Source: Actinocatenispora sera
GTDB taxonomy: Bacteria > Actinomycetota > Actinomycetes > Mycobacteriales > Micromonosporaceae
Direction: 5' to 3'
Assembly (NCBI RefSeq): GCF_018324685.1
Contig: NZ_AP023354.1
Location: 6,034,426-6,098,425, forward strand
DNA: 64,000 nt
Shown here: piece by piece, positions 1 to 64,000 of the stretch
Position numbering within the stretch: the first letter of the stretch is position 1
Layout: every line of letters begins with the position of its first letter
The notes under the pieces: generated by a model
Told to the model about the DNA's origin: nothing
The model's input: the letters and a program-made list of their open reading frames with translations, nothing else
Database searches by the model: none
Translations under genes and position numbers: made by a program

Positions 1-300
1 TTCGTGTTCTTCCGCACCCCGCGGCCGGACGCGGTCGACCCGGCCACGGGCGAGCGGTACCCGGACGTGATCGTCCTCTGGGTCGAGTCGGAGGCCGACA
101 AGCAGGCGCTCGTCGCCGATCCGGACTCCCCGTTCTTCACCACGCCACACTTCGACGGGCACCGTTCGGTGCTGGTCCGCGCGGCGCAGCTGCACCGGTT
201 GAGCCGCGCGGAGCTCGCCGAGGTGGTGCAGGACGCCTGGCTGTCGCAGGCCTCGGCGCGCCGCGCCCGCGCCTGGCTCGACGCCCACCAGCTGGACTGA
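1..300 (+). CDS. YjbR/MmcQ-family protein, 5' end cut by window
   Basis: The frame is open from the first base (it begins Phe-Val-Phe-Phe), so the true start lies outside the window. The visible 99 residues fit the C-terminal part of the MmcQ/YjbR fold (CyaY-like, often loosely called DNA-binding): a run ending DSPFFTTPHFDGHRSVLVRA, then the helical tail with RAELAEVVQDAWLSQAS. Proteins of this family are about 110-120 residues, so little is missing. The cellular role is not established. A stop at 298-300 is followed by about 100 bp of GC-rich spacer before the convergent azoreductase gene. Confidence 0.7.
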   Translation, partial: FVFFRTPRPDAVDPATGERYPDVIVLWVESEADKQALVADPDSPFFTTPHFDGHRSVLVRAAQLHRLSRAELAEVVQDAWLSQASARRARAWLDAHQLD

Positions 301-403
301 CGATCGCTGCCGGACCCCCGGTACGCGGCGGCGCCGCCCCGCGTACCGGTCTCCGGTGGCCGAGCCAGGCGGCGTGCCGGTTCCGGTACGCGGGAGGGCG
401 GGT

Positions 404-1033
404 TCAGGCGGCCAGGCTGCGGCCGGCCTCGGCCGCGGCCTCCTCGGCGCTCTTGCGCAGCGTCGCGGCGTGCTCGCGGAACTCGTCCAGCGCCGGGTTG
501 ATCCCGACCAGCGTGAACTCGCGCTCGATCACGGTCAGGTCGGCGCCCCAGACGTCGGCCAGGATGCGCCGCAGGTAGCCGGTGTTGTGGTCCCAGCCCT
601 CGCGCGGCGTGCCCGGTCCGTAGGCGCCGCCGCGGGTGGTGACCAGCACCACCGGGGTACCTGTCAGCAGCCCGACGGGATCGTCCACGCCGGCGATGAC
701 CAGGTCGATCCAGGTCTTGACGTGCTGCGAGACGCCGTAGTTGTACAGCGGCAGAGCGAGCACGGCGGCGTCGGCCGCGCGCAGCTCGTCGGCGACCTCG
801 ACCGCCAGCGCCAGCGCCGCGCGATCGGCCGGGGTGCGCTGCTCCTCCGGTACCGCCTTGGCCCCGAGTGCCGCGCGCCAGGCGTCGGCCGGTAGCGGCT
901 GCTCGCCGAGGTGGCGGGTGACGATCGGCTCGCTTGGTCGAACGGCGCGGAACTCGGCCACCACCTGGTCGGCCAGTGCGCTGCTGCTCGAACCGTCGCC
1001 TTGGATGCTCGAGTCGATGCGCAACAGGGACAT
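404..1033 (-). CDS. azoR: FMN-dependent NADH-azoreductase (AzoR/AcpD type)
   Basis: A 209-residue flavodoxin-fold quinone/azo reductase; the family reduces quinones and azo compounds with NAD(P)H using FMN. The N-terminus MSLLRIDSSIQGDGSSSS is the FMN phosphate loop. LPLYNYGVSQHVKTWIDLV is the family signature, and VVLVTTRGGAYGPG is the second flavin loop. The ATG at 1033 is chosen because GAGGAG lies six to seven bases upstream; the frame stays open to 1126, but that would run through the operators. It is divergent from a MarR gene and shares its control region, so induction by quinone or electrophile stress through that MarR is likely. Confidence 0.85.
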   Translation of the reverse strand: MSLLRIDSSIQGDGSSSSALADQVVAEFRAVRPSEPIVTRHLGEQPLPADAWRAALGAKAVPEEQRTPADRAALALAVEVADELRAADAAVLALPLYNYGVSQHVKTWIDLVIAGVDDPVGLLTGTPVVLVTTRGGAYGPGTPREGWDHNTGYLRRILADVWGADLTVIEREFTLVGINPALDEFREHAATLRKSAEEAAAEAGRSLAA

Positions 1034-1080
1034 GAACGTGCTCCTCGTGGCTCGCCCGACGGCACGGGCGCCGGGGCTAG

Positions 1081-1126
1081 TTGAATGTTCAAGCGACACG
1101 GTAGCGCGCTCGAATTGAACATTCAA
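1081..1126. promoter_or_regulatory. Paired MarR-type operators between azoR and marR
   Basis: TTGAATGTTCAA (1081-1092) and TTGAACATTCAA (1115-1126) are exact reverse complements, each with perfect five-base arms TTGAA/TTCAA. Centres are 34 bp apart, about three helical turns. The right site supplies the -35 hexamers of both divergent promoters; the left one covers the predicted azoR start point. This is the layout expected for autorepression plus repression of azoR by the neighbouring MarR protein. Confidence 0.7.
1098..1126 (-). promoter_or_regulatory. Predicted azoR promoter
   Basis: Reading leftward, -35 TTGAAT (1126-1121), 17-bp spacer, -10 TACCGT (1103-1098). The start point would be near 1091, inside the left operator. 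Confidence 0.5.
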
Positions 1127-1144
1127 GTTCTACTGCCGTAGGAT
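1115..1144 (+). promoter_or_regulatory. Predicted marR promoter, leaderless
   Basis: -35 TTGAAC (1115-1120), 18-bp spacer, -10 TAGGAT (1139-1144). The expected start point coincides with the GTG start codon at 1151 and no Shine-Dalgarno is visible, so the mRNA is probably leaderless. The -35 lies within the right operator. Confidence 0.5.
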
Positions 1145-1150
1145 TGCTCC

Positions 1151-1648
1151 GTGCCCACCGAAGACGCCGCCGACGAGGTCCCCTGGCTCAGCCGTGACCA
1201 GCAGGAACACTGGATCGCGTTGATCGGTGTGATCAGCACCCTGCCGCCGGCGCTGGATGCCCAGCTCAAGCGGGACGCCGGCCTCAACATGTACGAGTAC
1301 CAGGTGCTCGTGCAGCTCGGCGACTCCCCGCAGGCGACGGTCCCGATGAGCGATCTGGCCATGCTCGCCAGCGGCTCGCTGTCGCGCCTGTCACATGCGG
1401 TGGGCCGGCTCGAACGCGCGGGCTACGTCCGCCGGGTCGTCTGCCGCGAGCCGGGCCGGCGGACCGCCGCCGTGCTCACCGAGGCGGGCCGGGCCAAGCT
1501 GGAACAGACCGCGCCTGGGCACGTCCGGGAAGTCCGGCGACTGGTCATCGACGCGCTGACGCCGGAGCAGCTCGCCGCGCTGGGCGGCGCAGCACGGCGG
1601 GTCCTCGAGGTGACCGCGCCGGACATCGCGGCGAGGCTCCACCTCTGA
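1151..1648 (+). CDS. MarR-family transcriptional regulator
   Basis: A 165-residue winged-helix repressor. The N-terminal helix (SRDQQEHWIALIGVIST) precedes the DNA-binding core: VPMSDLAMLASGSLSRLSHAVGRLERAGYVRR, then the wing CREPGRRTAAVLTEAG and a C-terminal dimerisation helix. This is the usual MarR length and order. The regulated gene is probably the divergent azoreductase, through the operators at 1081-1126. The stop codon sits inside the first unit of a 20-bp tandem repeat. Confidence 0.88.
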   Translation: MPTEDAADEVPWLSRDQQEHWIALIGVISTLPPALDAQLKRDAGLNMYEYQVLVQLGDSPQATVPMSDLAMLASGSLSRLSHAVGRLERAGYVRRVVCREPGRRTAAVLTEAGRAKLEQTAPGHVREVRRLVIDALTPEQLAALGGAARRVLEVTAPDIAARLHL

Positions 1649-1720
1649 CCGCGATGCCCCACCTCCGACCGCGATGCCCCACCTCTGACCGTGATGCCCC
1701 ACCTCTGACCGCGACGCTTC
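1641..1720. repeat. 20-bp tandem repeat spanning the marR stop
   Basis: Three near-identical copies of ACCTCTGACCGCGATGCCCC (1641-1660, 1661-1680, 1681-1700) and a diverged fourth to about 1720. The first copy contains the MarR stop codon. As 20 is not a multiple of three, the copied TGA falls in successive frames. No promoter or clear hairpin is seen. Confidence 0.85.
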
Positions 1721-1828
1721 CACCTTGACCGTGCGAGGTTCGCACCCTGGCCGCGCGCGGGCCGGACGGTCGCGGCGAGGCTCGACCCCGACCACGCGCC
1801 GGCCCGGCCGGCGAGACGTGCACCGCGC

Positions 1829-4612
1829 TCAGCGCAGCGGTTCGCCGTTGACCGCTTCGCCGGCCGGGAACAGCTCGGCCAGCTTCGCGGCCAGCATCGC
1901 GCGCCCCGGCACGCCGAGCTTGCGATAGCAGCTCGTCAGGTTCTTCTCCACCGCGCGCCGGGTCACCCCCAGCAACTCGGCGATCTGGCGGTTGGAGCTG
2001 CCGCCCGCCGACAGCCGAGCCACCTTCAGCTCGGCCGGGGTCAGCGGTGCCCCGCCCCGGCCGGGCTCCCCCAGCAGCGCCGCCGCGCGGTCGGCCACCT
2101 CGTCGGCGCCGGCCCGCCGCGCCAGCCGCATCCCGCGGACCACCTGGTCGGCCGCATCGGGCCGGCCCACCGCACGCAGCCGCACCCCGTACTCGATCAG
2201 GGTTCGGCCGAGTTCGGCATCGTTACCGGACTCGGCGAGCACGTCGGCCGACCGGGCGATCAGGTCCACACCGGCCGGCCCCTCGGTGAGCCGGCCGAGG
2301 CTCCGCAGCGCCCGCCCGACCGGGATCGGCGAACCCCACCAGGTGGCCCGGTCGTACTCGCGCTCCATCAGCTCGCGAGCGCGCCGGCCGCGGCCCGCCG
2401 CCACCAGCGCCCGAACCGACCAGCTGCCCACCGGCAGCAGCGCCGGGTTGCGCCAGCCGAGCCGCTCCAGTTCGGCGAGGCACTGCTCCCAGTCGTCCCA
2501 CTCGGCCGGGGTCGGGCCGCGGTCGAGGGCAAGCGCGGCGCGCAGCGTCTGCGCCAGCAACCGCAGGTGCGGCCGGGGCGCCGCGGTCGGGTCGGGCCAT
2601 ACCCGGGCGACCTGGTCCAGGATCTTCCGGTCGGCCAGCTTCAGCGCGGTCGACACCAGGCCGATCGCACCGGTGGGATCCAGCGTCGCACCGGCACCTC
2701 GGGCCAGCCGGGCCGCCTCGAGCAGATCGCGCCGGCAGTCCGCGACCGCACCCCGCAGCCAGTGCAGGGTGGCCCGGCCGATCAGCGTCAGCAGCAGATC
2801 GTCGGGGGTGCGCCGACCGTCCGGCAGCAGCGCGGTGGACAGCCAGTCCGCCACGTCGACCAGCTCCCCGGCGGCCAGCGCGCAGGCGACCGCCAGCGGC
2901 GCGGGCGTGTGCGCGAGCAACGGCCGGTACGGCAGGTGCTCGAGCAACCGGGCGGCGAGCGGACCGACCTGGCTGGCCGAGGTGCGCACGGTCAGCGTCG
3001 CCGCGTACAGCAGGACCGCGGCGAGTTCCCGCTCCGCCTCGGTGTCGATCGGCGGCCGCGACCCGTACCCGGCCCAGCGGCCCAGGGTGTCTCGCAGCGC
3101 CTCGCCGTCGTCCAGGTCGCGGAACCGCCGCCGCGCCTCCAGCCGCAGCGCCAGCTCGCGATCCACCGGGGGGCTGCCCGGTGTCCCCGGCAACGCCCGG
3201 GCGGCGGCGTCGATCAGGCCGGACAGGTCGTCGGCGCCGGTCAGCGCGATCGGCGTCAGGCGGGACAGCATCGCCGCCCGGGACCGCACGTCGTCGGTCA
3301 GCCGGGCGGCCCGGCCGACGTGCCGCATGGCCGCCACCGGGTCGGTCCACAGCTCCGCCTCGGCCAGCCGGGCCAGCAGCCGCGAGCGTTCGGGCCCGTC
3401 GACGGGGCAGTCGATCAGCGCCCGGCGCAGGTACCGCACCGCCCGGTGCGGGTCGTGCGCGCGCAGCGCGGCCCGCGCCGCCGCCGGCAGTACCCGGGCC
3501 GCGCAGTCCGGCGGCGTTCCGGACACCGCCAGGCATTCGTCGGCCACCTCGTCGACGGGGTACCCGGCCGAGTCCAGCGCCCCGGCGGCCCGCCGGTGGA
3601 ACTCGTCCAGCTCCGCCGGCGACATCGCGTCCTCGACCACGGCCTGGGCGTACCCGCGCAGTCCGGGCCGCAGCAGCCCCAGCCGGTCCAGGAAGCGGCG
3701 GGCGAACCGGCTCTGCGCCTCGTCCAGCCCGGCGACCGCGGACACGGTCGCCGGGCCCGCGCCCGGCGGCAGCAACACCATCGCCCGCGCGTACGCCCGG
3801 ACGTCGGCGGTGAGTACCTCGAACGCCTGCACCAGCCGTTCCCGCAGCGGCGACGGGCAGCCGGACGGCTGGCCGCCGGTACCCACCAGGGAGCGCACCA
3901 CGAGCGGGTTGCCGCGGCTCGCCCGGTGGATGCCCGCCGCGTCGTGGGGATCGCGGCCCACCGAGCGCAGGATGCCCGCGACGGCCGGCTCGGACAGCGG
4001 GGCCGGGCGCAGGACCACGTCGGCCGCATGCACGAGCTCGTCCACCGGCACGGTCTGCGCGTCCGTCGTCTCGTGCTGCACCGCGACGGCGAGCACCAGC
4101 GGCACCTCGTCCCGGCAGCCGACCAGGTCGGCCAGGAACGCCAGCGACAGCGCGTCGGCGCGCTGCAGGTCGTCGACCACCAGCAGCAGCGGGCGCTGCG
4201 CGCAGATCCGCCGGACCACCAGGCGCAGCCCGTACCCCACGTCCGGGTCGTGCTGCAGCCGGGACACCGCGGCCAGGACGGTGGGGTCGTCACTGAACAG
4301 CGGTGCCGCCGCGGCCGCCGGGCCGGCCAGCCAGCCCGCCGCGCCCGACGCCGGTGTCACGGCGAGGACCGGGCACAGCAGTTGACGGACCACCGCCCCG
4401 CCGAACTCGCGTTCCAGCCGGGTCGCGTGGGCGCTCGACACCCACATTCCGGCCGCGGCGCCGAGCCCGGCGACCGCGGCGAGCAGCGCGGACTTGCCCG
4501 CGCCGATGCCGCCCTCCACCACCACCAGCTGGCCGCGCCCGGACAGCGCCGCGGCCAGCGCCCGCTGCGCCGCGGCGAGCTCGTCCACCCGCTCCTCAAG
4601 CACCGCCGACAC
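1829..4612 (-). CDS. LAL-type (large ATP-binding) LuxR regulator, copy 1
   Basis: A protein of about 927 residues with the LAL architecture: N-terminal AAA/STAND ATPase (Walker A GGIGAGKSALL near residue 35, Walker B LLLVVDDLQRAD), a long helical middle, and a C-terminal LuxR helix-turn-helix (LTPAELKVARLSAGGSSNRQIAELLG, then VEKNLTSCYRKLGV). The family activates specialised-metabolism or sugar genes in response to a ligand. The start is uncertain: GTG 4612 is used, and a TTG at 4642 extends it by 10 residues. It overlaps the preceding LAL gene, suggesting coupled translation. The ligand and targets are not visible. Confidence 0.85.
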   Translation of the reverse strand: MSAVLEERVDELAAAQRALAAALSGRGQLVVVEGGIGAGKSALLAAVAGLGAAAGMWVSSAHATRLEREFGGAVVRQLLCPVLAVTPASGAAGWLAGPAAAAAPLFSDDPTVLAAVSRLQHDPDVGYGLRLVVRRICAQRPLLLVVDDLQRADALSLAFLADLVGCRDEVPLVLAVAVQHETTDAQTVPVDELVHAADVVLRPAPLSEPAVAGILRSVGRDPHDAAGIHRASRGNPLVVRSLVGTGGQPSGCPSPLRERLVQAFEVLTADVRAYARAMVLLPPGAGPATVSAVAGLDEAQSRFARRFLDRLGLLRPGLRGYAQAVVEDAMSPAELDEFHRRAAGALDSAGYPVDEVADECLAVSGTPPDCAARVLPAAARAALRAHDPHRAVRYLRRALIDCPVDGPERSRLLARLAEAELWTDPVAAMRHVGRAARLTDDVRSRAAMLSRLTPIALTGADDLSGLIDAAARALPGTPGSPPVDRELALRLEARRRFRDLDDGEALRDTLGRWAGYGSRPPIDTEAERELAAVLLYAATLTVRTSASQVGPLAARLLEHLPYRPLLAHTPAPLAVACALAAGELVDVADWLSTALLPDGRRTPDDLLLTLIGRATLHWLRGAVADCRRDLLEAARLARGAGATLDPTGAIGLVSTALKLADRKILDQVARVWPDPTAAPRPHLRLLAQTLRAALALDRGPTPAEWDDWEQCLAELERLGWRNPALLPVGSWSVRALVAAGRGRRARELMEREYDRATWWGSPIPVGRALRSLGRLTEGPAGVDLIARSADVLAESGNDAELGRTLIEYGVRLRAVGRPDAADQVVRGMRLARRAGADEVADRAAALLGEPGRGGAPLTPAELKVARLSAGGSSNRQIAELLGVTRRAVEKNLTSCYRKLGVPGRAMLAAKLAELFPAGEAVNGEPLR

Positions 4613-7199
4613 CCGCGCCAACCCGGGCCAGCGCGCCGGCAAGCTCGGTCCGGCGCCGGATCCCCAACTGCCGGTAGGTGTTCGTCAGGTGCAGCTCGAC
4701 GGTACGCAGGCTGACCTCGCGGCGCTGCGCGATCTGCTTGTTGGACAGGCCGGCCACCGCCAGCTCGGCCACCGCGCGCTGCACCGCGGACAGCACCGGC
4801 CCGGTGCCGTGCTCGCACCGCTGGCGCACCTGCGCCGCCCGGTGCAGGACCGGCTGCCAGCCGTGCCGGGCCGCCAGCTCCTCGGCCTCCCGGGCGGCGG
4901 AGGCGGCGAGTTCGACGTCGCCGGCGGCCACCGCGGCCGCAGCCAGGTCCACCAGCGCCCGCCCGTACCGCAGCCGGGAGAGGCAGCCGCGCAACGTGTC
5001 CACCGCGCTGGTCAGCCGGCTCAACCGCTGGCTCTCGAACGCCTGCCCGGCACAGGCCTGGACCAGACCCAGCGCGCTCGGTGCGCCCCACGCCTCGGCC
5101 CGCACCAGCGCGTCGGCGATCAGTCGGGCGGCCCGCTGCGGGCGCCCGCTGGCGGCATCGGCCACCGCCGCGTAGGCGCGCCAGTTGAGCAGCGCCGGAT
5201 TGTCCAGGCCGTCGGCCGACATCCGCCGGCCGCACTCGTGCAGCAGCGTTGCGGCCGCCGCCCACCGTTCGCGGCGCAGCTCCAGCACGCCGCGCGCGTA
5301 CAGCACGGCCGACCAGCCGAACCCGCCCGAGCCGGACGGCGGCGGCTGCAGGTCGGCGAGCTCCTGCGCCGCGTCGAACCGTTCGCGTTCGATGTCGATC
5401 ATCATCTGCACCGCAACCACCTGGCGCAGCACCGCCAGTGGCCAGGCATGCGGGGCCAGCTGGCGCAGCGCGCGCTCCAGCGCCTGCTGGCCGGTGTCGA
5501 GCTCACCCTGCCGGTACGACAGCTCGGCGTAAACCAGGAGGGCGTGGATGAGGACCGTATCGGCCCGTGCGCGGGTCGCGTCGGCGAGCACCGTGTCCAG
5601 CACCTCGCCGGCGCCGGCCAGGTCGTCGCCCAGCAGCAGCACCCGGGAGGCCACCAGCCGCGGGTGGAACAGCGTGGTCGCCGCCGCGGCCCGGGCGATC
5701 TCCAGCGCCGTGGTACGCCGCTCCGCCCGTACGGTCAGCCACCAGGCCCGGCTGGCCAGCTGCGCGGCCGAGGGCAGTTCGGCCCGGGTCAGCCAGGCGT
5801 CCTCGTCGTCCTCGTACCCGCGTGGATGGGCGAGCCAGGACAGCCCGAGCAGACCGGCGCGTTCGCTGTCGCTGCGGGCCGAGCGCAGCCCGGCCCGCAG
5901 CACCGGCCGGCAGTCCGCCCCGCCGAGCGACAGCAGGTCCGCGGCGGCCAGCCGCTGCGCCTCGTCGTGCAGGTTCTTCTCGCGCAGCAGCGCACCGAGA
6001 TGCCGTTCGCCGGCATCCCGGTACACCGACAGCTCGGTGGTACCGAGCGCGAGCAGCAGGGCGCCGCGGCGCGGACCGCCCCCTTCGGTGTCGAGAGCCC
6101 GGCCGAGCAGCCGGGCGGCGGTGTCCCGGCGGCCATCCCGGGCGGCCCGCCAGCCCACGTCGGCGAGTACCTCGACGGCCCACGCCGGCCGGCGCGGCCC
6201 GGCGCGATCCAGCCACTCGGCAAGCACGTCGTCGTCCACCGCCCCGGTGCGGCCGATCTCGGCGGCCTGCCGGTACAGCTCCTGCAGCTCGGTCGGGCTC
6301 AACCGGCCGAGGATACGGTCGACGACCTCCGGCCAGACCGGCCGCAGCCGATCGGTGTAGGTGAACAGGCCGGTGGCGAGCAACCGGTCCAGGTCGACCG
6401 CGTCGACGCCGGCCAGCTCGCACAGCGACCCGAACGGCAGCTCCCGGCCGGCCACCGCCACCGCCCGCAGCAGGCCGGTCAACTCCGGCGGAACCCCGTC
6501 GTACACCCGGTCCACGTGGGCGGCGATCACCTCCGCGGTCACGGTGGACAGCCGCCGCAGCAGCGCCGGCCCGCTGCCGCCGGGGCATCGGCGCACGATC
6601 GAGTGCACCAGGGCCGGGGTGCCGCGGCTGGCCGCCGCGACCGCCTGCACGTACTCGTCGGGTACCGGCCCGGCGAGTCGCGTGCACACCTCCTGGACGC
6701 CGGCGAAGCTCAGCGGGCGCAGCTGGATCCGGTGCGGTGCGGTCAGATCCGCGCACCGGCCGGTGGCCCACCGGAACCAGGACGCGACGCCGCACACGAC
6801 CAGTGCCGGTCCGCCCTCGCCGCGACAGGCCAACTCGGTCAGCCAGGCGAGCCCTTCCGGACCGGCGCGGTGCACGTCGTCGACGGCGAGCAGGGCCGGC
6901 GTGGGCGCGGCCAGTTCGGCCGCCACCTCGTGCCGCAGCGCCGCCGCGAGGCCGGCCGAGCCGTTCGCGGCGCCGGGCGGCCGCGCGAACCGGACCCGTA
7001 CCACCGGGATCCCGGCCGCGCGCGCGTCCGCGGCGGAACGAGCCAGCAGCGCGGATCGGCCCATCCCGGCCGGTCCGGTGATCAGTACCGCGCCGGGTTG
7101 CCCGGCGCCGAGCGCGTCGATCCGCCGGCGCAACGCCTCGACCGCCGAGGTTCGCTCGACGAGCCGGTCGCCGGCTCCGGTCACGCCTCCGGCAGCCAT
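4596..7199 (-). CDS. LAL-type LuxR regulator, copy 2
   Basis: An 867-residue LAL regulator. It has Walker A TGPAGMGRSALLAR near residue 40, the Walker B strand PALLAVDDVHRAG, a helical sensor region and a C-terminal LuxR HTH (LSAVQRAVAELAVAGLSNKQ, then TVELHLTNTYRQLGI). The ATG at 7199 lies 19 bases inside the end of LAL copy 3, so translation is probably coupled. The end overlaps copy 1 by about 17 bases. The three copies are clearly distinct in sequence, so this is an old triplication or assembly rather than a recent duplication. Confidence 0.85.
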   Translation of the reverse strand: MAAGGVTGAGDRLVERTSAVEALRRRIDALGAGQPGAVLITGPAGMGRSALLARSAADARAAGIPVVRVRFARPPGAANGSAGLAAALRHEVAAELAAPTPALLAVDDVHRAGPEGLAWLTELACRGEGGPALVVCGVASWFRWATGRCADLTAPHRIQLRPLSFAGVQEVCTRLAGPVPDEYVQAVAAASRGTPALVHSIVRRCPGGSGPALLRRLSTVTAEVIAAHVDRVYDGVPPELTGLLRAVAVAGRELPFGSLCELAGVDAVDLDRLLATGLFTYTDRLRPVWPEVVDRILGRLSPTELQELYRQAAEIGRTGAVDDDVLAEWLDRAGPRRPAWAVEVLADVGWRAARDGRRDTAARLLGRALDTEGGGPRRGALLLALGTTELSVYRDAGERHLGALLREKNLHDEAQRLAAADLLSLGGADCRPVLRAGLRSARSDSERAGLLGLSWLAHPRGYEDDEDAWLTRAELPSAAQLASRAWWLTVRAERRTTALEIARAAAATTLFHPRLVASRVLLLGDDLAGAGEVLDTVLADATRARADTVLIHALLVYAELSYRQGELDTGQQALERALRQLAPHAWPLAVLRQVVAVQMMIDIERERFDAAQELADLQPPPSGSGGFGWSAVLYARGVLELRRERWAAAATLLHECGRRMSADGLDNPALLNWRAYAAVADAASGRPQRAARLIADALVRAEAWGAPSALGLVQACAGQAFESQRLSRLTSAVDTLRGCLSRLRYGRALVDLAAAAVAAGDVELAASAAREAEELAARHGWQPVLHRAAQVRQRCEHGTGPVLSAVQRAVAELAVAGLSNKQIAQRREVSLRTVELHLTNTYRQLGIRRRTELAGALARVGAGVGGA

Positions 7200-10100
7200 C
7201 GCGCGGATACCTCCGGCGACCGGTGCTGCACACCCGGCAGCGGCGGCTGCGGGTTCGGCTTCCCTGGCTGCCGGGTGTCCGGCAGCCGGGGCGGCGCGGT
7301 GTCCGGCAGCCGGGACGGGGACGCCTTCGACAGCCGTGGCCGGGCCACCTCGGGCAGCGGGCGCGGCGGCTCGTCCGGCCGCACCCGCACTGCCGTCTCG
7401 GGCAGCCGCAGCCGGGGCGCCGATCGCCCGGGCGCCGAGGTCAGGAGCGCGGCGAGGCGGCGGCGATCCGGCACGCCGGTCTTGCGGTAGACGTTGGTCA
7501 GGTGGAACTCGACGGTGCGGGTCGACAGGAAGAGCTCGGCGGCGATCTGCCGGTTGGTCAGCCCTCGCGCGGCGAGTTCGGCGACCCGGCGTTCGCTGTC
7601 GGTCAGCCGACCGCCGGGCGCCGCGGCCGGCCGCGCGTCGGCACCGGCGGCGGAGACCATCGCGGCCGCGTCCCGGGCCAGCCCCAGCAGACCGAGCGAC
7701 TCGGCGTCGGTCACCAGCTCGCGCAGGTGCCGGTGCGCGGCGGGCCGGTCTCCGGCGGCCAGCAGCAGCCGGCCGATCCGCAACCGGGCGGCCAGGTGCA
7801 GCGCCGGTGCCCGCTCGCCGGCGGCCTCGGCGGCGGAGCGGGCCAGCGGCAGCCGGTCCGGCTCGGCGGCGAGCAGGCTCGCGGCCAGCAGGTACCGGCC
7901 GCGCACGTGCGGGGTGGGCCAGCGCCGCGCCAGCGCCGCACCGCGCTCCAGGTACGGCTGCGCTTCGGTGGGCCGGCCGGCCTCGGCCAGCACGGTGACC
8001 GCCTCGAACCACCAGGGCGCGGTCAGGTGGTCGACGACGCCGGCCCGGCGCAGCAGCTCGCCGTGCTCGTCCAGCACCCGGAGTGCCGCCGGCCAGTCGC
8101 CCCGCCGCCCGTGCAGCCGGGCGGTGATCGACGTGTAGAGGCTGTGCAGCCACACCGAGCCGGCCAGCGCCTCGCCGGACAGCTGCGCGACGATGCGGCC
8201 GGCCAGATCGGACCGGCCCTGGGCCAGCCGGCAGCCGGCGAGCACCAGTCGCGGCCCGGACGTGTCCGGCCGCCAGGGGCACCGGCGCGCGGTTCCCAGC
8301 GCCGCGAGCGCACCGTCGACCGCTGCCTCGATCCGGCCCAACTGCAACAGGATGACCGCGCGGGCGAGCTGCGCGAAGTACTCCGAGCCGGGCTGGCGCA
8401 GCCGCCGGCTGGCAGCGCCGACCCGGTCCAGCAGCCGCAGCGCGGTCGGCGCCTCGTCCAGCAGCAGCAACAGCGCCGGCGCCGCCATCCCGGTCCAGCC
8501 CGCCAGCGCCCGGTCGCTGCGCGGCATCCCTTCCGCGTACCGGCGGGCGGCGTCGAGGTCGCCCCGGCACAGCGTGTCGAGCACCCCGCGCACCGCGGTC
8601 AGCTCGTCCTCGACCGACTCGCGTACCCCGAGCAGTCGCCCGCCGTCCGCGGACTCGGCGCCGGTCACCTGCTCGGCGAGCAGCTGCCAGGCCTCGCGGG
8701 TGTGACTCAGTTGCAGCATGCCGTTCGCGCCCAGCGCACTGCGCAGCCGTACCCGCAGCGCGACGTCGGTCGGCCGGTCGGGCTCGCGGCTCGCCGCGGC
8801 CAGCCGGCGCTCGGCGTCGCGCAGCGTCGACCAGCCGCCGTCGGCCCGGCCGAGGGCCAGTTCGGCCCAGCCGCGGCAGAGCGCCAGCCGCGCGCCGGCG
8901 CGGGCGCCGTAGCCGGTGGCGGCCATGTGGTCGAGGTGGGCCAGGGCGAGTTCCGGGTCGCTGCGCAGCAACGCGGTGGCGAGCTCCAACCGCAGCGGCA
9001 GCTGGTCGGGGCGTTCCCGCCACAGCCGGGACAGGTAGTCGACCGCGGTCGGGGAACCGGCCGACACCGCGCTCATCGCGGCCGCGTGCACGGTGTCGTA
9101 CATCCACCGTTCGTCCAGCCGGGGCAGTCGCAGCAGCAGGTCGGCGACCTCGGCGAGCGGTCGGCCGGCGTCGTCCATCAGCCGGGCGGCCCGGGCCAGC
9201 AGCTCGTTCGCGGCCGTCTCGGGCAGTTCGGCGACCAGCGCCTCCCGCAGCAGCGGCTGGCCGAACCGCGCCCCGGTGGGCTCCAGTACGCCGTCGCGGC
9301 GCAGCTGTGCCGTCGCCTCGGCGGCGACCCGGGGCGACAGTCGGACCACCCCACCGATCAGGTCGGCATCCGCGGTGCCCAGCAGGGCGATCGCCCGGGC
9401 GACCTGGCTGCGCACCCGGGGCCAGCGCAGCAGGTCGGCGAGCACGCGCGGGCCGATCGACGACACCGCACCGGATCGCAGTTCCGCGGCGCCGGTGTCG
9501 TCCGGCCGGATGTCGCACGCCCGCAGCGCGCCGACCAGCCGCTCCAGTGCGGCCGGGTTGCCGCCGGTCAGCTCGGCGCAGCAGCGCCGGAACCGGTCGC
9601 TGACCGGCTCCCGGTAGGCCGCCGCGAGCAGCTCGCCGACGGCCGACTCACTGATCGGCCCGAGTTCCAGCGCCTCGCAGCGTCCCTCGGCGACCATGCC
9701 GTCGATCACCGCGGTGGCCCGGGTGCGGTGCCGGGACTGGCCCAGCAGCAGCGTCACCGGGTGCCGGCCGGGCAGCGACGAGAGCAGCGCCAGCCACCGG
9801 GCGGACGCCTCGTCGCACCACTGCACGTCGTCGACGACCAGTACCAGCGGCGTGGCCGCAAGCCGCTCCTCGACGTGCTGGCGCAGTCCGACCAGGACGT
9901 CGCGGTGGCAGCGACCGGCGCGCTCGGCGCTGTCTTCGGTGGCATCCCGTGGCGCGATGCCCAGCGCTGCCAGGATCTGCCGAGCCACCGCGAAGGCCTG
10001 GTCGGCGCTCTCGTGCCGGCAGCCGACCCGTACGGTGGGTGCCGCCGGAAGGTCCGCCGCGGCGAGCAGGCTGGTCTTGCCGACACCCGACGCACCGCGC

Positions 10101-10219
10101 ACGACCACGGCCCTGGACCGGTCACCGGCCGCGGAGGCCAGCGCGGTGCGCAGCCGGCGTAGTTCCACCGCCCGCCCGACCGGTAGCGGGGGCGTGGTCA
10201 CCGCCGAGGTCTGTGCCAC
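7181..10219 (-). CDS. LAL-type LuxR regulator, copy 3, with C-terminal tail
   Basis: A protein of about 1012 residues. The GTG at 10219 follows GGGGAGGG closely. It has Walker A VVRGASGVGKTSLLAAA near residue 40, Walker B LVLVVDDVQWCDEA, a long helical region and a LuxR HTH (LTDSERRVAELAARGLTNRQ, then TVEFHLTNVYRKTGVPDRR). Unlike ordinary LAL proteins it does not stop after the HTH: about 85 more residues follow, rich in Pro, Arg and Leu and repeating variants of RLP(D/E)TA. It is first in the run of three overlapping LAL genes. Confidence 0.85.
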   Translation of the reverse strand: MAQTSAVTTPPLPVGRAVELRRLRTALASAAGDRSRAVVVRGASGVGKTSLLAAADLPAAPTVRVGCRHESADQAFAVARQILAALGIAPRDATEDSAERAGRCHRDVLVGLRQHVEERLAATPLVLVVDDVQWCDEASARWLALLSSLPGRHPVTLLLGQSRHRTRATAVIDGMVAEGRCEALELGPISESAVGELLAAAYREPVSDRFRRCCAELTGGNPAALERLVGALRACDIRPDDTGAAELRSGAVSSIGPRVLADLLRWPRVRSQVARAIALLGTADADLIGGVVRLSPRVAAEATAQLRRDGVLEPTGARFGQPLLREALVAELPETAANELLARAARLMDDAGRPLAEVADLLLRLPRLDERWMYDTVHAAAMSAVSAGSPTAVDYLSRLWRERPDQLPLRLELATALLRSDPELALAHLDHMAATGYGARAGARLALCRGWAELALGRADGGWSTLRDAERRLAAASREPDRPTDVALRVRLRSALGANGMLQLSHTREAWQLLAEQVTGAESADGGRLLGVRESVEDELTAVRGVLDTLCRGDLDAARRYAEGMPRSDRALAGWTGMAAPALLLLLDEAPTALRLLDRVGAASRRLRQPGSEYFAQLARAVILLQLGRIEAAVDGALAALGTARRCPWRPDTSGPRLVLAGCRLAQGRSDLAGRIVAQLSGEALAGSVWLHSLYTSITARLHGRRGDWPAALRVLDEHGELLRRAGVVDHLTAPWWFEAVTVLAEAGRPTEAQPYLERGAALARRWPTPHVRGRYLLAASLLAAEPDRLPLARSAAEAAGERAPALHLAARLRIGRLLLAAGDRPAAHRHLRELVTDAESLGLLGLARDAAAMVSAAGADARPAAAPGGRLTDSERRVAELAARGLTNRQIAAELFLSTRTVEFHLTNVYRKTGVPDRRRLAALLTSAPGRSAPRLRLPETAVRVRPDEPPRPLPEVARPRLSKASPSRLPDTAPPRLPDTRQPGKPNPQPPLPGVQHRSPEVSARWLPEA

Positions 10220-10629
10220 CCGCCCTCCCCAGAAAGATCCAAGCAGGATCCGCTGGCGGTCCGGGGGCTGCTGCCGGCCGGACTCACCGACCGCAAAGTA
10301 CCCCGTTGGGCAAACTTCCACGCCCGTGGTGCGGGCGGCCGCGGTCGCCCGGACCAGGCGCCGGCGCGGTGCCGGCGCCGTTCCCGGGCACCGCTCTCAC
10401 CTGCTGAGACGGCGGCACCGCCGGGCGTGCCGGAGCCGGCGCGGGTACGGTTCGTCGCAAAAGTCACGGTGAAGTAACAAGGCCGGGATGCGAGTACCCC
10501 GAGGGGCCGGCCGGCGCGGGGGGAGCCCCGGCCAGCCACCTCGGGGGGTTCGGGACCGCCGGTTCGGGCAGAGGCCCCGGGCGACCGGCGACGAGCGGTT
10601 CGAGCGCGACGTGGTACCGGTGGGGCGGT
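10220..10629. other. Intergenic stretch before the LAL genes
   Basis: About 410 bp with no supported gene. A lower-GC patch around 10455-10485 holds the 9-bp palindrome TCACGGTGA (10464-10472), a possible control site for the LAL run. I could not assign convincing -35/-10 boxes. Confidence 0.4.
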
Positions 10630-11301
10630 TCAGCGCACGACGTAGTCCGGCACGACCTGCGGCGGCCAGCAGCCGATCCGGAAGATCCCGGCCGAGAACG
10701 CCTTGGAGGCGAGCGACGCGCGGTTGGGCACGTTGAACTTCCGCAGCATCGTCCCGATGTGGTACTCCACGCCCTGCCGGCTGAGGTAGAGCTTCGCGGC
10801 GAGCTGGATGGTGGTCATGCCCATCGCGATGCCTTCCAGGATGCGGGCGTCCAGGTCGGTCAGCAGCTTGGTCGAGCCGATCAGGTGCCGGCCGCTGGAG
10901 CCGGCGTGACCGGGCGAGACCAGAACCGCGACGGACTTGGGTTGGCCCGGTTCGCGGTCGATGGCCACGCCGGTCAGCTCACCGCCGGCGCCGCTGTCCT
11001 CGTCCGCCCAGCGGGCGGCGACCCGTTCCACGAAGCGGGTCTGGCCGCGGACCAGGCGCGCCAGCTGGCGGCCGAGGTGGTGCCGGATGCTGGGGTGCAG
11101 CAGGTCGCAGAAGCTGCGCTCGGTGGCACCGCCGTACCAGCCGGCGAAGACCGTGTTGGCGTCCACGATGGAGAGCCGGCTGTCCAGCACCGCGAGCCCG
11201 ATCCCCGAACGATCGAACAGCGAGCGCAGCAGCGGGCTGCTGTCCACCGGGCTCGCCGCGGCTCGCTGGGTTGCCACCGGCGCAACCGGCACCACCGACA
11301 T
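10630..11301 (-). CDS. PAS-LuxR transcriptional regulator (PimM-like)
   Basis: 223 residues: an N-terminal PAS sensor (LLRSLFDRSGIGLAVLDSRL, then SIVDANTVFAGWYGG) and a C-terminal LuxR HTH (LLTDLDARILEGIAMGMTTI, QLAAKLYLSRQGVEYHIGTM) ending GCWPPQVVPDYVV, a tail typical of PAS-LuxR activators such as PimM. That family activates polyene and other specialised-metabolite clusters, but no such cluster is in this window. The ATG at 11301 is chosen over one at 11373 because GGAGG lies five bases upstream. It is transcribed in the same direction as the LAL genes. Confidence 0.85.
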   Translation of the reverse strand: MSVVPVAPVATQRAAASPVDSSPLLRSLFDRSGIGLAVLDSRLSIVDANTVFAGWYGGATERSFCDLLHPSIRHHLGRQLARLVRGQTRFVERVAARWADEDSGAGGELTGVAIDREPGQPKSVAVLVSPGHAGSSGRHLIGSTKLLTDLDARILEGIAMGMTTIQLAAKLYLSRQGVEYHIGTMLRKFNVPNRASLASKAFSAGIFRIGCWPPQVVPDYVVR

Positions 11302-11391
11302 CACTGCCTCCGAACTCCCCCAGGACCCGACACGACGGTGCGTCCGGAATTGTCGCCCGAGCGCCATCGACATCGTGTGGAAACAACCGGG

Positions 11392-11421
11392 ACCCTATTC
11401 AGGGAAATCGATGACGGTCAA
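11392..11421 (-). promoter_or_regulatory. Predicted promoter of the PAS-LuxR gene
   Basis: Leftward -35 TTGACC (11421-11416), 18-bp spacer, -10 TAGGGT (11397-11392), giving a 5' leader of about 85 bases. Two GGGAAA motifs nearby (around 11403 and 11436) resemble half of the PimM-type operator as I recall it, so autoregulation is possible but unproven. Confidence 0.5.
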
Positions 11422-11974
11422 CGTCTCAGGTACCCGTAGGGAAAAACTGTGGTTGGCACGGGTCGGTACGGTCGGCCGGACTGCGGTTGCTACCGAACCA
11501 AGATCCACGGGCAGAAGACGAGCGGGAGTTGACCTGTCCGTGATTTTTAACTTACTTAGAGTCGATCAGAATACGTGATAAACGGAGCTAACCGCACCAG
11601 GCTGCGGGATGGCGCCGGCGCACCGTACCGAAGTCCCCCGAAACGCTACGCACCCGTCGGTATCGGCGTCACCGCCCCGGCGCTTGGAATGCCCGGATTA
11701 TTGACGTCGAAAATATCGTGCACGGGGAACTCGTAAAGGCCGGCAAATCAAGGGACCAAGGTCCCGGAGACCGCGCTGCGGCGTTCGACCGGCAATCGAG
11801 AATGGCGCCGCCATCGATCCACCGGAAGCACCGTGGTTCCGAGCCAGGGTCGCCGCCGCGGCGGCGACCGCGCCGAGCGCCGAGACGGGTCGGCAGCACC
11901 GGTCGCACCGTCCCCACCCGACCCTGGAACGTTCTCTAATCAGGGTGGGCCAACCTCGCCCCCCGTGATCAGCC
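11422..11974. other. Low-GC intergenic stretch without a gene
   Basis: About 550 bp with no supported gene. A distinctly A/T-rich pocket at 11540-11590, unlike the rest of the window, may hold upstream control sites. The right end abuts the remnant of an iron-siderophore permease, so part of it may be decayed coding sequence. Confidence 0.4.
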
Positions 11975-12405
11975 TCGATGCTCGCGAACACCCTCGCGGT
12001 GCTGCTCAAGCGCTGCGGCGGTGACACTCGCCGGGCCGCTCGGGTTCGTCGGTTTGTGTGCGCCGGCGCTCGCCCGGCCGCTCGCCCGCCGGTTCCCGCT
12101 GCCGCACCGCAGCTGGGCGTTCCTCGGCGTCGCGGGCCTGACCGGTACCGCGGTGGTACTCGGCTCCGACGTGCTGCTGCGCGCCGCGGTGTCCGGCAGG
12201 ACGCGGTGGCGATCCCGACCGGTCTGGTCACCGGCCGGGTCGGCGCGGTGTTCCTGATCGCGCTGGCGATCCGGTCGCGCGACACCGGGCAGGCGGCGCA
12301 GCTGCCGGCCGGGCGGCTCGCCGCCCGGCGCCGCGTCGCGATCGTGCTTGACCCCGTACTTCCTCTGGTTGCTCGTGCGCCCCGCGTTTCGCCCGGTGAG
12401 CTGCT
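11975..12405 (+). pseudogene. Remnant of FecCD-type siderophore ABC permease(s)
   Basis: In one frame (about 12018-12195) the translation reads AVTLAGPLGFVGLCAPALAR and then WAFLGVAGLTGTAVVLGSDV, the typical FecCD membrane core. A one-base loss near 12196 shifts to a second frame with DAVAIPTGLVTGRVGAVFLI, the expected C-terminus. Directly after comes what looks like the start of a second permease (RRRVAIVL), joined to its end (TPYFLWLLVRPAF) with the middle missing. Neither is functional. No binding protein or ATPase of an iron importer remains nearby. Confidence 0.6.
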
Positions 12406-12466
12406 CGGACGGCGCCGGGGCGGGGCGCGGTAGCGTACGGGCAGTCCACGCCGAGGGGGAGGCGTC

Positions 12467-13222
12467 GTGTACCGGTTCGAGGAGCAGACCCGGGATCGGC
12501 TGCGGGAGCTGGCCCCGTCGTCGACGGTGCTCGTCCCGGTCGGGTCGACCGAGCAGCACGGGCCACACCTGCCGGTGGGCACCGACACCACGATCGTGAC
12601 GGCGATCGCGCAGCGCGCCGCCGCGGCCGCCGACGTGCCGGTCGTGGTCACCCCGACCCTGCCGTACGGGTTCGCGCACCATCACCTGCCGTTCGGCGGC
12701 ACCGTGAGCCTCGGTCTGGTGGGCTACCTCGACGTGCTCACCGACATCGGCAGAAGCCTTGCGGTGGACGGGTTCCGGCGCATCGTGTTCCTCAACGGGC
12801 ACGGCGGCAACGACGGCGCGGTGCGGTCGGTCGGCGACCGGATCGTGTTCGAACGGGAGCTGGACGTGCACGTCGCCGGCACCTCGTACTGGACCTGCGC
12901 GGCCGATGCGCTGGCCGACACCGACCTCGGCGTCGGCCCGGTTCCCGGGCATGCCGGCGGTTTCGAGACCTCCTGCATGCTCGCGCTGCGGCCCGAACTG
13001 GTCCGCCGCGAGCTGATGCCGGCACCCGAACCCGACCTGCAACCACTGGCGTACAGCGACATCCCGGGTGCCACGATCCGCCGGGCCGGCGTCTGGGCCG
13101 CGAGCGACGGGCGTACCGACGACTCCCGGCACGCCAGCGCCGAGACCGGCGAGCGTGCCCTGGCGCTGATCGCCGCCAGCGTCGCCGCGTTCCTCGCCGG
13201 ATTCCATCGATCCGCCCAGTGA
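12467..13222 (+). CDS. Creatininase-family amidohydrolase
   Basis: 251 residues of the creatininase/MftE superfamily, metal-dependent hydrolases of cyclic or formamide-type amides. Metal-site motifs are present: VPVGSTEQHGPHLPVGTDT near residue 25, FLNGHGGNDGAVR near residue 108, and GHAGGFETS near residue 163 supplying the conserved Glu. The GTG at 12467 follows GAGGGGGAGG. It is only 15 bp upstream of the next gene and probably co-transcribed. Substrate unknown; there is no radical-SAM or mycofactocin gene here, so an MftE role is unlikely. Confidence 0.85.
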   Translation: MYRFEEQTRDRLRELAPSSTVLVPVGSTEQHGPHLPVGTDTTIVTAIAQRAAAAADVPVVVTPTLPYGFAHHHLPFGGTVSLGLVGYLDVLTDIGRSLAVDGFRRIVFLNGHGGNDGAVRSVGDRIVFERELDVHVAGTSYWTCAADALADTDLGVGPVPGHAGGFETSCMLALRPELVRRELMPAPEPDLQPLAYSDIPGATIRRAGVWAASDGRTDDSRHASAETGERALALIAASVAAFLAGFHRSAQ

Positions 13223-13237
13223 AGTGAGGCCCGCGCC

Positions 13238-14437
13238 ATGACCGAGCAGGAGCTGCCGCGACCACGGGTGGCGGTGCTCGCCACGACCTGGTTCCCCGGC
13301 TCGCACGCCGACGTGATCGCCACCCGGCTGGTCGAGGGGTACCGCTGGCAGGGCGCGCACCGGCCGGCCCGGGTCGAGGTCGCCTCGGTGTACCTGGAAC
13401 AGCTCGGCTCGCGCACCGAGGTGTGGCCGCTGCCGGACGTCGGCGTCGAGATCACCGACCGCAACGGTGTACCGCGGTTCCCGACCGTGGCCGAGGCGCT
13501 CGGCGTCGGTCGCCCGGGCGTCGACGTCGACGGCGTGGTCATCATCGGCGAGCACGGCGACTACGAGCGCAACGAGTACGGGCAGACGACCTACCCGCGG
13601 CGCCGGCTGTTCGACGCGGCGGTGTCGACCATGCTCGGCGCCGGCCGCACCGTCCCGGTGTTCAACGACAAGGGCCTCGCCTGGTCGTACCCGGATGCAC
13701 TGTCCATGGTGGACACCGCGGAGCGGCTGGGCATCCCGCTGCTCGCCGGCTCGACGATCCCGCTGTCCTGGCGGATCCCCACCGCGACGCAGTGGCCGCT
13801 GGGCGAGCCGATGGACGCCGCCGTCGTCGTCGGCTGGGGGCCGCTCGAGCGGTACGGGTTCCACAACCTGGAGGCGCTGCAGGTGCACGCCGAGCGCCGC
13901 TCCGGCGGCGAGCGCGGCGTCGCGACGGTACGGGCGCTCACCGGCCCGGACGCGCGGGACGCGATCGAGGCCCGCATCGTCGACGCGGCGCTGCTCGACG
14001 CCGCCCTCGGCACCTTCGAGCTGACCGCCGAGCAGCGGGCGCGGGCGCGGGCCAGCGTCCGGGACGTGTTCCTGGTGCAGTACCGGGACGGGCTGCGCGC
14101 CGCGGTGGTGCTCTGCAACGACGTGCTGCGCAACTTCGGCACCGCCTGCCGGGGGCCGGGGCACGAGATGGCGTGCCAGATCTGGCTGCCCGGTGCGCCG
14201 CACGAGCACTTCACCTTCCTGGTCCGCCAGATCGAGTCGCTGGTGCTCGGCGGGGTCGCGCCCTACCCGGTGCGGCGCACGCTGCTGACCACCGGGATGC
14301 TCGACGCCGCCATGCACTCGCTGCACGACGGCGCCCGGATCGACACCCCGGACCTGGACCGCGGGTACACCCCGGTCGCCACGGTCACCGACACCGGCGT
14401 CGAACTCCCCCGGCCCGAGGGCGTACCGACGCCGTGA
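13238..14437 (+). CDS. Uncharacterised conserved protein downstream of creatininase
   Basis: 399 residues, cytosolic, no signal peptide or membrane helix. It opens with a Rossmann-like strand (RVAVLATTWFPGSHADVIATR), has a Gly-rich strand DGVVIIGEHGDYERN near residue 95, an FNDKGLAWSY motif and a well-conserved-looking central part (GSTIPLSWRIP). I do not recognise a named family. The 15-bp gap after the creatininase-family gene suggests a two-gene unit, so it may act on the same compound. Start ATG 13238 follows GTGAGGCCC. Confidence 0.7.
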   Translation: MTEQELPRPRVAVLATTWFPGSHADVIATRLVEGYRWQGAHRPARVEVASVYLEQLGSRTEVWPLPDVGVEITDRNGVPRFPTVAEALGVGRPGVDVDGVVIIGEHGDYERNEYGQTTYPRRRLFDAAVSTMLGAGRTVPVFNDKGLAWSYPDALSMVDTAERLGIPLLAGSTIPLSWRIPTATQWPLGEPMDAAVVVGWGPLERYGFHNLEALQVHAERRSGGERGVATVRALTGPDARDAIEARIVDAALLDAALGTFELTAEQRARARASVRDVFLVQYRDGLRAAVVLCNDVLRNFGTACRGPGHEMACQIWLPGAPHEHFTFLVRQIESLVLGGVAPYPVRRTLLTTGMLDAAMHSLHDGARIDTPDLDRGYTPVATVTDTGVELPRPEGVPTP

Positions 14438-14507
14438 CCGGCGCCCCCGCCGCGCACGGCCCGCGTCAGCGGCCAACCACGGGACGTCGACGTGCCCGCC
14501 GGCCGGC

Positions 14508-14536
14508 TTGGTGCGGGGCGAGCAGCGGGATAAACT
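14508..14536 (+). promoter_or_regulatory. Predicted promoter upstream of CHAD gene
   Basis: -35 TTGGTG (14508-14513), 17-bp spacer, -10 TAAACT (14531-14536); start point near 14543. An ATG at 14551 opens a 24-codon reading frame ending at 14625 that overlaps the CHAD start region. Whether it is translated cannot be told. Confidence 0.4.
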
Positions 14537-14587
14537 GGACAGAAGTCTCGATGGCACGAAGGACGTGCACCATGTCCTGTCCCGCGG

Positions 14588-15823
14588 ATGTTCCCGCCGG
14601 CCCGGCCCGCACGAGCGATCGCTGAGCTGCGCATGCCGGGTCCGGCGCCGCCACGAGGTTCGCCCCGGCCGGCCCGGGACGGGCTCGACGATGCACACCG
14701 CGCGAGCGGGCGAAGCGAAACTGGACCGGAACCCGCGCGTACCGGCGGCCGGCTGGTCGCGGACTATCTGGCGGCGCAACGCGATGCGCTGCTGACGGCC
14801 GCCCCCGGCGCCCGGCGGGGCGACCCCGATGCGGTACACGAGATGCGGACCGCGACCCGGCGGCTGCGCTCGACGCTGCGCACCTTCCGGCCGCTGTGGT
14901 CCCACGACGCCACCGAGCCGCTGCGCACCGAGCTGCGCTGGCTGGGCGGGCTGCTCGGCGCCGTCCGCGACACCGACGTGCTGGCCGAGATCCTCGCCGC
15001 GGCGATCGGCGCGGCCGACCCGGCGCTGCTCGTCGGCCCGGTGGCCGACCGGGTCGGACGGCAGCTGGCCGTCGATGCCGAAGCGGCCCGGGCCGGCCTG
15101 GCGCACGCGCTCACCGACGACCGGTACGCGTTGCTGCTCGACCGGTTGGCCACGCTGGTCGCCGCGCCGGCCCCGGACGCCTCGTACCGCCAGGCCAGGG
15201 CGCACGCGCGCGAGGCGTTGCACCGGGCCGACCGCCGCCTGGACGCCGCGCTGCGCCACCCGGCGACGACCCCGAGCTCCGACGAGCCCGACCGCACCAC
15301 GACCGTGGCACCCGACCAGCCCGACCTCAGCACGACCGGGGCACCCGACCAGCCGGACGTCAGCACGACCGGGGCATCCGACCAGCCGGACGTCAGCACG
15401 ACCGGGGCATCCGACCAGCCGGACGTCAGCACGACCGGGGCACCCGATCGGCCTGACCTCAGTACCGCCGGGGCACGGGACGAGCCGGACCGGGCGATGC
15501 TGCACGACGCGCGCAAGGCGTACAAGCGGGCCCGGTACGCGGCGGAGGCGTTGGCGCCGGTCGCCGGCGAGCCGGCCGACCGGCTCGTCCACCGGCTCCG
15601 GGACCTCCAGGACGTGCTCGGCGATCTGCACGACGCGTGGCTCGCCGCCGGTGTGCTGCAGGCGCACGCCGCGGCGGCGCAGCGGGACGGCGAGAGCCCC
15701 GTCAGCTACGAGGTACTCGCGGCACACCGCACCGCCGCGGCGAACGACCTGCTCGCCCTGGTACCACGGGCCCGGCGCCGCGCACGCAGGCCCGGCGTAC
15801 GACGCTGGCTCGAGCGGCGATGA
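14588..15823 (+). CDS. CHAD-domain protein with internal 11-residue repeats
   Basis: 411 residues as drawn; the true start may be ATG 14633, as neither has a strong ribosome site. CHAD domains are all-helical with conserved His, bind polyphosphate and often accompany CYTH triphosphatases. The first half (GDPDAVHEMRTATRRLRSTL) and the second half (MLHDARKAYKRARYAAEALA) show the paired His/Arg/Lys helices. Between them, residues about 238-302 are a hydrophilic insert of five to six copies of TTGAPDQPDVS. No CYTH domain is fused. The insert is unusual for the family. Confidence 0.8.
   Translation: MFPPARPARAIAELRMPGPAPPRGSPRPARDGLDDAHRASGRSETGPEPARTGGRLVADYLAAQRDALLTAAPGARRGDPDAVHEMRTATRRLRSTLRTFRPLWSHDATEPLRTELRWLGGLLGAVRDTDVLAEILAAAIGAADPALLVGPVADRVGRQLAVDAEAARAGLAHALTDDRYALLLDRLATLVAAPAPDASYRQARAHAREALHRADRRLDAALRHPATTPSSDEPDRTTTVAPDQPDLSTTGAPDQPDVSTTGASDQPDVSTTGASDQPDVSTTGAPDRPDLSTAGARDEPDRAMLHDARKAYKRARYAAEALAPVAGEPADRLVHRLRDLQDVLGDLHDAWLAAGVLQAHAAAAQRDGESPVSYEVLAAHRTAAANDLLALVPRARRRARRPGVRRWLERR
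15299..15490 (+). repeat. 33-bp in-frame tandem repeat inside the CHAD gene
   Basis: Units begin at 15299, 15332, 15365, 15398 and 15431, plus a degenerate sixth at 15464. Each encodes TTGA(P/S)DQPD(V/L)S. The period is a multiple of three, so copy-number change keeps the frame. The third and fourth copies are identical at the protein level and nearly so in DNA, suggesting recent expansion. Confidence 0.85.
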
Positions 15824-15865
15824 CCGGCGCCACGGCGGGTGGACGGCAACGTCGTCGCGCGCGGG

Positions 15866-16609
15866 TCAGCCGGCCGTCAGCCCGCGGGCCAGGTCGAGGG
15901 CGACGATGCGGTCGACGTACAGCAGGGTCTCCAGGCGGGCACCCGCCGGGTTCACCTCGGCCACCTCGTCGAGCGCCCGCAGCAGGGCGACCGCGTCGAG
16001 GTCGTCGTCGCACGCGGCCCGGATGCCCGCCATCGCCGACGCCGGGATCGGCGCCGACGGCTGGCGGGCCGCCGCGGCCACCTCGGCGCGCCACCGGCCC
16101 AGGCGTCGGGTCGCATCGGCGACCGACGCCCCGACCACCGGCTCCCGTCGCGCCACGCCCAGCAGCGCCAGCCGTACCGCGGTCGGCTCGGCGCCGTCCA
16201 CGTCGAGCTCCGCGACCGGCGCGACCGCGAGGACCGGCTGGTCGCCACCGATCTCGGCGCCGCACAGGTCGAGGCCGCCCGGGCGCACCTCGTCGGCCGC
16301 CGCGACGACCAGTTCCGCGCCGGCCGGCTCGGCCCGTACCTCGTCGGTCGGGATGATCCACAGCTCCCGCAGCCGCTCCCCCGCCGACGCCAGCGCTTCC
16401 GCCGAACCGATCACCGTGGTCCGCACCTGGTTGCCGTGCAGGCCCTCCAGCACCCGTCGGGCCAGGTCTGCCACCAGCAGCACCCGCACGGCATGCCAGG
16501 ACATGCCGTCGTCGCCCGACGGCAGCACCGCGGTCAGCCGCACCAAGCGACTCGGACGGCTTTTCACCGGCACGGCGGCGCCGCTGCGGTCGTCGGTCAC
16601 GGTGAGCAT
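15866..16609 (-). CDS. Cysteinyl-tRNA synthetase-like (class I aaRS paralog) protein
   Basis: 247 residues. The C-terminal half resembles the helical end of CysRS/MshC: SAPIPASAMAGIRAACDDDLDAVALLRALDE, then ARLETLLYVDRIVALDLARG. The N-terminal half keeps a degenerate catalytic-like fold (GMSWHAVRVLLVADLARRVL), but there is no HIGH or KMSKS motif and no clear zinc cysteines. Aminoacylation is therefore unlikely; comparable short CysRS-like proteins of unknown role occur in actinomycetes as far as I recall. ATG 16609 follows GGAGGG. A 20-bp repeat array lies upstream. Confidence 0.6.
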   Translation of the reverse strand: MLTVTDDRSGAAVPVKSRPSRLVRLTAVLPSGDDGMSWHAVRVLLVADLARRVLEGLHGNQVRTTVIGSAEALASAGERLRELWIIPTDEVRAEPAGAELVVAAADEVRPGGLDLCGAEIGGDQPVLAVAPVAELDVDGAEPTAVRLALLGVARREPVVGASVADATRRLGRWRAEVAAAARQPSAPIPASAMAGIRAACDDDLDAVALLRALDEVAEVNPAGARLETLLYVDRIVALDLARGLTAG

Positions 16610-16682
16610 CGGCACCCTCCGCCAGGCTGATCGTTCGACCGTAACAGCACGCCAACCCGGCACCGGCAGATCGACGACCTCC

Positions 16683-16822
16683 GTGCGTTGACCAAGGGAT
16701 GGGTGCGTTGACCAAGGGATGGGTGCGTTGACCAAGGGATGGGTGCGTTGATCAAGGGATGGGTGCGTTGATCAAGGGATGGGTGCGTTGATCAAGGGAT
16801 GGGTGCGTTGATCAAGGGATGG
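16683..16822. repeat. Seven-copy 20-bp tandem array with inverted copy
   Basis: Seven exact-length copies of GTGCGTTGA(C/T)CAAGGGATGG. The first three carry C, the last four carry T, which creates a TTGATCAA palindrome. An inverted copy CCCTTGATCAACGC at 16855-16868 can pair with the last unit (14-bp stem). The array lies upstream of the CysRS-like gene and downstream of the Ddn-type gene, where it could act as operator array or termination element. Confidence 0.9.
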
Positions 16823-16903
16823 CGGCACGGCTTCCAGGCACGACGTGTCCGATTCCCTTGATCAACGCGACGGGGGGCGGCAGGGGCGGGGAGGGCCGGG
16901 CCG

Positions 16904-17290
16904 CTAGTGGGTGCGCAGGAGGCGGTACTCGTTGCGGTGGGTCAGGGTGAGCACCAGCCGGGCCGGGAAGCCGAACGCGCGGCGACCGTGCTCGGTGGAG
17001 TACTGCTCCACGCCGACGATCGGGTAGGGCTGACCGCCGACTACCAGTTCGCCGCCGCCGGCGGCCACCAGGTTGCGGTACCAGTTGACGGTCTCGCCGT
17101 AGGTCAGCTCGGCGACGAATCCCTCCGGCACCCGGGCGACCATGATCGGCGTCTCGTGCTGCCGGCCGGAGGTGCGGCCGACGTGCCGGACCAGCGAGAA
17201 CGGGCCGTGGCCGGCGCGGGCCAGCCGCACCGTACCGCGGTTCAGGGTGTTCTTGAGCAACCAGAACCACGCTTGCCGTGCTCGCGACAT
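16904..17290 (-). CDS. Deazaflavin-dependent nitroreductase/oxidoreductase (Ddn-type)
   Basis: 128 residues of the F420-dependent Ddn-like split-beta-barrel family (PF04075), which reduces quinones, nitro compounds and similar acceptors. Motifs: LVRHVGRTSGRQHETPIMVA, FVAELTYGETVNWYRNLVAAGG, and the C-terminal barrel ending RNEYRLLRTH. The length is normal. ATG 17290 follows AGAGG eight bases upstream; the frame extends to 17362 but that part looks non-coding. Short members of this family may use other flavins, so F420 use is inferred. Confidence 0.82.
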   Translation of the reverse strand: MSRARQAWFWLLKNTLNRGTVRLARAGHGPFSLVRHVGRTSGRQHETPIMVARVPEGFVAELTYGETVNWYRNLVAAGGGELVVGGQPYPIVGVEQYSTEHGRRAFGFPARLVLTLTHRNEYRLLRTH

Positions 17291-17373
17291 GCCCACGCCT
17301 CTCGACGTCCGAGGGCCGGCCGCGGACCTGCACCTCGTCGTTGCCGAACCGGTCGGCCCCATTCTGCGCCGAA

Positions 17374-17513
17374 CCGCCGGCCGGCGCGAGCCGGCCTACC
17401 GAGACAAACCGCCGGCCGGCGCGAGCCGGCCTACCGAGACAAACCGACGGCCGGCGCGAGCCGGCCTACCGAGACAAACCGCCGGCCGGCGCGAGCCGGC
17501 CTACCGGGGCAAC
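17374..17513. repeat. 35-bp tandem repeat, four copies
   Basis: Copies start at 17374, 17409, 17444 and 17479, each beginning CCGCCGGCCGGCGCGAGCC (with one A variant in the third). The last copy contains the stop codon (17501-17503) of the leftward gene that follows, so the array extends downstream from that gene's end. Confidence 0.9.
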
Positions 17514-17815
17514 CGGATCGTCAGCCGCCAGCGACGTCTGGCGCCCACCCGCTCCCAACCGTCCCGGTCCGGACCGACCGCGCGGAACCACAGCAGCCGG
17601 AAGGTCGCCGCGTCGATCAGCGCCTCCGCGTCGCGGCTCATCGCGTCGGGATGCAACGTGAGTATCGCGCCCTTGGCCTCCGCGGTCAGTAGGGCGACGC
17701 GCGGGTCCGCGCGCTGGGCACCGACGGCTATCTCCAGGGTCCCGCCGAGCGCGGCAAAGTCGGCGATCGCACTGTGCTGCGTCACCACCAGAACAGTAGA
17801 GACAACGCAGCGCAC
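17501..17815 (-). CDS. Hypothetical protein, 104 residues
   Basis: A small cytosolic-type protein I do not recognise: a strand STVLVVTQHSAIADFAALGG, a strand DPRVALLTAEAKGAILTLHP, then helix DAEALIDAATFRLLWFRAVG and a basic end RRRWRLTIRLPR. The alternating strand/helix pattern would suit a small alpha/beta fold. The GTG at 17815 gives the longest form; an internal start a few codons later is possible. Its 3' end lies in a 35-bp tandem repeat. Codon use matches neighbours, so it is probably real. Confidence 0.5.
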   Translation of the reverse strand: MRCVVSTVLVVTQHSAIADFAALGGTLEIAVGAQRADPRVALLTAEAKGAILTLHPDAMSRDAEALIDAATFRLLWFRAVGPDRDGWERVGARRRWRLTIRLPR

Positions 17816-17984
17816 CCAGTATCGGCCAGGTAGCCGATTCAGGCCCGGCCATCCCAGTACCGGCGGGCCGAGCCGGCAGTGTCACCGACGACCCGACGCG
17901 GGCGCCCCGGATGCCCTGGCAGCAGGGCGATACACCGACGCCGCTCGGTGCGGACGGCCGGCGCGGTCTCACGACGCCGCTGCT

Positions 17985-18180
17985 CAGCACGCGGTCTGCG
18001 GTCTGCGGTCGGCGCGACGTCGCGGCGCCGGCGGTCAGCGCCGTGTCGCGCTGCCGGCGGTCAACGCGGTCGCGGCGGCGGTCGGCGCGGCGTCGCGGCG
18101 CAGGCAGTCAACACGGTCGCGGCGCCGGCGTCAGCGCGGTCGTGGCGCCGGCGGTCAGCGCGGTGTCGCGGCGCGGCTGG
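17985..18180. repeat. Degenerate GC-rich repeat tract
   Basis: Imperfect repetition of elements such as GCGGTCAGCGCGGTGTCGCG fills the space downstream of the DUF2249 gene. The last units run into that gene and include its stop codon (18155-18157). The rest of 17816-17984 holds no recognisable gene. Confidence 0.6.
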
Positions 18181-18787
18181 AGTCCAGCAGCAACGCCTGG
18201 CGGCGCTGGTGCACGGTCAGGTAGCGCAGGCCGTCCGGCCCGGCGGTGAAGGCTCGGCGCGAGCGCCGTGGCAGCCACAGCAGCGCCCCGGGGGTGAGCT
18301 CGACCGTACCGAGTTCGGTGGTGAGGGTGCCGCTGCCGGCGAGGACGTGTACGAGGACGTCGAGGTCCGGGCCGGCGTGCGCGTCGATGGTGCCCGCCGG
18401 CGGCAGCGCGATGATGTTGGCGTCGAGGTCGCGGTCGCGGACGTCGAGCTTCCAGGCCGCGCCGGTCACGTCGGGTGCGGCAGGTTCGGCGGTCAGCGCG
18501 GTGGTGTCGACCAGGACCCGCGGCAGCGGCGTGCTGGCGAGCTTGGTGATCTTGATACGCCAGTCGCGCATCTCCCGGTTGAGGTACTCCCAGCGGAAGC
18601 TGCCGGCGTGGTCGGCCTCGAACTCGTCGTGCAGGTGCTTCGGGTCGTGGTCGTTGACCAGGACGAACGCTCCGCCCACGGGGAGTTCGGCGTACCGGGA
18701 GAAGATCGTGGGGTGCTTGTCGGGCTTGCGCATCCCGCGCACGTCCAGCTCCTGCGCCTCGGGTTGGCTCGCGGTCGGCGATGACAT
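18155..18787 (-). CDS. DUF2249-cupin two-domain protein
   Basis: 210 residues. The N-terminal DUF2249 domain (ELDVRGMRKPDKHPTIFSRY, then AFVLVNDHDPKHLHDEFEAD) occurs in proteins tied to nitrite/nitric oxide and oxygen-limited metabolism. The C-terminal cupin barrel (PAGTIDAHAGPDLDVLVHVL, LTPGALLWLPRRSRRAF) may bind a metal or small ligand, though the classical His pairs are reduced. ATG 18787 follows CGGAG. It is divergent from a ferredoxin operon, sharing an A/T-rich palindrome. Specific reaction unknown. Confidence 0.75.
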   Translation of the reverse strand: MSSPTASQPEAQELDVRGMRKPDKHPTIFSRYAELPVGGAFVLVNDHDPKHLHDEFEADHAGSFRWEYLNREMRDWRIKITKLASTPLPRVLVDTTALTAEPAAPDVTGAAWKLDVRDRDLDANIIALPPAGTIDAHAGPDLDVLVHVLAGSGTLTTELGTVELTPGALLWLPRRSRRAFTAGPDGLRYLTVHQRRQALLLDSSRAATPR

Positions 18788-18806
18788 GTGCGCTACTCCG
18801 CTCTTT

Positions 18807-18829
18807 TTTACAATCATCTTTTGTGTAAA
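18807..18829. promoter_or_regulatory. Inverted repeat in divergent DUF2249/ferredoxin promoter
   Basis: TTTACA (18807-18812) and TGTAAA (18824-18829) form an 11-bp-spaced palindrome. TAAACT at 18826-18831 fits a -10 box for the ferredoxin gene, with a start point at or next to its ATG (18839), so that message may be leaderless. The site is a candidate operator for the cysteine-bearing regulator in the same operon. Confidence 0.55.
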
Positions 18830-18838
18830 CTGTAGAGC

Positions 18839-19198
18839 ATGACGTACGTGATCGCGCAACCCTGCGTGGATGTGATGGATCGCGCCTGCGTGGACGAGTG
18901 CCCGGTGGACTGCATCTACGAAGGCGGCCGCTCGCTGTACATCCACCCCGACGAGTGCGTGGACTGCGGTGCCTGCGAACCGGTCTGTCCGGTCGAGGCG
19001 ATCTTCTACGAGGACGACCTGCCCGAACACCTGCACGCCTACCTCGCCGACAACGACGAGTTCTTCTCCCGGCCGCTGCCCGGCCGCGAGGCCGCCCTCG
19101 GCTCCCCGGGCGGCGCCGGGCCGCTCGGAGCGCTCGGTGTCGACACGCCGCTGGTGGCCGCGCTGCCGCCGCAGGGCGACGCGGTGGCGCAGCAGTGA
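18839..19198 (+). CDS. fdxA: 7Fe ferredoxin (FdxA type)
   Basis: 119 residues. Cys9, Cys17 and Cys21 followed by Pro, with Cys25, and Cys40-x2-Cys43-x2-Cys46-x3-Cys50-Pro give one 3Fe-4S and one 4Fe-4S cluster as in actinobacterial FdxA. It is an electron carrier in the cytosol. The C-terminal tail (GSPGGAGPLGALGVDTP) is common in actinobacterial forms. It is first of four genes linked by GTGA/ATGA overlaps. FdxA-type genes are known to respond to low oxygen or nitric oxide in mycobacteria, consistent with the hemerythrin and DUF2249 neighbours. Confidence 0.9.
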   Translation: MTYVIAQPCVDVMDRACVDECPVDCIYEGGRSLYIHPDECVDCGACEPVCPVEAIFYEDDLPEHLHAYLADNDEFFSRPLPGREAALGSPGGAGPLGALGVDTPLVAALPPQGDAVAQQ

Positions 19199-19845
19199 AC
19201 CCGGTACCGGCCGGGCGTCGGCTGCAGGTGCTGCAACTGCTGCGGGACGCGCGCACACCGCTGGGCATCGCCGAGATCGCCCAGCGACTCGGCGTGCACG
19301 CCAACACCGTCCGGTTCCACCTCGAGACCCTCGTCGGCAACGGCCAGGTCGAGCGGCAGACGGCGAGTCACGCCGGCCCGGGCCGCCCGCCGCAGCTGTT
19401 CCGCGCGGCTCCCGGAATGGACCCGATGGGTCCGCGGCGCTACCAGGTGCTCGCCGAGGTGCTCGTCGGTGACGTCGCCGCGCACCCCGATCCGGCCGGC
19501 CACGCCGCGGAGGCGGGACGCCGCTGGGGCCGCCGGCAGGCGCTCGCCGAGCCGGCCCGCCCGGCCGGCGCGGGCGAATCCGTCGAGCGGATGACCCGGA
19601 TGCTCGACGAGCTGGGCTTCGCGCCCGAGCCGGTGGACGGCGCCGACCCGCCGGCCATCGGCCTGCGGCACTGCCCGTTCCTGGAACTCGCGGAAAGCCG
19701 GGCGGACGTGGTGTGCCCGATCCACCTCGGCCTGATGCAGGGCGCGATGGAGTCGTGGGGCGCGCCGGTGACCGTCGAGCGGCTGGACGCGTTCGTCGAA
19801 CCGGGCCTGTGCGTGGCCCACCTGACTGCGATGGGAGCATCGTGA
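19195..19845 (+). CDS. HTH regulator with C-terminal cysteine cluster (SufR-like)
   Basis: 216 residues. The N-terminal ArsR/HTH_20-type winged helix (RLQVLQLLRDARTPLGIAEI, RLGVHANTVRFHLETLVGNG) is followed by a C-terminal domain with HCPFLELAESRADVVCPIH and later EPGLC, giving C-x13-C-x31-C. The arrangement recalls Fe-S sensing regulators of the SufR group. GTG 19195 overlaps the ferredoxin stop by four bases. It probably senses iron-sulfur, oxygen or nitric oxide status and controls the TTTACA-N11-TGTAAA site. A similar protein lies at 22734. Confidence 0.8.
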   Translation: MNPVPAGRRLQVLQLLRDARTPLGIAEIAQRLGVHANTVRFHLETLVGNGQVERQTASHAGPGRPPQLFRAAPGMDPMGPRRYQVLAEVLVGDVAAHPDPAGHAAEAGRRWGRRQALAEPARPAGAGESVERMTRMLDELGFAPEPVDGADPPAIGLRHCPFLELAESRADVVCPIHLGLMQGAMESWGAPVTVERLDAFVEPGLCVAHLTAMGAS

Positions 19846-20183
19846 CCGACCTCGTTTCCCTGACCGCGCTGGTGCCGGAGCAACTCGCGGCCGCCCGCAA
19901 CTCGTCCGCCGGCCGCAGCGCGCGCACCCTGTACGGCGGCACCGGGCACGCGCTGCGCCAGACCGTGCTGGCGCTCGCCGGCGGCCACTCCCTGGGCGAG
20001 CACGAAAGCCCGGGCGAGGCGACCCTGCAGGTGCTGGCCGGCCGGGTCCGGCTCAGCGCCGGCGGCAAGAAGTGGGAGGCGACCGAGGGCGGCTTCCTGC
20101 CCATCCCGCCGACCCGGCACGATCTCGCCGCGATCGACGACTCGGTGGTCCTGCTCAGCGTCGTCGCCGGCACCGGGGCATGA
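19842..20183 (+). CDS. Small cupin protein
   Basis: 113 residues forming a single cupin barrel: RQTVLALAGGHSLGEHESPG, EATLQVLAGRVRLSAGG, FLPIPPTRHDLAAIDDSVVL. The His/Glu set typical of metal-binding cupins is partly kept (GEHESPGE, RHDL). GTG 19842 overlaps the preceding stop (GTGA) and its own stop overlaps the next start (ATGA), so translation is coupled. Similar small cupins accompany redox modules; ligand unknown. Confidence 0.75.
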   Translation: MTDLVSLTALVPEQLAAARNSSAGRSARTLYGGTGHALRQTVLALAGGHSLGEHESPGEATLQVLAGRVRLSAGGKKWEATEGGFLPIPPTRHDLAAIDDSVVLLSVVAGTGA

Positions 20184-20686
20184 CGGCGGCGGCCGACCCG
20201 CGCGAGACCGCGACGCTCCCCGCCATCGGCGCGCGGGCGCGTCCGGCGACGGTGCTGACCGCGCTCGGCGGCGGCTGCGTCGTACTCGGTGGGCTGGTCG
20301 CCGCGGTCACCGCGCCACTGAGCCTGGCGCACGGCAGCTGGCTCGCCGCGTACCTCGTGCTGGTGTGCGGGGTAGCGCAGTGGGCGATGGGTCGTGCCCG
20401 CGCCCGGAGTGGTACCTCCGGCCCGCGCCGGGCCTGGACCCAGGTCGTGGCGTGGAACCTGGGCAACGCGGTGGTGATCGCGGCGACGCTGCTCGGCCGG
20501 CCGGCGCTGGTCGACCTCGGCTCCGCACTGCTGGTGGCAGCGCTGGTGATCGCGCTGTTCGCCGCGCCGGCCCGGGGCGCCACCGGGCTCGCGCTGCTGG
20601 CTTGCTGGGCCTACCGGGTGTTGCTCGTGGTGCTCGCGGTCAGCATCCCGGTCGGCATCCTGCTGTCGTACCTGCGCCACGCCTGA
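20180..20686 (+). CDS. Multi-pass membrane protein of the ferredoxin operon
   Basis: 168 residues with about four hydrophobic helices (TVLTALGGGCVVLGGLVAAV, WLAAYLVLVCGVAQWAMG, NLGNAVVIAATLLGRPALVD to VIALFAAP, and ACWAYRVLLVVLAVSIPVGI). No cofactor motif is obvious, so transport or electron transfer cannot be claimed. ATG 20180 overlaps the cupin stop. It is last in the fdxA operon and converges on the hemerythrin gene across 130 bp of GC-rich spacer that carries a 16-bp direct repeat at 20701 and 20796. Confidence 0.7.
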   Translation: MTAAADPRETATLPAIGARARPATVLTALGGGCVVLGGLVAAVTAPLSLAHGSWLAAYLVLVCGVAQWAMGRARARSGTSGPRRAWTQVVAWNLGNAVVIAATLLGRPALVDLGSALLVAALVIALFAAPARGATGLALLACWAYRVLLVVLAVSIPVGILLSYLRHA

Positions 20687-20818
20687 CCGGCCGCGGCCCC
20701 GGGCGGCCGGACCCGGTTCCCGGCCGAGGCTGCGGGGCGGGGTCGGTGGTGCGGCCCGGTCCGCGCTCGGGGGCCCGGACCGGGCTCGACGCCGCGGGCG
20801 GCCGGACCCGGCCCCCGG

Positions 20819-21298
20819 TCAGGGCTGCGGGTCGAGCGCGGCGCAGCGCCAGCCGTCCGGGGTGCTGCCGGTACGCAGGAACTCGGCCAGCTCGGCCACC
20901 GCCCGCTCGCCGAGGTCGGCGTCGGCGCGCGGGTAGATGATCGGCTCCTCCTTGCCGTTGTGCCGGTCGAGCTCGGCCAGCAGCTCGCGGCAGCCGGGCT
21001 CCAGCTCGGCCACCGAGGCGTCCGCGGCGAGCAGGGCGGACAGCGAGTCCATCAGCCGCCACAGCGCGCCGTGCTCGCGCAGCATCACCAGTACCGGCAT
21101 GACCATCCCGCCCTCGCGGAGCGGCGGGAACAGGAACGTCTCCTCCAGGTAGATGTGCCGCCGCAGGGCCGCGAACGCCGACAGCAGCGGTTCGCGATCC
21201 GTCGCGCCGCGATCCAGCCCGGCGACGAACCGCTCGATGCCGCCGTCGATGTCGCGGTGCTCCCGGGTCAGCAGCTCCGCCAGGTTCGTCGTGGTCAC
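20819..21298 (-). CDS. Hemerythrin-like domain protein
   Basis: 159 residues, four-helix hemerythrin (PF01814) fold. Candidate diiron ligands are in LTREHRDIDGGIERFV, LRRHIYLEETFLFPPL, MLREHGALWRLMDSL and LDRHNGKEEPIIYPRAD, i.e. the His and Glu of each helix. Such proteins bind oxygen or nitric oxide, or help repair Fe-S centres. GTG 21298 follows GGAGG; ATG 21334 is possible but lies within the predicted promoter. An A/T-rich 22-bp palindrome upstream suggests control together with the neighbouring redox genes. Confidence 0.85.
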   Translation of the reverse strand: MTTTNLAELLTREHRDIDGGIERFVAGLDRGATDREPLLSAFAALRRHIYLEETFLFPPLREGGMVMPVLVMLREHGALWRLMDSLSALLAADASVAELEPGCRELLAELDRHNGKEEPIIYPRADADLGERAVAELAEFLRTGSTPDGWRCAALDPQP

Positions 21299-21333
21299 CG
21301 CGGCCTCCGTTCGTCGTTCCGCCCGTACCCTCA

Positions 21334-21363
21334 TTTATACAACTCATCATTGTAATAATGAGT
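21334..21363 (-). promoter_or_regulatory. Hemerythrin promoter with 22-bp operator
   Basis: Leftward -10 box TATAAA (21339-21334) lies three bases from a palindrome at 21342-21363: ACTCATCAT-TGTA-ATAATGAGT, with one mismatch between arms. The operator sits in the -10/-35 spacer, a repressor-type position. It differs in sequence from the site at 18807, so it may be read by a different regulator. Confidence 0.6.
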
Positions 21364-21385
21364 GGTGGGGTGCGGGCGGCACGAC

Positions 21386-22612
21386 TCACAGGTCGGCGTA
21401 GCCGACCGCCGGGTCGGCCAGCCGGTCCGCGTCGACCCGGACGCCACCGGTGATCAGCGGCTTGATCTGGTCGACCACGTCCCACACGTTGACGTTCATG
21501 GCGGCCAGGATGCGCGACTCGCCGTCCAGCCAGAACGCCACGAACTCGCGCTTGTCCAGGTCACCCCGAACGACGACCCTGGCGTACGAGCCGGGCGGCG
21601 CGAAGCCGATGTACTCCATGCCCAGGTCGTACTGGTCGGAGAAGAAGTACGGCAGCTCGATGTACGGGGCCGCGCCGCCGAGCAGCGCCGCCACCGCCAC
21701 GGCGGGCTGGTTGAGTGCCGTGGCCCAGTGCTCCACCCGTACCCGACGACCGAGCAGCGGGTGGTCGTGGTTGGCGATGTCGCCGACCGCGTAGATGTCC
21801 GGGTCGCTGGTGCGCAGGCAGGCATCGACCAGCACGCCGTTGTCGACCGCGAGCCCGGCCGACTCGGCCAGCGTGACGTCCGGCGCAACGCCGACCCCGA
21901 CCACGACGGCGTCGGCCGGGATCGTCTCGCCGTCGACCCGCACGCCGGCCACCCGGCCGCCGTCGGTGGCGAACTCCTCGACCCTGGCGCCCAGCCGCAG
22001 CCGCACCCCGTGCCCGCGGTGCAGCTCGGCGAACACGGTGGCGAGCTCAGCGCCGAGCACGCCGAGCAGCGGCAACTCGGCGGCCTCGACCAGCGTCACC
22101 TCGGTGCCCGCGCCGCGAGCGGCCGCGGCGACCTCCAGGCCAATCCAGCCACCGCCGATCACCACCAGCCGCCGGCCCTCACCGAAGACGGACCGGATCG
22201 CGTCGGAATCGTCCCTGGTGCGCAGGTAGTGCACGCCATCGGCGTCGCCGCCCGGCACCGGCAGCCGGCGCGGCACCGCACCGGTGGCCAGCACGAGCTT
22301 GTCGTAGCCGAGGTCCTCGCCGTCGTCGAGCCGTACCCGGTGCGCGGCGGCGTCGACCGCGGTGGCCCGGACCCCGGTCCGCAGGTCGACGCGATTGTCC
22401 TGGTACCACTGGGCCGGGTGGACGACGGCGTCGTCGAACGCGGACTCGCCGGCGAGGTAGCTCTTCGACAGCGGCGGCCGCTCGTACGGCAGGTGCCGTT
22501 CGGCGGTGATCTGACTGACCTGGCCGTCGTACCCCTGCTCGCGCAGGGCCTCGACGGTTTTCGCGCCGGCCAGGCCGCCGCCGATGACGACCACATGTCG
22601 GGGTGTGCTCAC
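21386..22612 (-). CDS. NAD(P)H:rubredoxin/ferredoxin reductase-type FAD oxidoreductase
   Basis: 408 residues with two Rossmann folds: FAD motif VVVIGGGLAGAKTVEALRE at the N-terminus, LPYERPPLSKSYL (typical of ferredoxin/rubredoxin reductases), NAD motif LVVIGGGWIGLEVAAAARGAG near residue 150, and the FAD-closing DPDIYAVGDIANHDHPLLG near residue 270. The C-terminal reductase domain follows. It would pass electrons from NAD(P)H to a small Fe-S carrier; the fdxA product nearby is a plausible partner. GTG 22612 follows AGGGAAG. Confidence 0.88.
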   Translation of the reverse strand: MSTPRHVVVIGGGLAGAKTVEALREQGYDGQVSQITAERHLPYERPPLSKSYLAGESAFDDAVVHPAQWYQDNRVDLRTGVRATAVDAAAHRVRLDDGEDLGYDKLVLATGAVPRRLPVPGGDADGVHYLRTRDDSDAIRSVFGEGRRLVVIGGGWIGLEVAAAARGAGTEVTLVEAAELPLLGVLGAELATVFAELHRGHGVRLRLGARVEEFATDGGRVAGVRVDGETIPADAVVVGVGVAPDVTLAESAGLAVDNGVLVDACLRTSDPDIYAVGDIANHDHPLLGRRVRVEHWATALNQPAVAVAALLGGAAPYIELPYFFSDQYDLGMEYIGFAPPGSYARVVVRGDLDKREFVAFWLDGESRILAAMNVNVWDVVDQIKPLITGGVRVDADRLADPAVGYADL

Positions 22613-22668
22613 GGGCTTCCCTTTCGTCGATCGGCGGCGGACGCCAGCGCATCCGCTTCTATCACCAA

Positions 22669-22683
22669 TAAACTTGGAGTTTA
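22669..22683. promoter_or_regulatory. 15-bp palindrome between FAD reductase and regulator
   Basis: TAAACT-TGG-AGTTTA, perfect six-base arms, in the 121-bp space between the divergent reductase and regulator genes. Rightward, TATAGA at 22719 is a likely -10 for the regulator, with a nearly leaderless start at 22734. The palindrome is a candidate operator for that regulator. Confidence 0.55.
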
Positions 22684-22733
22684 GAAGCGCTCGACGGTGC
22701 CTGTCAAACTTCGTTGGTTATAGACTGACGGGC

Positions 22734-23528
22734 ATGGATGCCGAGCACCAGCCGCTGCCGGACGCGCTGTCCGGGCTCAGCGCACTGGTCGACCCGATCC
22801 GCCGCCGCCTGTACGACTACGTCGCCGGCCAGGACTCCCCCGTGCGCCGCGAGGCCGCCGCCGCGGCGGTCGGCATCAGCCGGACCCTGGCCGCGTACCA
22901 CCTGGACCGGCTCACCGAGGCGGGGCTGCTCGCCGCGACCTACGCGCGGCCCGAGGGCCAGGGCGGCCCCGGCGCCGGCCGGCCGGCCAAGCACTACCAG
23001 CGCAGCGCCGACGAGGTGTCGGTCACCGTCCCGCCCCGCACCTACGTGCTGCTCGCCCGGTTGCTCACCGACGCCGTCGCCACCGACCCGACCGGCGCCG
23101 TGCGGGCCGCGCTGATGACCGCGGCCGAGAGCGAGGGCCGAGCCGGCACCGGCCGACCCGCCGCAAGCGACACCGGCGATACCGCGGCGCCCGACACCGG
23201 CCGGCGGCCCGCTGCGGCGCCCGAGACCGGAAGCCGATCCGGCGGTACCGCGGGGAGCGCCGCCGAGGATCCCGGCACGCGTGTCGCGGGTGGGCTGCTC
23301 GGCGCGCTGCAGGCCCGCGGGTACGAGCCGGCGGTCACCGACGACGGCACGATCGACCTGCGCAACTGCCCGTTCCACCAGCTCGCCCGGCACCAGCCGG
23401 AGCTGACTTGCCAGCTCAACCACGCGCTGGTACGGGGTGTGCTCGCCGGGCACGGCGCGGACCCGGACCGGGCCCAGCTGATGCCCCGCCCCGGCCGCTG
23501 CTGCGTCCTCGTCCACCCGGCGCAGTGA
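22734..23528 (+). CDS. HTH regulator with C-terminal cysteine cluster, second copy
   Basis: 264 residues, same architecture as the regulator at 19195. The winged helix SALVDPIRRRLYDYVAGQ, then GISRTLAAYHLDRLTEAGLL, is followed by a C-terminal LRNCPFHQLARHQPELTC (C-x13-C) and PRPGRCCVL. The first two Cys have identical spacing to the other copy. A low-complexity insert of TG/AAP repeats (about residues 136-176) separates the domains. It is divergent from the FAD reductase and probably controls it through the palindrome at 22669. Confidence 0.8.
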   Translation: MDAEHQPLPDALSGLSALVDPIRRRLYDYVAGQDSPVRREAAAAAVGISRTLAAYHLDRLTEAGLLAATYARPEGQGGPGAGRPAKHYQRSADEVSVTVPPRTYVLLARLLTDAVATDPTGAVRAALMTAAESEGRAGTGRPAASDTGDTAAPDTGRRPAAAPETGSRSGGTAGSAAEDPGTRVAGGLLGALQARGYEPAVTDDGTIDLRNCPFHQLARHQPELTCQLNHALVRGVLAGHGADPDRAQLMPRPGRCCVLVHPAQ

Positions 23529-23574
23529 CGGCCGGCGCGCCGCGGTCGACCGGCGAGGCGCAGATCGTCGATGG

Positions 23575-24237
23575 TCAGGGCTCGATCAGGCCGGTCCGGA
23601 TGGCGAAGCGGGTCAGCTCGACGCGATCCCGCAGACCGAGCTTCTGCAGCACGTTCGCCCGGTGCCGCTCCACCGTCTTGACGCTGATCACCAGTTCGGC
23701 GGCGATTCGCCTGGCCGAGTAGCCCTCGGCGATCAGCTTGGTGACCTGCTCCTCCCGCGGCGTGAGCACCCGGTCCGGCAGCGGGTCGCCCGCGCGGTCC
23801 CGGTCCAGGTAGTCCCGGATCAACGCGGTCACCGCGGCCGGGTACAGGAACGACTCGCCGCGGCGCGCGGCCCGGCACGCCTCGATCAGGTCGGTGTCGG
23901 CGGCCGACTTGAGCACGTAGCCGGACGCGCCGGCCTTCAGCGCCTCGAAGAAGTACTGCTCGTTGTCGTACATCGACAGCATCAGGATGCCGGTGTCCGG
24001 CGAGCGCGCGGCGATCTCCCGGGCGGCCTGGATGCCGGTCATGCGGGGCATCGCGATGTCCAGGATCGCCAGGTCGATGCCGCCGGCGCCGACCAGCGTC
24101 ACCGCCTCGACCCCGTCCGCCGCCTCCGCGACCACCTCCAGATCCGGTTCGGTGTCGAGGATCAGCCGCAGCCCGCGGCGCACCAGCGCATGGTCGTCGG
24201 CGAGCAGGATCCGGGTGGGCTCGGCCATCACGGTCAC
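23575..24237 (-). CDS. NarL/FixJ-type response regulator
   Basis: 220 residues. Receiver: acidic pair ADDHALVRRGLRL, phospho-acceptor Asp in IDLAILDIAMPRMTG, conserved Lys in GASGYVLKSA. Output: LuxR HTH LTPREEQVTKLIAEGYSARR, VISVKTVERHRANVLQKLGL. The GTG at 24237 overlaps the histidine kinase stop by four bases; an in-frame ATG at 24228 is an alternative. It acts with the upstream kinase; targets are not visible but may include the adjacent redox genes. Confidence 0.92.
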   Translation of the reverse strand: MTVMAEPTRILLADDHALVRRGLRLILDTEPDLEVVAEAADGVEAVTLVGAGGIDLAILDIAMPRMTGIQAAREIAARSPDTGILMLSMYDNEQYFFEALKAGASGYVLKSAADTDLIEACRAARRGESFLYPAAVTALIRDYLDRDRAGDPLPDRVLTPREEQVTKLIAEGYSARRIAAELVISVKTVERHRANVLQKLGLRDRVELTRFAIRTGLIEP

Positions 24238-25199
24238 CCTTCCTCGACCGGTACGACGAGCCGCACCTCGGTGCCACCCGCCGGCCCGGCCTCGATCGAC
24301 AGGGTGGCACCGATCAGCCGGGCCCGCTCGCGCATCCCCCGGATGCCCGCACCCGCAACGTGTCCGCCGCCGCGGCCGTCGTCGGCCACCCGCAGCGTGA
24401 CGCTCCCCGGTACCGCCGTGCAGGTCAGCTCCGCGCGGCTGGCGCGGGCGTGCCGGGCCACGTTCGTCAGCGCCTCCTGCGCGACCCGGAACACGACCAG
24501 CTCCACCTCGTCCGGCAGGGCCGGCAGGTCGGCGTCGACGGTACGCTCCACCGCGAGACCGGACGAGTGCGCGAACTCCGTCGCCAGCGCGGTCAGCGCG
24601 CTGCGCAGGCCCAGGTCCGACAGCACCCCGGGGCGCAGCCGGTGCGCGACTTCGCGCACGTCGTCGAGGCTGGCTCGGACCGCGTCCTGGGCGCCGGCAA
24701 TGTCGGGCCGCAGCGCATCCGGCGCCCGGTCCGCCACCCGGCGCAGGCTCAACAACGCCACCGTCAGGCTCTGCCCGATCTCGTCGTGCAGCTCTCGGGA
24801 GATGCGCTGCCGCTCGCCCTCCTGCGCGGCGAGCGCCCGCGCCGCCGTGTCGTCGTGCTCGGCGGCGAGCCGGTCCAGCATCGAGTTGAAGCTGCGGACC
24901 AGCTCGCGCAGGTCTCCCCCGCTGCCCTCGGCCAGCCGCGGGCCGCCGCCGGGCAGGTCGGCCCGCCGCATCGCCGAGGTCAGCTCGCCGAGCGGCGCGA
25001 GGCTCAGCCGCAGCAGTACCGCGGTGGCGACCAGGATCAACAGCAGCCCCACCAGCAACACCGGCAGCTCGGTCACCAGTACCGGTGAGGACACCGTCGC
25101 CGGGGAGGCGGCAAGGATCGCCGTGCCGATGGCGAACAGCAACCCGTTGATGGCGAACAAGCGCCAGAACAACGTGCGGACAGGCCCTCCCGATCGCAT
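24234..25199 (-). CDS. Sensor histidine kinase (HisKA_3 type)
   Basis: 321 residues. Two membrane helices (FWRLFAINGLLFAIGTAILA and LPVLLVGLLLILVATAVLLR) enclose a short extracytoplasmic loop. A HAMP-like linker and the dimerisation helix with the phospho-acceptor His (QRISRELHDEIGQSLTVAL) follow, then an HATPase domain (FRVAQEALTNVARHARAS, VADDGRGGG, GIRGMRERARLIG). The small outside loop suggests sensing at or in the membrane. The start at ATG 25199 is supported by the signal-anchor; translation is coupled to the response regulator. Confidence 0.9.
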   Translation of the reverse strand: MRSGGPVRTLFWRLFAINGLLFAIGTAILAASPATVSSPVLVTELPVLLVGLLLILVATAVLLRLSLAPLGELTSAMRRADLPGGGPRLAEGSGGDLRELVRSFNSMLDRLAAEHDDTAARALAAQEGERQRISRELHDEIGQSLTVALLSLRRVADRAPDALRPDIAGAQDAVRASLDDVREVAHRLRPGVLSDLGLRSALTALATEFAHSSGLAVERTVDADLPALPDEVELVVFRVAQEALTNVARHARASRAELTCTAVPGSVTLRVADDGRGGGHVAGAGIRGMRERARLIGATLSIEAGPAGGTEVRLVVPVEEG

Positions 25200-25373
25200 G
25201 ACTCCAGCATCCCAGCCGCCCCGGCGCTGTCCATCGGGTCCAGCACCCATTCGCCGGCCGAGGTGACGCGAGCCCGCCGGTACAGATGGGTGTTCGCGCC
25301 GATGTCCTCCGCGCCCCGGCTCTGCCACCGTGGACAGCGTTACCGGTCGGCTCGCCGGAACGGAGGACCCGCG

Positions 25374-25658
25374 ATGCACACGACGAGGACCACGGTGCTC
25401 GGCGTCGGTGCGCTCTACGACTGCCAGACCCGGGACGGCCACCACCTGCGGGTCGTCAGCGAGCACCGCGGGGCACGGCAGCTGATCCTCTACGCCGCGT
25501 CCGACCGCCACGATGCACCCGAGAAGCTGACCGTACGGCTGGCGGCGGACGAGGCCGACCAGCTCGCCGACCTGCTGCGCAGCGGTTCCCTCCCGGACCG
25601 CGTCGCCGCACTGGAGCGGCGGCTGGCCGCGCTGGCGAGTGCGGAGCGGCACACGTGA
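25374..25658 (+). CDS. Small cation/proton antiporter regulatory-type protein
   Basis: 94 residues: TRTTVLGVGALYDCQTRDGH, LRVVSEHRGARQLILYAASD, then VRLAADEADQLADLLRSGSL. This resembles the N-terminal beta domain of actinobacterial K+/H+ antiporter regulatory subunits (KhtT/TrkA-associated), without a TrkA-C domain. ATG 25374 follows GGAGG. Its stop overlaps the GTG of the transporter gene, so the two are probably made together and this protein may gate the transporter. Confidence 0.65.
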   Translation: MHTTRTTVLGVGALYDCQTRDGHHLRVVSEHRGARQLILYAASDRHDAPEKLTVRLAADEADQLADLLRSGSLPDRVAALERRLAALASAERHT

Positions 25659-26944
25659 GCGCGGTCGCGTCGCTCGCGATCTTCCTCACCGCGTTCGGAC
25701 TCATCGCGGCCGAGAAGCTCGGCAAGGTCAAGGTCGTCCTGATCGCCGCCGGGCTGATGGCCGCGCTCGGGCTCACCCCCGGTACCGAGGTGTTCTTCTC
25801 CGACCACGCCGGGATCGACTGGAACGTCATCTTCCTGCTGTTCGGGATGATGGTGATCGTCGGCGTGATCCAGCAGACCGGGCTGTTCGACTTCCTCGGC
25901 ATCTGGGCGGCCAAGGCGTCCGGCGGCCGGCCGTACCCGTTGATGGTGCTGCTGATGGTGATCACCGCGATCGCCTCGCCGTTCCTGGACAACGTCACCA
26001 CGATCATGCTGATCGCGCCGATCACCCTGGTGGTGTGCGAGCGGCTGCGGATCGCGCCCCAGCCGTACCTGATCGCCGAGGCGCTCGCCTCCAACATCGG
26101 CGGGGCCGCGACGCTGATCGGCGACCCGCCCAACATCATCATCGGCACCCGGGCCGGGCTGGACTTCGTCGACTTCGTGGTGCACCTGACGCCGATCACC
26201 GCGATCGTGTTCGCGGGGTTCGTCCTGTTCACCCGGGTGCTGTTCCGCCGGTCGTTCGAGTACCACCCGGAGCGGGTCGCCGAGGTCATGGCGATGCGGG
26301 AACGCGACGCCATCACCGACACCAGGCTGCTGGTGCGCGCGCTTGCCGTGCTGGCGCTGGTGATCGCGGCGTTCTCGCTGCACGGGGTGCTGCACCTGGA
26401 ACCGTCCATCGTCGCCCTGCTCGGCGCCGGGGTGATGGTGTTGATCTCGCCGCGCAGCCCGGTCGAGTCGCTGCACGCGGTCGAGTGGCGCACGCTGGTG
26501 TTCTTCGCCGGCCTGTTCGTCATGGTCAGCGCGCTGGTGCACACCGGCGTCATCGACGCCATCGGACGGTGGACCATCGGCGTCGTCGGCCACGACTACT
26601 TTGGTGCGGCGACCGCGTTGCTGTTCGGCTCGGCGGTGATCGGCGCGTTCTTCGACAACATCCCGTACGTCGCGACGATGACGCCGGTGGTCGAGGAGCT
26701 CGTCGGGCAGGTGTCGGATCCCGATGCGGCACAGGCGATCTGGTGGTCGTTCGCGCTGGGCGCCGACTTCGGCGGCAACGGTACGGCGATCGCCGCCAGC
26801 GCCAACGTCGTCGTGCTCGGGCTCGCCGCCCGCGCCGGGCATCCCATCTCCTTCTGGCAGTTCACCCGGTACGGCATCGTGGTGACCGCCCTGTCGGTCC
26901 TCACCGCCTGGGGCTACGTCTGGCTCCGCTACTTCGCGTTCTGA
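25655..26944 (+). CDS. ArsB/NhaD-superfamily (SLC13-like) ion permease
   Basis: 429 residues with about 11-12 membrane helices. Two related halves each carry the family re-entrant motif: PFLDNVTTIMLIAPITLVV with NIGGAATLIGDPPNIIIG, and AFFDNIPYVATMTPVVEELV with GADFGGNGTAIAASANVVVL. Members export arsenite or exchange sodium or other ions for protons. Coupling to a K+/H+-antiporter-type regulatory subunit favours a cation/proton role over arsenite; the arsenic genes are 30 kb away. GTG 25655 overlaps the previous stop. Confidence 0.85.
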   Translation: MSAVASLAIFLTAFGLIAAEKLGKVKVVLIAAGLMAALGLTPGTEVFFSDHAGIDWNVIFLLFGMMVIVGVIQQTGLFDFLGIWAAKASGGRPYPLMVLLMVITAIASPFLDNVTTIMLIAPITLVVCERLRIAPQPYLIAEALASNIGGAATLIGDPPNIIIGTRAGLDFVDFVVHLTPITAIVFAGFVLFTRVLFRRSFEYHPERVAEVMAMRERDAITDTRLLVRALAVLALVIAAFSLHGVLHLEPSIVALLGAGVMVLISPRSPVESLHAVEWRTLVFFAGLFVMVSALVHTGVIDAIGRWTIGVVGHDYFGAATALLFGSAVIGAFFDNIPYVATMTPVVEELVGQVSDPDAAQAIWWSFALGADFGGNGTAIAASANVVVLGLAARAGHPISFWQFTRYGIVVTALSVLTAWGYVWLRYFAF

Positions 26945-27004
26945 CCGCACGGCGGGCGCACACCACCGCGGCGCCGGAGTCCACGCCCGGCGGCCGCCGG
27001 ACGT

Positions 27005-27643
27005 TCAGGGGGCGGGAGTCGCGGTGAGGGCCGTGGTGGCGGCGGTGGCCAGGTGGGCGAGGTAGCCGGCCGAGAGTGGGGCGCGGGCGACGGCGAGGCG
27101 CCAGTAGAGCGGGCCGACCACGAGATCGACGAGGAAGTCGGGATCGACCGGGGCGGTCAGCTCGCCGCGCTGCTCCGCCCGGTCGACGAGCAGGGTGCCG
27201 ATGCCACGCTGGTTGTCGCTGAGCGTCTCGTACAGGATTGCCCCGATCGCCGGGTTGCGGGCCGCTTCGGCGAGCAGGTCGGGCACGATGTGGGTGGCGA
27301 GCGGGTGGCGCAGCGCGTGCGCGGCGATCATCAGGACGGTCTCGATGTCGCCGCGCAGGCTGCCGGTGTCGGGCAGTTCGGTGACGTCCACCGCGACGGC
27401 GGACACCATGTCGATGACCATCTCGAGTTTCGAGCCCCAGCGGCGGTAGACCGCGGTCTTGCCGACGCCCGCCCGGCGGGCGACCCGCTCGATCGACATC
27501 CGCCCGTACCCGCCCTCGGCCAGCTCGGCGAACACGGCCGCACGGATGGCCTCGGTCACGTCGGTACGCAACACGGCTGCGCCGGCGGGCGTGCGTTTGG
27601 CCCGGGGTGGAGACTCCTCTGACTCGCCGCTTGCCGAACGCAT
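27005..27643 (-). CDS. TetR-family repressor next to ABC exporter
   Basis: 212 residues. N-terminal HTH: TEAIRAAVFAELAEGGYGRM, SIERVARRAGVGKTAVYRRW, GSKLEMV; a C-terminal helical ligand domain follows. TAGACT at 27655-27650 (leftward) fits a -10 box placing the start point at the ATG (27643), so it may be leaderless. It is divergent from the ABC exporter genes and is their likely repressor through the 17-bp palindrome at 27712. Confidence 0.88.
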   Translation of the reverse strand: MRSASGESEESPPRAKRTPAGAAVLRTDVTEAIRAAVFAELAEGGYGRMSIERVARRAGVGKTAVYRRWGSKLEMVIDMVSAVAVDVTELPDTGSLRGDIETVLMIAAHALRHPLATHIVPDLLAEAARNPAIGAILYETLSDNQRGIGTLLVDRAEQRGELTAPVDPDFLVDLVVGPLYWRLAVARAPLSAGYLAHLATAATTALTATPAP

Positions 27644-27672
27644 CCGCGCAGTCTAACGCCGGGACGAACCTG

Positions 27673-27728
27673 TTGCGTTCTCTCGTCGAGCGTGCGTACC
27701 GTAGTCGTTACGACGATACGGTATCGTC
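27673..27728 (+). promoter_or_regulatory. ABC exporter promoter and TetR operator
   Basis: -35 TTGCGT (27673-27678), 18-bp spacer, -10 TACCGT (27697-27702). Just downstream of the start point lies a perfect 17-bp palindrome GACGATAC-G-GTATCGTC (27712-27728), the expected place for TetR-type repression. Confidence 0.65.
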
Positions 27729-27834
27729 CCGACGTGATCGGCCCGGGACGGTGCAGACCCGGGTCAGGCGCGGGCCGGCCGGCGGTGCACATCGACGGCC
27801 GGGCGAGCGCCCGGGAGCCGAGCGAGGAGCGCGG

Positions 27835-28863
27835 ATGGGTGACGGAGTTGAGGCGACCGCGACCGGCCGGTCCGGATCGCCGCGCGCGACCGGCAGGTAC
27901 GGGCCCGGATCGCCCGCCGGTACCGCGGTCGCGGCCGAGCCGTACCCGCCGCTCGGGCCCGAGCCGGCCGCCGGCGCGTACCCACCGCTCGCGGCCGGCA
28001 CGGCGAACCTCGCCGGCCTGGCCCAGCGGTACGGGCTGGCCGTCAGCGGCGCCCGCCCGAGCCTGGTGGACTACGCCCGGCAGCTGTGGGGACGCCGGCA
28101 CTTCATCCGGACCTTCGCCAGCTCCAAGCTGGCCGCGCAGTACACCACCGCCCGGCTCGGCCAGGTCTGGCAGGTGGTCACGCCGCTGATCAACGCGGCG
28201 GTCTACTTCCTGATCTTCGGCGTGCTGCTCGGCACCCACCGCGGCATCGACAACTACATCGCCTACCTGTGCGTCGGGGTGTTCCTCTTCAACTTCACCC
28301 AGCAGGCGGTGCAGGCGGGCACCCGGTCGATCCCGAACAACCTGACGCTGATCCGGGCGCTGCACTTCCCGCGCGCCAGCCTGCCCGTCGCCGCGACCAT
28401 CTCCCAGCTGCAGCAGCTCGTACTGTCGATGCTCGTGCTCAGCGGCATCGTGCTGGTCACCGGCGAACCGCTGACCTGGCGCTGGCTGCTGATCCTGCCG
28501 TCGATCCTGCTGCAGACGATCTTCAACGCCGGGCTGGTGATGATCGTCGCCCGGCTGGCCGCGAAGACCACCGACCTGGCGCAGCTGGTGCCGTTCGTGA
28601 TGCGCGTCTGGATGTACCTCTCGGGCGTGTTCTACAGCACCGGCGTGGTGGCCGCGCACGCGCCGCACCTCGTGGTGACCGCCCTCAACTGGAATCCGGC
28701 ATACGTGTTCATCAGCCTGATGCGGCACTCGCTGATGACCTCGGTACCGGCGCACGACCTGCCGGGGCACCTGTGGGTCAAGGCGGCGGCGTGGGCCCTG
28801 ATCGTCGGCGCCGGAGGGTTCGCGTTCTTCTGGCACGCCGAGGAGGAGTACGGCCGTGGCTGA
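27835..28863 (+). CDS. ABC-2 polysaccharide/teichoic-type export permease
   Basis: 342 residues. A proline-rich cytoplasmic N-terminus of about 70 residues precedes the amphipathic segment RRHFIRTFASSKLAAQYTTA, LGQVWQVVTPLINAAVYFL and about six membrane helices, as in TagG/Wzm/RfbA permeases that export lipid-linked glycans. The N-terminal extension is longer than in most relatives. ATG 27835 follows GAGGAG. The end overlaps the ATPase gene by eight bases. The glycan exported is unknown; no glycosyltransferases are nearby. Confidence 0.85.
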   Translation: MGDGVEATATGRSGSPRATGRYGPGSPAGTAVAAEPYPPLGPEPAAGAYPPLAAGTANLAGLAQRYGLAVSGARPSLVDYARQLWGRRHFIRTFASSKLAAQYTTARLGQVWQVVTPLINAAVYFLIFGVLLGTHRGIDNYIAYLCVGVFLFNFTQQAVQAGTRSIPNNLTLIRALHFPRASLPVAATISQLQQLVLSMLVLSGIVLVTGEPLTWRWLLILPSILLQTIFNAGLVMIVARLAAKTTDLAQLVPFVMRVWMYLSGVFYSTGVVAAHAPHLVVTALNWNPAYVFISLMRHSLMTSVPAHDLPGHLWVKAAAWALIVGAGGFAFFWHAEEEYGRG

Positions 28864-29695
28864 GCAGCACGTGATCGACGTCGTCGACGAGCAGACGGAG
28901 GTCCTCGACGACCGGACGCCCGCGGCGGACCGGGAACCCACCGTCATCGTCGACGACGTGCACATCGTCTACCGGGTGTACGGGGCGAGCGGCAGCCGGA
29001 ACACGCCGACCGCGGCGTTCAGCCGCATCGTGCGCCGGCGCACCTCCCCCGCGATCCGCGAGGTGCACGCGGTCCGGGGCGTCTCGTTCGTGGCGCACAA
29101 GGGCGAGGCGATCGGCATCGTCGGCAGCAACGGGTCCGGCAAGTCGACCCTGCTGCGGGCGATCGCCGGCCTGCTGCCGCCGCGCAGCGGCACCGTGTAC
29201 ACCAACGGGCAGCCGTCCCTGCTCGGCGTCAACGCGGCGCTGATGAACGACCTGACCGGTGAGCGCAACGTGGTACTCGGCTGCCTCGCGATGGGGATGA
29301 CCCCGGCCCAGGTGAAGCAGCACTACCAGCAGATCATCGACTTCTCGGGCATCAACGAGCGGGGCGAGTTCAGCACGCTGCCGATGCGCACGTACTCCTC
29401 CGGCATGGCGGCCCGGCTGCGGTTCTCCATCGCCGCCGCGAAGAGCCACGACGTGCTGCTCATCGACGAGGCGCTGGCGACCGGCGACGCGTCGTTCCAG
29501 AAGCGCAGCCAGGAGCGCGTCCGCCAGCTGCGCGGCCAGGCCGGCACGGTGTTCGTGGTCAGCCACCAGAACCGGACGATCCGCGACATGTGCGAGCGCA
29601 CCCTGTGGCTGGAGGCCGGCGTGCTGCGGATGGACGGCCCGACCGAGCCGGTCATGGCCGCCTACGAGGAGTTCTCCCGCAACCGGCGCCGCTGA
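28856..29695 (+). CDS. ABC exporter ATPase (TagH/Wzt type)
   Basis: 279 residues. Walker A VGSNGSGKSTLLRAIAGLL near residue 90, signature YSSGMAARLRFSIAAAKS, Walker B DVLLIDEALATGD, switch His VVSHQNRTIRDMC. The insert before Walker A (FSRIVRRRTSPAIREVHAVRGVS) is typical of TagH/Wzt/RfbB ATPases. It lacks the C-terminal glycan-binding domain of O-antigen Wzt. It energises the upstream permease. The stop is followed by a short direct repeat (GTCACGGCGCGGCTG at 29697 and 29721). Confidence 0.9.
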   Translation: MAEQHVIDVVDEQTEVLDDRTPAADREPTVIVDDVHIVYRVYGASGSRNTPTAAFSRIVRRRTSPAIREVHAVRGVSFVAHKGEAIGIVGSNGSGKSTLLRAIAGLLPPRSGTVYTNGQPSLLGVNAALMNDLTGERNVVLGCLAMGMTPAQVKQHYQQIIDFSGINERGEFSTLPMRTYSSGMAARLRFSIAAAKSHDVLLIDEALATGDASFQKRSQERVRQLRGQAGTVFVVSHQNRTIRDMCERTLWLEAGVLRMDGPTEPVMAAYEEFSRNRRR

Positions 29696-29750
29696 GGTCA
29701 CGGCGCGGCTGAGCTCGCGGGTCACGGCGCGGCTGTGCGACGATGGCCGG

Positions 29751-30704
29751 GTGCCCGGAGTCGAGGACATCGAGGCGCTGCGCGGCCCGCTGACCGGGTA
29801 CTGCTACCGGATGCTCGGTTCGGCGGCGGACACCGAGGATGCCGTGCAGGAGGCCGTCATCCGCGCGCACCGCGGGCTGGACCGGTTCGATCCGGCCCGG
29901 GCGTCCCTGCGCACCTGGGTGCACGCCATCGCGACCAACGTCTGCCTCGACATGCTGCGCGCCGCCCGGCGGCGGGAACTGCTCGCACCGGTACCGGCCA
30001 CCGTGGACGGTGAGCTGGGTGCGCCGCTGCCGGCCGACGCCTGGCTGGAACCGATGCCGGACAGCCGTACCGTGCACGCCGCCGACCCGGCGGAGGTGAC
30101 CGTCCAGCGGGAGAGCGTGCGGCTGGCGTTCCTCGCCGCGCTGCAGCACCTGCCGCCACGGCAGCGCGCCGCCCTGCTGCTGCGCGACGTGTTCGCGTTC
30201 AGCGCCGCCGAGACCGCGGCGGCGCTGGAGCTGTCGGTACCGGCGGTCAACAGCGCGCTGCAGCGGGCCCGGGTCACGCTCGCCGAGCACCGGCCGGCGC
30301 CGGGTGCGGTGGCCGAGCCGGACGACCCCGCGGTACGGGACCTGCTGGCCCGCTACGTCGCCGCGTTCGAGGCGCACGACGTGGCGGGGCTGCGGGCACT
30401 GCTGCACCGGGACACGGTCAGCTCGATGCCGCCGTTCGCGTGGTGGCTGTCCAGACGCGACGAGGTGCTGCGGGTCTTCGCCGGCTCCGACGCGTGCGTG
30501 GCCGACCGGCTGCTGCCGGTACGCACGAACGGGACGATCGGGTACGGCCAGTACCGGCCCGGCGAGGACGGGACGTTGCGGCCGTTCGCGATCGTCGCGC
30601 TCGAGGTGCGCGACGGCCTGGTGACGCACTCGGTCACGTTCCTCGGCACCGGGGCGCGCTTCGGCGAGTACGACCTGCCGGAGTTTCTGCCCGCCCACCG
30701 ATGA
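29751..30704 (+). CDS. ECF sigma factor with SnoaL-like C-terminus (SigJ/SigX5 type)
   Basis: 317 residues. Sigma region 2 (RGPLTGYCYRMLGSAADTED, AVQEAVIRAHRGL, LRTWVHAIATNVCLDML) and region 4 (QHLPPRQRAALLLRDVFAFS, ELSVPAVNSALQRARVTL) are followed by an NTF2/SnoaL-like domain from about residue 200 (LLARYVAAFEAHDVAGLRAL). Such factors lack a linked anti-sigma gene and are thought to be tuned by the C-terminal domain; none is seen here either. The start at GTG 29751 is the best fit to region 2. Confidence 0.88.
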   Translation: MPGVEDIEALRGPLTGYCYRMLGSAADTEDAVQEAVIRAHRGLDRFDPARASLRTWVHAIATNVCLDMLRAARRRELLAPVPATVDGELGAPLPADAWLEPMPDSRTVHAADPAEVTVQRESVRLAFLAALQHLPPRQRAALLLRDVFAFSAAETAAALELSVPAVNSALQRARVTLAEHRPAPGAVAEPDDPAVRDLLARYVAAFEAHDVAGLRALLHRDTVSSMPPFAWWLSRRDEVLRVFAGSDACVADRLLPVRTNGTIGYGQYRPGEDGTLRPFAIVALEVRDGLVTHSVTFLGTGARFGEYDLPEFLPAHR

Positions 30705-30757
30705 GTTTCGCCCGCCCGGCACGTACCAGAAGCGTACTGCCGATCAGGAGGGACGAG

Positions 30758-31369
30758 ATGACCGAGAACGACATTGTGCCGGCCGAGGAGCGCAGGCTGC
30801 AGGCCGAGACGTTCGCCGAGCGGGAACGGCTCGCCGCACTGCTCGCCGGGTTGACCACGCAGCAGTGGGCGGCGCCGTCGCTGTGTGCCGGCTGGCGGGT
30901 GCGCGAGGTGGTCGCGCACGTGACCATGCCGTACCGGATGGCCAGCGCGGAGGAGTTCCAGGCCGCGCTGGCCGCGCACGGCTTCGACTTCGACCGGTAC
31001 GCCGACGCCGAGGCGCACGAGACCACCGAGCGGCTCGGCGACGCCGAACTGCTCGCGATCTACCGGGACAACGTGCGGCACCCGTGGCAGCCGCCGGGCG
31101 ATGGGGCGGCCGGCGCGCTGAGCCACGAGGTGATCCACGGCCTGGACATCACCGAGGCGCTGGGCCTGCCGGCCGTACCGACCGAGCGGATCGCGGGAGT
31201 GCTGGCCCACGTCGGGACGAAGAACCTGGCCTACTTCGGTACCGACCTGAGCGGCATCAGCCTGGTCGGCACCGACGCCGACGTCCGGATCGGCGACGGC
31301 ACCCCGGTACCGGCGCCGGTCCGGGAGATCCTGCTCGGCATCACCGGCCGCCGCCCGCTCCCGAGCTGA
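30758..31369 (+). CDS. Mycothiol-dependent maleylpyruvate isomerase-family protein
   Basis: 203 residues of the DinB/MDMPI fold. The metal-binding helix bundle shows LCAGWRVREVVAHVTMPYRM near residue 45 and LSHEVIHGLDITEALGLP near residue 125, giving the His-His-His metal set. The family includes mycothiol-dependent isomerases and detoxifying transferases. ATG 30758 follows AGGAGGG. It lies 53 bp after the sigma factor gene, so it may be co-transcribed and part of that sigma factor's output. Substrate unknown. Confidence 0.8.
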   Translation: MTENDIVPAEERRLQAETFAERERLAALLAGLTTQQWAAPSLCAGWRVREVVAHVTMPYRMASAEEFQAALAAHGFDFDRYADAEAHETTERLGDAELLAIYRDNVRHPWQPPGDGAAGALSHEVIHGLDITEALGLPAVPTERIAGVLAHVGTKNLAYFGTDLSGISLVGTDADVRIGDGTPVPAPVREILLGITGRRPLPS

Positions 31370-31479
31370 CCGACCGCGACCCGGCCGGGCGCCCGCGTCA
31401 CGGTGCCCGGTCGGGCGGTCGCGGCCCGGCCGGACGGCCGCGGTTGCGGACCGGCGCCCGCGGTCCGGGCGCGGGCCGG

Positions 31480-32103
31480 TCAGAGCACGATGGCGCGGCC
31501 GAGGACGCCGCCGATGGTGAGCAGGCCGAGCGCCAGCAGCAGCGCGACGGCGGTCGCCGCGGTGGCCACCCAGCGGCGGCGGGTCCGGCCGGGGCCCAGC
31601 GCGGTCCAGGCCACCGCGGCGAACAGCAGTCCCGTCACGAGGAACCAGGGCTCGTTGAACAGCAGGTCCTGCAGGTCGGCGGCGCGCCGGTCGATGGTCG
31701 CCCACATGGCCGGATAGTGCACCTCGACCAACCCGGCCAGGCTGAGGATCCGTTCGGCGATGTCGACCAGGGCGTGCATGCAGCCGGCGACCGCACCGAC
31801 CCAGAACAGTGCGAGCAGTACCGGCCGGGCCCGGCGCCGCCGCCACAGCGGGTACGCCGCGACCGGCAGGACGGCGGCGATCGCGATGACGACCGCGCCG
31901 GCCGCGTTCATCAGCTGGAACGTGGTGCCGGAACCGGCCCGGATCGTGCCGGGCAGGAAGGCGTCACCGCCGAGGGCGTAGTAACCGCGGTAGGCGGCGT
32001 ACCAGAGCGCCCAGCCGCCGGCGGCCAGGCTGAGCCGGCGCAGCCGCCGGTTCGGGTCGTCGCGGGTGGGCAGGGTGGCGGTGGTCGTCTCCGGCGTGGT
32101 CAT
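31480..32103 (-). CDS. Four-helix membrane protein, unknown function
   Basis: 207 residues with four predicted membrane helices (LSLAAGGWALWYAAYRGYYA, LMNAAGAVVIAIAAVLPVAA, PVLLALFWVGAVAGCMHALV with a second part WFLVTGLLFAAVAWTALG, and WVATAATAVALLLALGLLTI). No catalytic motif. It lies 78 bp downstream of the sulfatase operon on the same strand and could be its last gene, but lacks the tight overlap seen there. ATG 32103 is preferred over GTG 32112; neither has a clear ribosome site. Confidence 0.65.
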   Translation of the reverse strand: MTTPETTTATLPTRDDPNRRLRRLSLAAGGWALWYAAYRGYYALGGDAFLPGTIRAGSGTTFQLMNAAGAVVIAIAAVLPVAAYPLWRRRRARPVLLALFWVGAVAGCMHALVDIAERILSLAGLVEVHYPAMWATIDRRAADLQDLLFNEPWFLVTGLLFAAVAWTALGPGRTRRRWVATAATAVALLLALGLLTIGGVLGRAIVL

Positions 32104-32181
32104 GCGGCCCACGGTGCCGGCCGCGCACCGGCCGTACCTCCCCCGGCGGTGGGAGTCGCCTCCCCCGCCGGGTGCGGTCCG

Positions 32182-33684
32182 TCAGCCGGCCGGCGCCGGC
32201 AGCGGTACGTCGAACGCCAGGCCGCTGCTGGCATCCACGCAGATGCCGCGCAGCACGTCGTAGAGCCGGGCGACCAGTTCCGGTTGGTCGTCCCACCGGT
32301 TGGTGGTCTCGCCCGGATCGGACTCCATGTCGTACAGCTGGCCGGCCGGGTGCTGCGCGTCCCACGGCGGCGCGGTGTGCGGCTTGCCGCTGCCGGTGGC
32401 GAACAGGTTGTCGATCGACGGTTCGGAGAACCCGCCGCCGGAGCCGGCCGAGAAGATCGCCTTCCACTTCCCCACCCGCAGCGCGAACCGGCCGCCGAGG
32501 CTGTGGTGCACGATCGGCCGGTCCGGGTCACCCGCCTCGGCGCCGGTGAGGATCGGCAGGATGTCCCGGCCGTCGTCGACGGGTACGGCGTCGCCGGTGG
32601 CGGCCGCCGCGGACGGCAGGATGTCGGTCAGGCAGATCGGCGCGTCGGTGCTGCTGCCGGCCGGGACGTGACCGGGCCAGCGGGCCACGAACGGCTCCCG
32701 GTGCCCGCCGTCCCACAGGTCGCCCTTCTGACCGCGCCAGTCGCCGTTGGGCCGGTGCATCCGGATGTCGCCGTCGTCGGTGAAGTACGTGACGGCGCCG
32801 TTGTCGCTGGTGACGATGAACAGGGTGTCGTCGAGCTGGCCCTTCGCCTCGATCGCTGCCCGCAGCTCGCCGACCGCCCAGTCGACCAGGCACACGCCGT
32901 CGGCGCGGGCGCCGAGGCCGGAGCGGCCGCGCACGAACTCCGGCGGTACGTTCGGCCGGTGCGGCGCCGAGGGCGCGAGGTAGCACAGGAACGGGCCGCT
33001 CGCCTGCTCGATGAACGCGACCGCCTCCCGGGTGAACCGGACGTCGCACTCGCTCTCGTCGAACCCCTCGACCTGCAGCCCGGGCCGCTGCTCGGTCAGG
33101 TACCGCTGCTTCTCCCGGTCCGGTACGCCGACGGTGCGGTCCTGGTCGAGGAACGCGTACGGCGGCATGTCGAGCGAGCCGGCGATGCCGAAGAACCGGT
33201 CGAAGCCGAGTTCGGTCGGCCCGCCGGTGACCGGTGCGGTGTAGTCGATGTCGCGGCCGAAATCGGTGTCCACGTCGTCGTGCAGCGGCGCACCGGGCGC
33301 GAACGCGTCGCGTACCGTGCCGTCGGTGTGCCGCCAGCCGAGGCCGAGGTGCCACTTGCCGAACGCGCCGGTGGTGTAGCCGCGGTCGTGCAGCATGCTG
33401 GCCAGGGTCGTGCGGTCCGGCTCGATCAACGCCGGCCCGTGGCCCATCAGCACGAAGTTCTTCAGCGGCCCGCGCCAGGCGTACCGGCCGGTCATCAACG
33501 CGTACCGGCTGGGGGTGCACACCGCGGACGCGGAGTGGCAGTTGGTGGCGCGCACCCCCTCGGCGGCCAGCCGGTCGATGTTCGGGGTGGGTACGGCCGA
33601 GCCGTAACAGCCGAGGTCACCCCAGCCCATGTCGTCGGCCAGCACGACGACGATGTTGGGTCGACCGGTGGTGGTGTCGCTCAT
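32182..33684 (-). CDS. Type I sulfatase 1
   Basis: 500 residues of the alkaline-phosphatase/sulfatase fold. Metal Asps are in IVVVLADDMGWGD (Asp16-Asp17). The formylglycine motif is CTPSR (Cys56) within SAVCTPSRYALMTGRYAWR. Further metal site IVTSDNGAVTYF near residue 280 and HREPFVARWPGHVPAG are present. It hydrolyses a sulfate ester after Cys-to-formylglycine conversion. No signal peptide is seen, so it probably works on imported fragments. ATG 33684 overlaps the preceding stop (ATGA). It is last of the tightly coupled glycan operon. Confidence 0.9.
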   Translation of the reverse strand: MSDTTTGRPNIVVVLADDMGWGDLGCYGSAVPTPNIDRLAAEGVRATNCHSASAVCTPSRYALMTGRYAWRGPLKNFVLMGHGPALIEPDRTTLASMLHDRGYTTGAFGKWHLGLGWRHTDGTVRDAFAPGAPLHDDVDTDFGRDIDYTAPVTGGPTELGFDRFFGIAGSLDMPPYAFLDQDRTVGVPDREKQRYLTEQRPGLQVEGFDESECDVRFTREAVAFIEQASGPFLCYLAPSAPHRPNVPPEFVRGRSGLGARADGVCLVDWAVGELRAAIEAKGQLDDTLFIVTSDNGAVTYFTDDGDIRMHRPNGDWRGQKGDLWDGGHREPFVARWPGHVPAGSSTDAPICLTDILPSAAAATGDAVPVDDGRDILPILTGAEAGDPDRPIVHHSLGGRFALRVGKWKAIFSAGSGGGFSEPSIDNLFATGSGKPHTAPPWDAQHPAGQLYDMESDPGETTNRWDDQPELVARLYDVLRGICVDASSGLAFDVPLPAPAG

Positions 33685-35315
33685 GTCCAGCAGCTCCCGT
33701 CGGCGCTCTTGACGATCCGGATCGCGTTGGTGGTGGCCGGATCGATGGTGAAGTCCTCCGCGTTGCCGATGCACCTGTTGTCGGTGAACACGTTGACGAA
33801 GTTGACGTCGCGGACCTTGTGCGTCCCGTCGATGCCCTGCACCACGTTGGGGTGCGTGTAGTTGGTGTAGGCGTGGATGTTGCGGAAGATCAGCTGGTCG
33901 AGCTCACCGTAACCGAGGGTCGGGTCGTACCACTTGTTGTTCTCGACGGTGAGGTAGAACAGCCGCCAGGTCGCGTTCTCGACCCGGACGTTCTCGAACA
34001 GGTAGCGGTTGGGGGTGCCCGCGCCGGCGTGCAGCGCGCGGAACACCGCCGACTTCTCGATCTGGTAGTGCTCGGCGTGGATCACGTCGTCGTCGTAGAC
34101 GTGGAAGTTGCTCGGGTCGCCTTCGAGGTTCCAGCTGATCATGAACGGGGCGCCGTTCTCCAGCTGCCACACGGTGTTGCCGCGCACCACCTCGTCACCC
34201 CAGAACAGTTTGATCGAGTCGTCGTTGGACTTGACGAAGTTGTTCTCCACCAACGCCTTGTTACCGGCGACCATGCCGTCGGTGCTGTACCACCAGGACA
34301 TCGTCTTGACGTTCTCGATGGTGGTGTACTGCGCCAGCGCGCGCACGTTGAACCGCGGCGCGTTGACCAGCGTGATGCCCTCGACCAGCAGGTTCTGCGA
34401 GGACTGGTCGGCGATGTCGATCATGCCCGGCTGGTTCTTGTTCGAGTCCTGGTTGCCGGTGTCCAGGAACGACCCGTCCAGCACGCCGCGGCCCTTGATG
34501 GTCACGTTGTCGACCGGGCCGTTGGCAATGAACGCGCCCTGCACCCAGGCGCCGCCGGCCAGGTAGATCGTCTCGTTGGAGTGCAGCACGTTGCCGGACC
34601 CGATCTGGTGCACGCCGGGGCCGAAGTACAGCACGTTCGGGTCACCGGTGGCCGGCGGGACGTCGTTCTCCGCCGGGTTGGCGAACACCAGCATCGGGTG
34701 CTGGATCGGGTTGTGGATGTTCGGCTGGAACTCCACCGACACGTTCCGTGGCTGGCTCATGGTGAACGTGCAGGTGTTGCCGGCGAACGTGGTGGTGATC
34801 GCCGCCGAGTACGGCCGGATCAGGCAGCCGGTCAGGCCGCTGCCGGCCAGGGCCGTCACCTGCACGGTGACCGACCCGGTGAACGAGAAGCTGGTCCACG
34901 AGGTGTCCAGTTCCCGGTTGGTGTCGTGCTTGGCGGCAACCGACTTGTACACGAACGACGGCTGGTCGTTCACCTGCACCGAGTACTGGTCGGAGGCCGG
35001 TATTCCGGTCGGCCCCGGGTACAGGCTCAGTGCCGGGCCGGAGCCGGGCGTGATGTCGCCGTACGGCAGGCTCGCGCGGTGGTTCGCGACATCGGCGAGG
35101 GTGGCGTCGGTGGAGCCGGTGATGCTGTCCGCGATCGAGTCGACGGTGGGAATGTCGCCGTCGATCGGGGTGCGCACCCCGCCGTAGTCGTACTGGTTTC
35201 CCACGTACGGTGCGCCGTTGGCCGCGGCGGGCGCCGCGCCGGTCAGGGCCGTCGCGGCGGCGGTCACCGCGACCGTGAAGACGGTACAGAGTCTGCGAAG
35301 TCGACGAGCACGCAC
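33681..35315 (-). CDS. Secreted GH49-like beta-helix glycoside hydrolase A
   Basis: 544 residues. A Sec signal peptide (RLRRLCTVFTVAVTAAATAL, AAPAAA) is followed by a beta-sandwich region (SWTSFSFTGSVTVQVTALAG) and a right-handed beta-helix. The core motifs YSTDGMVAGNKALVENNFVK, NDDSIKLFWGD and VWQLENGAPFMISWN match, as I recall them, the TDG and DD acids of GH49 dextranase/isopullulanase enzymes (clan GH-N). GTG 35315 follows GAGGAG. The end overlaps sulfatase 1. It probably cleaves an extracellular polysaccharide inside the chain; linkage unknown. Paralogs at 36693 and 38327. Confidence 0.75.
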   Translation of the reverse strand: MRARRLRRLCTVFTVAVTAAATALTGAAPAAANGAPYVGNQYDYGGVRTPIDGDIPTVDSIADSITGSTDATLADVANHRASLPYGDITPGSGPALSLYPGPTGIPASDQYSVQVNDQPSFVYKSVAAKHDTNRELDTSWTSFSFTGSVTVQVTALAGSGLTGCLIRPYSAAITTTFAGNTCTFTMSQPRNVSVEFQPNIHNPIQHPMLVFANPAENDVPPATGDPNVLYFGPGVHQIGSGNVLHSNETIYLAGGAWVQGAFIANGPVDNVTIKGRGVLDGSFLDTGNQDSNKNQPGMIDIADQSSQNLLVEGITLVNAPRFNVRALAQYTTIENVKTMSWWYSTDGMVAGNKALVENNFVKSNDDSIKLFWGDEVVRGNTVWQLENGAPFMISWNLEGDPSNFHVYDDDVIHAEHYQIEKSAVFRALHAGAGTPNRYLFENVRVENATWRLFYLTVENNKWYDPTLGYGELDQLIFRNIHAYTNYTHPNVVQGIDGTHKVRDVNFVNVFTDNRCIGNAEDFTIDPATTNAIRIVKSADGSCWT

Positions 35316-35406
35316 GGTGACTCCTCTGCGGGGGGACGATCGATCGTCGCGGTGGCACGGGTTTCCGGCCGCGTCGCGGGCGCGGCCGGTCGAATGCGGG
35401 ACGCGG

Positions 35407-36696
35407 TCAGCCATGCCGGCATCCCGGCTGCCGCGCCAGGTCCGCGCGGTCGATCGTGTTCGCCATGACCTGGTAGCCGCGGTCGTTGGGATGCAGGTCG
35501 CCGACGGTGTGGTAGCGCGGGTCGATGGTCAGCGGGTCGGCCGGGTCGCGCAGCGCCCGGTCGAAGTCGGCGACGGCGTCGAACGTGCCGCTGGTCCGGA
35601 TCCACCGGTTGACCGCCTGACGCGTCTGCTCGTGCGCCGGCGTGTCGTACACCGAACCGTGGAACGGCGTGATCGTGCCGCCGACGATGCGCAGGCAGTG
35701 CGCGTGCGCCAGCTCGACGAGCTGCGTCATCCCGGCTTCGAGCTGCGCCGCGGTGGCACCGGCGCCGATGTCGTTGACGCCCTCCAGCAGTACCACCGAG
35801 GTGACGCCGGGCTGGTCGAGCACGTCGTGGCGGAACCGGTGCAGCGCCGACTGCCCGCCGCCGGCGGTGTCGGTCAGGATCGCGTTGCCGCCGATGCCCT
35901 CGTTCAGCACGGCCCAGCGCGCAAGCCGGTCGGCCAGCCGGTCCGGGTAGGTGTGGTCGGCGTCGATGGTGGAGAAGGACCCGTCGGTGATGGAGTCGCC
36001 GAACGCGACGACGGTGCCGCGCACCGGCCGGCTCAGCACGTCCACTCCGTCCAGGAAGAACCAGGACGGCGTGATCGCCTGGTACGGCGAGCCGCCGGGC
36101 TCGGTGGCCCAGTCGCCGCCGCCGGAGACGTAGCTGGTCGCCTGCGCCTTGTTGTGCCAGGTGGCCGGGCCGGTGGGGCCGGTCAGGTAGACGCTGACGA
36201 CGAGGTGGCGGCCGGCCCGGGCCCGGACCGGTACGGGGTCGCTGACCACCTCCTCGCCCGCCGGGATCGTGACGGTACCGGCGCCGACGAAGGTGGCGGC
36301 GCGTTGGGTGGCCGCGACGACGATCGGACCGGTGTCCTGTTCGGCCACCGCGACCCGGCCGACCCGCAGCGCGGCCGTGCCGTACCGGTTGGACAGCCGG
36401 ATGCGCACCGCCGGCCCGCTCACCGTGGGCCGGACCACCATCCGGACGGTCCGGTTGGTGAACCCGTCGTGGCTCGGTCCGCTCGCGACCGGCGGTTGCG
36501 GTGCGGCCCGCCAGCCCGCCCGCCACTCCTGCTCGCCGTTCCCGGCCTGCCGATCGACGCTCAGCTGCGCGGCGTGCCGTTGCTCGGCGTCACCGCGGTC
36601 GGCCGTGGCGTGGTGGACGGCCGCGTAGGCGGTCAGCGGCGTCGCCAGCGCCAGCGCCGCGACGACGATGCCGGTACGCCACCGCCGCGGCCTCAC
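35407..36696 (-). CDS. Secreted SGNH/GDSL esterase
   Basis: 429 residues. N-terminal signal/anchor RRWRTGIVVAALALATPLTA is followed by a beta-sandwich-like region and the SGNH hydrolase domain: block I VVAFGDSITDGS (nucleophile Ser), block III LEGVNDIGAG, block V DLHPNDRGYQVMA (Asp-His). Such enzymes remove acyl groups from polysaccharides. GTG 36696 overlaps the stop of the GH49-like gene B by four bases (GTGA). Its place between two glycan hydrolases suggests the polysaccharide is acetylated or otherwise esterified. Confidence 0.88.
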   Translation of the reverse strand: MRPRRWRTGIVVAALALATPLTAYAAVHHATADRGDAEQRHAAQLSVDRQAGNGEQEWRAGWRAAPQPPVASGPSHDGFTNRTVRMVVRPTVSGPAVRIRLSNRYGTAALRVGRVAVAEQDTGPIVVAATQRAATFVGAGTVTIPAGEEVVSDPVPVRARAGRHLVVSVYLTGPTGPATWHNKAQATSYVSGGGDWATEPGGSPYQAITPSWFFLDGVDVLSRPVRGTVVAFGDSITDGSFSTIDADHTYPDRLADRLARWAVLNEGIGGNAILTDTAGGGQSALHRFRHDVLDQPGVTSVVLLEGVNDIGAGATAAQLEAGMTQLVELAHAHCLRIVGGTITPFHGSVYDTPAHEQTRQAVNRWIRTSGTFDAVADFDRALRDPADPLTIDPRYHTVGDLHPNDRGYQVMANTIDRADLARQPGCRHG

Positions 36697-38330
36697 CGGT
36701 ACCGCCCGCCCTCGGTCGTGACGAACCGGATGGCGTCCGAGTTCGTCTGGTCGACCACGAGGTCGGCATCGGCCGCGGACCGGACCGGTGCGCCGCCGAT
36801 GGTCACGTCCTGGAACGTCACGTCGGCAACCGTGTGGTCCGGGTCGATGCCGTGTACCTGGCTCGGGATCCGGAACGGCCCGTCCGCGCTGACGTGGCGG
36901 AAGATCAGGTCGCGGATCTGCCCGTACCCGAGCGTCGGGTCGTACCACTTGTTGTTCTCGATGGTGAGGTCGAACAGCCGGTAGTGCGCGTCTTCGACCC
37001 GGATGTTCTCGAACAGGTAGCGGCTCATCGTCGCCGCACCGGCGTGCAGGGCGCGGAAGATGCCGGACTTCTGGATCCGGTTGTGCTCGGCGTGGATCAC
37101 GTCGTCGTCGTAGACATGGAAGTCCGAGCCGTCCTGCTCGATGTTCCAGCTGATCATGAACGGTGCACCGTTCTCCAGTTGCCAGACGGTGTTGTGCCGG
37201 GCGATCGTGTCACCCCAGAACAGCTTGATCGAATCGTCGTCGACCTTGACGAAGTTGTCCTCCAGCACCGACTTGTGCCCGCCGACCATGCCGTCGGTCG
37301 AGTACCACCAGGACATCACCTTCACGTTGTGGATGGTGGTGTACTGCGCCAGCGCGCGGATGTTGAAGCGGGGCCCGTTCACCAGCGTGATGCCCTCGAT
37401 CAGCAGGTTGGTGGACGACTGGTCGGCGATGTTGATCATGCCCGGCTGGCCCTTGTTCGAGTCCTGGCTGCCGGTGTCCAGGAAGCCGCCGTCGAGGATG
37501 CCGCGGCCCTTGATCGTCACGTTGTGCACCGGGCCGTGCGCGATGAACGCAGCCTCCACGTACGCGCCGCCGGCCAGGTAGATCGTCTCGTTGTCGTGCA
37601 GCTCGACGCCGCTGCCGAGGTGGTGGAAACCCGGCCCGAAGTAGCGCACGTCCTCGTCACCGGTGGCCGGCGGGGTGTCCACCTCCGGCGGGTTGGCGAA
37701 CACCAGCATCGGGTGCGTGACGTAGGCGCCGGCCTGCGGGGTGAACTCGACACTCAGGTTGGCCGCCGAGGTCAGCCCGAACACGCAGGTCCGCCCGACC
37801 AGCCGGGCGCGGACGTGCGCCGATGCCGGCCGGACCAGGCAGCCGGTCGCCTCGATCGGATGCAGCGCGGTCACCGCGACCAGGATCGGCCCGGTGAAGG
37901 AGAACGACGTCCAGGAGGTGTCGGCTTCCTGGTTGGTGTCGGTCTTGCGGGCCTGCGCCTGGTAGACGAACGACGACCGCGACTGGCCGGGCGGCTGCGT
38001 CACGCTCACCCGGTACTGGTCCGAGGCCTTCGTGCCGGCGGGGGCCGGGTACGTCCACAGCGCCGGGTGCTGCCGCGGCGGCGTGATGTCGCCGTACGCG
38101 AGCTGCGCCCGGTGGGCGGCGACCTCCCGCGCCACCGCGTCGGTACTGCGGGTGATCTGGTCCGCGGTGGCGTCGACCCGTGGCAGCGGGCCGTCCACCG
38201 GCGTCACCGCACCGCCCTGGTGGTACTCGGTGCCGACGTAGCGGTGCGCCGGGTGCGCGGCGGCCGGCGCCGCACCGAGCGCGACGAGGCCCAGGGTGAG
38301 TGCGACGGCGAGGACGCGAACGCGCTTCAT
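36693..38330 (-). CDS. Secreted GH49-like beta-helix glycoside hydrolase B
   Basis: 545 residues with signal peptide MKRVRVLAVALTLGLVALGA, AAPAAA. Same architecture as paralog A; the shared core is YSTDGMVGGHKSVLEDNFVK (Asp346), DDDSIKLFW (Asp365-Asp366) and VWQLENGAPFMISWN. A second Asp-rich stretch FHVYDDDVIHAEH and KWYDPTLGYG are common to all three copies. ATG 38330 overlaps the upstream paralog's stop (ATGA). The two-domain layout and the three acids are what one expects of GH49-like enzymes; activity on dextran or pullulan is not implied. Confidence 0.75.
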   Translation of the reverse strand: MKRVRVLAVALTLGLVALGAAPAAAHPAHRYVGTEYHQGGAVTPVDGPLPRVDATADQITRSTDAVAREVAAHRAQLAYGDITPPRQHPALWTYPAPAGTKASDQYRVSVTQPPGQSRSSFVYQAQARKTDTNQEADTSWTSFSFTGPILVAVTALHPIEATGCLVRPASAHVRARLVGRTCVFGLTSAANLSVEFTPQAGAYVTHPMLVFANPPEVDTPPATGDEDVRYFGPGFHHLGSGVELHDNETIYLAGGAYVEAAFIAHGPVHNVTIKGRGILDGGFLDTGSQDSNKGQPGMINIADQSSTNLLIEGITLVNGPRFNIRALAQYTTIHNVKVMSWWYSTDGMVGGHKSVLEDNFVKVDDDSIKLFWGDTIARHNTVWQLENGAPFMISWNIEQDGSDFHVYDDDVIHAEHNRIQKSGIFRALHAGAATMSRYLFENIRVEDAHYRLFDLTIENNKWYDPTLGYGQIRDLIFRHVSADGPFRIPSQVHGIDPDHTVADVTFQDVTIGGAPVRSAADADLVVDQTNSDAIRFVTTEGGRYR

Positions 38331-40029
38331 CGGGCACCTCCACAGTGCGGGCCGGCCAGCACCCGGATCTGGCTGGTGGCCTCGGGATCGAGCTGCAGGT
38401 TGGCCGCCTCGGCGGTGGTCAGGCAGGCGTCGCCCATCCGTACGTCGACCAGGTCGACGTTGCGGAAGCCGTGCTCGGGGTCGATGCCGTTGACCACGCT
38501 GGGCAGGGTGAACGCGCTGGCCGACGGCGCCGTGACGTCGCGGAACACCAGCTCGGAGAACGAGCCGTAGCCGAGCGCCGGGTCGTACCAGCGGTTGTGC
38601 TCGATGTTGAGGTAGAACAGCCGGTAGGTGGCGTCCTCGATCCGGATGCGCTCGAACAGGTAGCGCTGCAGCCGGCCGGCGCCGGCGTGCCTGGCGTCGA
38701 ACACCCCCTGGGTCGGCGCGTTGTACTGCTCGACGTGGATCACGTCGTCGTCGTACACGTGGAAGTTGGCCGAGTCCTGCTCGATGTTCCAGCTGAGCAT
38801 GAACGGCGCGCCGTTCTCCAGCTGCCACACCACGTTGTCCCGGACCACGCTGTCGCCCCAGAACAGCTTCAGCGAGTCCTCGTTGACCTTGACGAAGTTG
38901 TGCTCGACGAGGCTCTTGTTGCCGGCGACGATGCCGTCGGTGTTGATCCACCAGCCGATCATCTTCACGTTGCGCACCGTGGTGTACGAGCTGAGCGCGC
39001 GCACGTTCAACCGTGGCCCGTCGACCAGGGTCAGCCCGTCGATCAACACGTTGCTGGAGGTCGGGTTCGTCGCGCAGGTGCGGGCCGGGTCGCCCTGGTT
39101 GTCGCAGCGGATGTCGACGAACCCGGGTTGCTTCTTGTTCTCCGCCTGGTTGCCGGTGTCCAGGAACAGGCCGTCGAGCACGCCGCGGCCCTTGATGACG
39201 ACGTTGTCGACGTCGACGCCGACGAACGTGCCCTCGACCCAGGCGCCGCCGGCCAGGTAGACGGTCTCGTTGTCGTGCAACTGCACGTTCGGACCGATGC
39301 GGTGCACACCGGGACCGAAGTAGAGCACGTTCTCGTCGTCGGGCGACGGCACGTCGCGTTCCAGCGGGTTGGCGAACAGCAGCATCGGATGGGCGACCAC
39401 CGGGCCGCCCTGCGGGGTGAACTCCACCGACAGGTTCGCCGGCCGCCGCAGGGCGAACGTGCAGGTGCCGTCGTGGTACCGGGTGTGCACACCCGCCGAT
39501 GCGGGGCGCACCAGGCAGCCGGTCGCGTCGGTGCGTTGCAGGGCCCGTACCGACACCACGATCGGGCCGCGGAACGAGAACGACGACCACGAGGTGTCCT
39601 TCTCGCGGTTGTTGGGTCGCCGCGCGGCCCGGGTGTAGGTGACCGGATCGTGGGAGCGGCCGGCCTGGACGACCGTGGTGGCGTACTGGGTCGACGCCGG
39701 CTCGCTGTCCGGCCGCGGATAGGTCACCAGCCGCGGAGATCCGGTGGTGACCGCGTAGTCGTCGGCGCTGTAGGGCAGTTGCGCGCGGTGGGCGGCCAGG
39801 TCGCGCAGCATCCGGTCGGTCGAGGAGGTGATCTGCCCGGCGAGCTGGTCCACCTCCGGTTGCGGCCCGGACAGCGGGGTGGCCGTGCCGAGGTCGTACC
39901 GGGTGCCGGTGTACGGGACGCCCGCGGACGGGCGCTCGTCGGCGGTGGCGGGTGCCGCGATCGCCGTGGTCACGGTGACCGCGAGGGCGAGCGCGGCGCA
40001 GAGTCTGGACAGGGGGTTCGGGTGCGCAT
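38327..40029 (-). CDS. Secreted GH49-like hydrolase C, frameshifted signal peptide
   Basis: The body (from 39973 down) is intact and colinear with paralogs A and B. The only ATG with a ribosome site (AGAGGAG, as in copy A) is at 40029, in another frame. Adding one base to the five-C tract (40012-40016) restores MRTRTPLSRLCAALALAVTV, a clean signal peptide. So the gene is either broken, slipping at the tract, or misread. It also differs at the active site: the acid pair is NEDSLK rather than DDSIK. Corrected length is about 567 residues. It has an insert near RCDNQGDPARTCATNP. Confidence 0.65.
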
Positions 40030-40115
40030 GGTGACTCCTCTGCTGGGGGATGAGGATCGCCTTGCTGCCCGGACGGTCCGCGCCGCGTCGGGCGACGCGG
40101 GCCGTCCGGGGTTGG

Positions 40116-41545
40116 TCAGCCGAAACGGAGCCGGTGTTCGGCGGTCGCGTCCCACTCGTTGAGGCCGGGTACGCCGAACGCGGGCGCCAGGACGTAGTGG
40201 TCGTAGGTTTCGGCCAGCCGGTCGCGCAGCAGCTGGTGATGGTGACGCAGCTGCTCGGTCTGGGCGGGATCGTCCACCAGGTTGGTCATCTCGTACGGGT
40301 CGTTGGCCAGATCGAAGAACTGCCAGGGCTTCCCGCCGTCCGCGCCGCCGAGCACGGTGTACTTGTACCGGCCGCTGCGGATGCCGCGCCAGGTCTGTTC
40401 GTGGAACGGGATGTTCGGCCGCATCTCGGCGACGAACTCCAGCAGCACCCCCTCGCGGTCCAGCGTGTCGGTGGCGCCGCGGGCGATCGGGGTGAGATCC
40501 AGTCCCGGCTTGGGATCTCGGGGGGTGATGCCGGCGAGGCCGAGCAGGGTCGGAAACAGGTCCTCGGTGCTGACCGGGTCGGCGACCACCCGGCCGCCGG
40601 CACCGAGGTTGCCGACGATCAGCGGAATGCCGATCGACTCCTCCCACGGTCGCTGCTTGGCGAGCAGGCCGTGGCAGCCGAGCAGCTCGCCGTGGTCGGC
40701 GGTCAGCGCGATGATCGTGTTGTCCAGCGTGCCGGCCGCGCGCAGCCGGTCGACCAGCCGGCCCACGTTGTCGTCCAGGTTCTCGATCGCCGCGTAGTAG
40801 GACCGCAGATCGTCCAGCAGGTCGGCGTTGCCGTCCCACGGGCCCGGATCTTGTACTGCTTGTCCAGCTCCACGTTGTCCCGCAGCACCAGTTCCCGGCC
40901 CTTCCACCGGTCCAGGTACTCCTGCGGCGCGGTGAACATCGGGTGCGGTGGCTCCACCGACAGCACCATCGCGTACGGCTTGTCCCGCGCCGCGGCGGCG
41001 TAGTCCGACGCCATCGAGAACAGCGCGTCGGTCTGGTACCCGTCGATCTTGTGCATGGTCGGTTCGTCGTTGGTGGAGTACCAGGTGTCGTACGGGTCGT
41101 TGCAGATGTCGAAACCGGTGAAGGTGCCGAACCGGCCCTGGAACGGCCGCGGCACCGGGGTACGGGACGCCTTCACCACGGTGTGCCCGGGGTAGTGCCC
41201 GAAGTTGCCGTACAGGTGCCACTTGCCGAACAGTGCGGTGTCGTAGTCGTGCTCGTTGAACTCGTCGGCCAGGGTGCGTTCGGCCGGCGACATCCGCCAC
41301 TCGATCGCCGGGATGAACCGGGTGTGCGCGTACTCGCCGGTCATCAGCGAGAAGCGGTACGGCACGCAGACCGGGTAGGTCGAGCATGCGGCGTCGAACC
41401 GGGCACCCGAGTCGGCCAGCGCGTCGATGTGCGGCGTGCTGACGTTCGGATCGCCGTAGCAGCCGAGCGCCTGCCGGCGCAGCTGGTCGGCGATGATCAG
41501 GATGACGTTGGGGCGCTCCGTCGCCGGGACGGGTGCAGAACTCAC
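40116..41545 (-). pseudogene. Type I sulfatase 2, interrupted by a frameshift
   Basis: The first part (41545 to about 40847) reads NVILIIADQLRRQALGCYGD with formylglycine motif CVPYR (Cys60, within VCVPYRFSLMTGEYAHTR) and FGKWHLYGNFGHY. The second part (about 40843 to 40116), in another frame, carries IIALTADHGELLGCHGLLAK, RPWEESIGIPLIVGN and the C-terminus. One missing base in the GGGCCC stretch near 40840-40847 accounts for the break; corrected length would be about 476 residues. Uncorrected, the product stops at 40703 without half its metal site. GTG 41545 overlaps the permease stop. Confidence 0.8.
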
Positions 41546-42426
41546 TTCAGACCACCAGAGGTCAGGCCGGCGACGAATCGTCGCTGCAGCACGAGGAACA
41601 GGATCAGGATCGGTACCAACATGAACAGCGCGGCCGCGCTGGACAGCCCCCAGTTCGTCGAGTTCTCGTCCTGGAAGGCCATGAAGCTGGTCGAGATGGG
41701 GCGCTTCGCCGGGTCGTGGATGAACGTGATCGCCCAGAAGAACTCGTTCCACGCCCACAGCCCGACCACCAGCGCGACGGTCATCAGCCCGGGCCAGGCG
41801 AGCGGCAGCATCACCCGGCGGGCGATCTGCACCTCCGAGGCGCCGTCCAGCCGGCCCGCCTCGACGTACTCCTTGGGCACCTTGAGCAGGAACGAGCGCA
41901 GCAGCAGCGTCGCGAACGGCGCGTCGACCGCCCAGTAGATGACGATCAGCCCGAACAGGTTGTCGGTCAGCCCCAGGTCGGTCCACAGCGAGAACAGCGG
42001 CACCACGAACAGCTGTACCGGCATGGAGGAGGCGAGGAACAGGTAGGTGATGACGCCGCCGCGGCCGGGCAGGTCCAGGTGCGACAGCGCGTACGCGGCC
42101 AGGCCGGCGATCACGCAGGTACCGGCGGCCGACCCGACGACCAGGATGGCGCTGTTGCGCATCGTGGTACCGAAGTCGCCCTGCTGCCAGGCGATGCTGA
42201 AGTTGCTCCAGCTCAACGACGTCGGCGGGGACAGCGGGCTGCCGCCGATCTCCGCGTTGGACTTGAACGCGTTGAACACCATCAGCACCGCCGGCCCGAT
42301 CGCGAACAGCGCCAGCACCGTGAGCACCAGGTACGCCGGGAAGTGCAGGTTGCGGCGGCGACGGCGGCGCGGCGTGGTGCCGGACCGCAGCGCCGCGTCC
42401 CGCCGCTCGATGACGGTGCTGCTCAC
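41542..42426 (-). CDS. CUT1 sugar ABC permease, MalG type
   Basis: 294 residues with six membrane helices. It has the inner-membrane EAA loop EYVEAGRLDGASEVQIARRVMLPLAWPG, which contacts the ATPase. N-terminal basic leader TPRRRRRRNLHFP. It moves oligosaccharides together with the next permease and the binding protein. No ATPase gene is present in the operon, as is common in actinomycetes that use one shared MsiK-type ATPase. GTG 42426 overlaps the preceding stop (GTGA). Confidence 0.92.
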   Translation of the reverse strand: MSSTVIERRDAALRSGTTPRRRRRRNLHFPAYLVLTVLALFAIGPAVLMVFNAFKSNAEIGGSPLSPPTSLSWSNFSIAWQQGDFGTTMRNSAILVVGSAAGTCVIAGLAAYALSHLDLPGRGGVITYLFLASSMPVQLFVVPLFSLWTDLGLTDNLFGLIVIYWAVDAPFATLLLRSFLLKVPKEYVEAGRLDGASEVQIARRVMLPLAWPGLMTVALVVGLWAWNEFFWAITFIHDPAKRPISTSFMAFQDENSTNWGLSSAAALFMLVPILILFLVLQRRFVAGLTSGGLK

Positions 42427-43340
42427 TCTTCCCACCCCTTGCGCCGCAGGAACTGGTACACCGCCAGAACGAGGCCCACGATCACGGTCATGGACAGCCC
42501 GAGGGCGGCGGCGTAGCCGGCCGAGTACTGGTTGAAGGCCTGGTCGTACATCAGCGTCGACACCACGTCGGACGAGTTGGCCGGCCCGCCGTGGGTCATG
42601 ATGAAGATGTAGTCGAACGCCTTGAGCGACCAGATGATCGTCATCAGCACCACGAAGATCATCGTGGGCCGGATGCCGGGCAGGGTGACCGACAGGAACT
42701 GCCGCCAGCGGCCGGCACCGTCGAGCCGGGCCGCCTCGTACAGCTGCACGTCGACGCCCTGCATCGCGGCGAAGAAGATGACCGCGAGGAAGCCCCACCA
42801 GTGCCAGTCCACGACGAAGTTCACCGCGTACAGCGAGGTCTTCGGGTCACCGAGCCACGCCTGGCTGATGCCCAGCGTGTGCCCGATCCCGCTGTCGGGA
42901 GACAGCAGCATCTTCCAGATCGCCGCGTTGATCACGCTGGCCGTCACGTACGGGATGAAGAACAGCGTGCGGTACAGCATCCGGAACCGCGTCACCTGGT
43001 TGATCAGGTGCGCGCCGAGCAGCCCCAGCGCCATCGGTACGAACAGGAACAGCACGAACCAGATCGCGTTGTGCAGCAACGCTTCGCGCACCGCCGGGTC
43101 GGTGAACGCCCGGGTGTAGTTGGCCGTCCCGACGAACTTGGCCGGCCCGATGCCGGACCAGTCGGTGAACGAGTACCAGACGGTGGCGAGCGAGGGCCCG
43201 AGCACCACGATGACGTTGAGGATCAGCAGCGGCGCGAGGAACGCCCAGCCGATCAGCCCACGTCGCAGCCGCAGCCGCCGCGCGCCGGAGCGCGGCGGCG
43301 CGGCCAGCGCGGTACCGCTGGGCGCCGGGGCGGCGGTCAC
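42423..43340 (-). CDS. CUT1 sugar ABC permease, MalF type
   Basis: 305 residues with six membrane helices; the first is GLIGWAFLAPLLILNVIVVL. The EAA loop is VQLYEAARLDGAGRWRQFLS, VTLPGIRP. It pairs with the MalG-type permease. GTG 43340 overlaps the binding-protein stop by four bases. The neighbouring hydrolases and sulfatases suggest uptake of oligosaccharide fragments from a charged or sulfated glycan. Confidence 0.92.
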   Translation of the reverse strand: MTAAPAPSGTALAAPPRSGARRLRLRRGLIGWAFLAPLLILNVIVVLGPSLATVWYSFTDWSGIGPAKFVGTANYTRAFTDPAVREALLHNAIWFVLFLFVPMALGLLGAHLINQVTRFRMLYRTLFFIPYVTASVINAAIWKMLLSPDSGIGHTLGISQAWLGDPKTSLYAVNFVVDWHWWGFLAVIFFAAMQGVDVQLYEAARLDGAGRWRQFLSVTLPGIRPTMIFVVLMTIIWSLKAFDYIFIMTHGGPANSSDVVSTLMYDQAFNQYSAGYAAALGLSMTVIVGLVLAVYQFLRRKGWEE

Positions 43341-44740
43341 TTCCCCGCCCCGCGCGGCATCAGCTTCGGGATGGTGCCCTCCTGCCGCTCCTGGTCGAAC
43401 AGGGTGGCCAGCTGCTTGCAGTACGCGGCCGGGGTCATCTTGTTCGTCAGCACCTTCTCCATGCCCTGGAAGACGAACGTGTCCGACTTCGGCGGCCACC
43501 AGGTCCACGTCACGTACCCGTAGTTGCCGGTGTCGATGGCGGTGTTGAGCGAGGTGAGCACCCGCTTGGCGCGCGGATCGATGCGGGCCGGGATCTCGTT
43601 GTCGGAGAACGTGATCGGGACGTTGTAGGTGGCCGGCACGTCGGCCATCCGGCCGAGCGCCGCGGTCTTGTCCCCGTAGTACCAGTTGAGGAAGTTCGCC
43701 GCGGCGTCCTGGTTCTTGCTCGCCTGGTTGATGGCGAACGAGCCGCCGATCCCGATCGGGTACGTGTCCGGCTTGACCGCCGAGGACAGCGGCGGCACCG
43801 GCATCCAGTCCCAGTCGTTGTCGTTGCCGGCCTTCGCACCGAAGAACTGGCCGACGTTGCTCATGTACCACTCGCCCTGCGGGATGGTGGCGACCTTGCC
43901 CTTGCCGAAGTTCGCGCCCATCTCGGCCGCCGGCACGGAGAAGTACTTCGCCACGCTGCCGCCGATCCAGCCCTTGTCGAAGTACGACTTGAGCAGCGTC
44001 ACCGCGTCCACGAACACCGGGTCGGAGAACTTCGCCTTGCCGGTCAGCGCCTGGTACACCGCGTCCGGCCCGGACACGTTGTTCCAGAACACCGTCATCA
44101 GCCACTCGCTCGCGGCGGCCCAGTCGGTGTTGGACGAGCCGAACGGCACGATGCCGTGGCCGGCCGCCTCCTTGGCGAACTCCTCCAGTTCCGACCGGTT
44201 CTGCGGCCTGCTCCAGCCCTTGGACTCGAACAGCGTCTTGTTGTAGTACAGCAGCATCGTGTCCACCCGCATCGGCAGCGCGAACAGCTTGCCGTCGGTG
44301 GTGAACGCGTTGATCGCCCATTCGGCGAGCTTGCCGTTCCAGCCCCACTTCTTCGCGTACGAGGAGAGGTCGGCGAGCACGTGCGCCTTGCTCCACGCGA
44401 TCGTCTGGGTGGCGGCGGGGCCGCGGACGATATCGGGCCCGGACTTCGACTGCAGCGCGGTCTGCACCAGCCGGCGCAGATCCTGCCCCTTGTAGTAGGT
44501 GGTCTTCATGGTGATCTTCGGATACGCCTTCTCGAAGCCGCCCTGCACCTTGTCGGTGAAGTACTTCTGGTTGGCGTCACCGGTGATGTCGATCCACAGC
44601 TTGACGGTGCCGGTACCGTTGCCGGCCGAGCCGCCGCCCCCACCGCCGCAGGCGGCGAGCAGGCTCGGCACGGCGGCGCCGGCACCGAGCAGACCGGCGC
44701 TGGACAGCAGACGACGACGGCTCAGGTTGGGTCCAGTCAT
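43337..44740 (-). CDS. Sugar-binding lipoprotein of CUT1 importer
   Basis: 467 residues. The N-terminus SRRRLLSSAGLLGAGAAVPS, LLAAC is a lipobox with a twin-arginine-like start, followed by the flexible GGGGGGSAGNGTG and a periplasmic-binding fold (VKLWIDITGDANQKYFTDKV). Trp-rich segments (WGWNGKLAEWAINAF, DNDWDWMPVPPL, YVTWTWWPPKSD) are suited to stacking on sugar rings. It delivers substrate to the two permeases downstream. ATG 44740 overlaps the preceding stop (ATGA). Confidence 0.92.
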   Translation of the reverse strand: MTGPNLSRRRLLSSAGLLGAGAAVPSLLAACGGGGGGSAGNGTGTVKLWIDITGDANQKYFTDKVQGGFEKAYPKITMKTTYYKGQDLRRLVQTALQSKSGPDIVRGPAATQTIAWSKAHVLADLSSYAKKWGWNGKLAEWAINAFTTDGKLFALPMRVDTMLLYYNKTLFESKGWSRPQNRSELEEFAKEAAGHGIVPFGSSNTDWAAASEWLMTVFWNNVSGPDAVYQALTGKAKFSDPVFVDAVTLLKSYFDKGWIGGSVAKYFSVPAAEMGANFGKGKVATIPQGEWYMSNVGQFFGAKAGNDNDWDWMPVPPLSSAVKPDTYPIGIGGSFAINQASKNQDAAANFLNWYYGDKTAALGRMADVPATYNVPITFSDNEIPARIDPRAKRVLTSLNTAIDTGNYGYVTWTWWPPKSDTFVFQGMEKVLTNKMTPAAYCKQLATLFDQERQEGTIPKLMPRGAGK

Positions 44741-46797
44741 GGGGTGTCCTCGGGGAGCGTGACGCCGGGCCCGGTGGCCGGTTCGGCGCCGATGGTTGGG
44801 GAGAGCTGCGTGACGTCGACGACCTGGGTCGCGGTGCGACCCTCGGTGACGGTCAGTGCGACGCCGCCGCTGTCGAACGCGTCGTCGCGCTCGTCGAACA
44901 GCGACCGGCCGTCGACGCCGGCGCGGAGGCGGTCGCCGTCGACGGTGAGGAACAGGTGGTAGGTCCGGCCGTAGGACCAGTCGTACGGCTGCTCGGCGAG
45001 CACGACCGGCTCGCCGTGTGGCACGCCGCGCACCAGCCGGATGTGCTCGCCGGCCAGCTCTACCGCGTAGTACCGGCCGAGGCCCTGTACCCGGGCGGCC
45101 AGGCCGGCCGCGGCGGCCAGGTGCGGGGTGACGTCGGCGGTGACCGTGTAGTCGCGCCAGTCGCGGGTGCCGGTGATCAGCATGCCGCGGCCGCGGTTCT
45201 GCACGATCCGGAACGGTTCCGGCCACCGGTCGTCGAACCGGTCGAGGGCGGCCACCCAGGCCCGGCGCCACATCGCGCCGCCGTCGGCCGGCCGGGTCAG
45301 CCGCACGCTCGGCGCGCCGCTCCAGGTCAGGTCGTGCAGGGTGGCCGGCCCGCTGGTACGGATGCCGACGGCGACGACCGGCTGCCCGTCGAGGTCGGGG
45401 ACGGTCCAGACCAGTTCGGTGTCGCGGCCGGCGGGGCCCTCGACCGTACGCGGCTCGTCGGTGCCGGTGTAGACCCGCAGCACCAGCTGCGCGGCGCCGC
45501 CCACGGTGGCCCGGATCGTCTGCCCCGGGTACAGCGTGGGGCTCGCGACCAGCGCGTAGATCGGCATCTGCTGCGCCTCGGGCGGGATGAACGTCGGCGT
45601 GACGACCGTTGCGGCACCGTCGATCGCGAGCCGGCCGCCGGGGTTGCCGACCGTCGCCTCGCCGTCGACCACCTCGAACCCCTGCACCGATCCGGGCAGG
45701 GTGAAGTGGAACCGGTGCGCCGGCGCCGGTTCCGGCGGCGCACCGTAGCGGGTCCGGCCGAGCTGGGCCAGCTCCAGAGCCACCCGGGCGGCGTCGGCGA
45801 CGCAGGAGCCGCCGTCCGCGGCCGGCAGGTAGAGCCGGTCCGCGAGCGGGCCGCGCCAGTCCTGCCGGGACAGCCCGGCCAGGCCGCCGAACACGCCGCA
45901 GATCGCGCCGACGTTGCCGCCGTTGGAGTCGGTGTCCCAGCCCGAGGTGCACACGACGGTCATCGCCTCGTCGAACGCGCCGCCGCTGTGTGCCAGCGCG
46001 GCGATCACGATCGCGTGGTTGGGCACCACGTGACAGTTCCCGCCGTAGATGTGGTAGCCGTACTTGTCGTCGATGCGCTGCCGGGTGGCCTTCCAGTCCC
46101 CGTCGGCCGCCCAGGACCGGACGTCCCGGTGGATCTGCGCGATCAGGCTGTCCGCCGGGATCAGCGTCATCACCTCGTCCAGCAGCCGGTCCATGTCGTC
46201 GGCGGTGAACGCGCCGGCGACCAGCGCCGCGACCACCCGGGCGGCGTGGATCGCCTCGCCGTCGTGGCTGACCCGGGCGGCCCGCTCGGCGAGATCCGCG
46301 GCACCGGCCGGATCACCCGGGCAGGTCAGGGCGAAACCCTCGACGAAGATCTGCGCGCCGACCTGCTCGGCCACCACGGTGCCGTTGCGCGCGATCGACC
46401 CGCTCTCCGGCGGCGCGATGCCCGCCCGCATCCGCAGGTACGCGGTGTGCTCGGTGGAGTTGCCCAGGCCGCCCCACCACAGGATCGAGGTGTCCGGGAC
46501 GATGTAGTTCAGCCACGCGTCGCCGACGTCCACCGAGCTCGGGTCGACCCCGGCGTCGCGCAGCGCGCGCGGGAACACGAACGTACCGCTGATGTCGTCG
46601 TCGGTGACCACCAGCAGGTGGTGCTTGAGCGCGACGTCGGCGCGATCGTTGACGTAGTAGGTGACGTCGCCGAGCTCCGCCTGGATCCGGTCGTACCGCC
46701 AGCCCTCGTACGGGCGGCCCAGGTAGACGGCGATCACCTTGCCGAGCACCCCGGCGTAGACGCGTTCGGTGTAGTCGGCCGGCACGATGTGGGACAT
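44737..46797 (-). CDS. ADP-ribosylglycohydrolase-family protein with C-terminal jelly-roll domain
   Basis: 686 residues. The first 340 are an ADP-ribosylglycohydrolase fold: metal motif TDDDISGTF (residues 65-73) and DTDSNGGNVGAICGVFGG near residue 285. These all-helical enzymes cleave N- or O-glycosidic bonds to ribose using two Mg ions. Residues about 500-665 resemble a LamG/DUF1080-type carbohydrate-binding jelly roll (RDYTVTADVTPHLAAAAGLA, YYAVELAGEHIRLVRGV). No signal peptide. Coupled to rbsD and rbsK, so it probably frees ribose or a close relative from imported fragments. Acting on ADP-ribosylated protein is less likely here. Confidence 0.82.
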   Translation of the reverse strand: MSHIVPADYTERVYAGVLGKVIAVYLGRPYEGWRYDRIQAELGDVTYYVNDRADVALKHHLLVVTDDDISGTFVFPRALRDAGVDPSSVDVGDAWLNYIVPDTSILWWGGLGNSTEHTAYLRMRAGIAPPESGSIARNGTVVAEQVGAQIFVEGFALTCPGDPAGAADLAERAARVSHDGEAIHAARVVAALVAGAFTADDMDRLLDEVMTLIPADSLIAQIHRDVRSWAADGDWKATRQRIDDKYGYHIYGGNCHVVPNHAIVIAALAHSGGAFDEAMTVVCTSGWDTDSNGGNVGAICGVFGGLAGLSRQDWRGPLADRLYLPAADGGSCVADAARVALELAQLGRTRYGAPPEPAPAHRFHFTLPGSVQGFEVVDGEATVGNPGGRLAIDGAATVVTPTFIPPEAQQMPIYALVASPTLYPGQTIRATVGGAAQLVLRVYTGTDEPRTVEGPAGRDTELVWTVPDLDGQPVVAVGIRTSGPATLHDLTWSGAPSVRLTRPADGGAMWRRAWVAALDRFDDRWPEPFRIVQNRGRGMLITGTRDWRDYTVTADVTPHLAAAAGLAARVQGLGRYYAVELAGEHIRLVRGVPHGEPVVLAEQPYDWSYGRTYHLFLTVDGDRLRAGVDGRSLFDERDDAFDSGGVALTVTEGRTATQVVDVTQLSPTIGAEPATGPGVTLPEDTP

Positions 46798-47186
46798 CAG
46801 AACGCCACCCCCGCCCGCAGCACGACGTTGGAGAACGGGGTGTCCTCGCCGGTCCGGACGACCGCGGCGGCACCGGCCGTTTGCTGCTTCAGCTCGTCGT
46901 GCGTGGTCCAGGTGACGGCGATGTCACCCAGCTGCGCGGTGATCTCGTCGATCAGCTTCCGGTCGGTCAGCTCGGCGGCCAGCGTCGCGTGCTCGACGAT
47001 CAGCTCGGCGAGGATCGGCCGCAGCACGGTCAGCAGCCCCGGCTCGCCGCGGGCGACCGCGAGGTCGACGACCTCCACCCCCCGCGGTACCGGCAGCCCG
47101 GCGTCGGCGACCACCAGCAGGTCGCCGTGGCCGAGGCCGGCGGCCAGTGCCGCGAGCCGCGGATGCCACAATCCCGATCGGCGCAT
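46797..47186 (-). CDS. rbsD: D-ribose pyranase/RbsD-FucU family
   Basis: 129 residues. RbsD interconverts pyranose and furanose forms of ribose so that ribokinase can act. The signature is GLWHPRLAALAAGLGHGDLL, VVADAGLPVPRG, with the catalytic His (GHGD) and Asp (ADAG). FucU-type sugar mutarotases look similar, but pairing with ribokinase favours ribose. The start ATG 47186 shares one base with the ribokinase stop; its stop overlaps the next start (ATGA). Confidence 0.88.
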   Translation of the reverse strand: MRRSGLWHPRLAALAAGLGHGDLLVVADAGLPVPRGVEVVDLAVARGEPGLLTVLRPILAELIVEHATLAAELTDRKLIDEITAQLGDIAVTWTTHDELKQQTAGAAAVVRTGEDTPFSNVVLRAGVAF

Positions 47187-48112
47187 CAGGCCACATCTCC
47201 CATCCGTGCATCGAGCTCGTCCCGGCCGTACAGCGCGGACTGCGCGCCGCGGCCCTCGGTCGCCGCGGCGCCGGCGGCGCACCCGGCCCGTACCGCCTGC
47301 GGCAGGGTCCGGCCGTCGGCCAGCGCCGCGGCGAGCACGCCGCAGAACGCGTCCCCGGCGCCGGTCGTGTCGAGCACCGCGGCGGGCAGTGCCGGCTGGT
47401 GCCAGGACCCGTCGCCGGTGCAGGCGACCGCGCCGTCGCCGCCCAGCGTGATCACCACCGCGGCCGGCCCCTGCTCGCGCAGCGCGACCGCGACCGGCAG
47501 CCAGGCGGCCGGCGTGCCGGCGCCGGACAGCGCGATGGCCTCGGTTTCGTTGACCACCAGCACGTCCACGTTGGCCAGCAGCGTGGCCAGGCCACTGCTG
47601 CCGGGCTGCGGTGGCGGGGCCGCGTTGAGCACCACCCGGGCGCCGGCGGCGCGCGCCGCGACGGCCGCGGCGGCGGCGGTCGCCAGCGGTACCTCCAGCT
47701 GCAGCAGCACCACGTCGTCGGGGCCGAGGCGGGACCGCAGGTCGGCGATCGCGTCGGCGGTCAGGGCGGAGTTGGCGCCGGGCGCGACGACGATGGTGTT
47801 CTCGGCGTCGGCGGCGACCGTCACGAGCGCCAGCCCGGTCGGCGCCGACCGGTGCTCGATCAGCCGGTCGAGGCCGACGCCCTGCGCGGCGAGTGCGGTG
47901 CGCAGCAACCGACCGAACGAGTCGGCGCCGACCGCCGCGTACAGCTCGGTGGCGGTCCCCCATCGGCTCGCCGCGACCGCCTGGTTGGCGCCCTTGCCGC
48001 CGGGCAGCAGCGCGGTGTCGGTGGCGAGCAGCGTCTGCCCGGGCGCCGGCAGCGCGGCCACCTGGGTGGTGACGTCCACGTTCGCGCTGCCGACCACGAT
48101 CACCCGACTCAT
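47186..48112 (-). CDS. rbsK: Ribokinase (PfkB family)
   Basis: 308 residues. PfkB signatures: VVGSANVDVTTQVAALPAPG, LLPGGKGANQAVAASRWG near residue 40, and the catalytic DTTGAGDAFCGVLAAALADG near residue 250. NETEAIALSG is the ribokinase NExEA motif. It phosphorylates ribose at O5 using ATP. ATG 48112 overlaps the lacI stop (ATGA). Another pentofuranose as the true substrate cannot be excluded, but RbsD next door supports ribose. Confidence 0.9.
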   Translation of the reverse strand: MSRVIVVGSANVDVTTQVAALPAPGQTLLATDTALLPGGKGANQAVAASRWGTATELYAAVGADSFGRLLRTALAAQGVGLDRLIEHRSAPTGLALVTVAADAENTIVVAPGANSALTADAIADLRSRLGPDDVVLLQLEVPLATAAAAAVAARAAGARVVLNAAPPPQPGSSGLATLLANVDVLVVNETEAIALSGAGTPAAWLPVAVALREQGPAAVVITLGGDGAVACTGDGSWHQPALPAAVLDTTGAGDAFCGVLAAALADGRTLPQAVRAGCAAGAAATEGRGAQSALYGRDELDARMGDVA

Positions 48113-49185
48113 GCCGGTACCCCCGTGCCGTCGCCGGGTGCCGGCGCGTCGCCGTCGGTGTCGGACTCGTCGCCGACGATCGGATCGGGACAGCCGCAGG
48201 AGCCGCGGGCCACCAGGTCGACCGGCAGCACCGAACTCGCGGTGTCCGCGGCCGGATCGTCGAGGCGGTCCAGCAGCCGGCGCACCGCGGTCTGGCCCAG
48301 TTCGTCGAACGGCTGCGCCATCGTGGTCAGCGCCGGCGAGGTGTACGCGGCGGCGGCGATGCCGTCGAAGGACGCGACGGCCACGTCGTCCGGACACCGG
48401 ATGCCGAGGTCCTGCATCGCCCGCAGCACACCGATGGCCTGCTGGTCGCTCGCGACGAACACCGCGTCGAACCGGCCGCCGGCGAGCATCTCCCGGGCGG
48501 CGCGGTACCCGGCCCGGCGGCCGAACGAGCCGTGCCACACCGACATCTCGCTGGGATGTACCCCGGCCCCGGCCAGCGCGTCGCGCCACCCGGTGACCCG
48601 GGCGTTGGCCGGTATCACGTCCTCCGGGCCGGCGATGCAGCCGATCCGGCGCCGGCCGTGCGCGAGCAGGTGCTCGGTGGCGGCCCGCGCGCCGCCGCGG
48701 TGGTCGGCCATCACGGCCGCCGCGTACCGACCGGGGGTCTGCCGGTCGAGCGTCACCCAGGCGACGCCGGACTTGCGCAGTTCGGGCAGGCAGCTGGTGG
48801 GTCCGTGCGCCGGCACCAGGAACAGGCCGTCGACGCGACGGGCGAGGAAGGTCCGCACGTACGCGGTCTGCCGGGCGTCGTCCTCGGCCGCGTTGCCGAT
48901 CAGCAGCGTGTAGTCCTCGGCGAAGGCCGCCTCCTCGATGGCGCGGGCCAGCTGGGCGAAGAACGGGTTCGAGGTGTCCGGGACCAGCAGCCCGAAGGTC
49001 ATGGTCCGGTTCGTCCGCAGCGAGCGGGCGATGCCGTTGGGGCGGTAGCCGAGCTGCTCGATGGCGGCGAGCACCCGCGCCCTGGTCTCCGGCGCGACGC
49101 CGCGCGGTCCTCCGTTGAGCACGTAGCTCACGACCGCGGGCGAGGTACCCGCCAGCTTCGCGACATCCGCCCGGCGTACGGCCAC
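48109..49185 (-). CDS. LacI-family repressor of the glycan operon
   Basis: 358 residues. N-terminal HTH ADVAKLAGTSPAVVSYVLNG with hinge helix YRPNGIARSLRT, then a periplasmic-binding-type sensor (FGLLVPDTSNPFFAQLARAI, DGLFLVPAHG, VFVASDQQAIGVLRAMQDLG). A tail SCGCPDPIVGDESDTDGDAP is longer than usual. It is first of the operon and divergent from a Tat-exported beta-helix protein. GTG 49185 follows GGGAGG. It most likely binds the CAACACGTGTTG-type palindromes around it and is released by a sugar from the pathway. Confidence 0.92.
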   Translation of the reverse strand: MAVRRADVAKLAGTSPAVVSYVLNGGPRGVAPETRARVLAAIEQLGYRPNGIARSLRTNRTMTFGLLVPDTSNPFFAQLARAIEEAAFAEDYTLLIGNAAEDDARQTAYVRTFLARRVDGLFLVPAHGPTSCLPELRKSGVAWVTLDRQTPGRYAAAVMADHRGGARAATEHLLAHGRRRIGCIAGPEDVIPANARVTGWRDALAGAGVHPSEMSVWHGSFGRRAGYRAAREMLAGGRFDAVFVASDQQAIGVLRAMQDLGIRCPDDVAVASFDGIAAAAYTSPALTTMAQPFDELGQTAVRRLLDRLDDPAADTASSVLPVDLVARGSCGCPDPIVGDESDTDGDAPAPGDGTGVPA

Positions 49186-49197
49186 CGAACCTCCCTA

Positions 49198-49211
49198 GCA
49201 ACGCGTGTTGC
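49198..49211. promoter_or_regulatory. LacI operator O1 (near lacI start)
   Basis: GCAACGCGTGTTGC differs from the perfect site at 49256 by one central base. It lies 13 bp before the lacI start codon, overlapping its leader, so it should serve autorepression and operon control. Confidence 0.65.
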
Positions 49212-49255
49212 GACAGCAGTTGCCGAAGATGGTGTGACGTGGCGGTAAACAGAAG

Positions 49256-49267
49256 CAACACGTGTTG
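49256..49267. promoter_or_regulatory. LacI operator O2 (perfect palindrome)
   Basis: CAACACGTGTTG, a perfect 12-bp palindrome of the LacI/GalR type with central CG, in the middle of the divergent region and 57 bp from O1. Confidence 0.7.
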
Positions 49268-49400
49268 ATTCGTCGTGGCCGAATCGTGACCTGCGCACGC
49301 CTGCCGCCGGCTTCGCGCCGCCGGCGAACCACGTGGCGGAATGCGAACGGTGCCCGCGACACCCACGGAGCGTGCCGGTTCCGCGCCCGGTCGCACCTGC

Positions 49401-49429
49401 TTGCGCAACCTCGTCAACCGTTGGATACT
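49401..49429 (+). promoter_or_regulatory. Predicted promoter of Tat-exported beta-helix gene
   Basis: -35 TTGCGC (49401-49406), 17-bp spacer, -10 GATACT (49424-49429); start point near 49436, about 40 bases before the GTG start. Confidence 0.55.
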
Positions 49430-49448
49430 CCGCGCACCGTTTGCCGAG

Positions 49449-49460
49449 CAACACGAGTTG
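49449..49460. promoter_or_regulatory. LacI operator O3 downstream of the rightward promoter
   Basis: CAACACGAGTTG, one mismatch from O2, 13-25 bases past the predicted start point of the rightward gene. This is a classic repressor position and ties the exported beta-helix protein to the leftward operon. Confidence 0.6.
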
Positions 49461-49475
49461 ATGGGGGCTCCCCTG

Positions 49476-51104
49476 GTGAGCACGCGCAGACAGTTCCTCC
49501 GCGCCGGCGGTGGGTTGATGGCCGGGCTGGCCGTGGCGCAGCCGGCCGTCGCGGACCCCGCCCGGAAGTCCGGACCGCAGACCGCCCGCTGGCAGTCCGC
49601 ACTGCTCCGGGTGACCGACGGCGACCGGCTGGCGTACCAGTGCGACGCGGAGGGCAACCGCCTGCCGGACTTCGGTCACGCCGGTTACCGCAACGGAGCG
49701 CCGATCCCCGCGGTACCGGTCGTCGCGCGGATCGGCCCGGTGCCGGGCGACAACACGGCGCACCTGCAGGCGGCGCTGGACGCGGTGGGCCGGTTGCCGA
49801 GGCGCGCCGACGGGTTCCGCGGCGCCCTGTTGCTCGCACCGGGCGAGTACCCGGTGGCCGCAACGGTGTTCCTCAACCGCGACGGAGTGGTGCTCCGCGG
49901 ATCCGGCTCGGGGTCGGATCCCGCGCACGACACCATCGTCCTCGGCACCGGCGACACGCTGCTCGGACCGCCCGTGTTCATCGTCGGCGGCGCATCGACC
50001 TGGGGCCCCGGCGAGACCCGGTGGGCCGGCGCGGTCCCCGGCAGCCGCACGTCGATCACGAGCGAACTCGTCCGCATCGGGGAACGCTCCTTCACCGTCG
50101 ACGACCCGACGTCGCTGCACGCGGGAGACAACGTCATCGTGACCCACCCGTGTACCGCGGAGTGGCTCGCCGCCGTCGACGGCGGCGGCACGCACGGCGG
50201 ACCGGCCTGGCGGGTCGACGAGGACCCGATCCTCTACAACCGTCACGTGGTGGAGATCAGGGGCCACCGGGTCACGATCGACGCACCGCTGTTCAACGAC
50301 CTGCGGCGGGAACTGTCGCCGTGCTACCTCTACCGCTGGGACCGCGCCGGGCTGGTCGGCAACGTCGGCGTGGAACACCTGAACATCGACATCCAGTACA
50401 CCGGGCCCACCGACGAGGACCAGGCGAACGCCGGCGCCGGGATCGCCCTGTCACTCGTCGAGGACGCGTGGGTACGCGACTGCACGACCAGGCACTTCTG
50501 GTTCTCCGGCGTGCGGACCACGGAGACCACCCGGGCCACGATCGAGGACTGCCGGGCGCTCGACCCGGTGGCGAGCATCGCCGGCTCCCGCCGCTACAAC
50601 TTCGCCGCCGGGCCCTACTCGCAGCAGATCCTGTTCACCGGCTGCCACGCGACCAACGGCCGGCACAACTTCGTCGCGTTCGGGAAGTCCAAGACCTCCG
50701 GCATCGTCTTCCACCGCAACCTCGGCGAGGGTAGCTACACCGGATGCGAGGGGCACGCCGGCTGGAGCCAGGGGCTGCTGTTCGACAACCACCGGGAACT
50801 CGCGCCCAACCTGTCCGCGGTGGAGCACGAGTACCGGCTGCTGCTGGGCTGTCGCGGCAACTACGGCGGCAACCAGGGCTGGGGGGCGGTCAACTCGGTG
50901 GCCTGGGCCTCGACGGTGCAGGCGCCGGGCAGTCTCGTGGTCCAGAAGCCTCCGACCGCCCAGAACTACGCCATCGGCTGCGCCACGGACGTCTCCGGGC
51001 ACGGCCCGTTCGCCGAACCCGCCGGGTACATCGAGGGCACCAACCGGCCCGGCCTGCTGCCGGAGTCGCTGTACGAGGCGCAACGGCGGGCGCGGGGCGC
51101 CTGA
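49476..51104 (+). CDS. Tat-exported pectate-lyase-like beta-helix protein
   Basis: 542 residues. A twin-arginine signal STRRQFLRAGGGLMAGLAVA is followed by a right-handed beta-helix: DNTAHLQAALDAVGRLPRRA (the usual entry segment), ALLLAPGEYPVAATVFLNRD, GVVLRGSGSG, then rungs such as VEHLNIDIQYTGPTDEDQAN and CTTRHFWFSGVRTTETTRAT. It could be a lyase or hydrolase; catalytic residues cannot be assigned. GTG 49476 is chosen as the natural start of the Tat signal; ATG 49461 adds five residues. LacI sites upstream link it to the leftward operon. Confidence 0.8.
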   Translation: MSTRRQFLRAGGGLMAGLAVAQPAVADPARKSGPQTARWQSALLRVTDGDRLAYQCDAEGNRLPDFGHAGYRNGAPIPAVPVVARIGPVPGDNTAHLQAALDAVGRLPRRADGFRGALLLAPGEYPVAATVFLNRDGVVLRGSGSGSDPAHDTIVLGTGDTLLGPPVFIVGGASTWGPGETRWAGAVPGSRTSITSELVRIGERSFTVDDPTSLHAGDNVIVTHPCTAEWLAAVDGGGTHGGPAWRVDEDPILYNRHVVEIRGHRVTIDAPLFNDLRRELSPCYLYRWDRAGLVGNVGVEHLNIDIQYTGPTDEDQANAGAGIALSLVEDAWVRDCTTRHFWFSGVRTTETTRATIEDCRALDPVASIAGSRRYNFAAGPYSQQILFTGCHATNGRHNFVAFGKSKTSGIVFHRNLGEGSYTGCEGHAGWSQGLLFDNHRELAPNLSAVEHEYRLLLGCRGNYGGNQGWGAVNSVAWASTVQAPGSLVVQKPPTAQNYAIGCATDVSGHGPFAEPAGYIEGTNRPGLLPESLYEAQRRARGA

Positions 51105-51210
51105 GCCGGGCGGCGTACCGGACCCACCGGCGGTGCCCCGCGGCTCGGCTCGACCTGGCGGCGGGCGCCCTGCCGCTCGACCTGGCGGCGGGCGCCCCGG
51201 CCGGCGCAGC

Positions 51211-51804
51211 TCAGTACCGGGGTGTCCCGGCCGCGACCGGGACGGCGGCCGGCGTCGTCGGCCAGGACAGTTCCTCGATCGGCTTGCGCTCCCGGCGGGA
51301 GGTGACCGTGCCGTACGCGGGTGCGCCGTCGTCGGGGCGCCCGATCGCCGTCATCGACGTCGCCTCCCAGTGCGCGGGAACGGCGAACTCGGCCTCGACC
51401 GCGGCGCGGTCGAAGGCCCGGAACTGGTGCGCCTGCAGCCCGAGCGCCACCGCCTGGACGGTCATGTGCGCGACCGCCTGGCCCAGGTCGTAGTGCGCGA
51501 ACTCGGAGTACTCGAAGTCGCTGTCGGCCACGAACCGCTGGGCCAGGTTGACCACCAGCAGCCCCGCCTCCGGCGCCCACGCCGACGAGCTGCGGGCGAG
51601 GTACGGCAGCAGCCGGCGGTGGGCCTCGTCCCCGCGGCGCGCGACGAGGAACGCCCACGGCTGCGAGTTGCCCGCCGACGGCGCCCGCCGCGCGGCCTCG
51701 AGCAGTACCCGAAGATCACCGTCGGTGACATCGTGGTCGGTGCGAAACCGCATCGGGCTGTGCCGCTCGGCGAGCAGGCGGTGGAGTACCGGATCGGGGT
51801 GCAT
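51211..51804 (-). CDS. Nitroreductase-family protein
   Basis: 197 residues of the FMN-dependent nitroreductase fold. FMN-binding RHSPMRFRTDHDVTDGDLRV and RRAPSAGNSQPWAFLVARRG near residue 45; DLGQAVAHMTVQAVALGLQA near residue 115; AIGRPDD near the end. It uses NAD(P)H to reduce nitro groups, quinones or flavins. ATG 51804 has only a weak ribosome site. The 100 bp beyond its stop hold a short direct repeat (CGACCTGGCGGCGGGCGCCC twice near 51150 and 51178). Natural substrate unknown. Confidence 0.85.
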   Translation of the reverse strand: MHPDPVLHRLLAERHSPMRFRTDHDVTDGDLRVLLEAARRAPSAGNSQPWAFLVARRGDEAHRRLLPYLARSSSAWAPEAGLLVVNLAQRFVADSDFEYSEFAHYDLGQAVAHMTVQAVALGLQAHQFRAFDRAAVEAEFAVPAHWEATSMTAIGRPDDGAPAYGTVTSRRERKPIEELSWPTTPAAVPVAAGTPRY

Positions 51805-51969
51805 GGCGGTGCCAACCTGCGCCGACCGGCCGGCATTCCCGGCGGCCCGAGACCCCGCCCGGGCGGTCGTCGGCCGACCACGGACCGTACGGGTCAGCCG
51901 ATCGTGTGGACTTCGATCACACTCCCGCCCCCGGGTTGGCCACTTTCCGCGGTGGGCGGGTAGGTTTTG

Positions 51970-52060
51970 CTCAGCGCGGCGGTCATCCGCTGGGGGGCGT
52001 AGGACGGCCGCGCAGTGGGGGGAGTCGTCGAGCAGTATCGGGGGGTTCTGCTCGACCCGA
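51970..52060 (-). ncRNA. 6C-like small RNA
   Basis: Read leftward, hairpin 1 is GTCGAGCAG/CTGCTCGAC (52056-52027) with a loop containing CCCCCC (52045-52040). A linker with CCCCCC (52022-52017) leads to hairpin 2, stem GCGCGGC/GCCGCGC (52013-52007 with 51980-51974), loop CCCCCC (51997-51992). Two stems each closing a six-C loop is the definition of the actinobacterial 6C RNA, whose C-rich loops pair with G-rich mRNA sites. No clear leftward promoter or U-tract is seen, so strand and ends are uncertain. Confidence 0.55.
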
Positions 52061-52070
52061 GACTTCCACG

Positions 52071-52097
52071 GGCCCCGCCGGTCGCACCGGCGGGGCC
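52071..52097. terminator. Strong GC hairpin beside the 6C-like RNA
   Basis: GGCCCCGCCGGT and ACCGGCGGGGCC form a perfect 12-bp stem with a three-base loop, followed on the plus strand by TCTTC. It may terminate rightward transcripts or flank the small RNA; the T-tract is short. Confidence 0.5.
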
Positions 52098-52155
52098 TCT
52101 TCACGTTCCGCCACGATCAGTGACCTTGGTCGGCGCCGCTAAGCTAAACGGATCA

Positions 52156-52182
52156 ACGTTCCTGATAGCTGGCGTGGAACGT
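52156..52182. promoter_or_regulatory. Inverted repeat upstream of TetR gene
   Basis: ACGTTCC (52156-52162) and GGAACGT (52176-52182), perfect seven-base arms with a 13-base spacer, 28 bp before the GTG start. A likely autoregulatory TetR operator. Confidence 0.5.
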
Positions 52183-52210
52183 CGCTCTCGATCCGCACCG
52201 AGGAGGACCC

Positions 52211-52792
52211 GTGCCCGCAGCGGGTGACACCGGCAGGACCCGCGGCAGGCGCGCCGACGCGGTACGAAACGAGCAGGCGCTGCTCGCCGCCGCCGCCGAG
52301 GTGTTCGTCGAGGCCGGCGTCGACGCGCCGATCCGGCAGATCGCCGCCCGGGCCGGCGTCGGGCTGGGCACCATCTACCGGCACTTCCCCACCCGCGCCG
52401 ACCTGGTCGTCGCCGTGTTCCGGCACCAGGTCGAGGAGTGCGCCGAGGCCGGGCCGCGGCTGCTCGCCGCCGCCGACTCCCCGCTCGCCGCACTGCGCGC
52501 GTGGATCGACGCCTTCGCCGACTTCCTCGTCACCAAGCACGGCCTGGCCACCACGATGCAGTCGGAGGGCAGCGGGTTCGCCGCCCTGCACGGGTACTTC
52601 GTCGACCGGCTGGTGCCGGTCTGCAGGCAGTTGCTCGACGCCTGCACCGCGGCCGGCGAGATCGACACCGACCTGTCGCCGTACGAGCTGTTGCGCGGCA
52701 TCGGCAACCTGTGCATCGCCGCCGACGACCGGTACCAGCCGCGCCGCCTGATCGACCTGCTGCTGCGCGGCCTGCGCCCGTCCACGACCTGA
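52211..52792 (+). CDS. TetR-family regulator
   Basis: 193 residues. HTH: NEQALLAAAAEVFVEAGVDA, PIRQIAARAGVGLGTIYRHF, PTRADLVVAVF; the C-terminal helices resemble the SbtR-like ligand domain (DRLVPVCRQLLDACTAAGEI, YELLRGIGNLCIAADD). GTG 52211 follows AGGAGG. It converges on an SDR gene 80 bp away, a common pairing in which the TetR protein controls the dehydrogenase, though the promoters are at opposite ends here. Confidence 0.88.
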   Translation: MPAAGDTGRTRGRRADAVRNEQALLAAAAEVFVEAGVDAPIRQIAARAGVGLGTIYRHFPTRADLVVAVFRHQVEECAEAGPRLLAAADSPLAALRAWIDAFADFLVTKHGLATTMQSEGSGFAALHGYFVDRLVPVCRQLLDACTAAGEIDTDLSPYELLRGIGNLCIAADDRYQPRRLIDLLLRGLRPSTT

Positions 52793-52871
52793 CCCGGACG
52801 GTCGGGGCCGGCGAGCGGAAGCGAAGCGGGGCCACGCCGGCGAGAGACCGGCCCGGCTGGCCCGGGGCCGA

Positions 52872-53666
52872 TCAGGGCAGGATCGAGTCCACGTAGCCGC
52901 CGTCGACCCGCACCGCTCCCCCGGTGGTGGCCGACGCGAACGGCGAGGCGAGGTAGACCACCAGGTTCGCGATCTCCTCCGGCTCGATCAGCCGCTGCAG
53001 CAGCGACTGCGGCCGGTACCTCACCATGAACTCGTGCTGCGCGGCGTCCCAGGGCAGCTCGTCGCCCACCAGCTCGCGGACGAAGTCCTCCACCCCGCCG
53101 GTGTGCGTCGGCCCGGCGATGACGGAGTTGACCGTGACCCCGGTACCGGCGGCGTCCTTGGCGAAGCCGCGGCTGACCGCGAGCAGCGAGGTCTTCGTCA
53201 TCCCGTAGTGGATCATCTCGGCCGGGATCACCACCGCCGAGTCGCTGGCCAGGTTGAGCACCCGGCCCCAACCGCGGCTCTTCATCCCGGGCAGGTAGGC
53301 GCGGATCAGCCGGATCGCGGACAGCACGTTGACCTCGAAGTACCGGCGCCACTCGGCGTCGTCGATCGCCAACGGCTCGGCCGAACCGAAGATGCCCAGG
53401 TTGTTGACCAGGATGTCGACCGCCGGCGTGGCCGCCACCACCGCCGCGGCGCCCTGCTCGGTGGCGAGGTCGCCGACCGCACCGGTCACGTCGGCGCTGC
53501 CGGCTGTGGCCCGTACCGCGGCGACGGCGTCGGCGACCCGCTGCTCGCCGCGGCCGTTGACGACCACCGCGGCGCCCGCCCGCGCCAGGCCGGTGGCGAT
53601 GGCCTGCCCGATGCCCTGGGTCGACCCGGTGACCAGCGCGGTACGGCCGGAGAGATCGATCTGCAT
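52872..53666 (-). CDS. Short-chain dehydrogenase/reductase
   Basis: 264 residues, classical SDR. NAD(P) motif TALVTGSTQGIGQAIATGLA near residue 9, NNLGIF, and catalytic Ser-Tyr-Lys in NLASDSAVVIPAEMIHYGMTKTS. The unusually small NNLG (rather than NNAG) and a loop PTHTGGVEDFVRELVGDELP fit a subgroup of SDRs. Coenzyme preference is likely NADP(H), from the Arg after VVVNGR. Substrate unknown. ATG 53666 follows GAGGGGAG. Confidence 0.88.
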   Translation of the reverse strand: MQIDLSGRTALVTGSTQGIGQAIATGLARAGAAVVVNGRGEQRVADAVAAVRATAGSADVTGAVGDLATEQGAAAVVAATPAVDILVNNLGIFGSAEPLAIDDAEWRRYFEVNVLSAIRLIRAYLPGMKSRGWGRVLNLASDSAVVIPAEMIHYGMTKTSLLAVSRGFAKDAAGTGVTVNSVIAGPTHTGGVEDFVRELVGDELPWDAAQHEFMVRYRPQSLLQRLIEPEEIANLVVYLASPFASATTGGAVRVDGGYVDSILP

Positions 53667-53753
53667 GCCGCGCTCCCCTCGTCGGTGCGCCCGCCCCGGA
53701 GCCTATGCCCCGCCCCCGCCGGCCGGGCCGAATCCGCGCGGACGCCCGCCCGG

Positions 53754-53931
53754 TCAGCCAGTAGCGGGTTTGCGTTCCTCGCCGAGATGGGCAACCTCCT
53801 TCCGGTTGCGGCCCACGCGGTCCCGGACGTCGTCGATCGAGCGGATCGCCGGGAATGATCAGGTTGTGCACGAAGCGCCAGTCCCAGATCGTGGCGTCGT
53901 CGCCGACGGCATGGACACGAAGGTCGGTCAC
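53754..53931 (-). pseudogene. Remnant of a GNAT-type acetyltransferase
   Basis: From GTG 53931 leftward the translation is TDLRVHAVGDDATIWDWRFV, HNLIIPGDPL; after a shift near 53847 it continues SIDDVRDRVGRNRKEVAHLG and stops at 53754. The fragment matches the opening of a family of actinobacterial acetyltransferases as I recall it, but the acetyl-CoA-binding core is absent. It is therefore a dead fragment. The remaining space to 54045 shows no gene. Confidence 0.5.
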
Positions 53932-54045
53932 CGGCCCCGACCCGGGACCGCCCGTTCGGCGGTTCGAGTGCCCCGCAACGGATCGGGGCGGTCGCCGCGG
54001 GTGCCGGGCCCCCGCGCCCGCCGGCACCCGCGGCGGCGGCCGATC

Positions 54046-54291
54046 TCAGCTGCGCTTGGAGATCTTGAGGCTGACCCACTTCCCGATGTACGTGCCGGCA
54101 CCGGCAAGCGCCGCGCAGGCCGCCGGCCAGGACGACGTCGAGACGTCGTCGAGGACGATCGCGAACACCACGAAGGCGATGATCCAGGCGATGGCGGCGC
54201 CGAGCAACGCGCTCGACACCGCCCCGGCGAGTGCGTGGGGGTAGTTCTTCTCGGTCGGCGAGTCGACGTGCGGCGCGGATTTCGTCGTCAT
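54046..54291 (-). CDS. Small two-helix membrane protein
   Basis: 81 residues. A short polar N-terminus is followed by two helices (LLGAAIAWIIAFVVFAIVLD and WPAACAALAGAGTYIGKWVS) and a basic end LKISKRS, so both ends probably face the cytoplasm. No known function. ATG 54291 has AGAGAG upstream. A 29-bp tandem array sits in its upstream region, between it and the divergent PaaX-type gene. Confidence 0.65.
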   Translation of the reverse strand: MTTKSAPHVDSPTEKNYPHALAGAVSSALLGAAIAWIIAFVVFAIVLDDVSTSSWPAACAALAGAGTYIGKWVSLKISKRS

Positions 54292-54310
54292 GGCTCTCTC
54301 TATCCGGTCG

Positions 54311-54447
54311 ACGGGTCCACGACGTCCTGACGGACGTCAACGGGTCCACGACGTCCTGACGGACGTCAACGGGTCCACGACGTCCTGACGGACGTCAACG
54401 GGTCCACGACGTCCTGACGGACGTCAACGGGTCCACGACGTCCTGGC
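54311..54447. repeat. 29-bp tandem repeat, 4.7 copies
   Basis: Copies start at 54311, 54340, 54369, 54398 and 54427 (partial), each carrying ACGGGTCCACGACGTCCTGA followed by CGGACGTCA. Each has two GACGTC palindromes, so the array displays a ladder of evenly spaced GACGTC sites in a divergent promoter region. Confidence 0.9.
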
Positions 54448-54605
54448 GGACCGTCGTACGGCGCCGTCAGGCTGCGGCGTGAACCGCACGAACTGGGTGT
54501 GTCTGCAAGAATCCAAACGCGCGCCGCCCGGGGCAAGAACGTCCCGATCCACGACGAGAATGTGGCATCCGAACCTGCGGCCGCTGCGGTGCGGTGGAGG
54601 AGCGG

Positions 54606-55478
54606 GTGACGGCGCGCGAGATCAGGTACCGGATGACCCGGGCCGAGTTCGACGTGGTCAGCGTGTTCGGCGGTCTGCTGGCCACCGAGGTGCCCGGGCC
54701 GGTGTTCGTCGCCGTGCTGGCTCATCGCGGCTACTCGGCGAGCAGCGTGCGCAACCAGCTGAGCCGGATGGTCGTGCGTGGCGTGCTCGTGTCCCGGCGG
54801 TGCGGGCGGCACACCAACTACCGGCGGGCCGCCCAGATCAACCACCAGTACGAGCGGCTGTCCGGCACCCTCGACGTGCCCGAGTACACGGGCAGTTTCC
54901 CGGCACTGATCGTCACGATCCCGGAGTCGGACCGGTCCCACCGCGACCGCGTGGTCTACCTCGCCCGCCTCTGCGGCTACCGTCCGGTGCGGGCCGGCGT
55001 GCTCATCGCCCTCGACACCCCGGCCGCGGACCGGCTGCGAGTCGCTCTCGCCGAGGCACGCGTCGACCACGACGGCGTCGACGCGTGCACCCTCGTACCG
55101 GCGTCCGACGAGCAGGCGCGGGCCTGGGTACGGCGGGCGTTCGAGCCGGCCGCGGCGGGCGCCGCCGTCGATGCGCTGGCCGCACGGGTCGCGGCGATGG
55201 TGGCCGACCCGGATCTGGACCAGGCCCGGTACTTCGACGTGTTCCATGCCCTGTCCGCCCAGACGAGCCGCACGCGGCCGCTGCCGCGCTCGCTCGCGCC
55301 CGGCTACGACGCCGACACCCGCCTCGCCGACCTGGCCAGCCGCGTGGTGGACGTGTGGCTCGAACGGTTCGCACCGGCGATGTTCGACGAGGTGGCCGGC
55401 TTGCCCGAGGCGGCATCGATCGAATGGGACCAGGCCCGCTGGGCGGCGGTCGGAACGGCCCCACCCGACCTCCGGTAA
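54606..55478 (+). CDS. PaaX-like transcriptional regulator
   Basis: 290 residues. N-terminal winged helix typical of PaaX: EFDVVSVFGGLLATEVPGPV, YSASSVRNQLSRMVVRGVLV, SRRCGRHTNYRRAAQ; then the middle PaaX domain and a helical C-terminus. PaaX represses phenylacetate catabolism by sensing phenylacetyl-CoA, but no paa genes are here, so the target differs. GTG 54606 follows GGAGG; a GTG at 54594 is also possible. Confidence 0.65.
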   Translation: MTAREIRYRMTRAEFDVVSVFGGLLATEVPGPVFVAVLAHRGYSASSVRNQLSRMVVRGVLVSRRCGRHTNYRRAAQINHQYERLSGTLDVPEYTGSFPALIVTIPESDRSHRDRVVYLARLCGYRPVRAGVLIALDTPAADRLRVALAEARVDHDGVDACTLVPASDEQARAWVRRAFEPAAAGAAVDALAARVAAMVADPDLDQARYFDVFHALSAQTSRTRPLPRSLAPGYDADTRLADLASRVVDVWLERFAPAMFDEVAGLPEAASIEWDQARWAAVGTAPPDLR

Positions 55479-55528
55479 CCGCACCGAACCCGTTCGCGGC
55501 CGGCCGCGGCCTGGATTAGGGTGCGCGC

Positions 55529-56125
55529 ATGAAAAGCGCGGAGCTAAGCAGCGAACACGACCTGACCGGCGTGCGGCTGACCACCCCGCGCCTGATCCTG
55601 CGGGCGCTGCGCGACGAGGACATCGACGCGGTCACCGAGGCGTGCCAGGACCCCGAGATCCAGCGGTACACGATGGTGCCCTCGCCGTACCGGCGGGCCG
55701 ACGCCGAGCAGTTCGTGCGCAGGGTGGCCCCGGCCCTGCGGGCGGCGGGCACCGGCGCGCCGTTCGGAGTCTTCACCGCCGACACGGCCACGCTGGTCGG
55801 CACGGTCGGGCTGCTGGAGATCGGCGAGCTGGACGAGCCGGCCGGCGGCCGGGCGGGCATCGGCTACTGGACCGCACCGGCGGCGCGGCGGCGCGGGTAC
55901 ACCACCGAGGCGGTCGGCGCAGTGTGTCGCTGGGGATTCCGCGAGCTGGGGCTCGCCGTGATCTCGTGGGAGGCGATCGTCGGCAACGACGGCTCGTGGG
56001 AAGTGGCCCGGCGCAACGGTTTCGTCCGCGAGGGAACCCGCCGCGCCCGCCTCCTGCACCGGGGAGTCCGCCGGGATCTCTGGGTCGCCTCCCTGCTGCC
56101 CGGCGACCTCGGCGCCCCGGCGTAG
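55529..56125 (+). CDS. RimJ/RimL-type GNAT acetyltransferase
   Basis: 198 residues. GNAT fold: TPRLILRALRDEDIDAVTEA at the start, acetyl-CoA loop AAARRRGYTTEAVGAVCRWG near residue 125, and the conserved ISWEAIVGNDGSWEVARRNG, FVREGTRRARLLHRGVRRDL. Relatives acetylate N-terminal amines or small amines. ATG 55529 lies a few bases after TAGGGT, so it may be leaderless. Confidence 0.88.
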   Translation: MKSAELSSEHDLTGVRLTTPRLILRALRDEDIDAVTEACQDPEIQRYTMVPSPYRRADAEQFVRRVAPALRAAGTGAPFGVFTADTATLVGTVGLLEIGELDEPAGGRAGIGYWTAPAARRRGYTTEAVGAVCRWGFRELGLAVISWEAIVGNDGSWEVARRNGFVREGTRRARLLHRGVRRDLWVASLLPGDLGAPA

Positions 56126-56190
56126 TCGGTTCACCGGCCGGCGGATGGCCGAAACGGCCGAGGGACGCGGGCTCGGGTACCCGGCCGCGG

Positions 56191-56646
56191 TCAGTCGGCG
56201 TGGGTGGTGGGCGTCTGCTCGACGAGGGCCGCGGTGGCACGGTCGAGGAACTCGCAGAACCGCGCCTGCTCGTCGGGCGTGAAGCGGTCGGTGAGGGCGC
56301 GTTCGAGCACGACCACCTCCTGGTACGCGCGCGCCAGCAGGTCTCTCCCGGCCGGGGTGAGGGACGTGAGCATGACCTTGGCGTGCACCGCCGCCGACCG
56401 GCGTTCGACGAGCCCCTTGCGGCGCATCCCGGTCAGGACCGTGGCCATGCTCTGCTGGGTACCTCCGACCGCGCGAGCCAGCTGGGCGCCGGACATGCCG
56501 TCCGCACGCGACAGGGTCAGCAGCACCGTGTACTGCGTCATGGTCAGCCCGTAACCACGCAGCACCGCCTCGTGGTGGGCCATCAGTGCCTGTTCGGCTC
56601 GCCGGATGCGGGTGCACACGTACTCCTCGATCGGCACGTCGGGCAT
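56191..56646 (-). CDS. MarR-family regulator divergent from quinone oxidoreductase
   Basis: 151 residues. Winged helix: LTMTQYTVLLTLSRADGMSG, AQLARAVGGTQQSMATVLTG, MRRKGLVERR, wing SAAVHAKVMLTSLTPAG. ATG 56646 follows GGGAG. It shares a 90-bp divergent control region with a quinone-type oxidoreductase gene and probably represses both, responding to an electrophile or phenolic compound. Confidence 0.88.
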   Translation of the reverse strand: MPDVPIEEYVCTRIRRAEQALMAHHEAVLRGYGLTMTQYTVLLTLSRADGMSGAQLARAVGGTQQSMATVLTGMRRKGLVERRSAAVHAKVMLTSLTPAGRDLLARAYQEVVVLERALTDRFTPDEQARFCEFLDRATAALVEQTPTTHAD

Positions 56647-56650
56647 GTCA

Positions 56651-56729
56651 CAACTCCCTCAGTTGACTCAACTAATTGATACTGGTTAGCTGCCTGAGTA
56701 TCAGGATACTGAGTCGACACAGGGAGTTG
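56651..56729. promoter_or_regulatory. Divergent control region with two palindromes
   Basis: AGTTGA-C-TCAACT (56661-56673) and AGTATC-AG-GATACT (56697-56710) are perfect palindromes, likely MarR sites. The two genes also have mirror-image leaders, CAACTCCCT at 56651 and AGGGAGTTG at 56721, each supplying its gene's ribosome site. Confidence 0.6.
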
Positions 56730-56735
56730 GTCACC

Positions 56736-57683
56736 ATGAAGGCCGTCGTTCTGGACACCGATGACCGGTTTCACCTGACCGAAATGCCCGACCCGATCCC
56801 CGGGCCGGGCGAGGTCGCGATCCGGGTCTCCCATGCCGGCGTGCAGTACGGCGACGTGCTGGCGCGCGACGGGCACTTCCCGCTGCCGCGCCCGTTCGTA
56901 CCGGGATTCGAGGCGGCCGGCGAGATCGTCGCCGTGGGCGACGGCGTGGCCGCCACGCGGGTCGGTGAGCGGGTGGTCGCGCTGATCGACGGCGGCGGGT
57001 ACGCCGAGATGGTGACCGCACCGGGGGTGCTGACGATCGACGCCACCGGCGTCGATCCGCGTACCGCCGGAGGGTTCGGCTGGGTGACGCCGACCGCCTA
57101 CGACCTGATCCACACCACCGCCCGGGTACGGACCGGCGACCGGGTGCTGATCCATGCGGCCGCCGGCGGGGTCGGCGCGCTGGCCGGGCAGTTCGCCGCG
57201 GCCGCGGGCGCGGCCCGGATCGTCGGCGTCGTCGGCAACGCCGGCCAGGTCGAGCCGGCGCGCGGATTCGGCTACCACGAGGTACTGGTGCGCGATCGGT
57301 TCCCCGCGGCGCTGGGCGACGAGAGGTTCGACGTGATCCTCGATCCGATCGGCGGCGCCACCCGAGTCGCGAACCTGGCGCGGCTGGCGCCGCACGGTCG
57401 GATCGCGGTCTACGGCAACATCGCCAGCTTCGAACCGATCACCGTGTCGGCCAACGACCTGCTGATGCAGGGCCAGTCCCTGCTGACCTACAACAGCAGC
57501 CTGGCCAGCCAGACCCGTCCGGAGCGGTTGGCCGACAGCGCCTCTCGCGCGATGGCACTGGTCGCCGACGGCTCGGTGCGCATCGACGTCACCGCCGAGT
57601 ACGGCCTCGCCGACGTCGAGACCGCCATCGCCGACCTCGCCGACGGCAGGACCCACGGCAAGGTCGTGGTCCGCGTCGGGTGA
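56736..57683 (+). CDS. Quinone-oxidoreductase-type medium-chain dehydrogenase
   Basis: 315 residues. N-terminal GroES-like domain (MPDPIPGPGEVAIRVSHAGV, FVPGFEAAGEIVAVGDGV) and a Rossmann domain with VLIHAAAGGVGALAGQFAAA near residue 140 and DVILDPIGGA. No zinc-binding cysteines, so it belongs to the zinc-free quinone oxidoreductase group that uses NADPH. ATG 56736 follows AGGGAG. It is divergent from and probably regulated by the MarR protein. Confidence 0.88.
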   Translation: MKAVVLDTDDRFHLTEMPDPIPGPGEVAIRVSHAGVQYGDVLARDGHFPLPRPFVPGFEAAGEIVAVGDGVAATRVGERVVALIDGGGYAEMVTAPGVLTIDATGVDPRTAGGFGWVTPTAYDLIHTTARVRTGDRVLIHAAAGGVGALAGQFAAAAGAARIVGVVGNAGQVEPARGFGYHEVLVRDRFPAALGDERFDVILDPIGGATRVANLARLAPHGRIAVYGNIASFEPITVSANDLLMQGQSLLTYNSSLASQTRPERLADSASRAMALVADGSVRIDVTAEYGLADVETAIADLADGRTHGKVVVRVG

Positions 57684-57784
57684 TCCGGGCCCGGCCCGCC
57701 GACCGAGGCGGCCGTCGTCCATGGTCGGCGGGACCCGGCCCGTCGGCCGAGGGCGGCGGCCACGATGCCGCGATCGGCGCCGGG

Positions 57785-58156
57785 TCAGCCGACCGGGGTG
57801 ACCGACCCGACCTGCAGCAGGCCGGCCAGCCGGGCGAGCGTCGACGGGACGATCCAGTAGTAGACCCAGGTGCCGCGGCGCTCGCAGTCGATCAGGCCGG
57901 CCTGGCGCAGCACCTTCAGGTGGTGCGAGATCGTCGGGCCGCTCACCTCGAACCCGGGCGTCAGCTCGCACACGCAGACCTCGCCCCCGGCGTGCGAGGC
58001 GATCCGCGACAGCAACTGCAGCCGGGTCGGGTCGCCGAGGGCCTTGAACGCTCCCGCGGCGTTCACCGCATCGGTCGCCGGGATCGGCTCCTGCGCCAGC
58101 GGGGTGCAGCAGCCGGTGTCCTCGGCACCGGTCAGCACCGGGAGCTGTTTCGACAT
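57785..58156 (-). CDS. arsR: ArsR-family arsenic-responsive repressor
   Basis: 123 residues. Winged helix FKALGDPTRLQLLSRIASHA, GPTISHHLKVLRQAGLIDCE, RRGTWVYYWIVPSTL. The metalloid site EVCVCEL is the classical CxC of ArsR's DNA-binding helix region, and a further Cys pair (GCC) lies near the N-terminus. It should release DNA on binding arsenite. It is divergent from a small Cys-rich gene and arsM, with a CTTGA/TCAAG inverted repeat between. Confidence 0.9.
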   Translation of the reverse strand: MSKQLPVLTGAEDTGCCTPLAQEPIPATDAVNAAGAFKALGDPTRLQLLSRIASHAGGEVCVCELTPGFEVSGPTISHHLKVLRQAGLIDCERRGTWVYYWIVPSTLARLAGLLQVGSVTPVG

Positions 58157-58164
58157 GTTCCTAT

Positions 58165-58185
58165 CTTGACGGATGACGAATCAAG
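58165..58185. promoter_or_regulatory. Putative ArsR operator
   Basis: CTTGA (58165-58169) and TCAAG (58181-58185) form an 11-bp-spaced inverted repeat directly before arsR. TTGACG within it is a good rightward -35; a matching -10 is weak. Confidence 0.5.
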
Positions 58186-58229
58186 GCGCAAGCTCTGGTT
58201 AGACGTTCATCAATCCAGAGAAGGTCGCC

Positions 58230-58373
58230 ATGATCCGTCTCCGCCGCCGCCGCAACGCCCCGCTCCGCGTCGACGAGGCCTGCGGTTGCGCCTGCGACAG
58301 CACCTGCCAGGCGCACACCCGGCTCGACCGCGCACACACCCACGCCGTCTCGGTCCTCGGCGGACCCCGCTGA
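58230..58373 (+). CDS. Small Cys/His-rich protein between arsR and arsM
   Basis: 47 residues, starting MIRLRRRRNAPLRV, then DEACGCACDSTCQAHTRLDR and ending VSVLGGPR. Four cysteines in C-x-C-x-C-x3-C plus three His would suit binding of arsenite or another thiophilic ion. ATG 58230 has AGAAGG at good spacing, and arsM starts 24 bp after its stop, so the two are very probably one operon. I do not know a named family; a metal chaperone or buffer for ArsM is my inference. Confidence 0.6.
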   Translation: MIRLRRRRNAPLRVDEACGCACDSTCQAHTRLDRAHTHAVSVLGGPR

Positions 58374-58396
58374 TCCGGGCCACGAAGGGATTCACC

Positions 58397-59224
58397 ATGC
58401 CCCAGGACCAGAGCACCGGAAACGCGCTCCGCGACGAGGTACGGGCCCGCTACGCCGCGGCCGCCCGCCGCATCACGGCAGCGGCGCCGGCCGCAGGCTG
58501 TTGCGGACCGACCGACAGCGCGACCGTGCTGACCACCATCGACGCCAACGCCGACTGCTGCGGCGGCGACTCCTGCGGCACCGCCGAGGCCGACCCGTTC
58601 GGCGCCAGCCGGTACGACCAGGCCGACCGCGACCAGCTGCCCGCCGATGCGGTGACCGCCTCGCTGGGCTGCGGCAACCCGCTCGCGGTCGCCGACCTGC
58701 ACGAGGGCGAGACGGTGCTCGACCTCGGCTCCGGCGGCGGCATCGACGTGCTGCTGTCGGCCAAGCGGGTCGGACCGACCGGCCGCGCGTACGGGCTGGA
58801 CATGACCGACGACATGCTGACGCTGGCGCGCAGCAACGCGACCGAGGCCGGCGCCACGAACGTGGAGTTCCTCAAGGGCGAGATCGAGCACATCCCGCTG
58901 CCGGACGCGACGGTGGACGTGATCATCTCCAACTGCGTGATCAACCTGTCCACCGACAAGCCCGCGGTGCTGGCCGAGGCGTTCCGGGTGCTGCGACCCG
59001 GGGGCCGGATCGGCGTCTCCGACGTGGTCGCCGAGGACCGGCTCAGCCCGGCCGAGCGCGCCGACCGCGGCCAGTGGGTCGGCTGCATCGCCGGCGCGCT
59101 GTCGGTCACCGAGTACCACGACGGGCTGGCCGCGGCCGGCTTCACCGACATCGAGATCACCCCGACCCAGCAGGCGGCCGACGGCATGCACGCCGCCATC
59201 GTCCGAGCAGCCAAGCCGGCCTGA
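58397..59224 (+). CDS. arsM: Arsenite S-adenosylmethionine methyltransferase
   Basis: 275 residues. SAM-binding ETVLDLGSGGGIDVLLSAKR near residue 108. The three catalytic-type cysteines of ArsM are present: ASLGCGNPLA, IISNCVINLS and GQWVGCIAGALS. Extra N-terminal pairs GCCGP and DCCGGDSC may bind As(III). It converts arsenite to methylated, often volatile, arsenicals. ATG 58397 follows AAGGGA. Divergent arsR controls it; the small Cys-rich protein precedes it. Confidence 0.92.
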   Translation: MPQDQSTGNALRDEVRARYAAAARRITAAAPAAGCCGPTDSATVLTTIDANADCCGGDSCGTAEADPFGASRYDQADRDQLPADAVTASLGCGNPLAVADLHEGETVLDLGSGGGIDVLLSAKRVGPTGRAYGLDMTDDMLTLARSNATEAGATNVEFLKGEIEHIPLPDATVDVIISNCVINLSTDKPAVLAEAFRVLRPGGRIGVSDVVAEDRLSPAERADRGQWVGCIAGALSVTEYHDGLAAAGFTDIEITPTQQAADGMHAAIVRAAKPA

Positions 59225-59328
59225 ACCGCGGCCGCCGGGCCCGCGCCAGCACGGTCGGTGGCGTGTTCGACGCGATCGCGGAAGCCACGCGGCGCCCCCT
59301 CCCCCGACCCGGTCGGTGATCGACCGGG

Positions 59329-59990
59329 TCAGGCGGGATCGACGACGCGGCGGACGATCCAGGCGTGCTTGCCGACCTGGCGGAGTCGCTCGAACCCCAG
59401 CTGTTCCAGCAACTCGACCGTGCCGGAGAACAGGAACCGGCCCGGAGCCACCCGATCCGCGGTGGTCTCCGAGATCGCCTCCACGACGCCGCCGCCGGCG
59501 GCGGCGATCTGGTCCAGCGCACCGGTCACCGCAGCCCGCGCGATGCCCTGACCGCGATGCCGCTTGTCGACGAACACGCACGTGATGCGCCAGTCCGGCC
59601 GGACCGGCGGATCCTTCTCGTACGCCAGCCGGTTCTTGATCCGGGGCAGTTCCTCGGGGCTGCCCCACTGGCACCAGCCCTGCGCCAGGCCGTCCGCGTC
59701 CAGTACGAGGGCCGCGTGCGCCCGGCCGGTGCGTACCCGGTCCTGCTTGGCGGTGCGGAAGTCCAGGCCGGGCTCGGTGCGCTCCGGGTGGAACCCGATG
59801 CACCAGCAGCCACCGTAGATGCCGTTGTTGCGCTCGACCAGCTCGGCGAACTGGTCCCACGTGTCGACGTCCAGCGACGCCGCGCAGGACCGCGCCGGAC
59901 AGGTTGGCGCCGACGAACCGGGCACCACGAAGATCGGTGTGGACGAACCGCGCCCCGTGCAGATCGTCCGGCTGCCCGAAGCTCGCCATG
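59329..59990 (-). pseudogene. Pentapeptide-start/GNAT acetyltransferase, frame broken
   Basis: From ATG 59990, preceded by a strong AAGGAG site, come MASFGQPDDLHGARFVHTDL, RGARFVGANLSGAVLRG, a short pentapeptide-repeat segment. The rest lies one frame over: SLDVDTWDQFAELVERNNGI, YGGCWCIGFHPE, acetyl-CoA loop VDKRHRGQGIARAAVTGAL, ending IVRRVVDPA. The GNAT part has no start codon of its own. Either one base is missing near 59890, giving a 220-residue fusion, or two genes recombined and lost function. Unshifted translation would run on far into antisense. Confidence 0.6.
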
Positions 59991-60195
59991 GATGCTCCTT
60001 CGCCGGGTGGGGTCGACGCCACCAGGCCCGTGACATCGGCCGGAAGCAGCGATCGTACGGCATGGGGCCCGCCCCGGCGGCCCCGCCGCACCGGGCCGGG
60101 CAGCCGTGGGGCTCAGCATCGCCCGGCGGCGGGTCGGGCACCCCGCGGCGAACGGGGCGCGCCGAGGTCGAGGACGGCGGGCAGATCGCGGGTTT

Positions 60196-60239
60196 GGCCC
60201 GTACCGGGGGATCGCCGCGGCGATCCCCCGGTACGGGCC
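60196..60239. repeat. 44-bp perfect palindrome
   Basis: Two 22-base arms meet without a loop at 60217/60218; the left arm starts GGCCCGTACCGG and the right ends CCGGTACGGGCC. It lies 49 bp before the methyltransferase gene, between it and the leftward acetyltransferase. It could extrude as a cruciform, fold as an RNA hairpin in the methyltransferase leader, or serve as a terminator. Confidence 0.95.
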
Positions 60240-60288
60240 GGCTGGCGTAGCGTCGGTCTCGCGCAGGCGAGGAGGGCAGGTCCGATCA

Positions 60289-60942
60289 ATGAACGATGCC
60301 GTCGATTCGACCGAGGGTGATGACCCCACCGCCCGGCAGCGGCGGGTGTGGGACGCCGGCGCCGCGCACTACGACCGGCAGATGGCCTTCTTCGAGAAGA
60401 TCTGGTTCGGCGGTGGTCGCGGGTGGGTCGGCGAACGCGCCCGCGGCCGGGTGCTGGAAATCGCCCCCGGTACCGGCCGCAATCTGCCGTACTACCGGGC
60501 CGACGTGACGCTGACCGGGGTGGAGCTGAGCCCGGCGATGCTCGCCATCGCCCGCCGCCGCGCCGCCGACCTCGGCCTCGACGCCGACCTGCGGGAGGGC
60601 GACGCCGAACACCTGCCGCTGCCGGACGCGTCGTTCGACACGGTGGTGTGCGCGCTGGCGTTGTGCTCGATCCCCGACCCGGCTGCCGCGATCGGCGAGA
60701 TGCGCCGGGTGCTGGTACCGGGTGGGCGACTGCTGCTGGTCGACCACGTGGTCAGCACCTGGCCGCCGATCCGCGCCGCCCAGTGGCTGCTGGAGCGCTG
60801 GACGATTCGCAGCGCCGGCGAGTACTTCACCCGCCGGCAGCTGCCGCTGGTCGAGGCCGCCGGGTTCGAGATCGTGGCGGTGGAGCGGCTCAAGGCCGGC
60901 AGCATCGAACGCGTCCACGCCAGCAAACCGGGGCCGGCCTGA
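60289..60942 (+). CDS. Class I SAM-dependent methyltransferase
   Basis: 217 residues. SAM motif I VLEIAPGTGRNLPYY near residue 55, motif II TGVELSPAMLAIARRRAADL, motif post-II DASFDTVVCALALCSIPDPA, motif III RVLVPGGRLLLVDHV. The C-terminal part (RAAQWLLERWTIRSAGEYFT, RRQLPLVEAAGFEI) resembles small-molecule or phospholipid methyltransferases of the UbiE/Pmt group. ATG 60289 follows GGAGGGCAGG. Acceptor unknown. A 44-bp palindrome precedes it. Confidence 0.85.
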   Translation: MNDAVDSTEGDDPTARQRRVWDAGAAHYDRQMAFFEKIWFGGGRGWVGERARGRVLEIAPGTGRNLPYYRADVTLTGVELSPAMLAIARRRAADLGLDADLREGDAEHLPLPDASFDTVVCALALCSIPDPAAAIGEMRRVLVPGGRLLLVDHVVSTWPPIRAAQWLLERWTIRSAGEYFTRRQLPLVEAAGFEIVAVERLKAGSIERVHASKPGPA

Positions 60943-61089
60943 GCGGGCGCGCTGCCGCTCTCGTCCGCGCTTCGCGGGCGAAAAGCCGGATATCACCGGT
61001 TAGTGCGAGCCCGGCGCCGATGGCCGCGCCACCGGTACCACCGGACTTACGCTGGGCCCGCCCCCGGTGACCAGCCGGAAGAGGTCCGC

Positions 61090-62508
61090 ATGCCCGGTAC
61101 GAACAGCGCGCTTCGCGCTCGGTTGCTCGGCGTCCTGCTGTGCCTGTGCCTCTCGGCCGGCGCCGCGACGGCGACCCGGGCGGGGGCGACTCCCGGTACT
61201 GCGCGGTCGCCGGCCGCCATGGCCGGCGGGTCGGTGTCCGACGATCCGGCGAGCTGGACGCCCGACGTGCTCGACGGCTCGGTGTACCAGGTGATCCAGG
61301 TCGGTGGGCTGATGTACGCCGCCGGGTCGTTCACCGCCGAGCGCGAGGCCGGCTCCGACCAGGTACGGCGGGTCGGGTCGCTGTTCGCGTTCGACGCCCG
61401 TACCGGTGCGATCGACACCTGGTTCCGGCCCCGGCTGGACGGGCCGGTCACCGCGCTCGTCGCCGCGCCGGACGGCCGGTCGCTGTACGTGGCGGGATCG
61501 TTCCGGGGCGGCGGGTCGGCCCGCGGGCCGTACCTCGCGCGGGTGGACGCCGGTACCGGCGCCGCCTGGCCCGGCTTCTCGCCGGCGACGCTGGACGGGC
61601 CGGTCGCCCGGCTCGTGCTGGCCGGCGGCCGGCTGATCGCGGGCGGCTCGTTCCAGACCGTCGAGGGCCGGCCGCGACCGGCGTTGGCCTCGTTCGACCC
61701 GGCCAGCGGCCGGGCCACCGACGATGTCGACCTGCGGTTGGCGGTGCCGCGGCACACCGCCAGCGGCGCCAGCTCGCCGATCAAGGTCACCGCGCTCGCC
61801 GTGACGCCCGACCAACGCAGGCTGATCTTCGGTGGTGACTTCGACCGCGTCGCCGGCAAGGCCCGCTACCAGCTCGCCGTCGCCGACCTGGGCACGGACG
61901 GCGCCCGGCTCGACCCGTGGTCCACCACCCGCTACCAGCCACAGTGCTCCGACCACTTCCCCACCTACGTCCGCGGCATCGCGGTGGCACCGGCCGGCGG
62001 CTGGTTCGTGGTGGCGGCGACCGGTGGCGGCCGGGTCGGCAAGCTGTGCGACGCGGTCGCCCGGTTCGAGCTCGCCGGGAACGGCGACCCGACCTGGGTC
62101 AACTGGACCGGCGGCGACACGCTGCTGTCGGCGGCCATCACCGACGCCGCGGTCTATGTCGGCGGGCACCAGCGGTGGCTGGACAACCCGAAGGGCAACA
62201 ACAGCGCCGGCCCCGGCGCGGTGTCTCGGCCCGGCATCGGCGCGGTGGCCATCTCGGACGGGCGCGCGCTGGCCTGGAACCCCCGCAAGGACCGCGGGAT
62301 CGGCGTGTTCTGCATCCTCGCCACCGACGCCGGGTTGTGGATCACCAGCGACACCACACACGTGCACGGCGAGTACCACGCCCGGATCGCGTTCTTCCCG
62401 GCCCGAAGCGGCCGGGCCGCGACTCAGCCGGACCCGGCCGGGGCGACTTCGGCCGGGACGGATGCGGCGGGGCCGGACGTGACCCGGTCGCGCGTGGCGC
62501 GCCGGTAG
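61090..62508 (+). CDS. Secreted beta-propeller (delta-60 repeat-like) protein
   Basis: 472 residues with signal peptide LRARLLGVLLCLCLSAGAAT. Repeated blades have the pattern VYQVIQVGGLMYAAGSF, VTALVAAPDGRSLYVAGSF, VARLVLAGGRLIAGGSF, VTALAVTPDQRRLIFGGDF, VRGIAVAPAGGWFVVAATGG, at roughly 50-60-residue spacing, as in DUF5122/delta-60 proteins. Probably an extracellular binding or structural protein. ATG 61090 follows AGAGG. The last 85 bases overlap the convergent GlxA-type gene, and the Ala/Thr-rich tail may be dispensable. Confidence 0.8.
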   Translation: MPGTNSALRARLLGVLLCLCLSAGAATATRAGATPGTARSPAAMAGGSVSDDPASWTPDVLDGSVYQVIQVGGLMYAAGSFTAEREAGSDQVRRVGSLFAFDARTGAIDTWFRPRLDGPVTALVAAPDGRSLYVAGSFRGGGSARGPYLARVDAGTGAAWPGFSPATLDGPVARLVLAGGRLIAGGSFQTVEGRPRPALASFDPASGRATDDVDLRLAVPRHTASGASSPIKVTALAVTPDQRRLIFGGDFDRVAGKARYQLAVADLGTDGARLDPWSTTRYQPQCSDHFPTYVRGIAVAPAGGWFVVAATGGGRVGKLCDAVARFELAGNGDPTWVNWTGGDTLLSAAITDAAVYVGGHQRWLDNPKGNNSAGPGAVSRPGIGAVAISDGRALAWNPRKDRGIGVFCILATDAGLWITSDTTHVHGEYHARIAFFPARSGRAATQPDPAGATSAGTDAAGPDVTRSRVARR

Positions 62509-63422
62509 GCCCCGGGGGTGGTGCCGACGTGCGCGTGGAACCGCCGGCGCAGGTTGACGGCCGAGCGCAGGCCGACCCGGGCCGCCACCGCCTCGATCGG
62601 CAGATCGGTACCGGTCAGCAGCGCGCGAGCGCGCGCCAGCCGCCGTGCCAGCAGCCAGGCGCCGGGGCTGGTGTCGAGCTCGTCGGCGAACCGGCGGGCC
62701 AGCGTGCGGGCGGAGACGTGCATCTCGGCGGCCAGATCGTCGACCGACAGGTCGGTACCCAGCCGCGCCTCGGCCCAGGCCAGTACTTCGCCGAGGGTGG
62801 CCGGGCCCTGCTCCCGAGGCCCCGCGGCGCGGCCCGGTGCCGGCTCGGGTTGCCCGGGCGGCAGCACCATGTCCCGGGCGAGCGCGGCGGCGTACCCGGC
62901 GCCGTGGTCGTGACCGACGAGATGCAGGAGCATCTCCAGGCCTGCGCCCGCGCCGCCGCTGGTGGCCACGTCGCCGTGGTCGATGAAGCGGGCGTCCGGC
63001 ACGACCCGGATCTGCGGGTACCGGCGCTGCAACTGCTCGGCCCGGTCCGGATGGCTGGTGGCCGACCGGCCGTCCAGCAGGCCGGTGGCGGCCAGCACGA
63101 ACACCCCCGAACACATCGTGACCAGCCGGGCGCCGCGGGCGTGCGCGCGCCGCAGCGCGTCCAGTACCGTCGGCGACGGGGTGGTGGCCACCGGCAGCCA
63201 GCCGGGCACGAGCACGGTGTCCGCCGCCGCCAGCGCCGACACGCCATCCGGTACCGACATCGCGTAGCCGGCCGAGGTCTGCACCGGCCCGGGCCGCGGC
63301 GTGCACACGGTGAACTCGTAGCGCGCCGGCACGCCCCGGCGTGGCGTGCCGAACACCTCGACCGCGCAGCCCAGCTCGAACGTCGACTGCACCCCACGCA
63401 CCAGCGCCACCACACGATGCAT
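62424..63422 (-). CDS. GlxA-type AraC regulator with DJ-1/PfpI domain
   Basis: 332 residues. The N-terminal class I glutamine amidotransferase-like domain has the nucleophile elbow LVTMCSGVFVLAATGLLDGR and ATSGGAGAGLEMLLHLVG; the C-terminal pair of AraC helices is DLSVDDLAAEMHVSARTLAR, RFADELDTSPGAWLLARRLA, RVGLRSAVNLRRRFHAHVG, TTPGAYRR. The ATG at 63422 follows TACTTT, a likely -10, so the message may be leaderless. It is divergent from the cupin gene (71 bp), which it may regulate. Confidence 0.88.
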   Translation of the reverse strand: MHRVVALVRGVQSTFELGCAVEVFGTPRRGVPARYEFTVCTPRPGPVQTSAGYAMSVPDGVSALAAADTVLVPGWLPVATTPSPTVLDALRRAHARGARLVTMCSGVFVLAATGLLDGRSATSHPDRAEQLQRRYPQIRVVPDARFIDHGDVATSGGAGAGLEMLLHLVGHDHGAGYAAALARDMVLPPGQPEPAPGRAAGPREQGPATLGEVLAWAEARLGTDLSVDDLAAEMHVSARTLARRFADELDTSPGAWLLARRLARARALLTGTDLPIEAVAARVGLRSAVNLRRRFHAHVGTTPGAYRRATRDRVTSGPAASVPAEVAPAGSG

Positions 63423-63492
63423 GGCAGAAAAGTACCCCAGGGTGTCGGGCCGGGTGCTGTCCACGGAGCGTCACCGACGGCACCGTGGAGCC

Positions 63493-63861
63493 ATGCCGTC
63501 GGAGAATGCACCGCTCGAGAACAGTCCGCACCCCGAGATCCTGGCCCAGCCGGGCTACACCGCCGTGCACGCCGACCGGACCGCGGACCGCGAGCTGTTC
63601 CCCGGTATCCGGCTGCGCACCCTGTGGACCGGGCCGACCGGCGCGCAGGCGCACCTGCTGGAGATGGCGCCCGGTACCTCGTGGCCGCACCGCGACGTGC
63701 ACGAACCCGGCCCGGAGGAGGTGTACGTGGTCGCCGGCACCTTCCACGACGGCGCCACCGACCACCCGGCCGGTACCTTCCTGCACGCGCCGGCGGGAAG
63801 CTGGCACGTGCCCGCCACCACCACCGGCTGCACGCTGTTCCTGTTCTATCCGGAAGGCTGA
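63493..63861 (+). CDS. Cupin-domain protein
   Basis: 122 residues, single cupin barrel of the ChrR/anti-sigma-like type: RLRTLWTGPTGAQAHLLEMA, PGTSWPHRDVHEPGPEEVYV, VAGTFHDGATDHPAGTFLHA, PAGSWHVPATTTGCTLFLF. The His/Glu set HRDVHEPGPEE and the later SWHVP are those expected for one bound metal. ATG 63493 has GGAG very close. It is divergent from the GlxA-type regulator. Its stop lies inside a 21-bp duplication. Confidence 0.85.
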   Translation: MPSENAPLENSPHPEILAQPGYTAVHADRTADRELFPGIRLRTLWTGPTGAQAHLLEMAPGTSWPHRDVHEPGPEEVYVVAGTFHDGATDHPAGTFLHAPAGSWHVPATTTGCTLFLFYPEG

Positions 63862-63884
63862 CGCTGCTATCCGGAAGGCTGACG
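63846..63884. repeat. 21-bp duplication spanning the cupin stop
   Basis: CTATCCGGAAGGCTGACG occurs at 63846-63863 and 63867-63884 with a 21-bp period; the first includes the stop codon. A diverged third trace (CATCCGGATGGCCGAC) follows near 63906. Confidence 0.8.
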
Positions 63885-63948
63885 CGCGCCGACCGCCTGG
63901 GCTTCCATCCGGATGGCCGACCCGCGCCGCGCGACCGGGGCTCGCGGC

Positions 63949-64000
63949 TCAGAACGCCGGGAACGCACCGCCGGAGGGGTGGAACGGGTCCCGATCGGCC
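63949..64000 (-). CDS. C-terminal end of a leftward gene, cut by window
   Basis: Reading leftward from 63999, the frame gives ADRDPFHPSGGAFPAF and a TGA stop at 63951-63949. The composition and codon use look like a natural protein end, and the gene would continue beyond the window. Too short to identify. Confidence 0.35.
   Translation of the reverse strand, partial: ADRDPFHPSGGAFPAF

Follow-up and report, generated by a model that had tools for sequence, protein, structure and literature searches.

A 64,000-nucleotide stretch of the Actinocatenispora sera genome, hereafter the window, carries what we read, with a probability of roughly 0.55, as a LacI-controlled regulon for consuming a sulfated, ribose-yielding glycan. 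The regulon, conserved and marked by a defined operator motif, would thereby join GH49-like hydrolases, cytoplasmic sulfatases, an ADP-ribosylglycohydrolase-family protein (ARH) and ribose genes, which to our knowledge have no described joint working. Such a regulon would allow direct testing of whether a subfamily currently called 'ADP-ribosylglycohydrolase' serves in carbohydrate use, would help to find what a GH49-like group acts on, and raises the question whether soil contains sulfated ribose glycans. The operon runs on the minus strand in the order lacI-rbsK-rbsD-ARH-CUT1 importer-sulA-GH49a-GH49b-SGNH-GH49c-sulB, with a divergent gene on the plus strand. All genes named in an earlier, sequence-only reading of this DNA are present where it had placed them, and Pfam or NCBIfam confirms them wherever a family model exists. 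Its remark that nearly all genes are joined by overlaps is borne out at 10 of 12 junctions (four bases at eight, one base at two), while the remaining two are gaps of approximately 86 and 91 bases. The features are as follows, with signal peptides assessed by eye.

48109..49185, minus strand: lacI, LacI-family repressor, the operon's first gene (PF00356/PF13377 above cut-off)
47186..48112, minus strand: rbsK, ribokinase-like PfkB kinase (PF00294, PfkB 202.7 bits)
46797..47186, minus strand: rbsD, D-ribose pyranase (NF008761 127.2 bits, cut-off 93)
44737..46797, minus strand: ARH, ADP-ribosylglycohydrolase-family protein, 686 aa (PF03747 160.6 bits, cut-off 26.2)
43337..44740, minus strand: CUT1 solute-binding protein, SBP (PF01547; N-terminus with twin-Arg and lipobox-like sequence, by eye)
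42423..43340, minus strand: CUT1 permease 1 (PF00528)
41542..42426, minus strand: CUT1 permease 2 (PF00528)
40116..41545, minus strand: sulA, sulfatase A, CVPYR motif (PF00884 in both halves; frame broken at 40835)
38327..~40029, minus strand: GH49a, GH49-like, export signal by eye (start not in frame as assembled)
36693..38330, minus strand: GH49b, GH49-like, export signal by eye (PDB dextranase 6nzs, E=1.2e-11)
35407..36696, minus strand: SGNH/GDSL esterase, probably exported, by eye (PF13472 100.1 bits)
33681..35315, minus strand: GH49c, the GH49-like paralog belonging to the conserved core, with an export signal by eye (AlphaFold2 and Foldseek)
32182..33684, minus strand: sulB, sulfatase B, CTPSR motif (PF00884 175.3 bits)
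49461..51104, plus strand: divergent protein, Tat-like signal by eye, weak beta-helix match (longest frame from 49341)
49199..49210, no strand: operator-like site O1, CAACACGCGTTG, before lacI
49256..49267, no strand: operator-like site O2, CAACACGTGTTG, 57 bases from O1
49449..49460, no strand: operator-like site O3, CAACTCGTGTTG / CAACACGAGTTG, its last base adjoining the divergent gene's likely ATG

The sequence-only reading had named a lack of conserved gene order in relatives as evidence against a single pathway, and the order is in fact kept: the ten-gene core lacI-rbsK-rbsD-ARH-SBP-perm1-perm2-sulA-GH49c-sulB recurs in 10 relatives from seven genera, with a core fragment in an eighth Micromonosporaceae genus. 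Genes of the relatives come from a codon-usage caller trained on the window, with imprecise starts and some genes missed or shortened, e.g. permease 1 of G807 and the SBP of G753, which is only partly called within the core order; in G807, GH49c is missing between the sulfatases. Close GH49-like relatives (E<1e-200) occur in 12 of 354 family genomes, the window's own included, and all 12 lie among the 13 that carry ARH at E<=1e-40, a protein found intact in the family genomes only within this locus type; the thirteenth, G755, retains lacI-rbsK-ARH as a remnant interrupted by an internal stop. A phylum-wide ARH profile survey gave two of 396 genomes at E<=1e-60, namely the window's own and G670, where a 3,066-base contig carries an SBP followed by an ARH cut off by the contig end. 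Nine of the 10 relatives lack, next to the core, the SGNH gene together with GH49a and GH49b, which we class as an accessory module. The earlier interpretation is partly supported: the single pathway fares well, given the conserved order and the fold of GH49c, whereas one chain bearing both sulfate and ester is a putative substrate and the SGNH behind the "esterified" part is accessory.

The pair of operator-like sites upstream of lacI is present in all 14 genomes read, one site having one mismatch in two of them. The motif also stands twice before an unlinked GH49a-GH49-like-SGNH set in Rugosimonospora africana and before GH49a in G807, and G680 has a three-site arrangement resembling O1/O2/O3. 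Sites shared by locus genes and an unlinked GH49-like set point to one regulon. In the window's genome the palindrome occurs seven times, three of them at the locus, against three for a reversed-pattern control that gives 0 to 6 sites per genome. Single operator-like sites in G000 (at cytochrome-type genes), G780 and G809 were rejected as regulon members and treated as chance, since by eye no sugar-catabolic operon lies there. The repressor scores 230.9 bits on its top NCBIfam model, RbsR, below the cut-off of 382. The divergent gene, described earlier as a Tat-exported beta-helix protein, keeps its Tat-like signal by eye, but its match to Pfam Beta_helix falls short (17.9 bits, cut-off 25.9), and no PDB sequence matched it better than E=0.55. 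It was rejected as a core part, being absent at E<=1e-20 from 12 of 14 genomes searched, and it is present with its operator in G680; it is an accessory regulon member.

GH49 likeness is upheld by PDB sequence profiles and by the fold of GH49c, but not by Pfam, whose GH49 cut-off is reached by none of the three paralogs: GH49c scores 18.6 bits against 21.3, and GH49a and GH49b gave no Pfam GH49 match at E<=0.01. The cut-off is exceeded by two distant proteins of G244 (32.9 and 21.8 bits); among the genus-g4 loci, the Pfam search covered L062. The AlphaFold2 model of GH49c (pLDDT 81.4) retrieved isopullulanase as its best Foldseek match (E=1.3e-15), and the first seven matches were all isopullulanase or dextranase entries (E 1.3e-15 to 1.8e-13). 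As modeled, GH49c is a right-handed beta-helix with an N-terminal beta-sandwich, as in GH49 (clan GH-N); the clan fold expected of all three paralogs rests on a model for GH49c, and on alignment to it for GH49a and GH49b. The fold matches dextranase and isopullulanase structures (6nzs, 1ogm, 3wwg) over the whole length of GH49c with TM-scores of 0.55-0.65, and the catalytic acids (D346/D365/D366) align, although identity is just 17-18%. The GH49 catalytic centre consists of three Asp; GH49b and GH49c have D/D/D, and GH49a, together with the three GH49a orthologs read, has D/E/D, with Glu at the middle position. More distant relatives of GH49c (24-39% identity) are annotated as GH28 in five of seven plasmid records; GH28-annotated relatives, e.g. 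from Fibrella, Hymenobacter and Bacteroides finegoldii, cover half to four fifths of GH49c at 24-29% identity, and the B. finegoldii protein is above the Pfam GH28 cut-off. GH28 structures nevertheless rank well behind GH49 structures in the GH49c fold and profile searches. Because known GH49 enzymes act on alpha-glucans, and the distant relatives of GH49c are mostly annotated as GH28, the enzyme family does not identify the sugar.

Both sulfatases are of the S1 type, with PF00884 and the C-x-P-x-R-x4-T-G motif, which is present in all 22 sulA and sulB copies of 11 relatives, and neither has a signal peptide by eye. A formylglycine-generating enzyme gene directly follows sulB in 9 of the 10 core-bearing relatives and in the fragment, while the window's genome has three PF03781 matches elsewhere, one of them 65% identical to the clustered type. 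The importer consists of the SBP and two CUT1 permeases, and no importer ATPase gene was found in the operon.

ARH is the only intracellular glycosidase candidate in the conserved core, and we propose that it is a cytoplasmic ribosidase. It lacks a signal peptide by eye, and all 12 locus copies carry VTDDDISG and SGWDTDSN, which we take to be the metal-site motifs of the ADP-ribosylglycohydrolase family. Its C-terminal beta domains weakly resemble a levanase domain (E=0.0014 and 0.00058); a structure model from four sequences was poor (pLDDT 46.8). Outside the phylum the ARH search covered a plasmid collection, the source of the distant full-length relatives: 25 records, of which 9 span 80% or more of the query, with four neighbourhoods read. 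ARH lies with LacI, importer and ribokinase genes on a Deinococcus plasmid, the only one of these neighbourhoods with a ribokinase, and with LacI and importer genes on Rhizobium and Enterobacter plasmids. That ARH instead takes ADP-ribose off some protein or metabolite, the ribose genes recycling the ribose as a separate branch in a shared operon, agrees with the family name of PF03747 and the metal-site motifs, but we consider it highly improbable given the confinement of intact ARH to this locus type among the 354 family genomes, the LacI and sugar-importer company of its plasmid relatives, and the core's lack of another intracellular glycosidase. A literature search on ADP-ribosylglycohydrolase with ribokinase and operon led to PMC10434189, unrelated in the portion available.

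The sugar itself could differ from D-ribose within the same regulon, with RbsK, RbsD and ARH shifted to another pentose or furanose, e.g. of a sulfated arabinan or mixed pentan. In a distant G244 locus, GH49-like, sulfatase and melibiase-type genes lie together with genes for L-arabinose isomerase, a class II aldolase and an FGGY kinase, a Persicobacter locus has two GH49-like genes, four sulfatases, two GH43 genes and one melibiase-type gene, and RbsK lies below both NCBIfam ribokinase equivalog cut-offs (scores of 250.4 and 215.3 bits, cut-offs of 299.65 and 341 respectively). Ribokinase is still its best family, however, and all 12 PDB sequences that it matches at E<=1e-30 are named ribokinase; RbsD, above its own cut-off, aligns with RbsD 1ogc (E=1.4e-21) and reaches just 20.7 bits on the L-fucose mutarotase model (cut-off 141), and the annotated ribokinase beside the Deinococcus ARH is 46% identical to RbsK. 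We therefore regard a different sugar as rather doubtful. Decay of the locus in this strain, with real frameshifts and a non-functional pathway, appears unlikely too, even though two breaks fall within one operon and G755 holds a clear remnant. Sulfatase A, predicted earlier as a gene, is there, but not as a single reading frame: aligned with its 476-aa counterpart in G682, it occupies one frame at 41545-40835 (residues 1-237) and a second at 40835-40119 (residues 238-476), so that all 476 residues remain encoded at 93-96% identity with one frame change, and sulA is uninterrupted in G682 and in 10 further relatives. The open frame of GH49a has no in-frame start beside its ribosome-binding site, and its break coincides with a stretch of consecutive C, where assembly errors are common; both genes are intact in G682, of the same genus, and the remaining 11 operon genes are open.

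Under the preferred reading of a regulon for a sulfated, ribose-yielding glycan, LacI would bind the two conserved sites before its own operon and shut it off without inducer. Secreted GH49-like beta-helix hydrolases would cut the polymer into sulfated oligosaccharides, perhaps assisted in some species by the SGNH esterase and the divergent protein, and the SBP lipoprotein with the two permeases would import these, presumably powered by an ATPase from elsewhere in the genome. Two cytoplasmic formylglycine sulfatases would strip the sulfates, ARH would split the ribosidic bond, and RbsD and RbsK, judging by their families, would convert ribose to ribose 5-phosphate. We infer both the polysaccharide substrate and the activity of ARH; no sulfated ribose polysaccharide turned up in the one literature search made for it. 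More tentatively, the approximately 690-residue ARH clade (PF03747 with beta domains) might represent unrecognised cytoplasmic ribosidases of carbohydrate catabolism in several phyla, serving in Micromonosporaceae as the last step for an undescribed natural sulfated ribose-containing polysaccharide opened by a new GH49-like family.

A literature search on GH49 together with sulfatase gave PMC7939477 and PMC6598475. Compared with GH49 dextranases and isopullulanases, the GH49-like genes of the locus keep company with sulfatase and ribose-branch genes, and GH49a has Glu replacing one Asp. Sulfatases are missing from several distant GH49-like neighbourhoods, and from one of the two read among the seven plasmid records with GH49c relatives. 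The G244 locus, of the same family, and that of Persicobacter sp. JZB09 share GH49-like proteins, sulfatases and a sugar importer with ours, but there melibiase-type or GH43 hydrolases, joined in G244 by arabinose-type genes, replace ARH-rbsK-rbsD; the labels GH27, GH127, CBM66, araB and araD are our presumed assignments. The rus ribose-scavenging locus of Bacteroides thetaiotaomicron, which reportedly acts on nucleosides, likewise has ribokinase genes, ribose-freeing enzymes and a sugar importer, though the importer is SusCD rather than CUT1, and we know of no GH49-like genes or sulfatases there. The SusC/SusD pair of a Bacteroidota polysaccharide utilisation locus was not found at our locus, whose importer is CUT1-type. 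The Deinococcus, Rhizobium and Enterobacter plasmid cassettes, although the stretches read there have no GH49-like gene or sulfatase, likewise have a full-length ARH, 42-51% identical, next to genes for LacI and an importer.

The gene list of the sequence-only reading was borne out by open reading frames, frame-wise GC and domain searches in a host genome that is a single contig of 7,044,238 bases. The near-universal joining by overlaps that it described also held for the 13 genes of the operon, in which eight of 12 junctions share four bases and two share one base, with two intergenic gaps of ~86 and ~91 bases ahead of GH49a and GH49c. Conserved gene order had been set as a check, and it was found for a core of lacI-rbsK-rbsD-ARH-SBP-perm1-perm2-sulA-GH49c-sulB (ARH, ADP-ribosylglycohydrolase-family protein; SBP, perm1 and perm2, CUT1 importer; sulA and sulB, sulfatases A and B), which is kept in 10 relatives from seven genera (the same-genus G682, Rugosimonospora africana G967, G809, G753, G758, G904, Catellatospora methionotrophica G762, G844, G823 and Dactylosporangium siamense G780), whose loci were read as stretches of <=20 kb, the SBP of G753 being called only in part. 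In the fragmented genome G807, the genes from rbsK to sulB are present, but GH49c is missing from between the sulfatases and perm1 was not called. When 354 genomes of the family Micromonosporaceae, to which the three named relatives also belong, were searched by alignment, GH49 matches at E<=1e-20 were found in 17, of which 12 lay at E<1e-200 (own genome among them) and five were more distant, and ARH matches at E<=1e-40 in 13, which contain all 12 close-GH49 genomes. The 13th ARH genome (G755, stretch L093) holds an operon remnant, made up of lacI, rbsK and an ARH interrupted by an internal stop, and has retained the operator pair.

This pair consists of the palindrome CAACNCGNGTTG, present twice 5' of lacI at a spacing of 55–57 bases in the window and 13 other genomes (the ten core-order relatives, G755, G680 and G807), with one mismatch in one palindrome in G904 and C. 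methionotrophica. The window's 7.04 Mb genome contains seven such palindromes, three at this locus, and a reversed-pattern control gave three in total; the one-mismatch pattern matched six times in the window (three places on both strands), a number reached by 0 of 100 shuffles (mean 1.49). The third site abuts the probable start ATG of the divergent gene, ending at the base just before it, and G680 (L094) has lacI, a similar three-site layout and a divergent protein 92% identical to the window's. Since alignment searches found no ARH or GH49 match in the G680 genome, and its contig stops after rbsK, the operon may have been lost there or may be unassembled.

Only in the window and G682 do the accessory genes GH49a-GH49b-SGNH adjoin the core. 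R. africana has an unlinked set (GH49a, a further GH49-like gene and SGNH) on a separate contig from the core, and two exact operator sites, 88 bases apart, stand directly 5' of GH49a; these sites are the strongest sign that accessory set and core share one purpose. In G807, the GH49a start is located after a gene for the formylglycine-generating enzyme (FGE) and is likewise preceded by two exact operator-like sites, and another contig, on which no such sites were found, carries a pair of GH49-like genes, after which comes an enolase-superfamily gene rather than SGNH. Near the unlinked R. africana set, on stretch L011, are two genes that we take, by eye, to be beta-L-arabinofuranosidase-like (GH127-type motif):
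15715-17739 (-), beta-L-arabinofuranosidase-like gene
19155-21041 (+), beta-L-arabinofuranosidase-like gene

A tree built from 25 GH49-like proteins supported each window/G682 paralog pair at 100/99 or 100/100. GH49a clustered with the R. africana and G807 rows (95/96), which makes it older than the genus, and GH49b was placed on the GH49a side (95/99); GH49c rows were not recovered as a single clade, and distant rows were long-branched.

Two genes of the window are broken:
40835, split in sulfatase A
about 40010-40030, frame break at the start of GH49a
Compared with the 476-residue G682 copy, residues 1–237 of sulfatase A are read in one frame down to base 40835 (95.8% identity) and residues 238–476 in a different frame from there (92.9%), and the gene is a single open frame in 11 of 11 relatives read. 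The GH49a frame is open, yet a frame break at a C run separates it from the start codon beside the ribosome-binding site. Both genes are open in G682, and the breaks may be assembly errors or real lesions.

The GH49 fold proposed for the three paralogs stood for GH49c, the one modelled (pLDDT 81.4), for which the top seven Foldseek matches were isopullulanase/dextranase chains (E 1.3e-15 to 1.8e-13, rmsd 4.4–8.7), followed by GH28-type enzymes from 5.8e-6. A profile of eight paralogs gave 6nzs (7.5e-23), isopullulanase (1.7e-14) and exo-polygalacturonosidase (0.007), and the aligned catalytic acids of GH49c are D346, D365 and D366, the middle one being Glu in four GH49a-type rows. Because the window's paralogs fell short of the Pfam GH49 cut-off, GH49b and GH49c weakly matched NCBIfam rhamnogalacturonidase (22.9 and 21.0 bits vs a cut-off of 500), and plasmid relatives of GH49c at 24–39% identity are annotated as GH28 in five of seven cases, the assignment reaches only as far as clan GH-N, GH49-like. 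PMC7939477 describes a common fold and machinery for GH28, GH49, GH87 and GH110, and its title gives lambda-carrageenan as a GH110 substrate, so a sulfated substrate would not be foreign to this fold.

All 22 sulA/sulB copies of 11 relatives carry the C-x-P-x-R-x4-T-G motif, and an FGE gene lies immediately downstream of sulB in nine of the ten core-order relatives (all except G682) and in G807. The ten clustered FGE proteins are 74–80% identical to the first of them, and two tested with Pfam matched PF03781 (282.9 and 279.2 bits); three PF03781 matches lie elsewhere in the genome of the window, and one of them shares 65% identity with the clustered type. As no signal peptide was seen by eye in sulA/sulB, and the sulfatase domain starts close to the N-terminus in the 13 copies inspected, these enzymes are probably cytoplasmic and would act on imported material. 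ARH, whose family motifs are present in 12 of 12 locus copies and whose C-terminus weakly matches a levanase domain, is the natural candidate for freeing the sugar used by RbsD and RbsK, because the conserved core has no other intracellular glycosidase.

Outside the family, ARH relatives with at least 80% query coverage were found in nine plasmid records (42–51% identity) from Deinococcus, Rhizobium, Agrobacterium and Enterobacter, and four neighbourhoods were read.
Gene order in the four ARH plasmid neighbourhoods
Deinococcus aetherius: LacI-permease-permease-SBP-unknown-ARH-ribokinase-ARH
Rhizobium jaguaris: LacI-SBP-permease, ORF containing ARH, ABC ATPase (by eye)
Enterobacter hormaechei: LacI-ARH-SBP
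Agrobacterium: ARH-UgpC
No sulfatase was seen in these four, and ribokinase is present in one. The Deinococcus stretch also encodes, between importer and ARH genes, a 370-residue protein without a Pfam match (L101 5616-6728), possibly another hydrolase. That the released sugar would be ribose is suggested by RbsD, which scores over its curated cut-off, by RbsK, which is nearest to ribokinases but under cut-off, and by the Deinococcus neighbour. Another pentose is possible, and a same-family genome gives fair warning through its arabinose parallel: G244 (L095/L066, G244:C1:440000-475999) combines an FGGY kinase, class II aldolase, L-arabinose isomerase, SBP, two permeases, a sulfatase, a melibiase-type hydrolase and a GH49-like gene, a putative separate sulfated-arabinan system.

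The open-access literature searched yielded no publication describing such a locus. Two distant GH49-like neighbourhoods showed no sulfatase, one (L062, genus g4) having alginate-lyase-type, GH2 and fucosidase genes and the other (Bacteroides finegoldii) an alginate-lyase-type gene and family-78 and family-97 hydrolases. An unannotated polysaccharide locus on a Persicobacter sp. JZB09 plasmid (CP012863.1, 108633-139883; L104) contains two GH49-like genes (39% and 29% identity), four sulfatases, two GH43 genes, a melibiase-type gene and, by eye, a SusC-like receptor with a SusD-like neighbour. The Actinocatenispora operon probably unites, under one LacI, two halves that each recur elsewhere, one of GH49-like genes and sulfatases and the other of importer and ARH genes.
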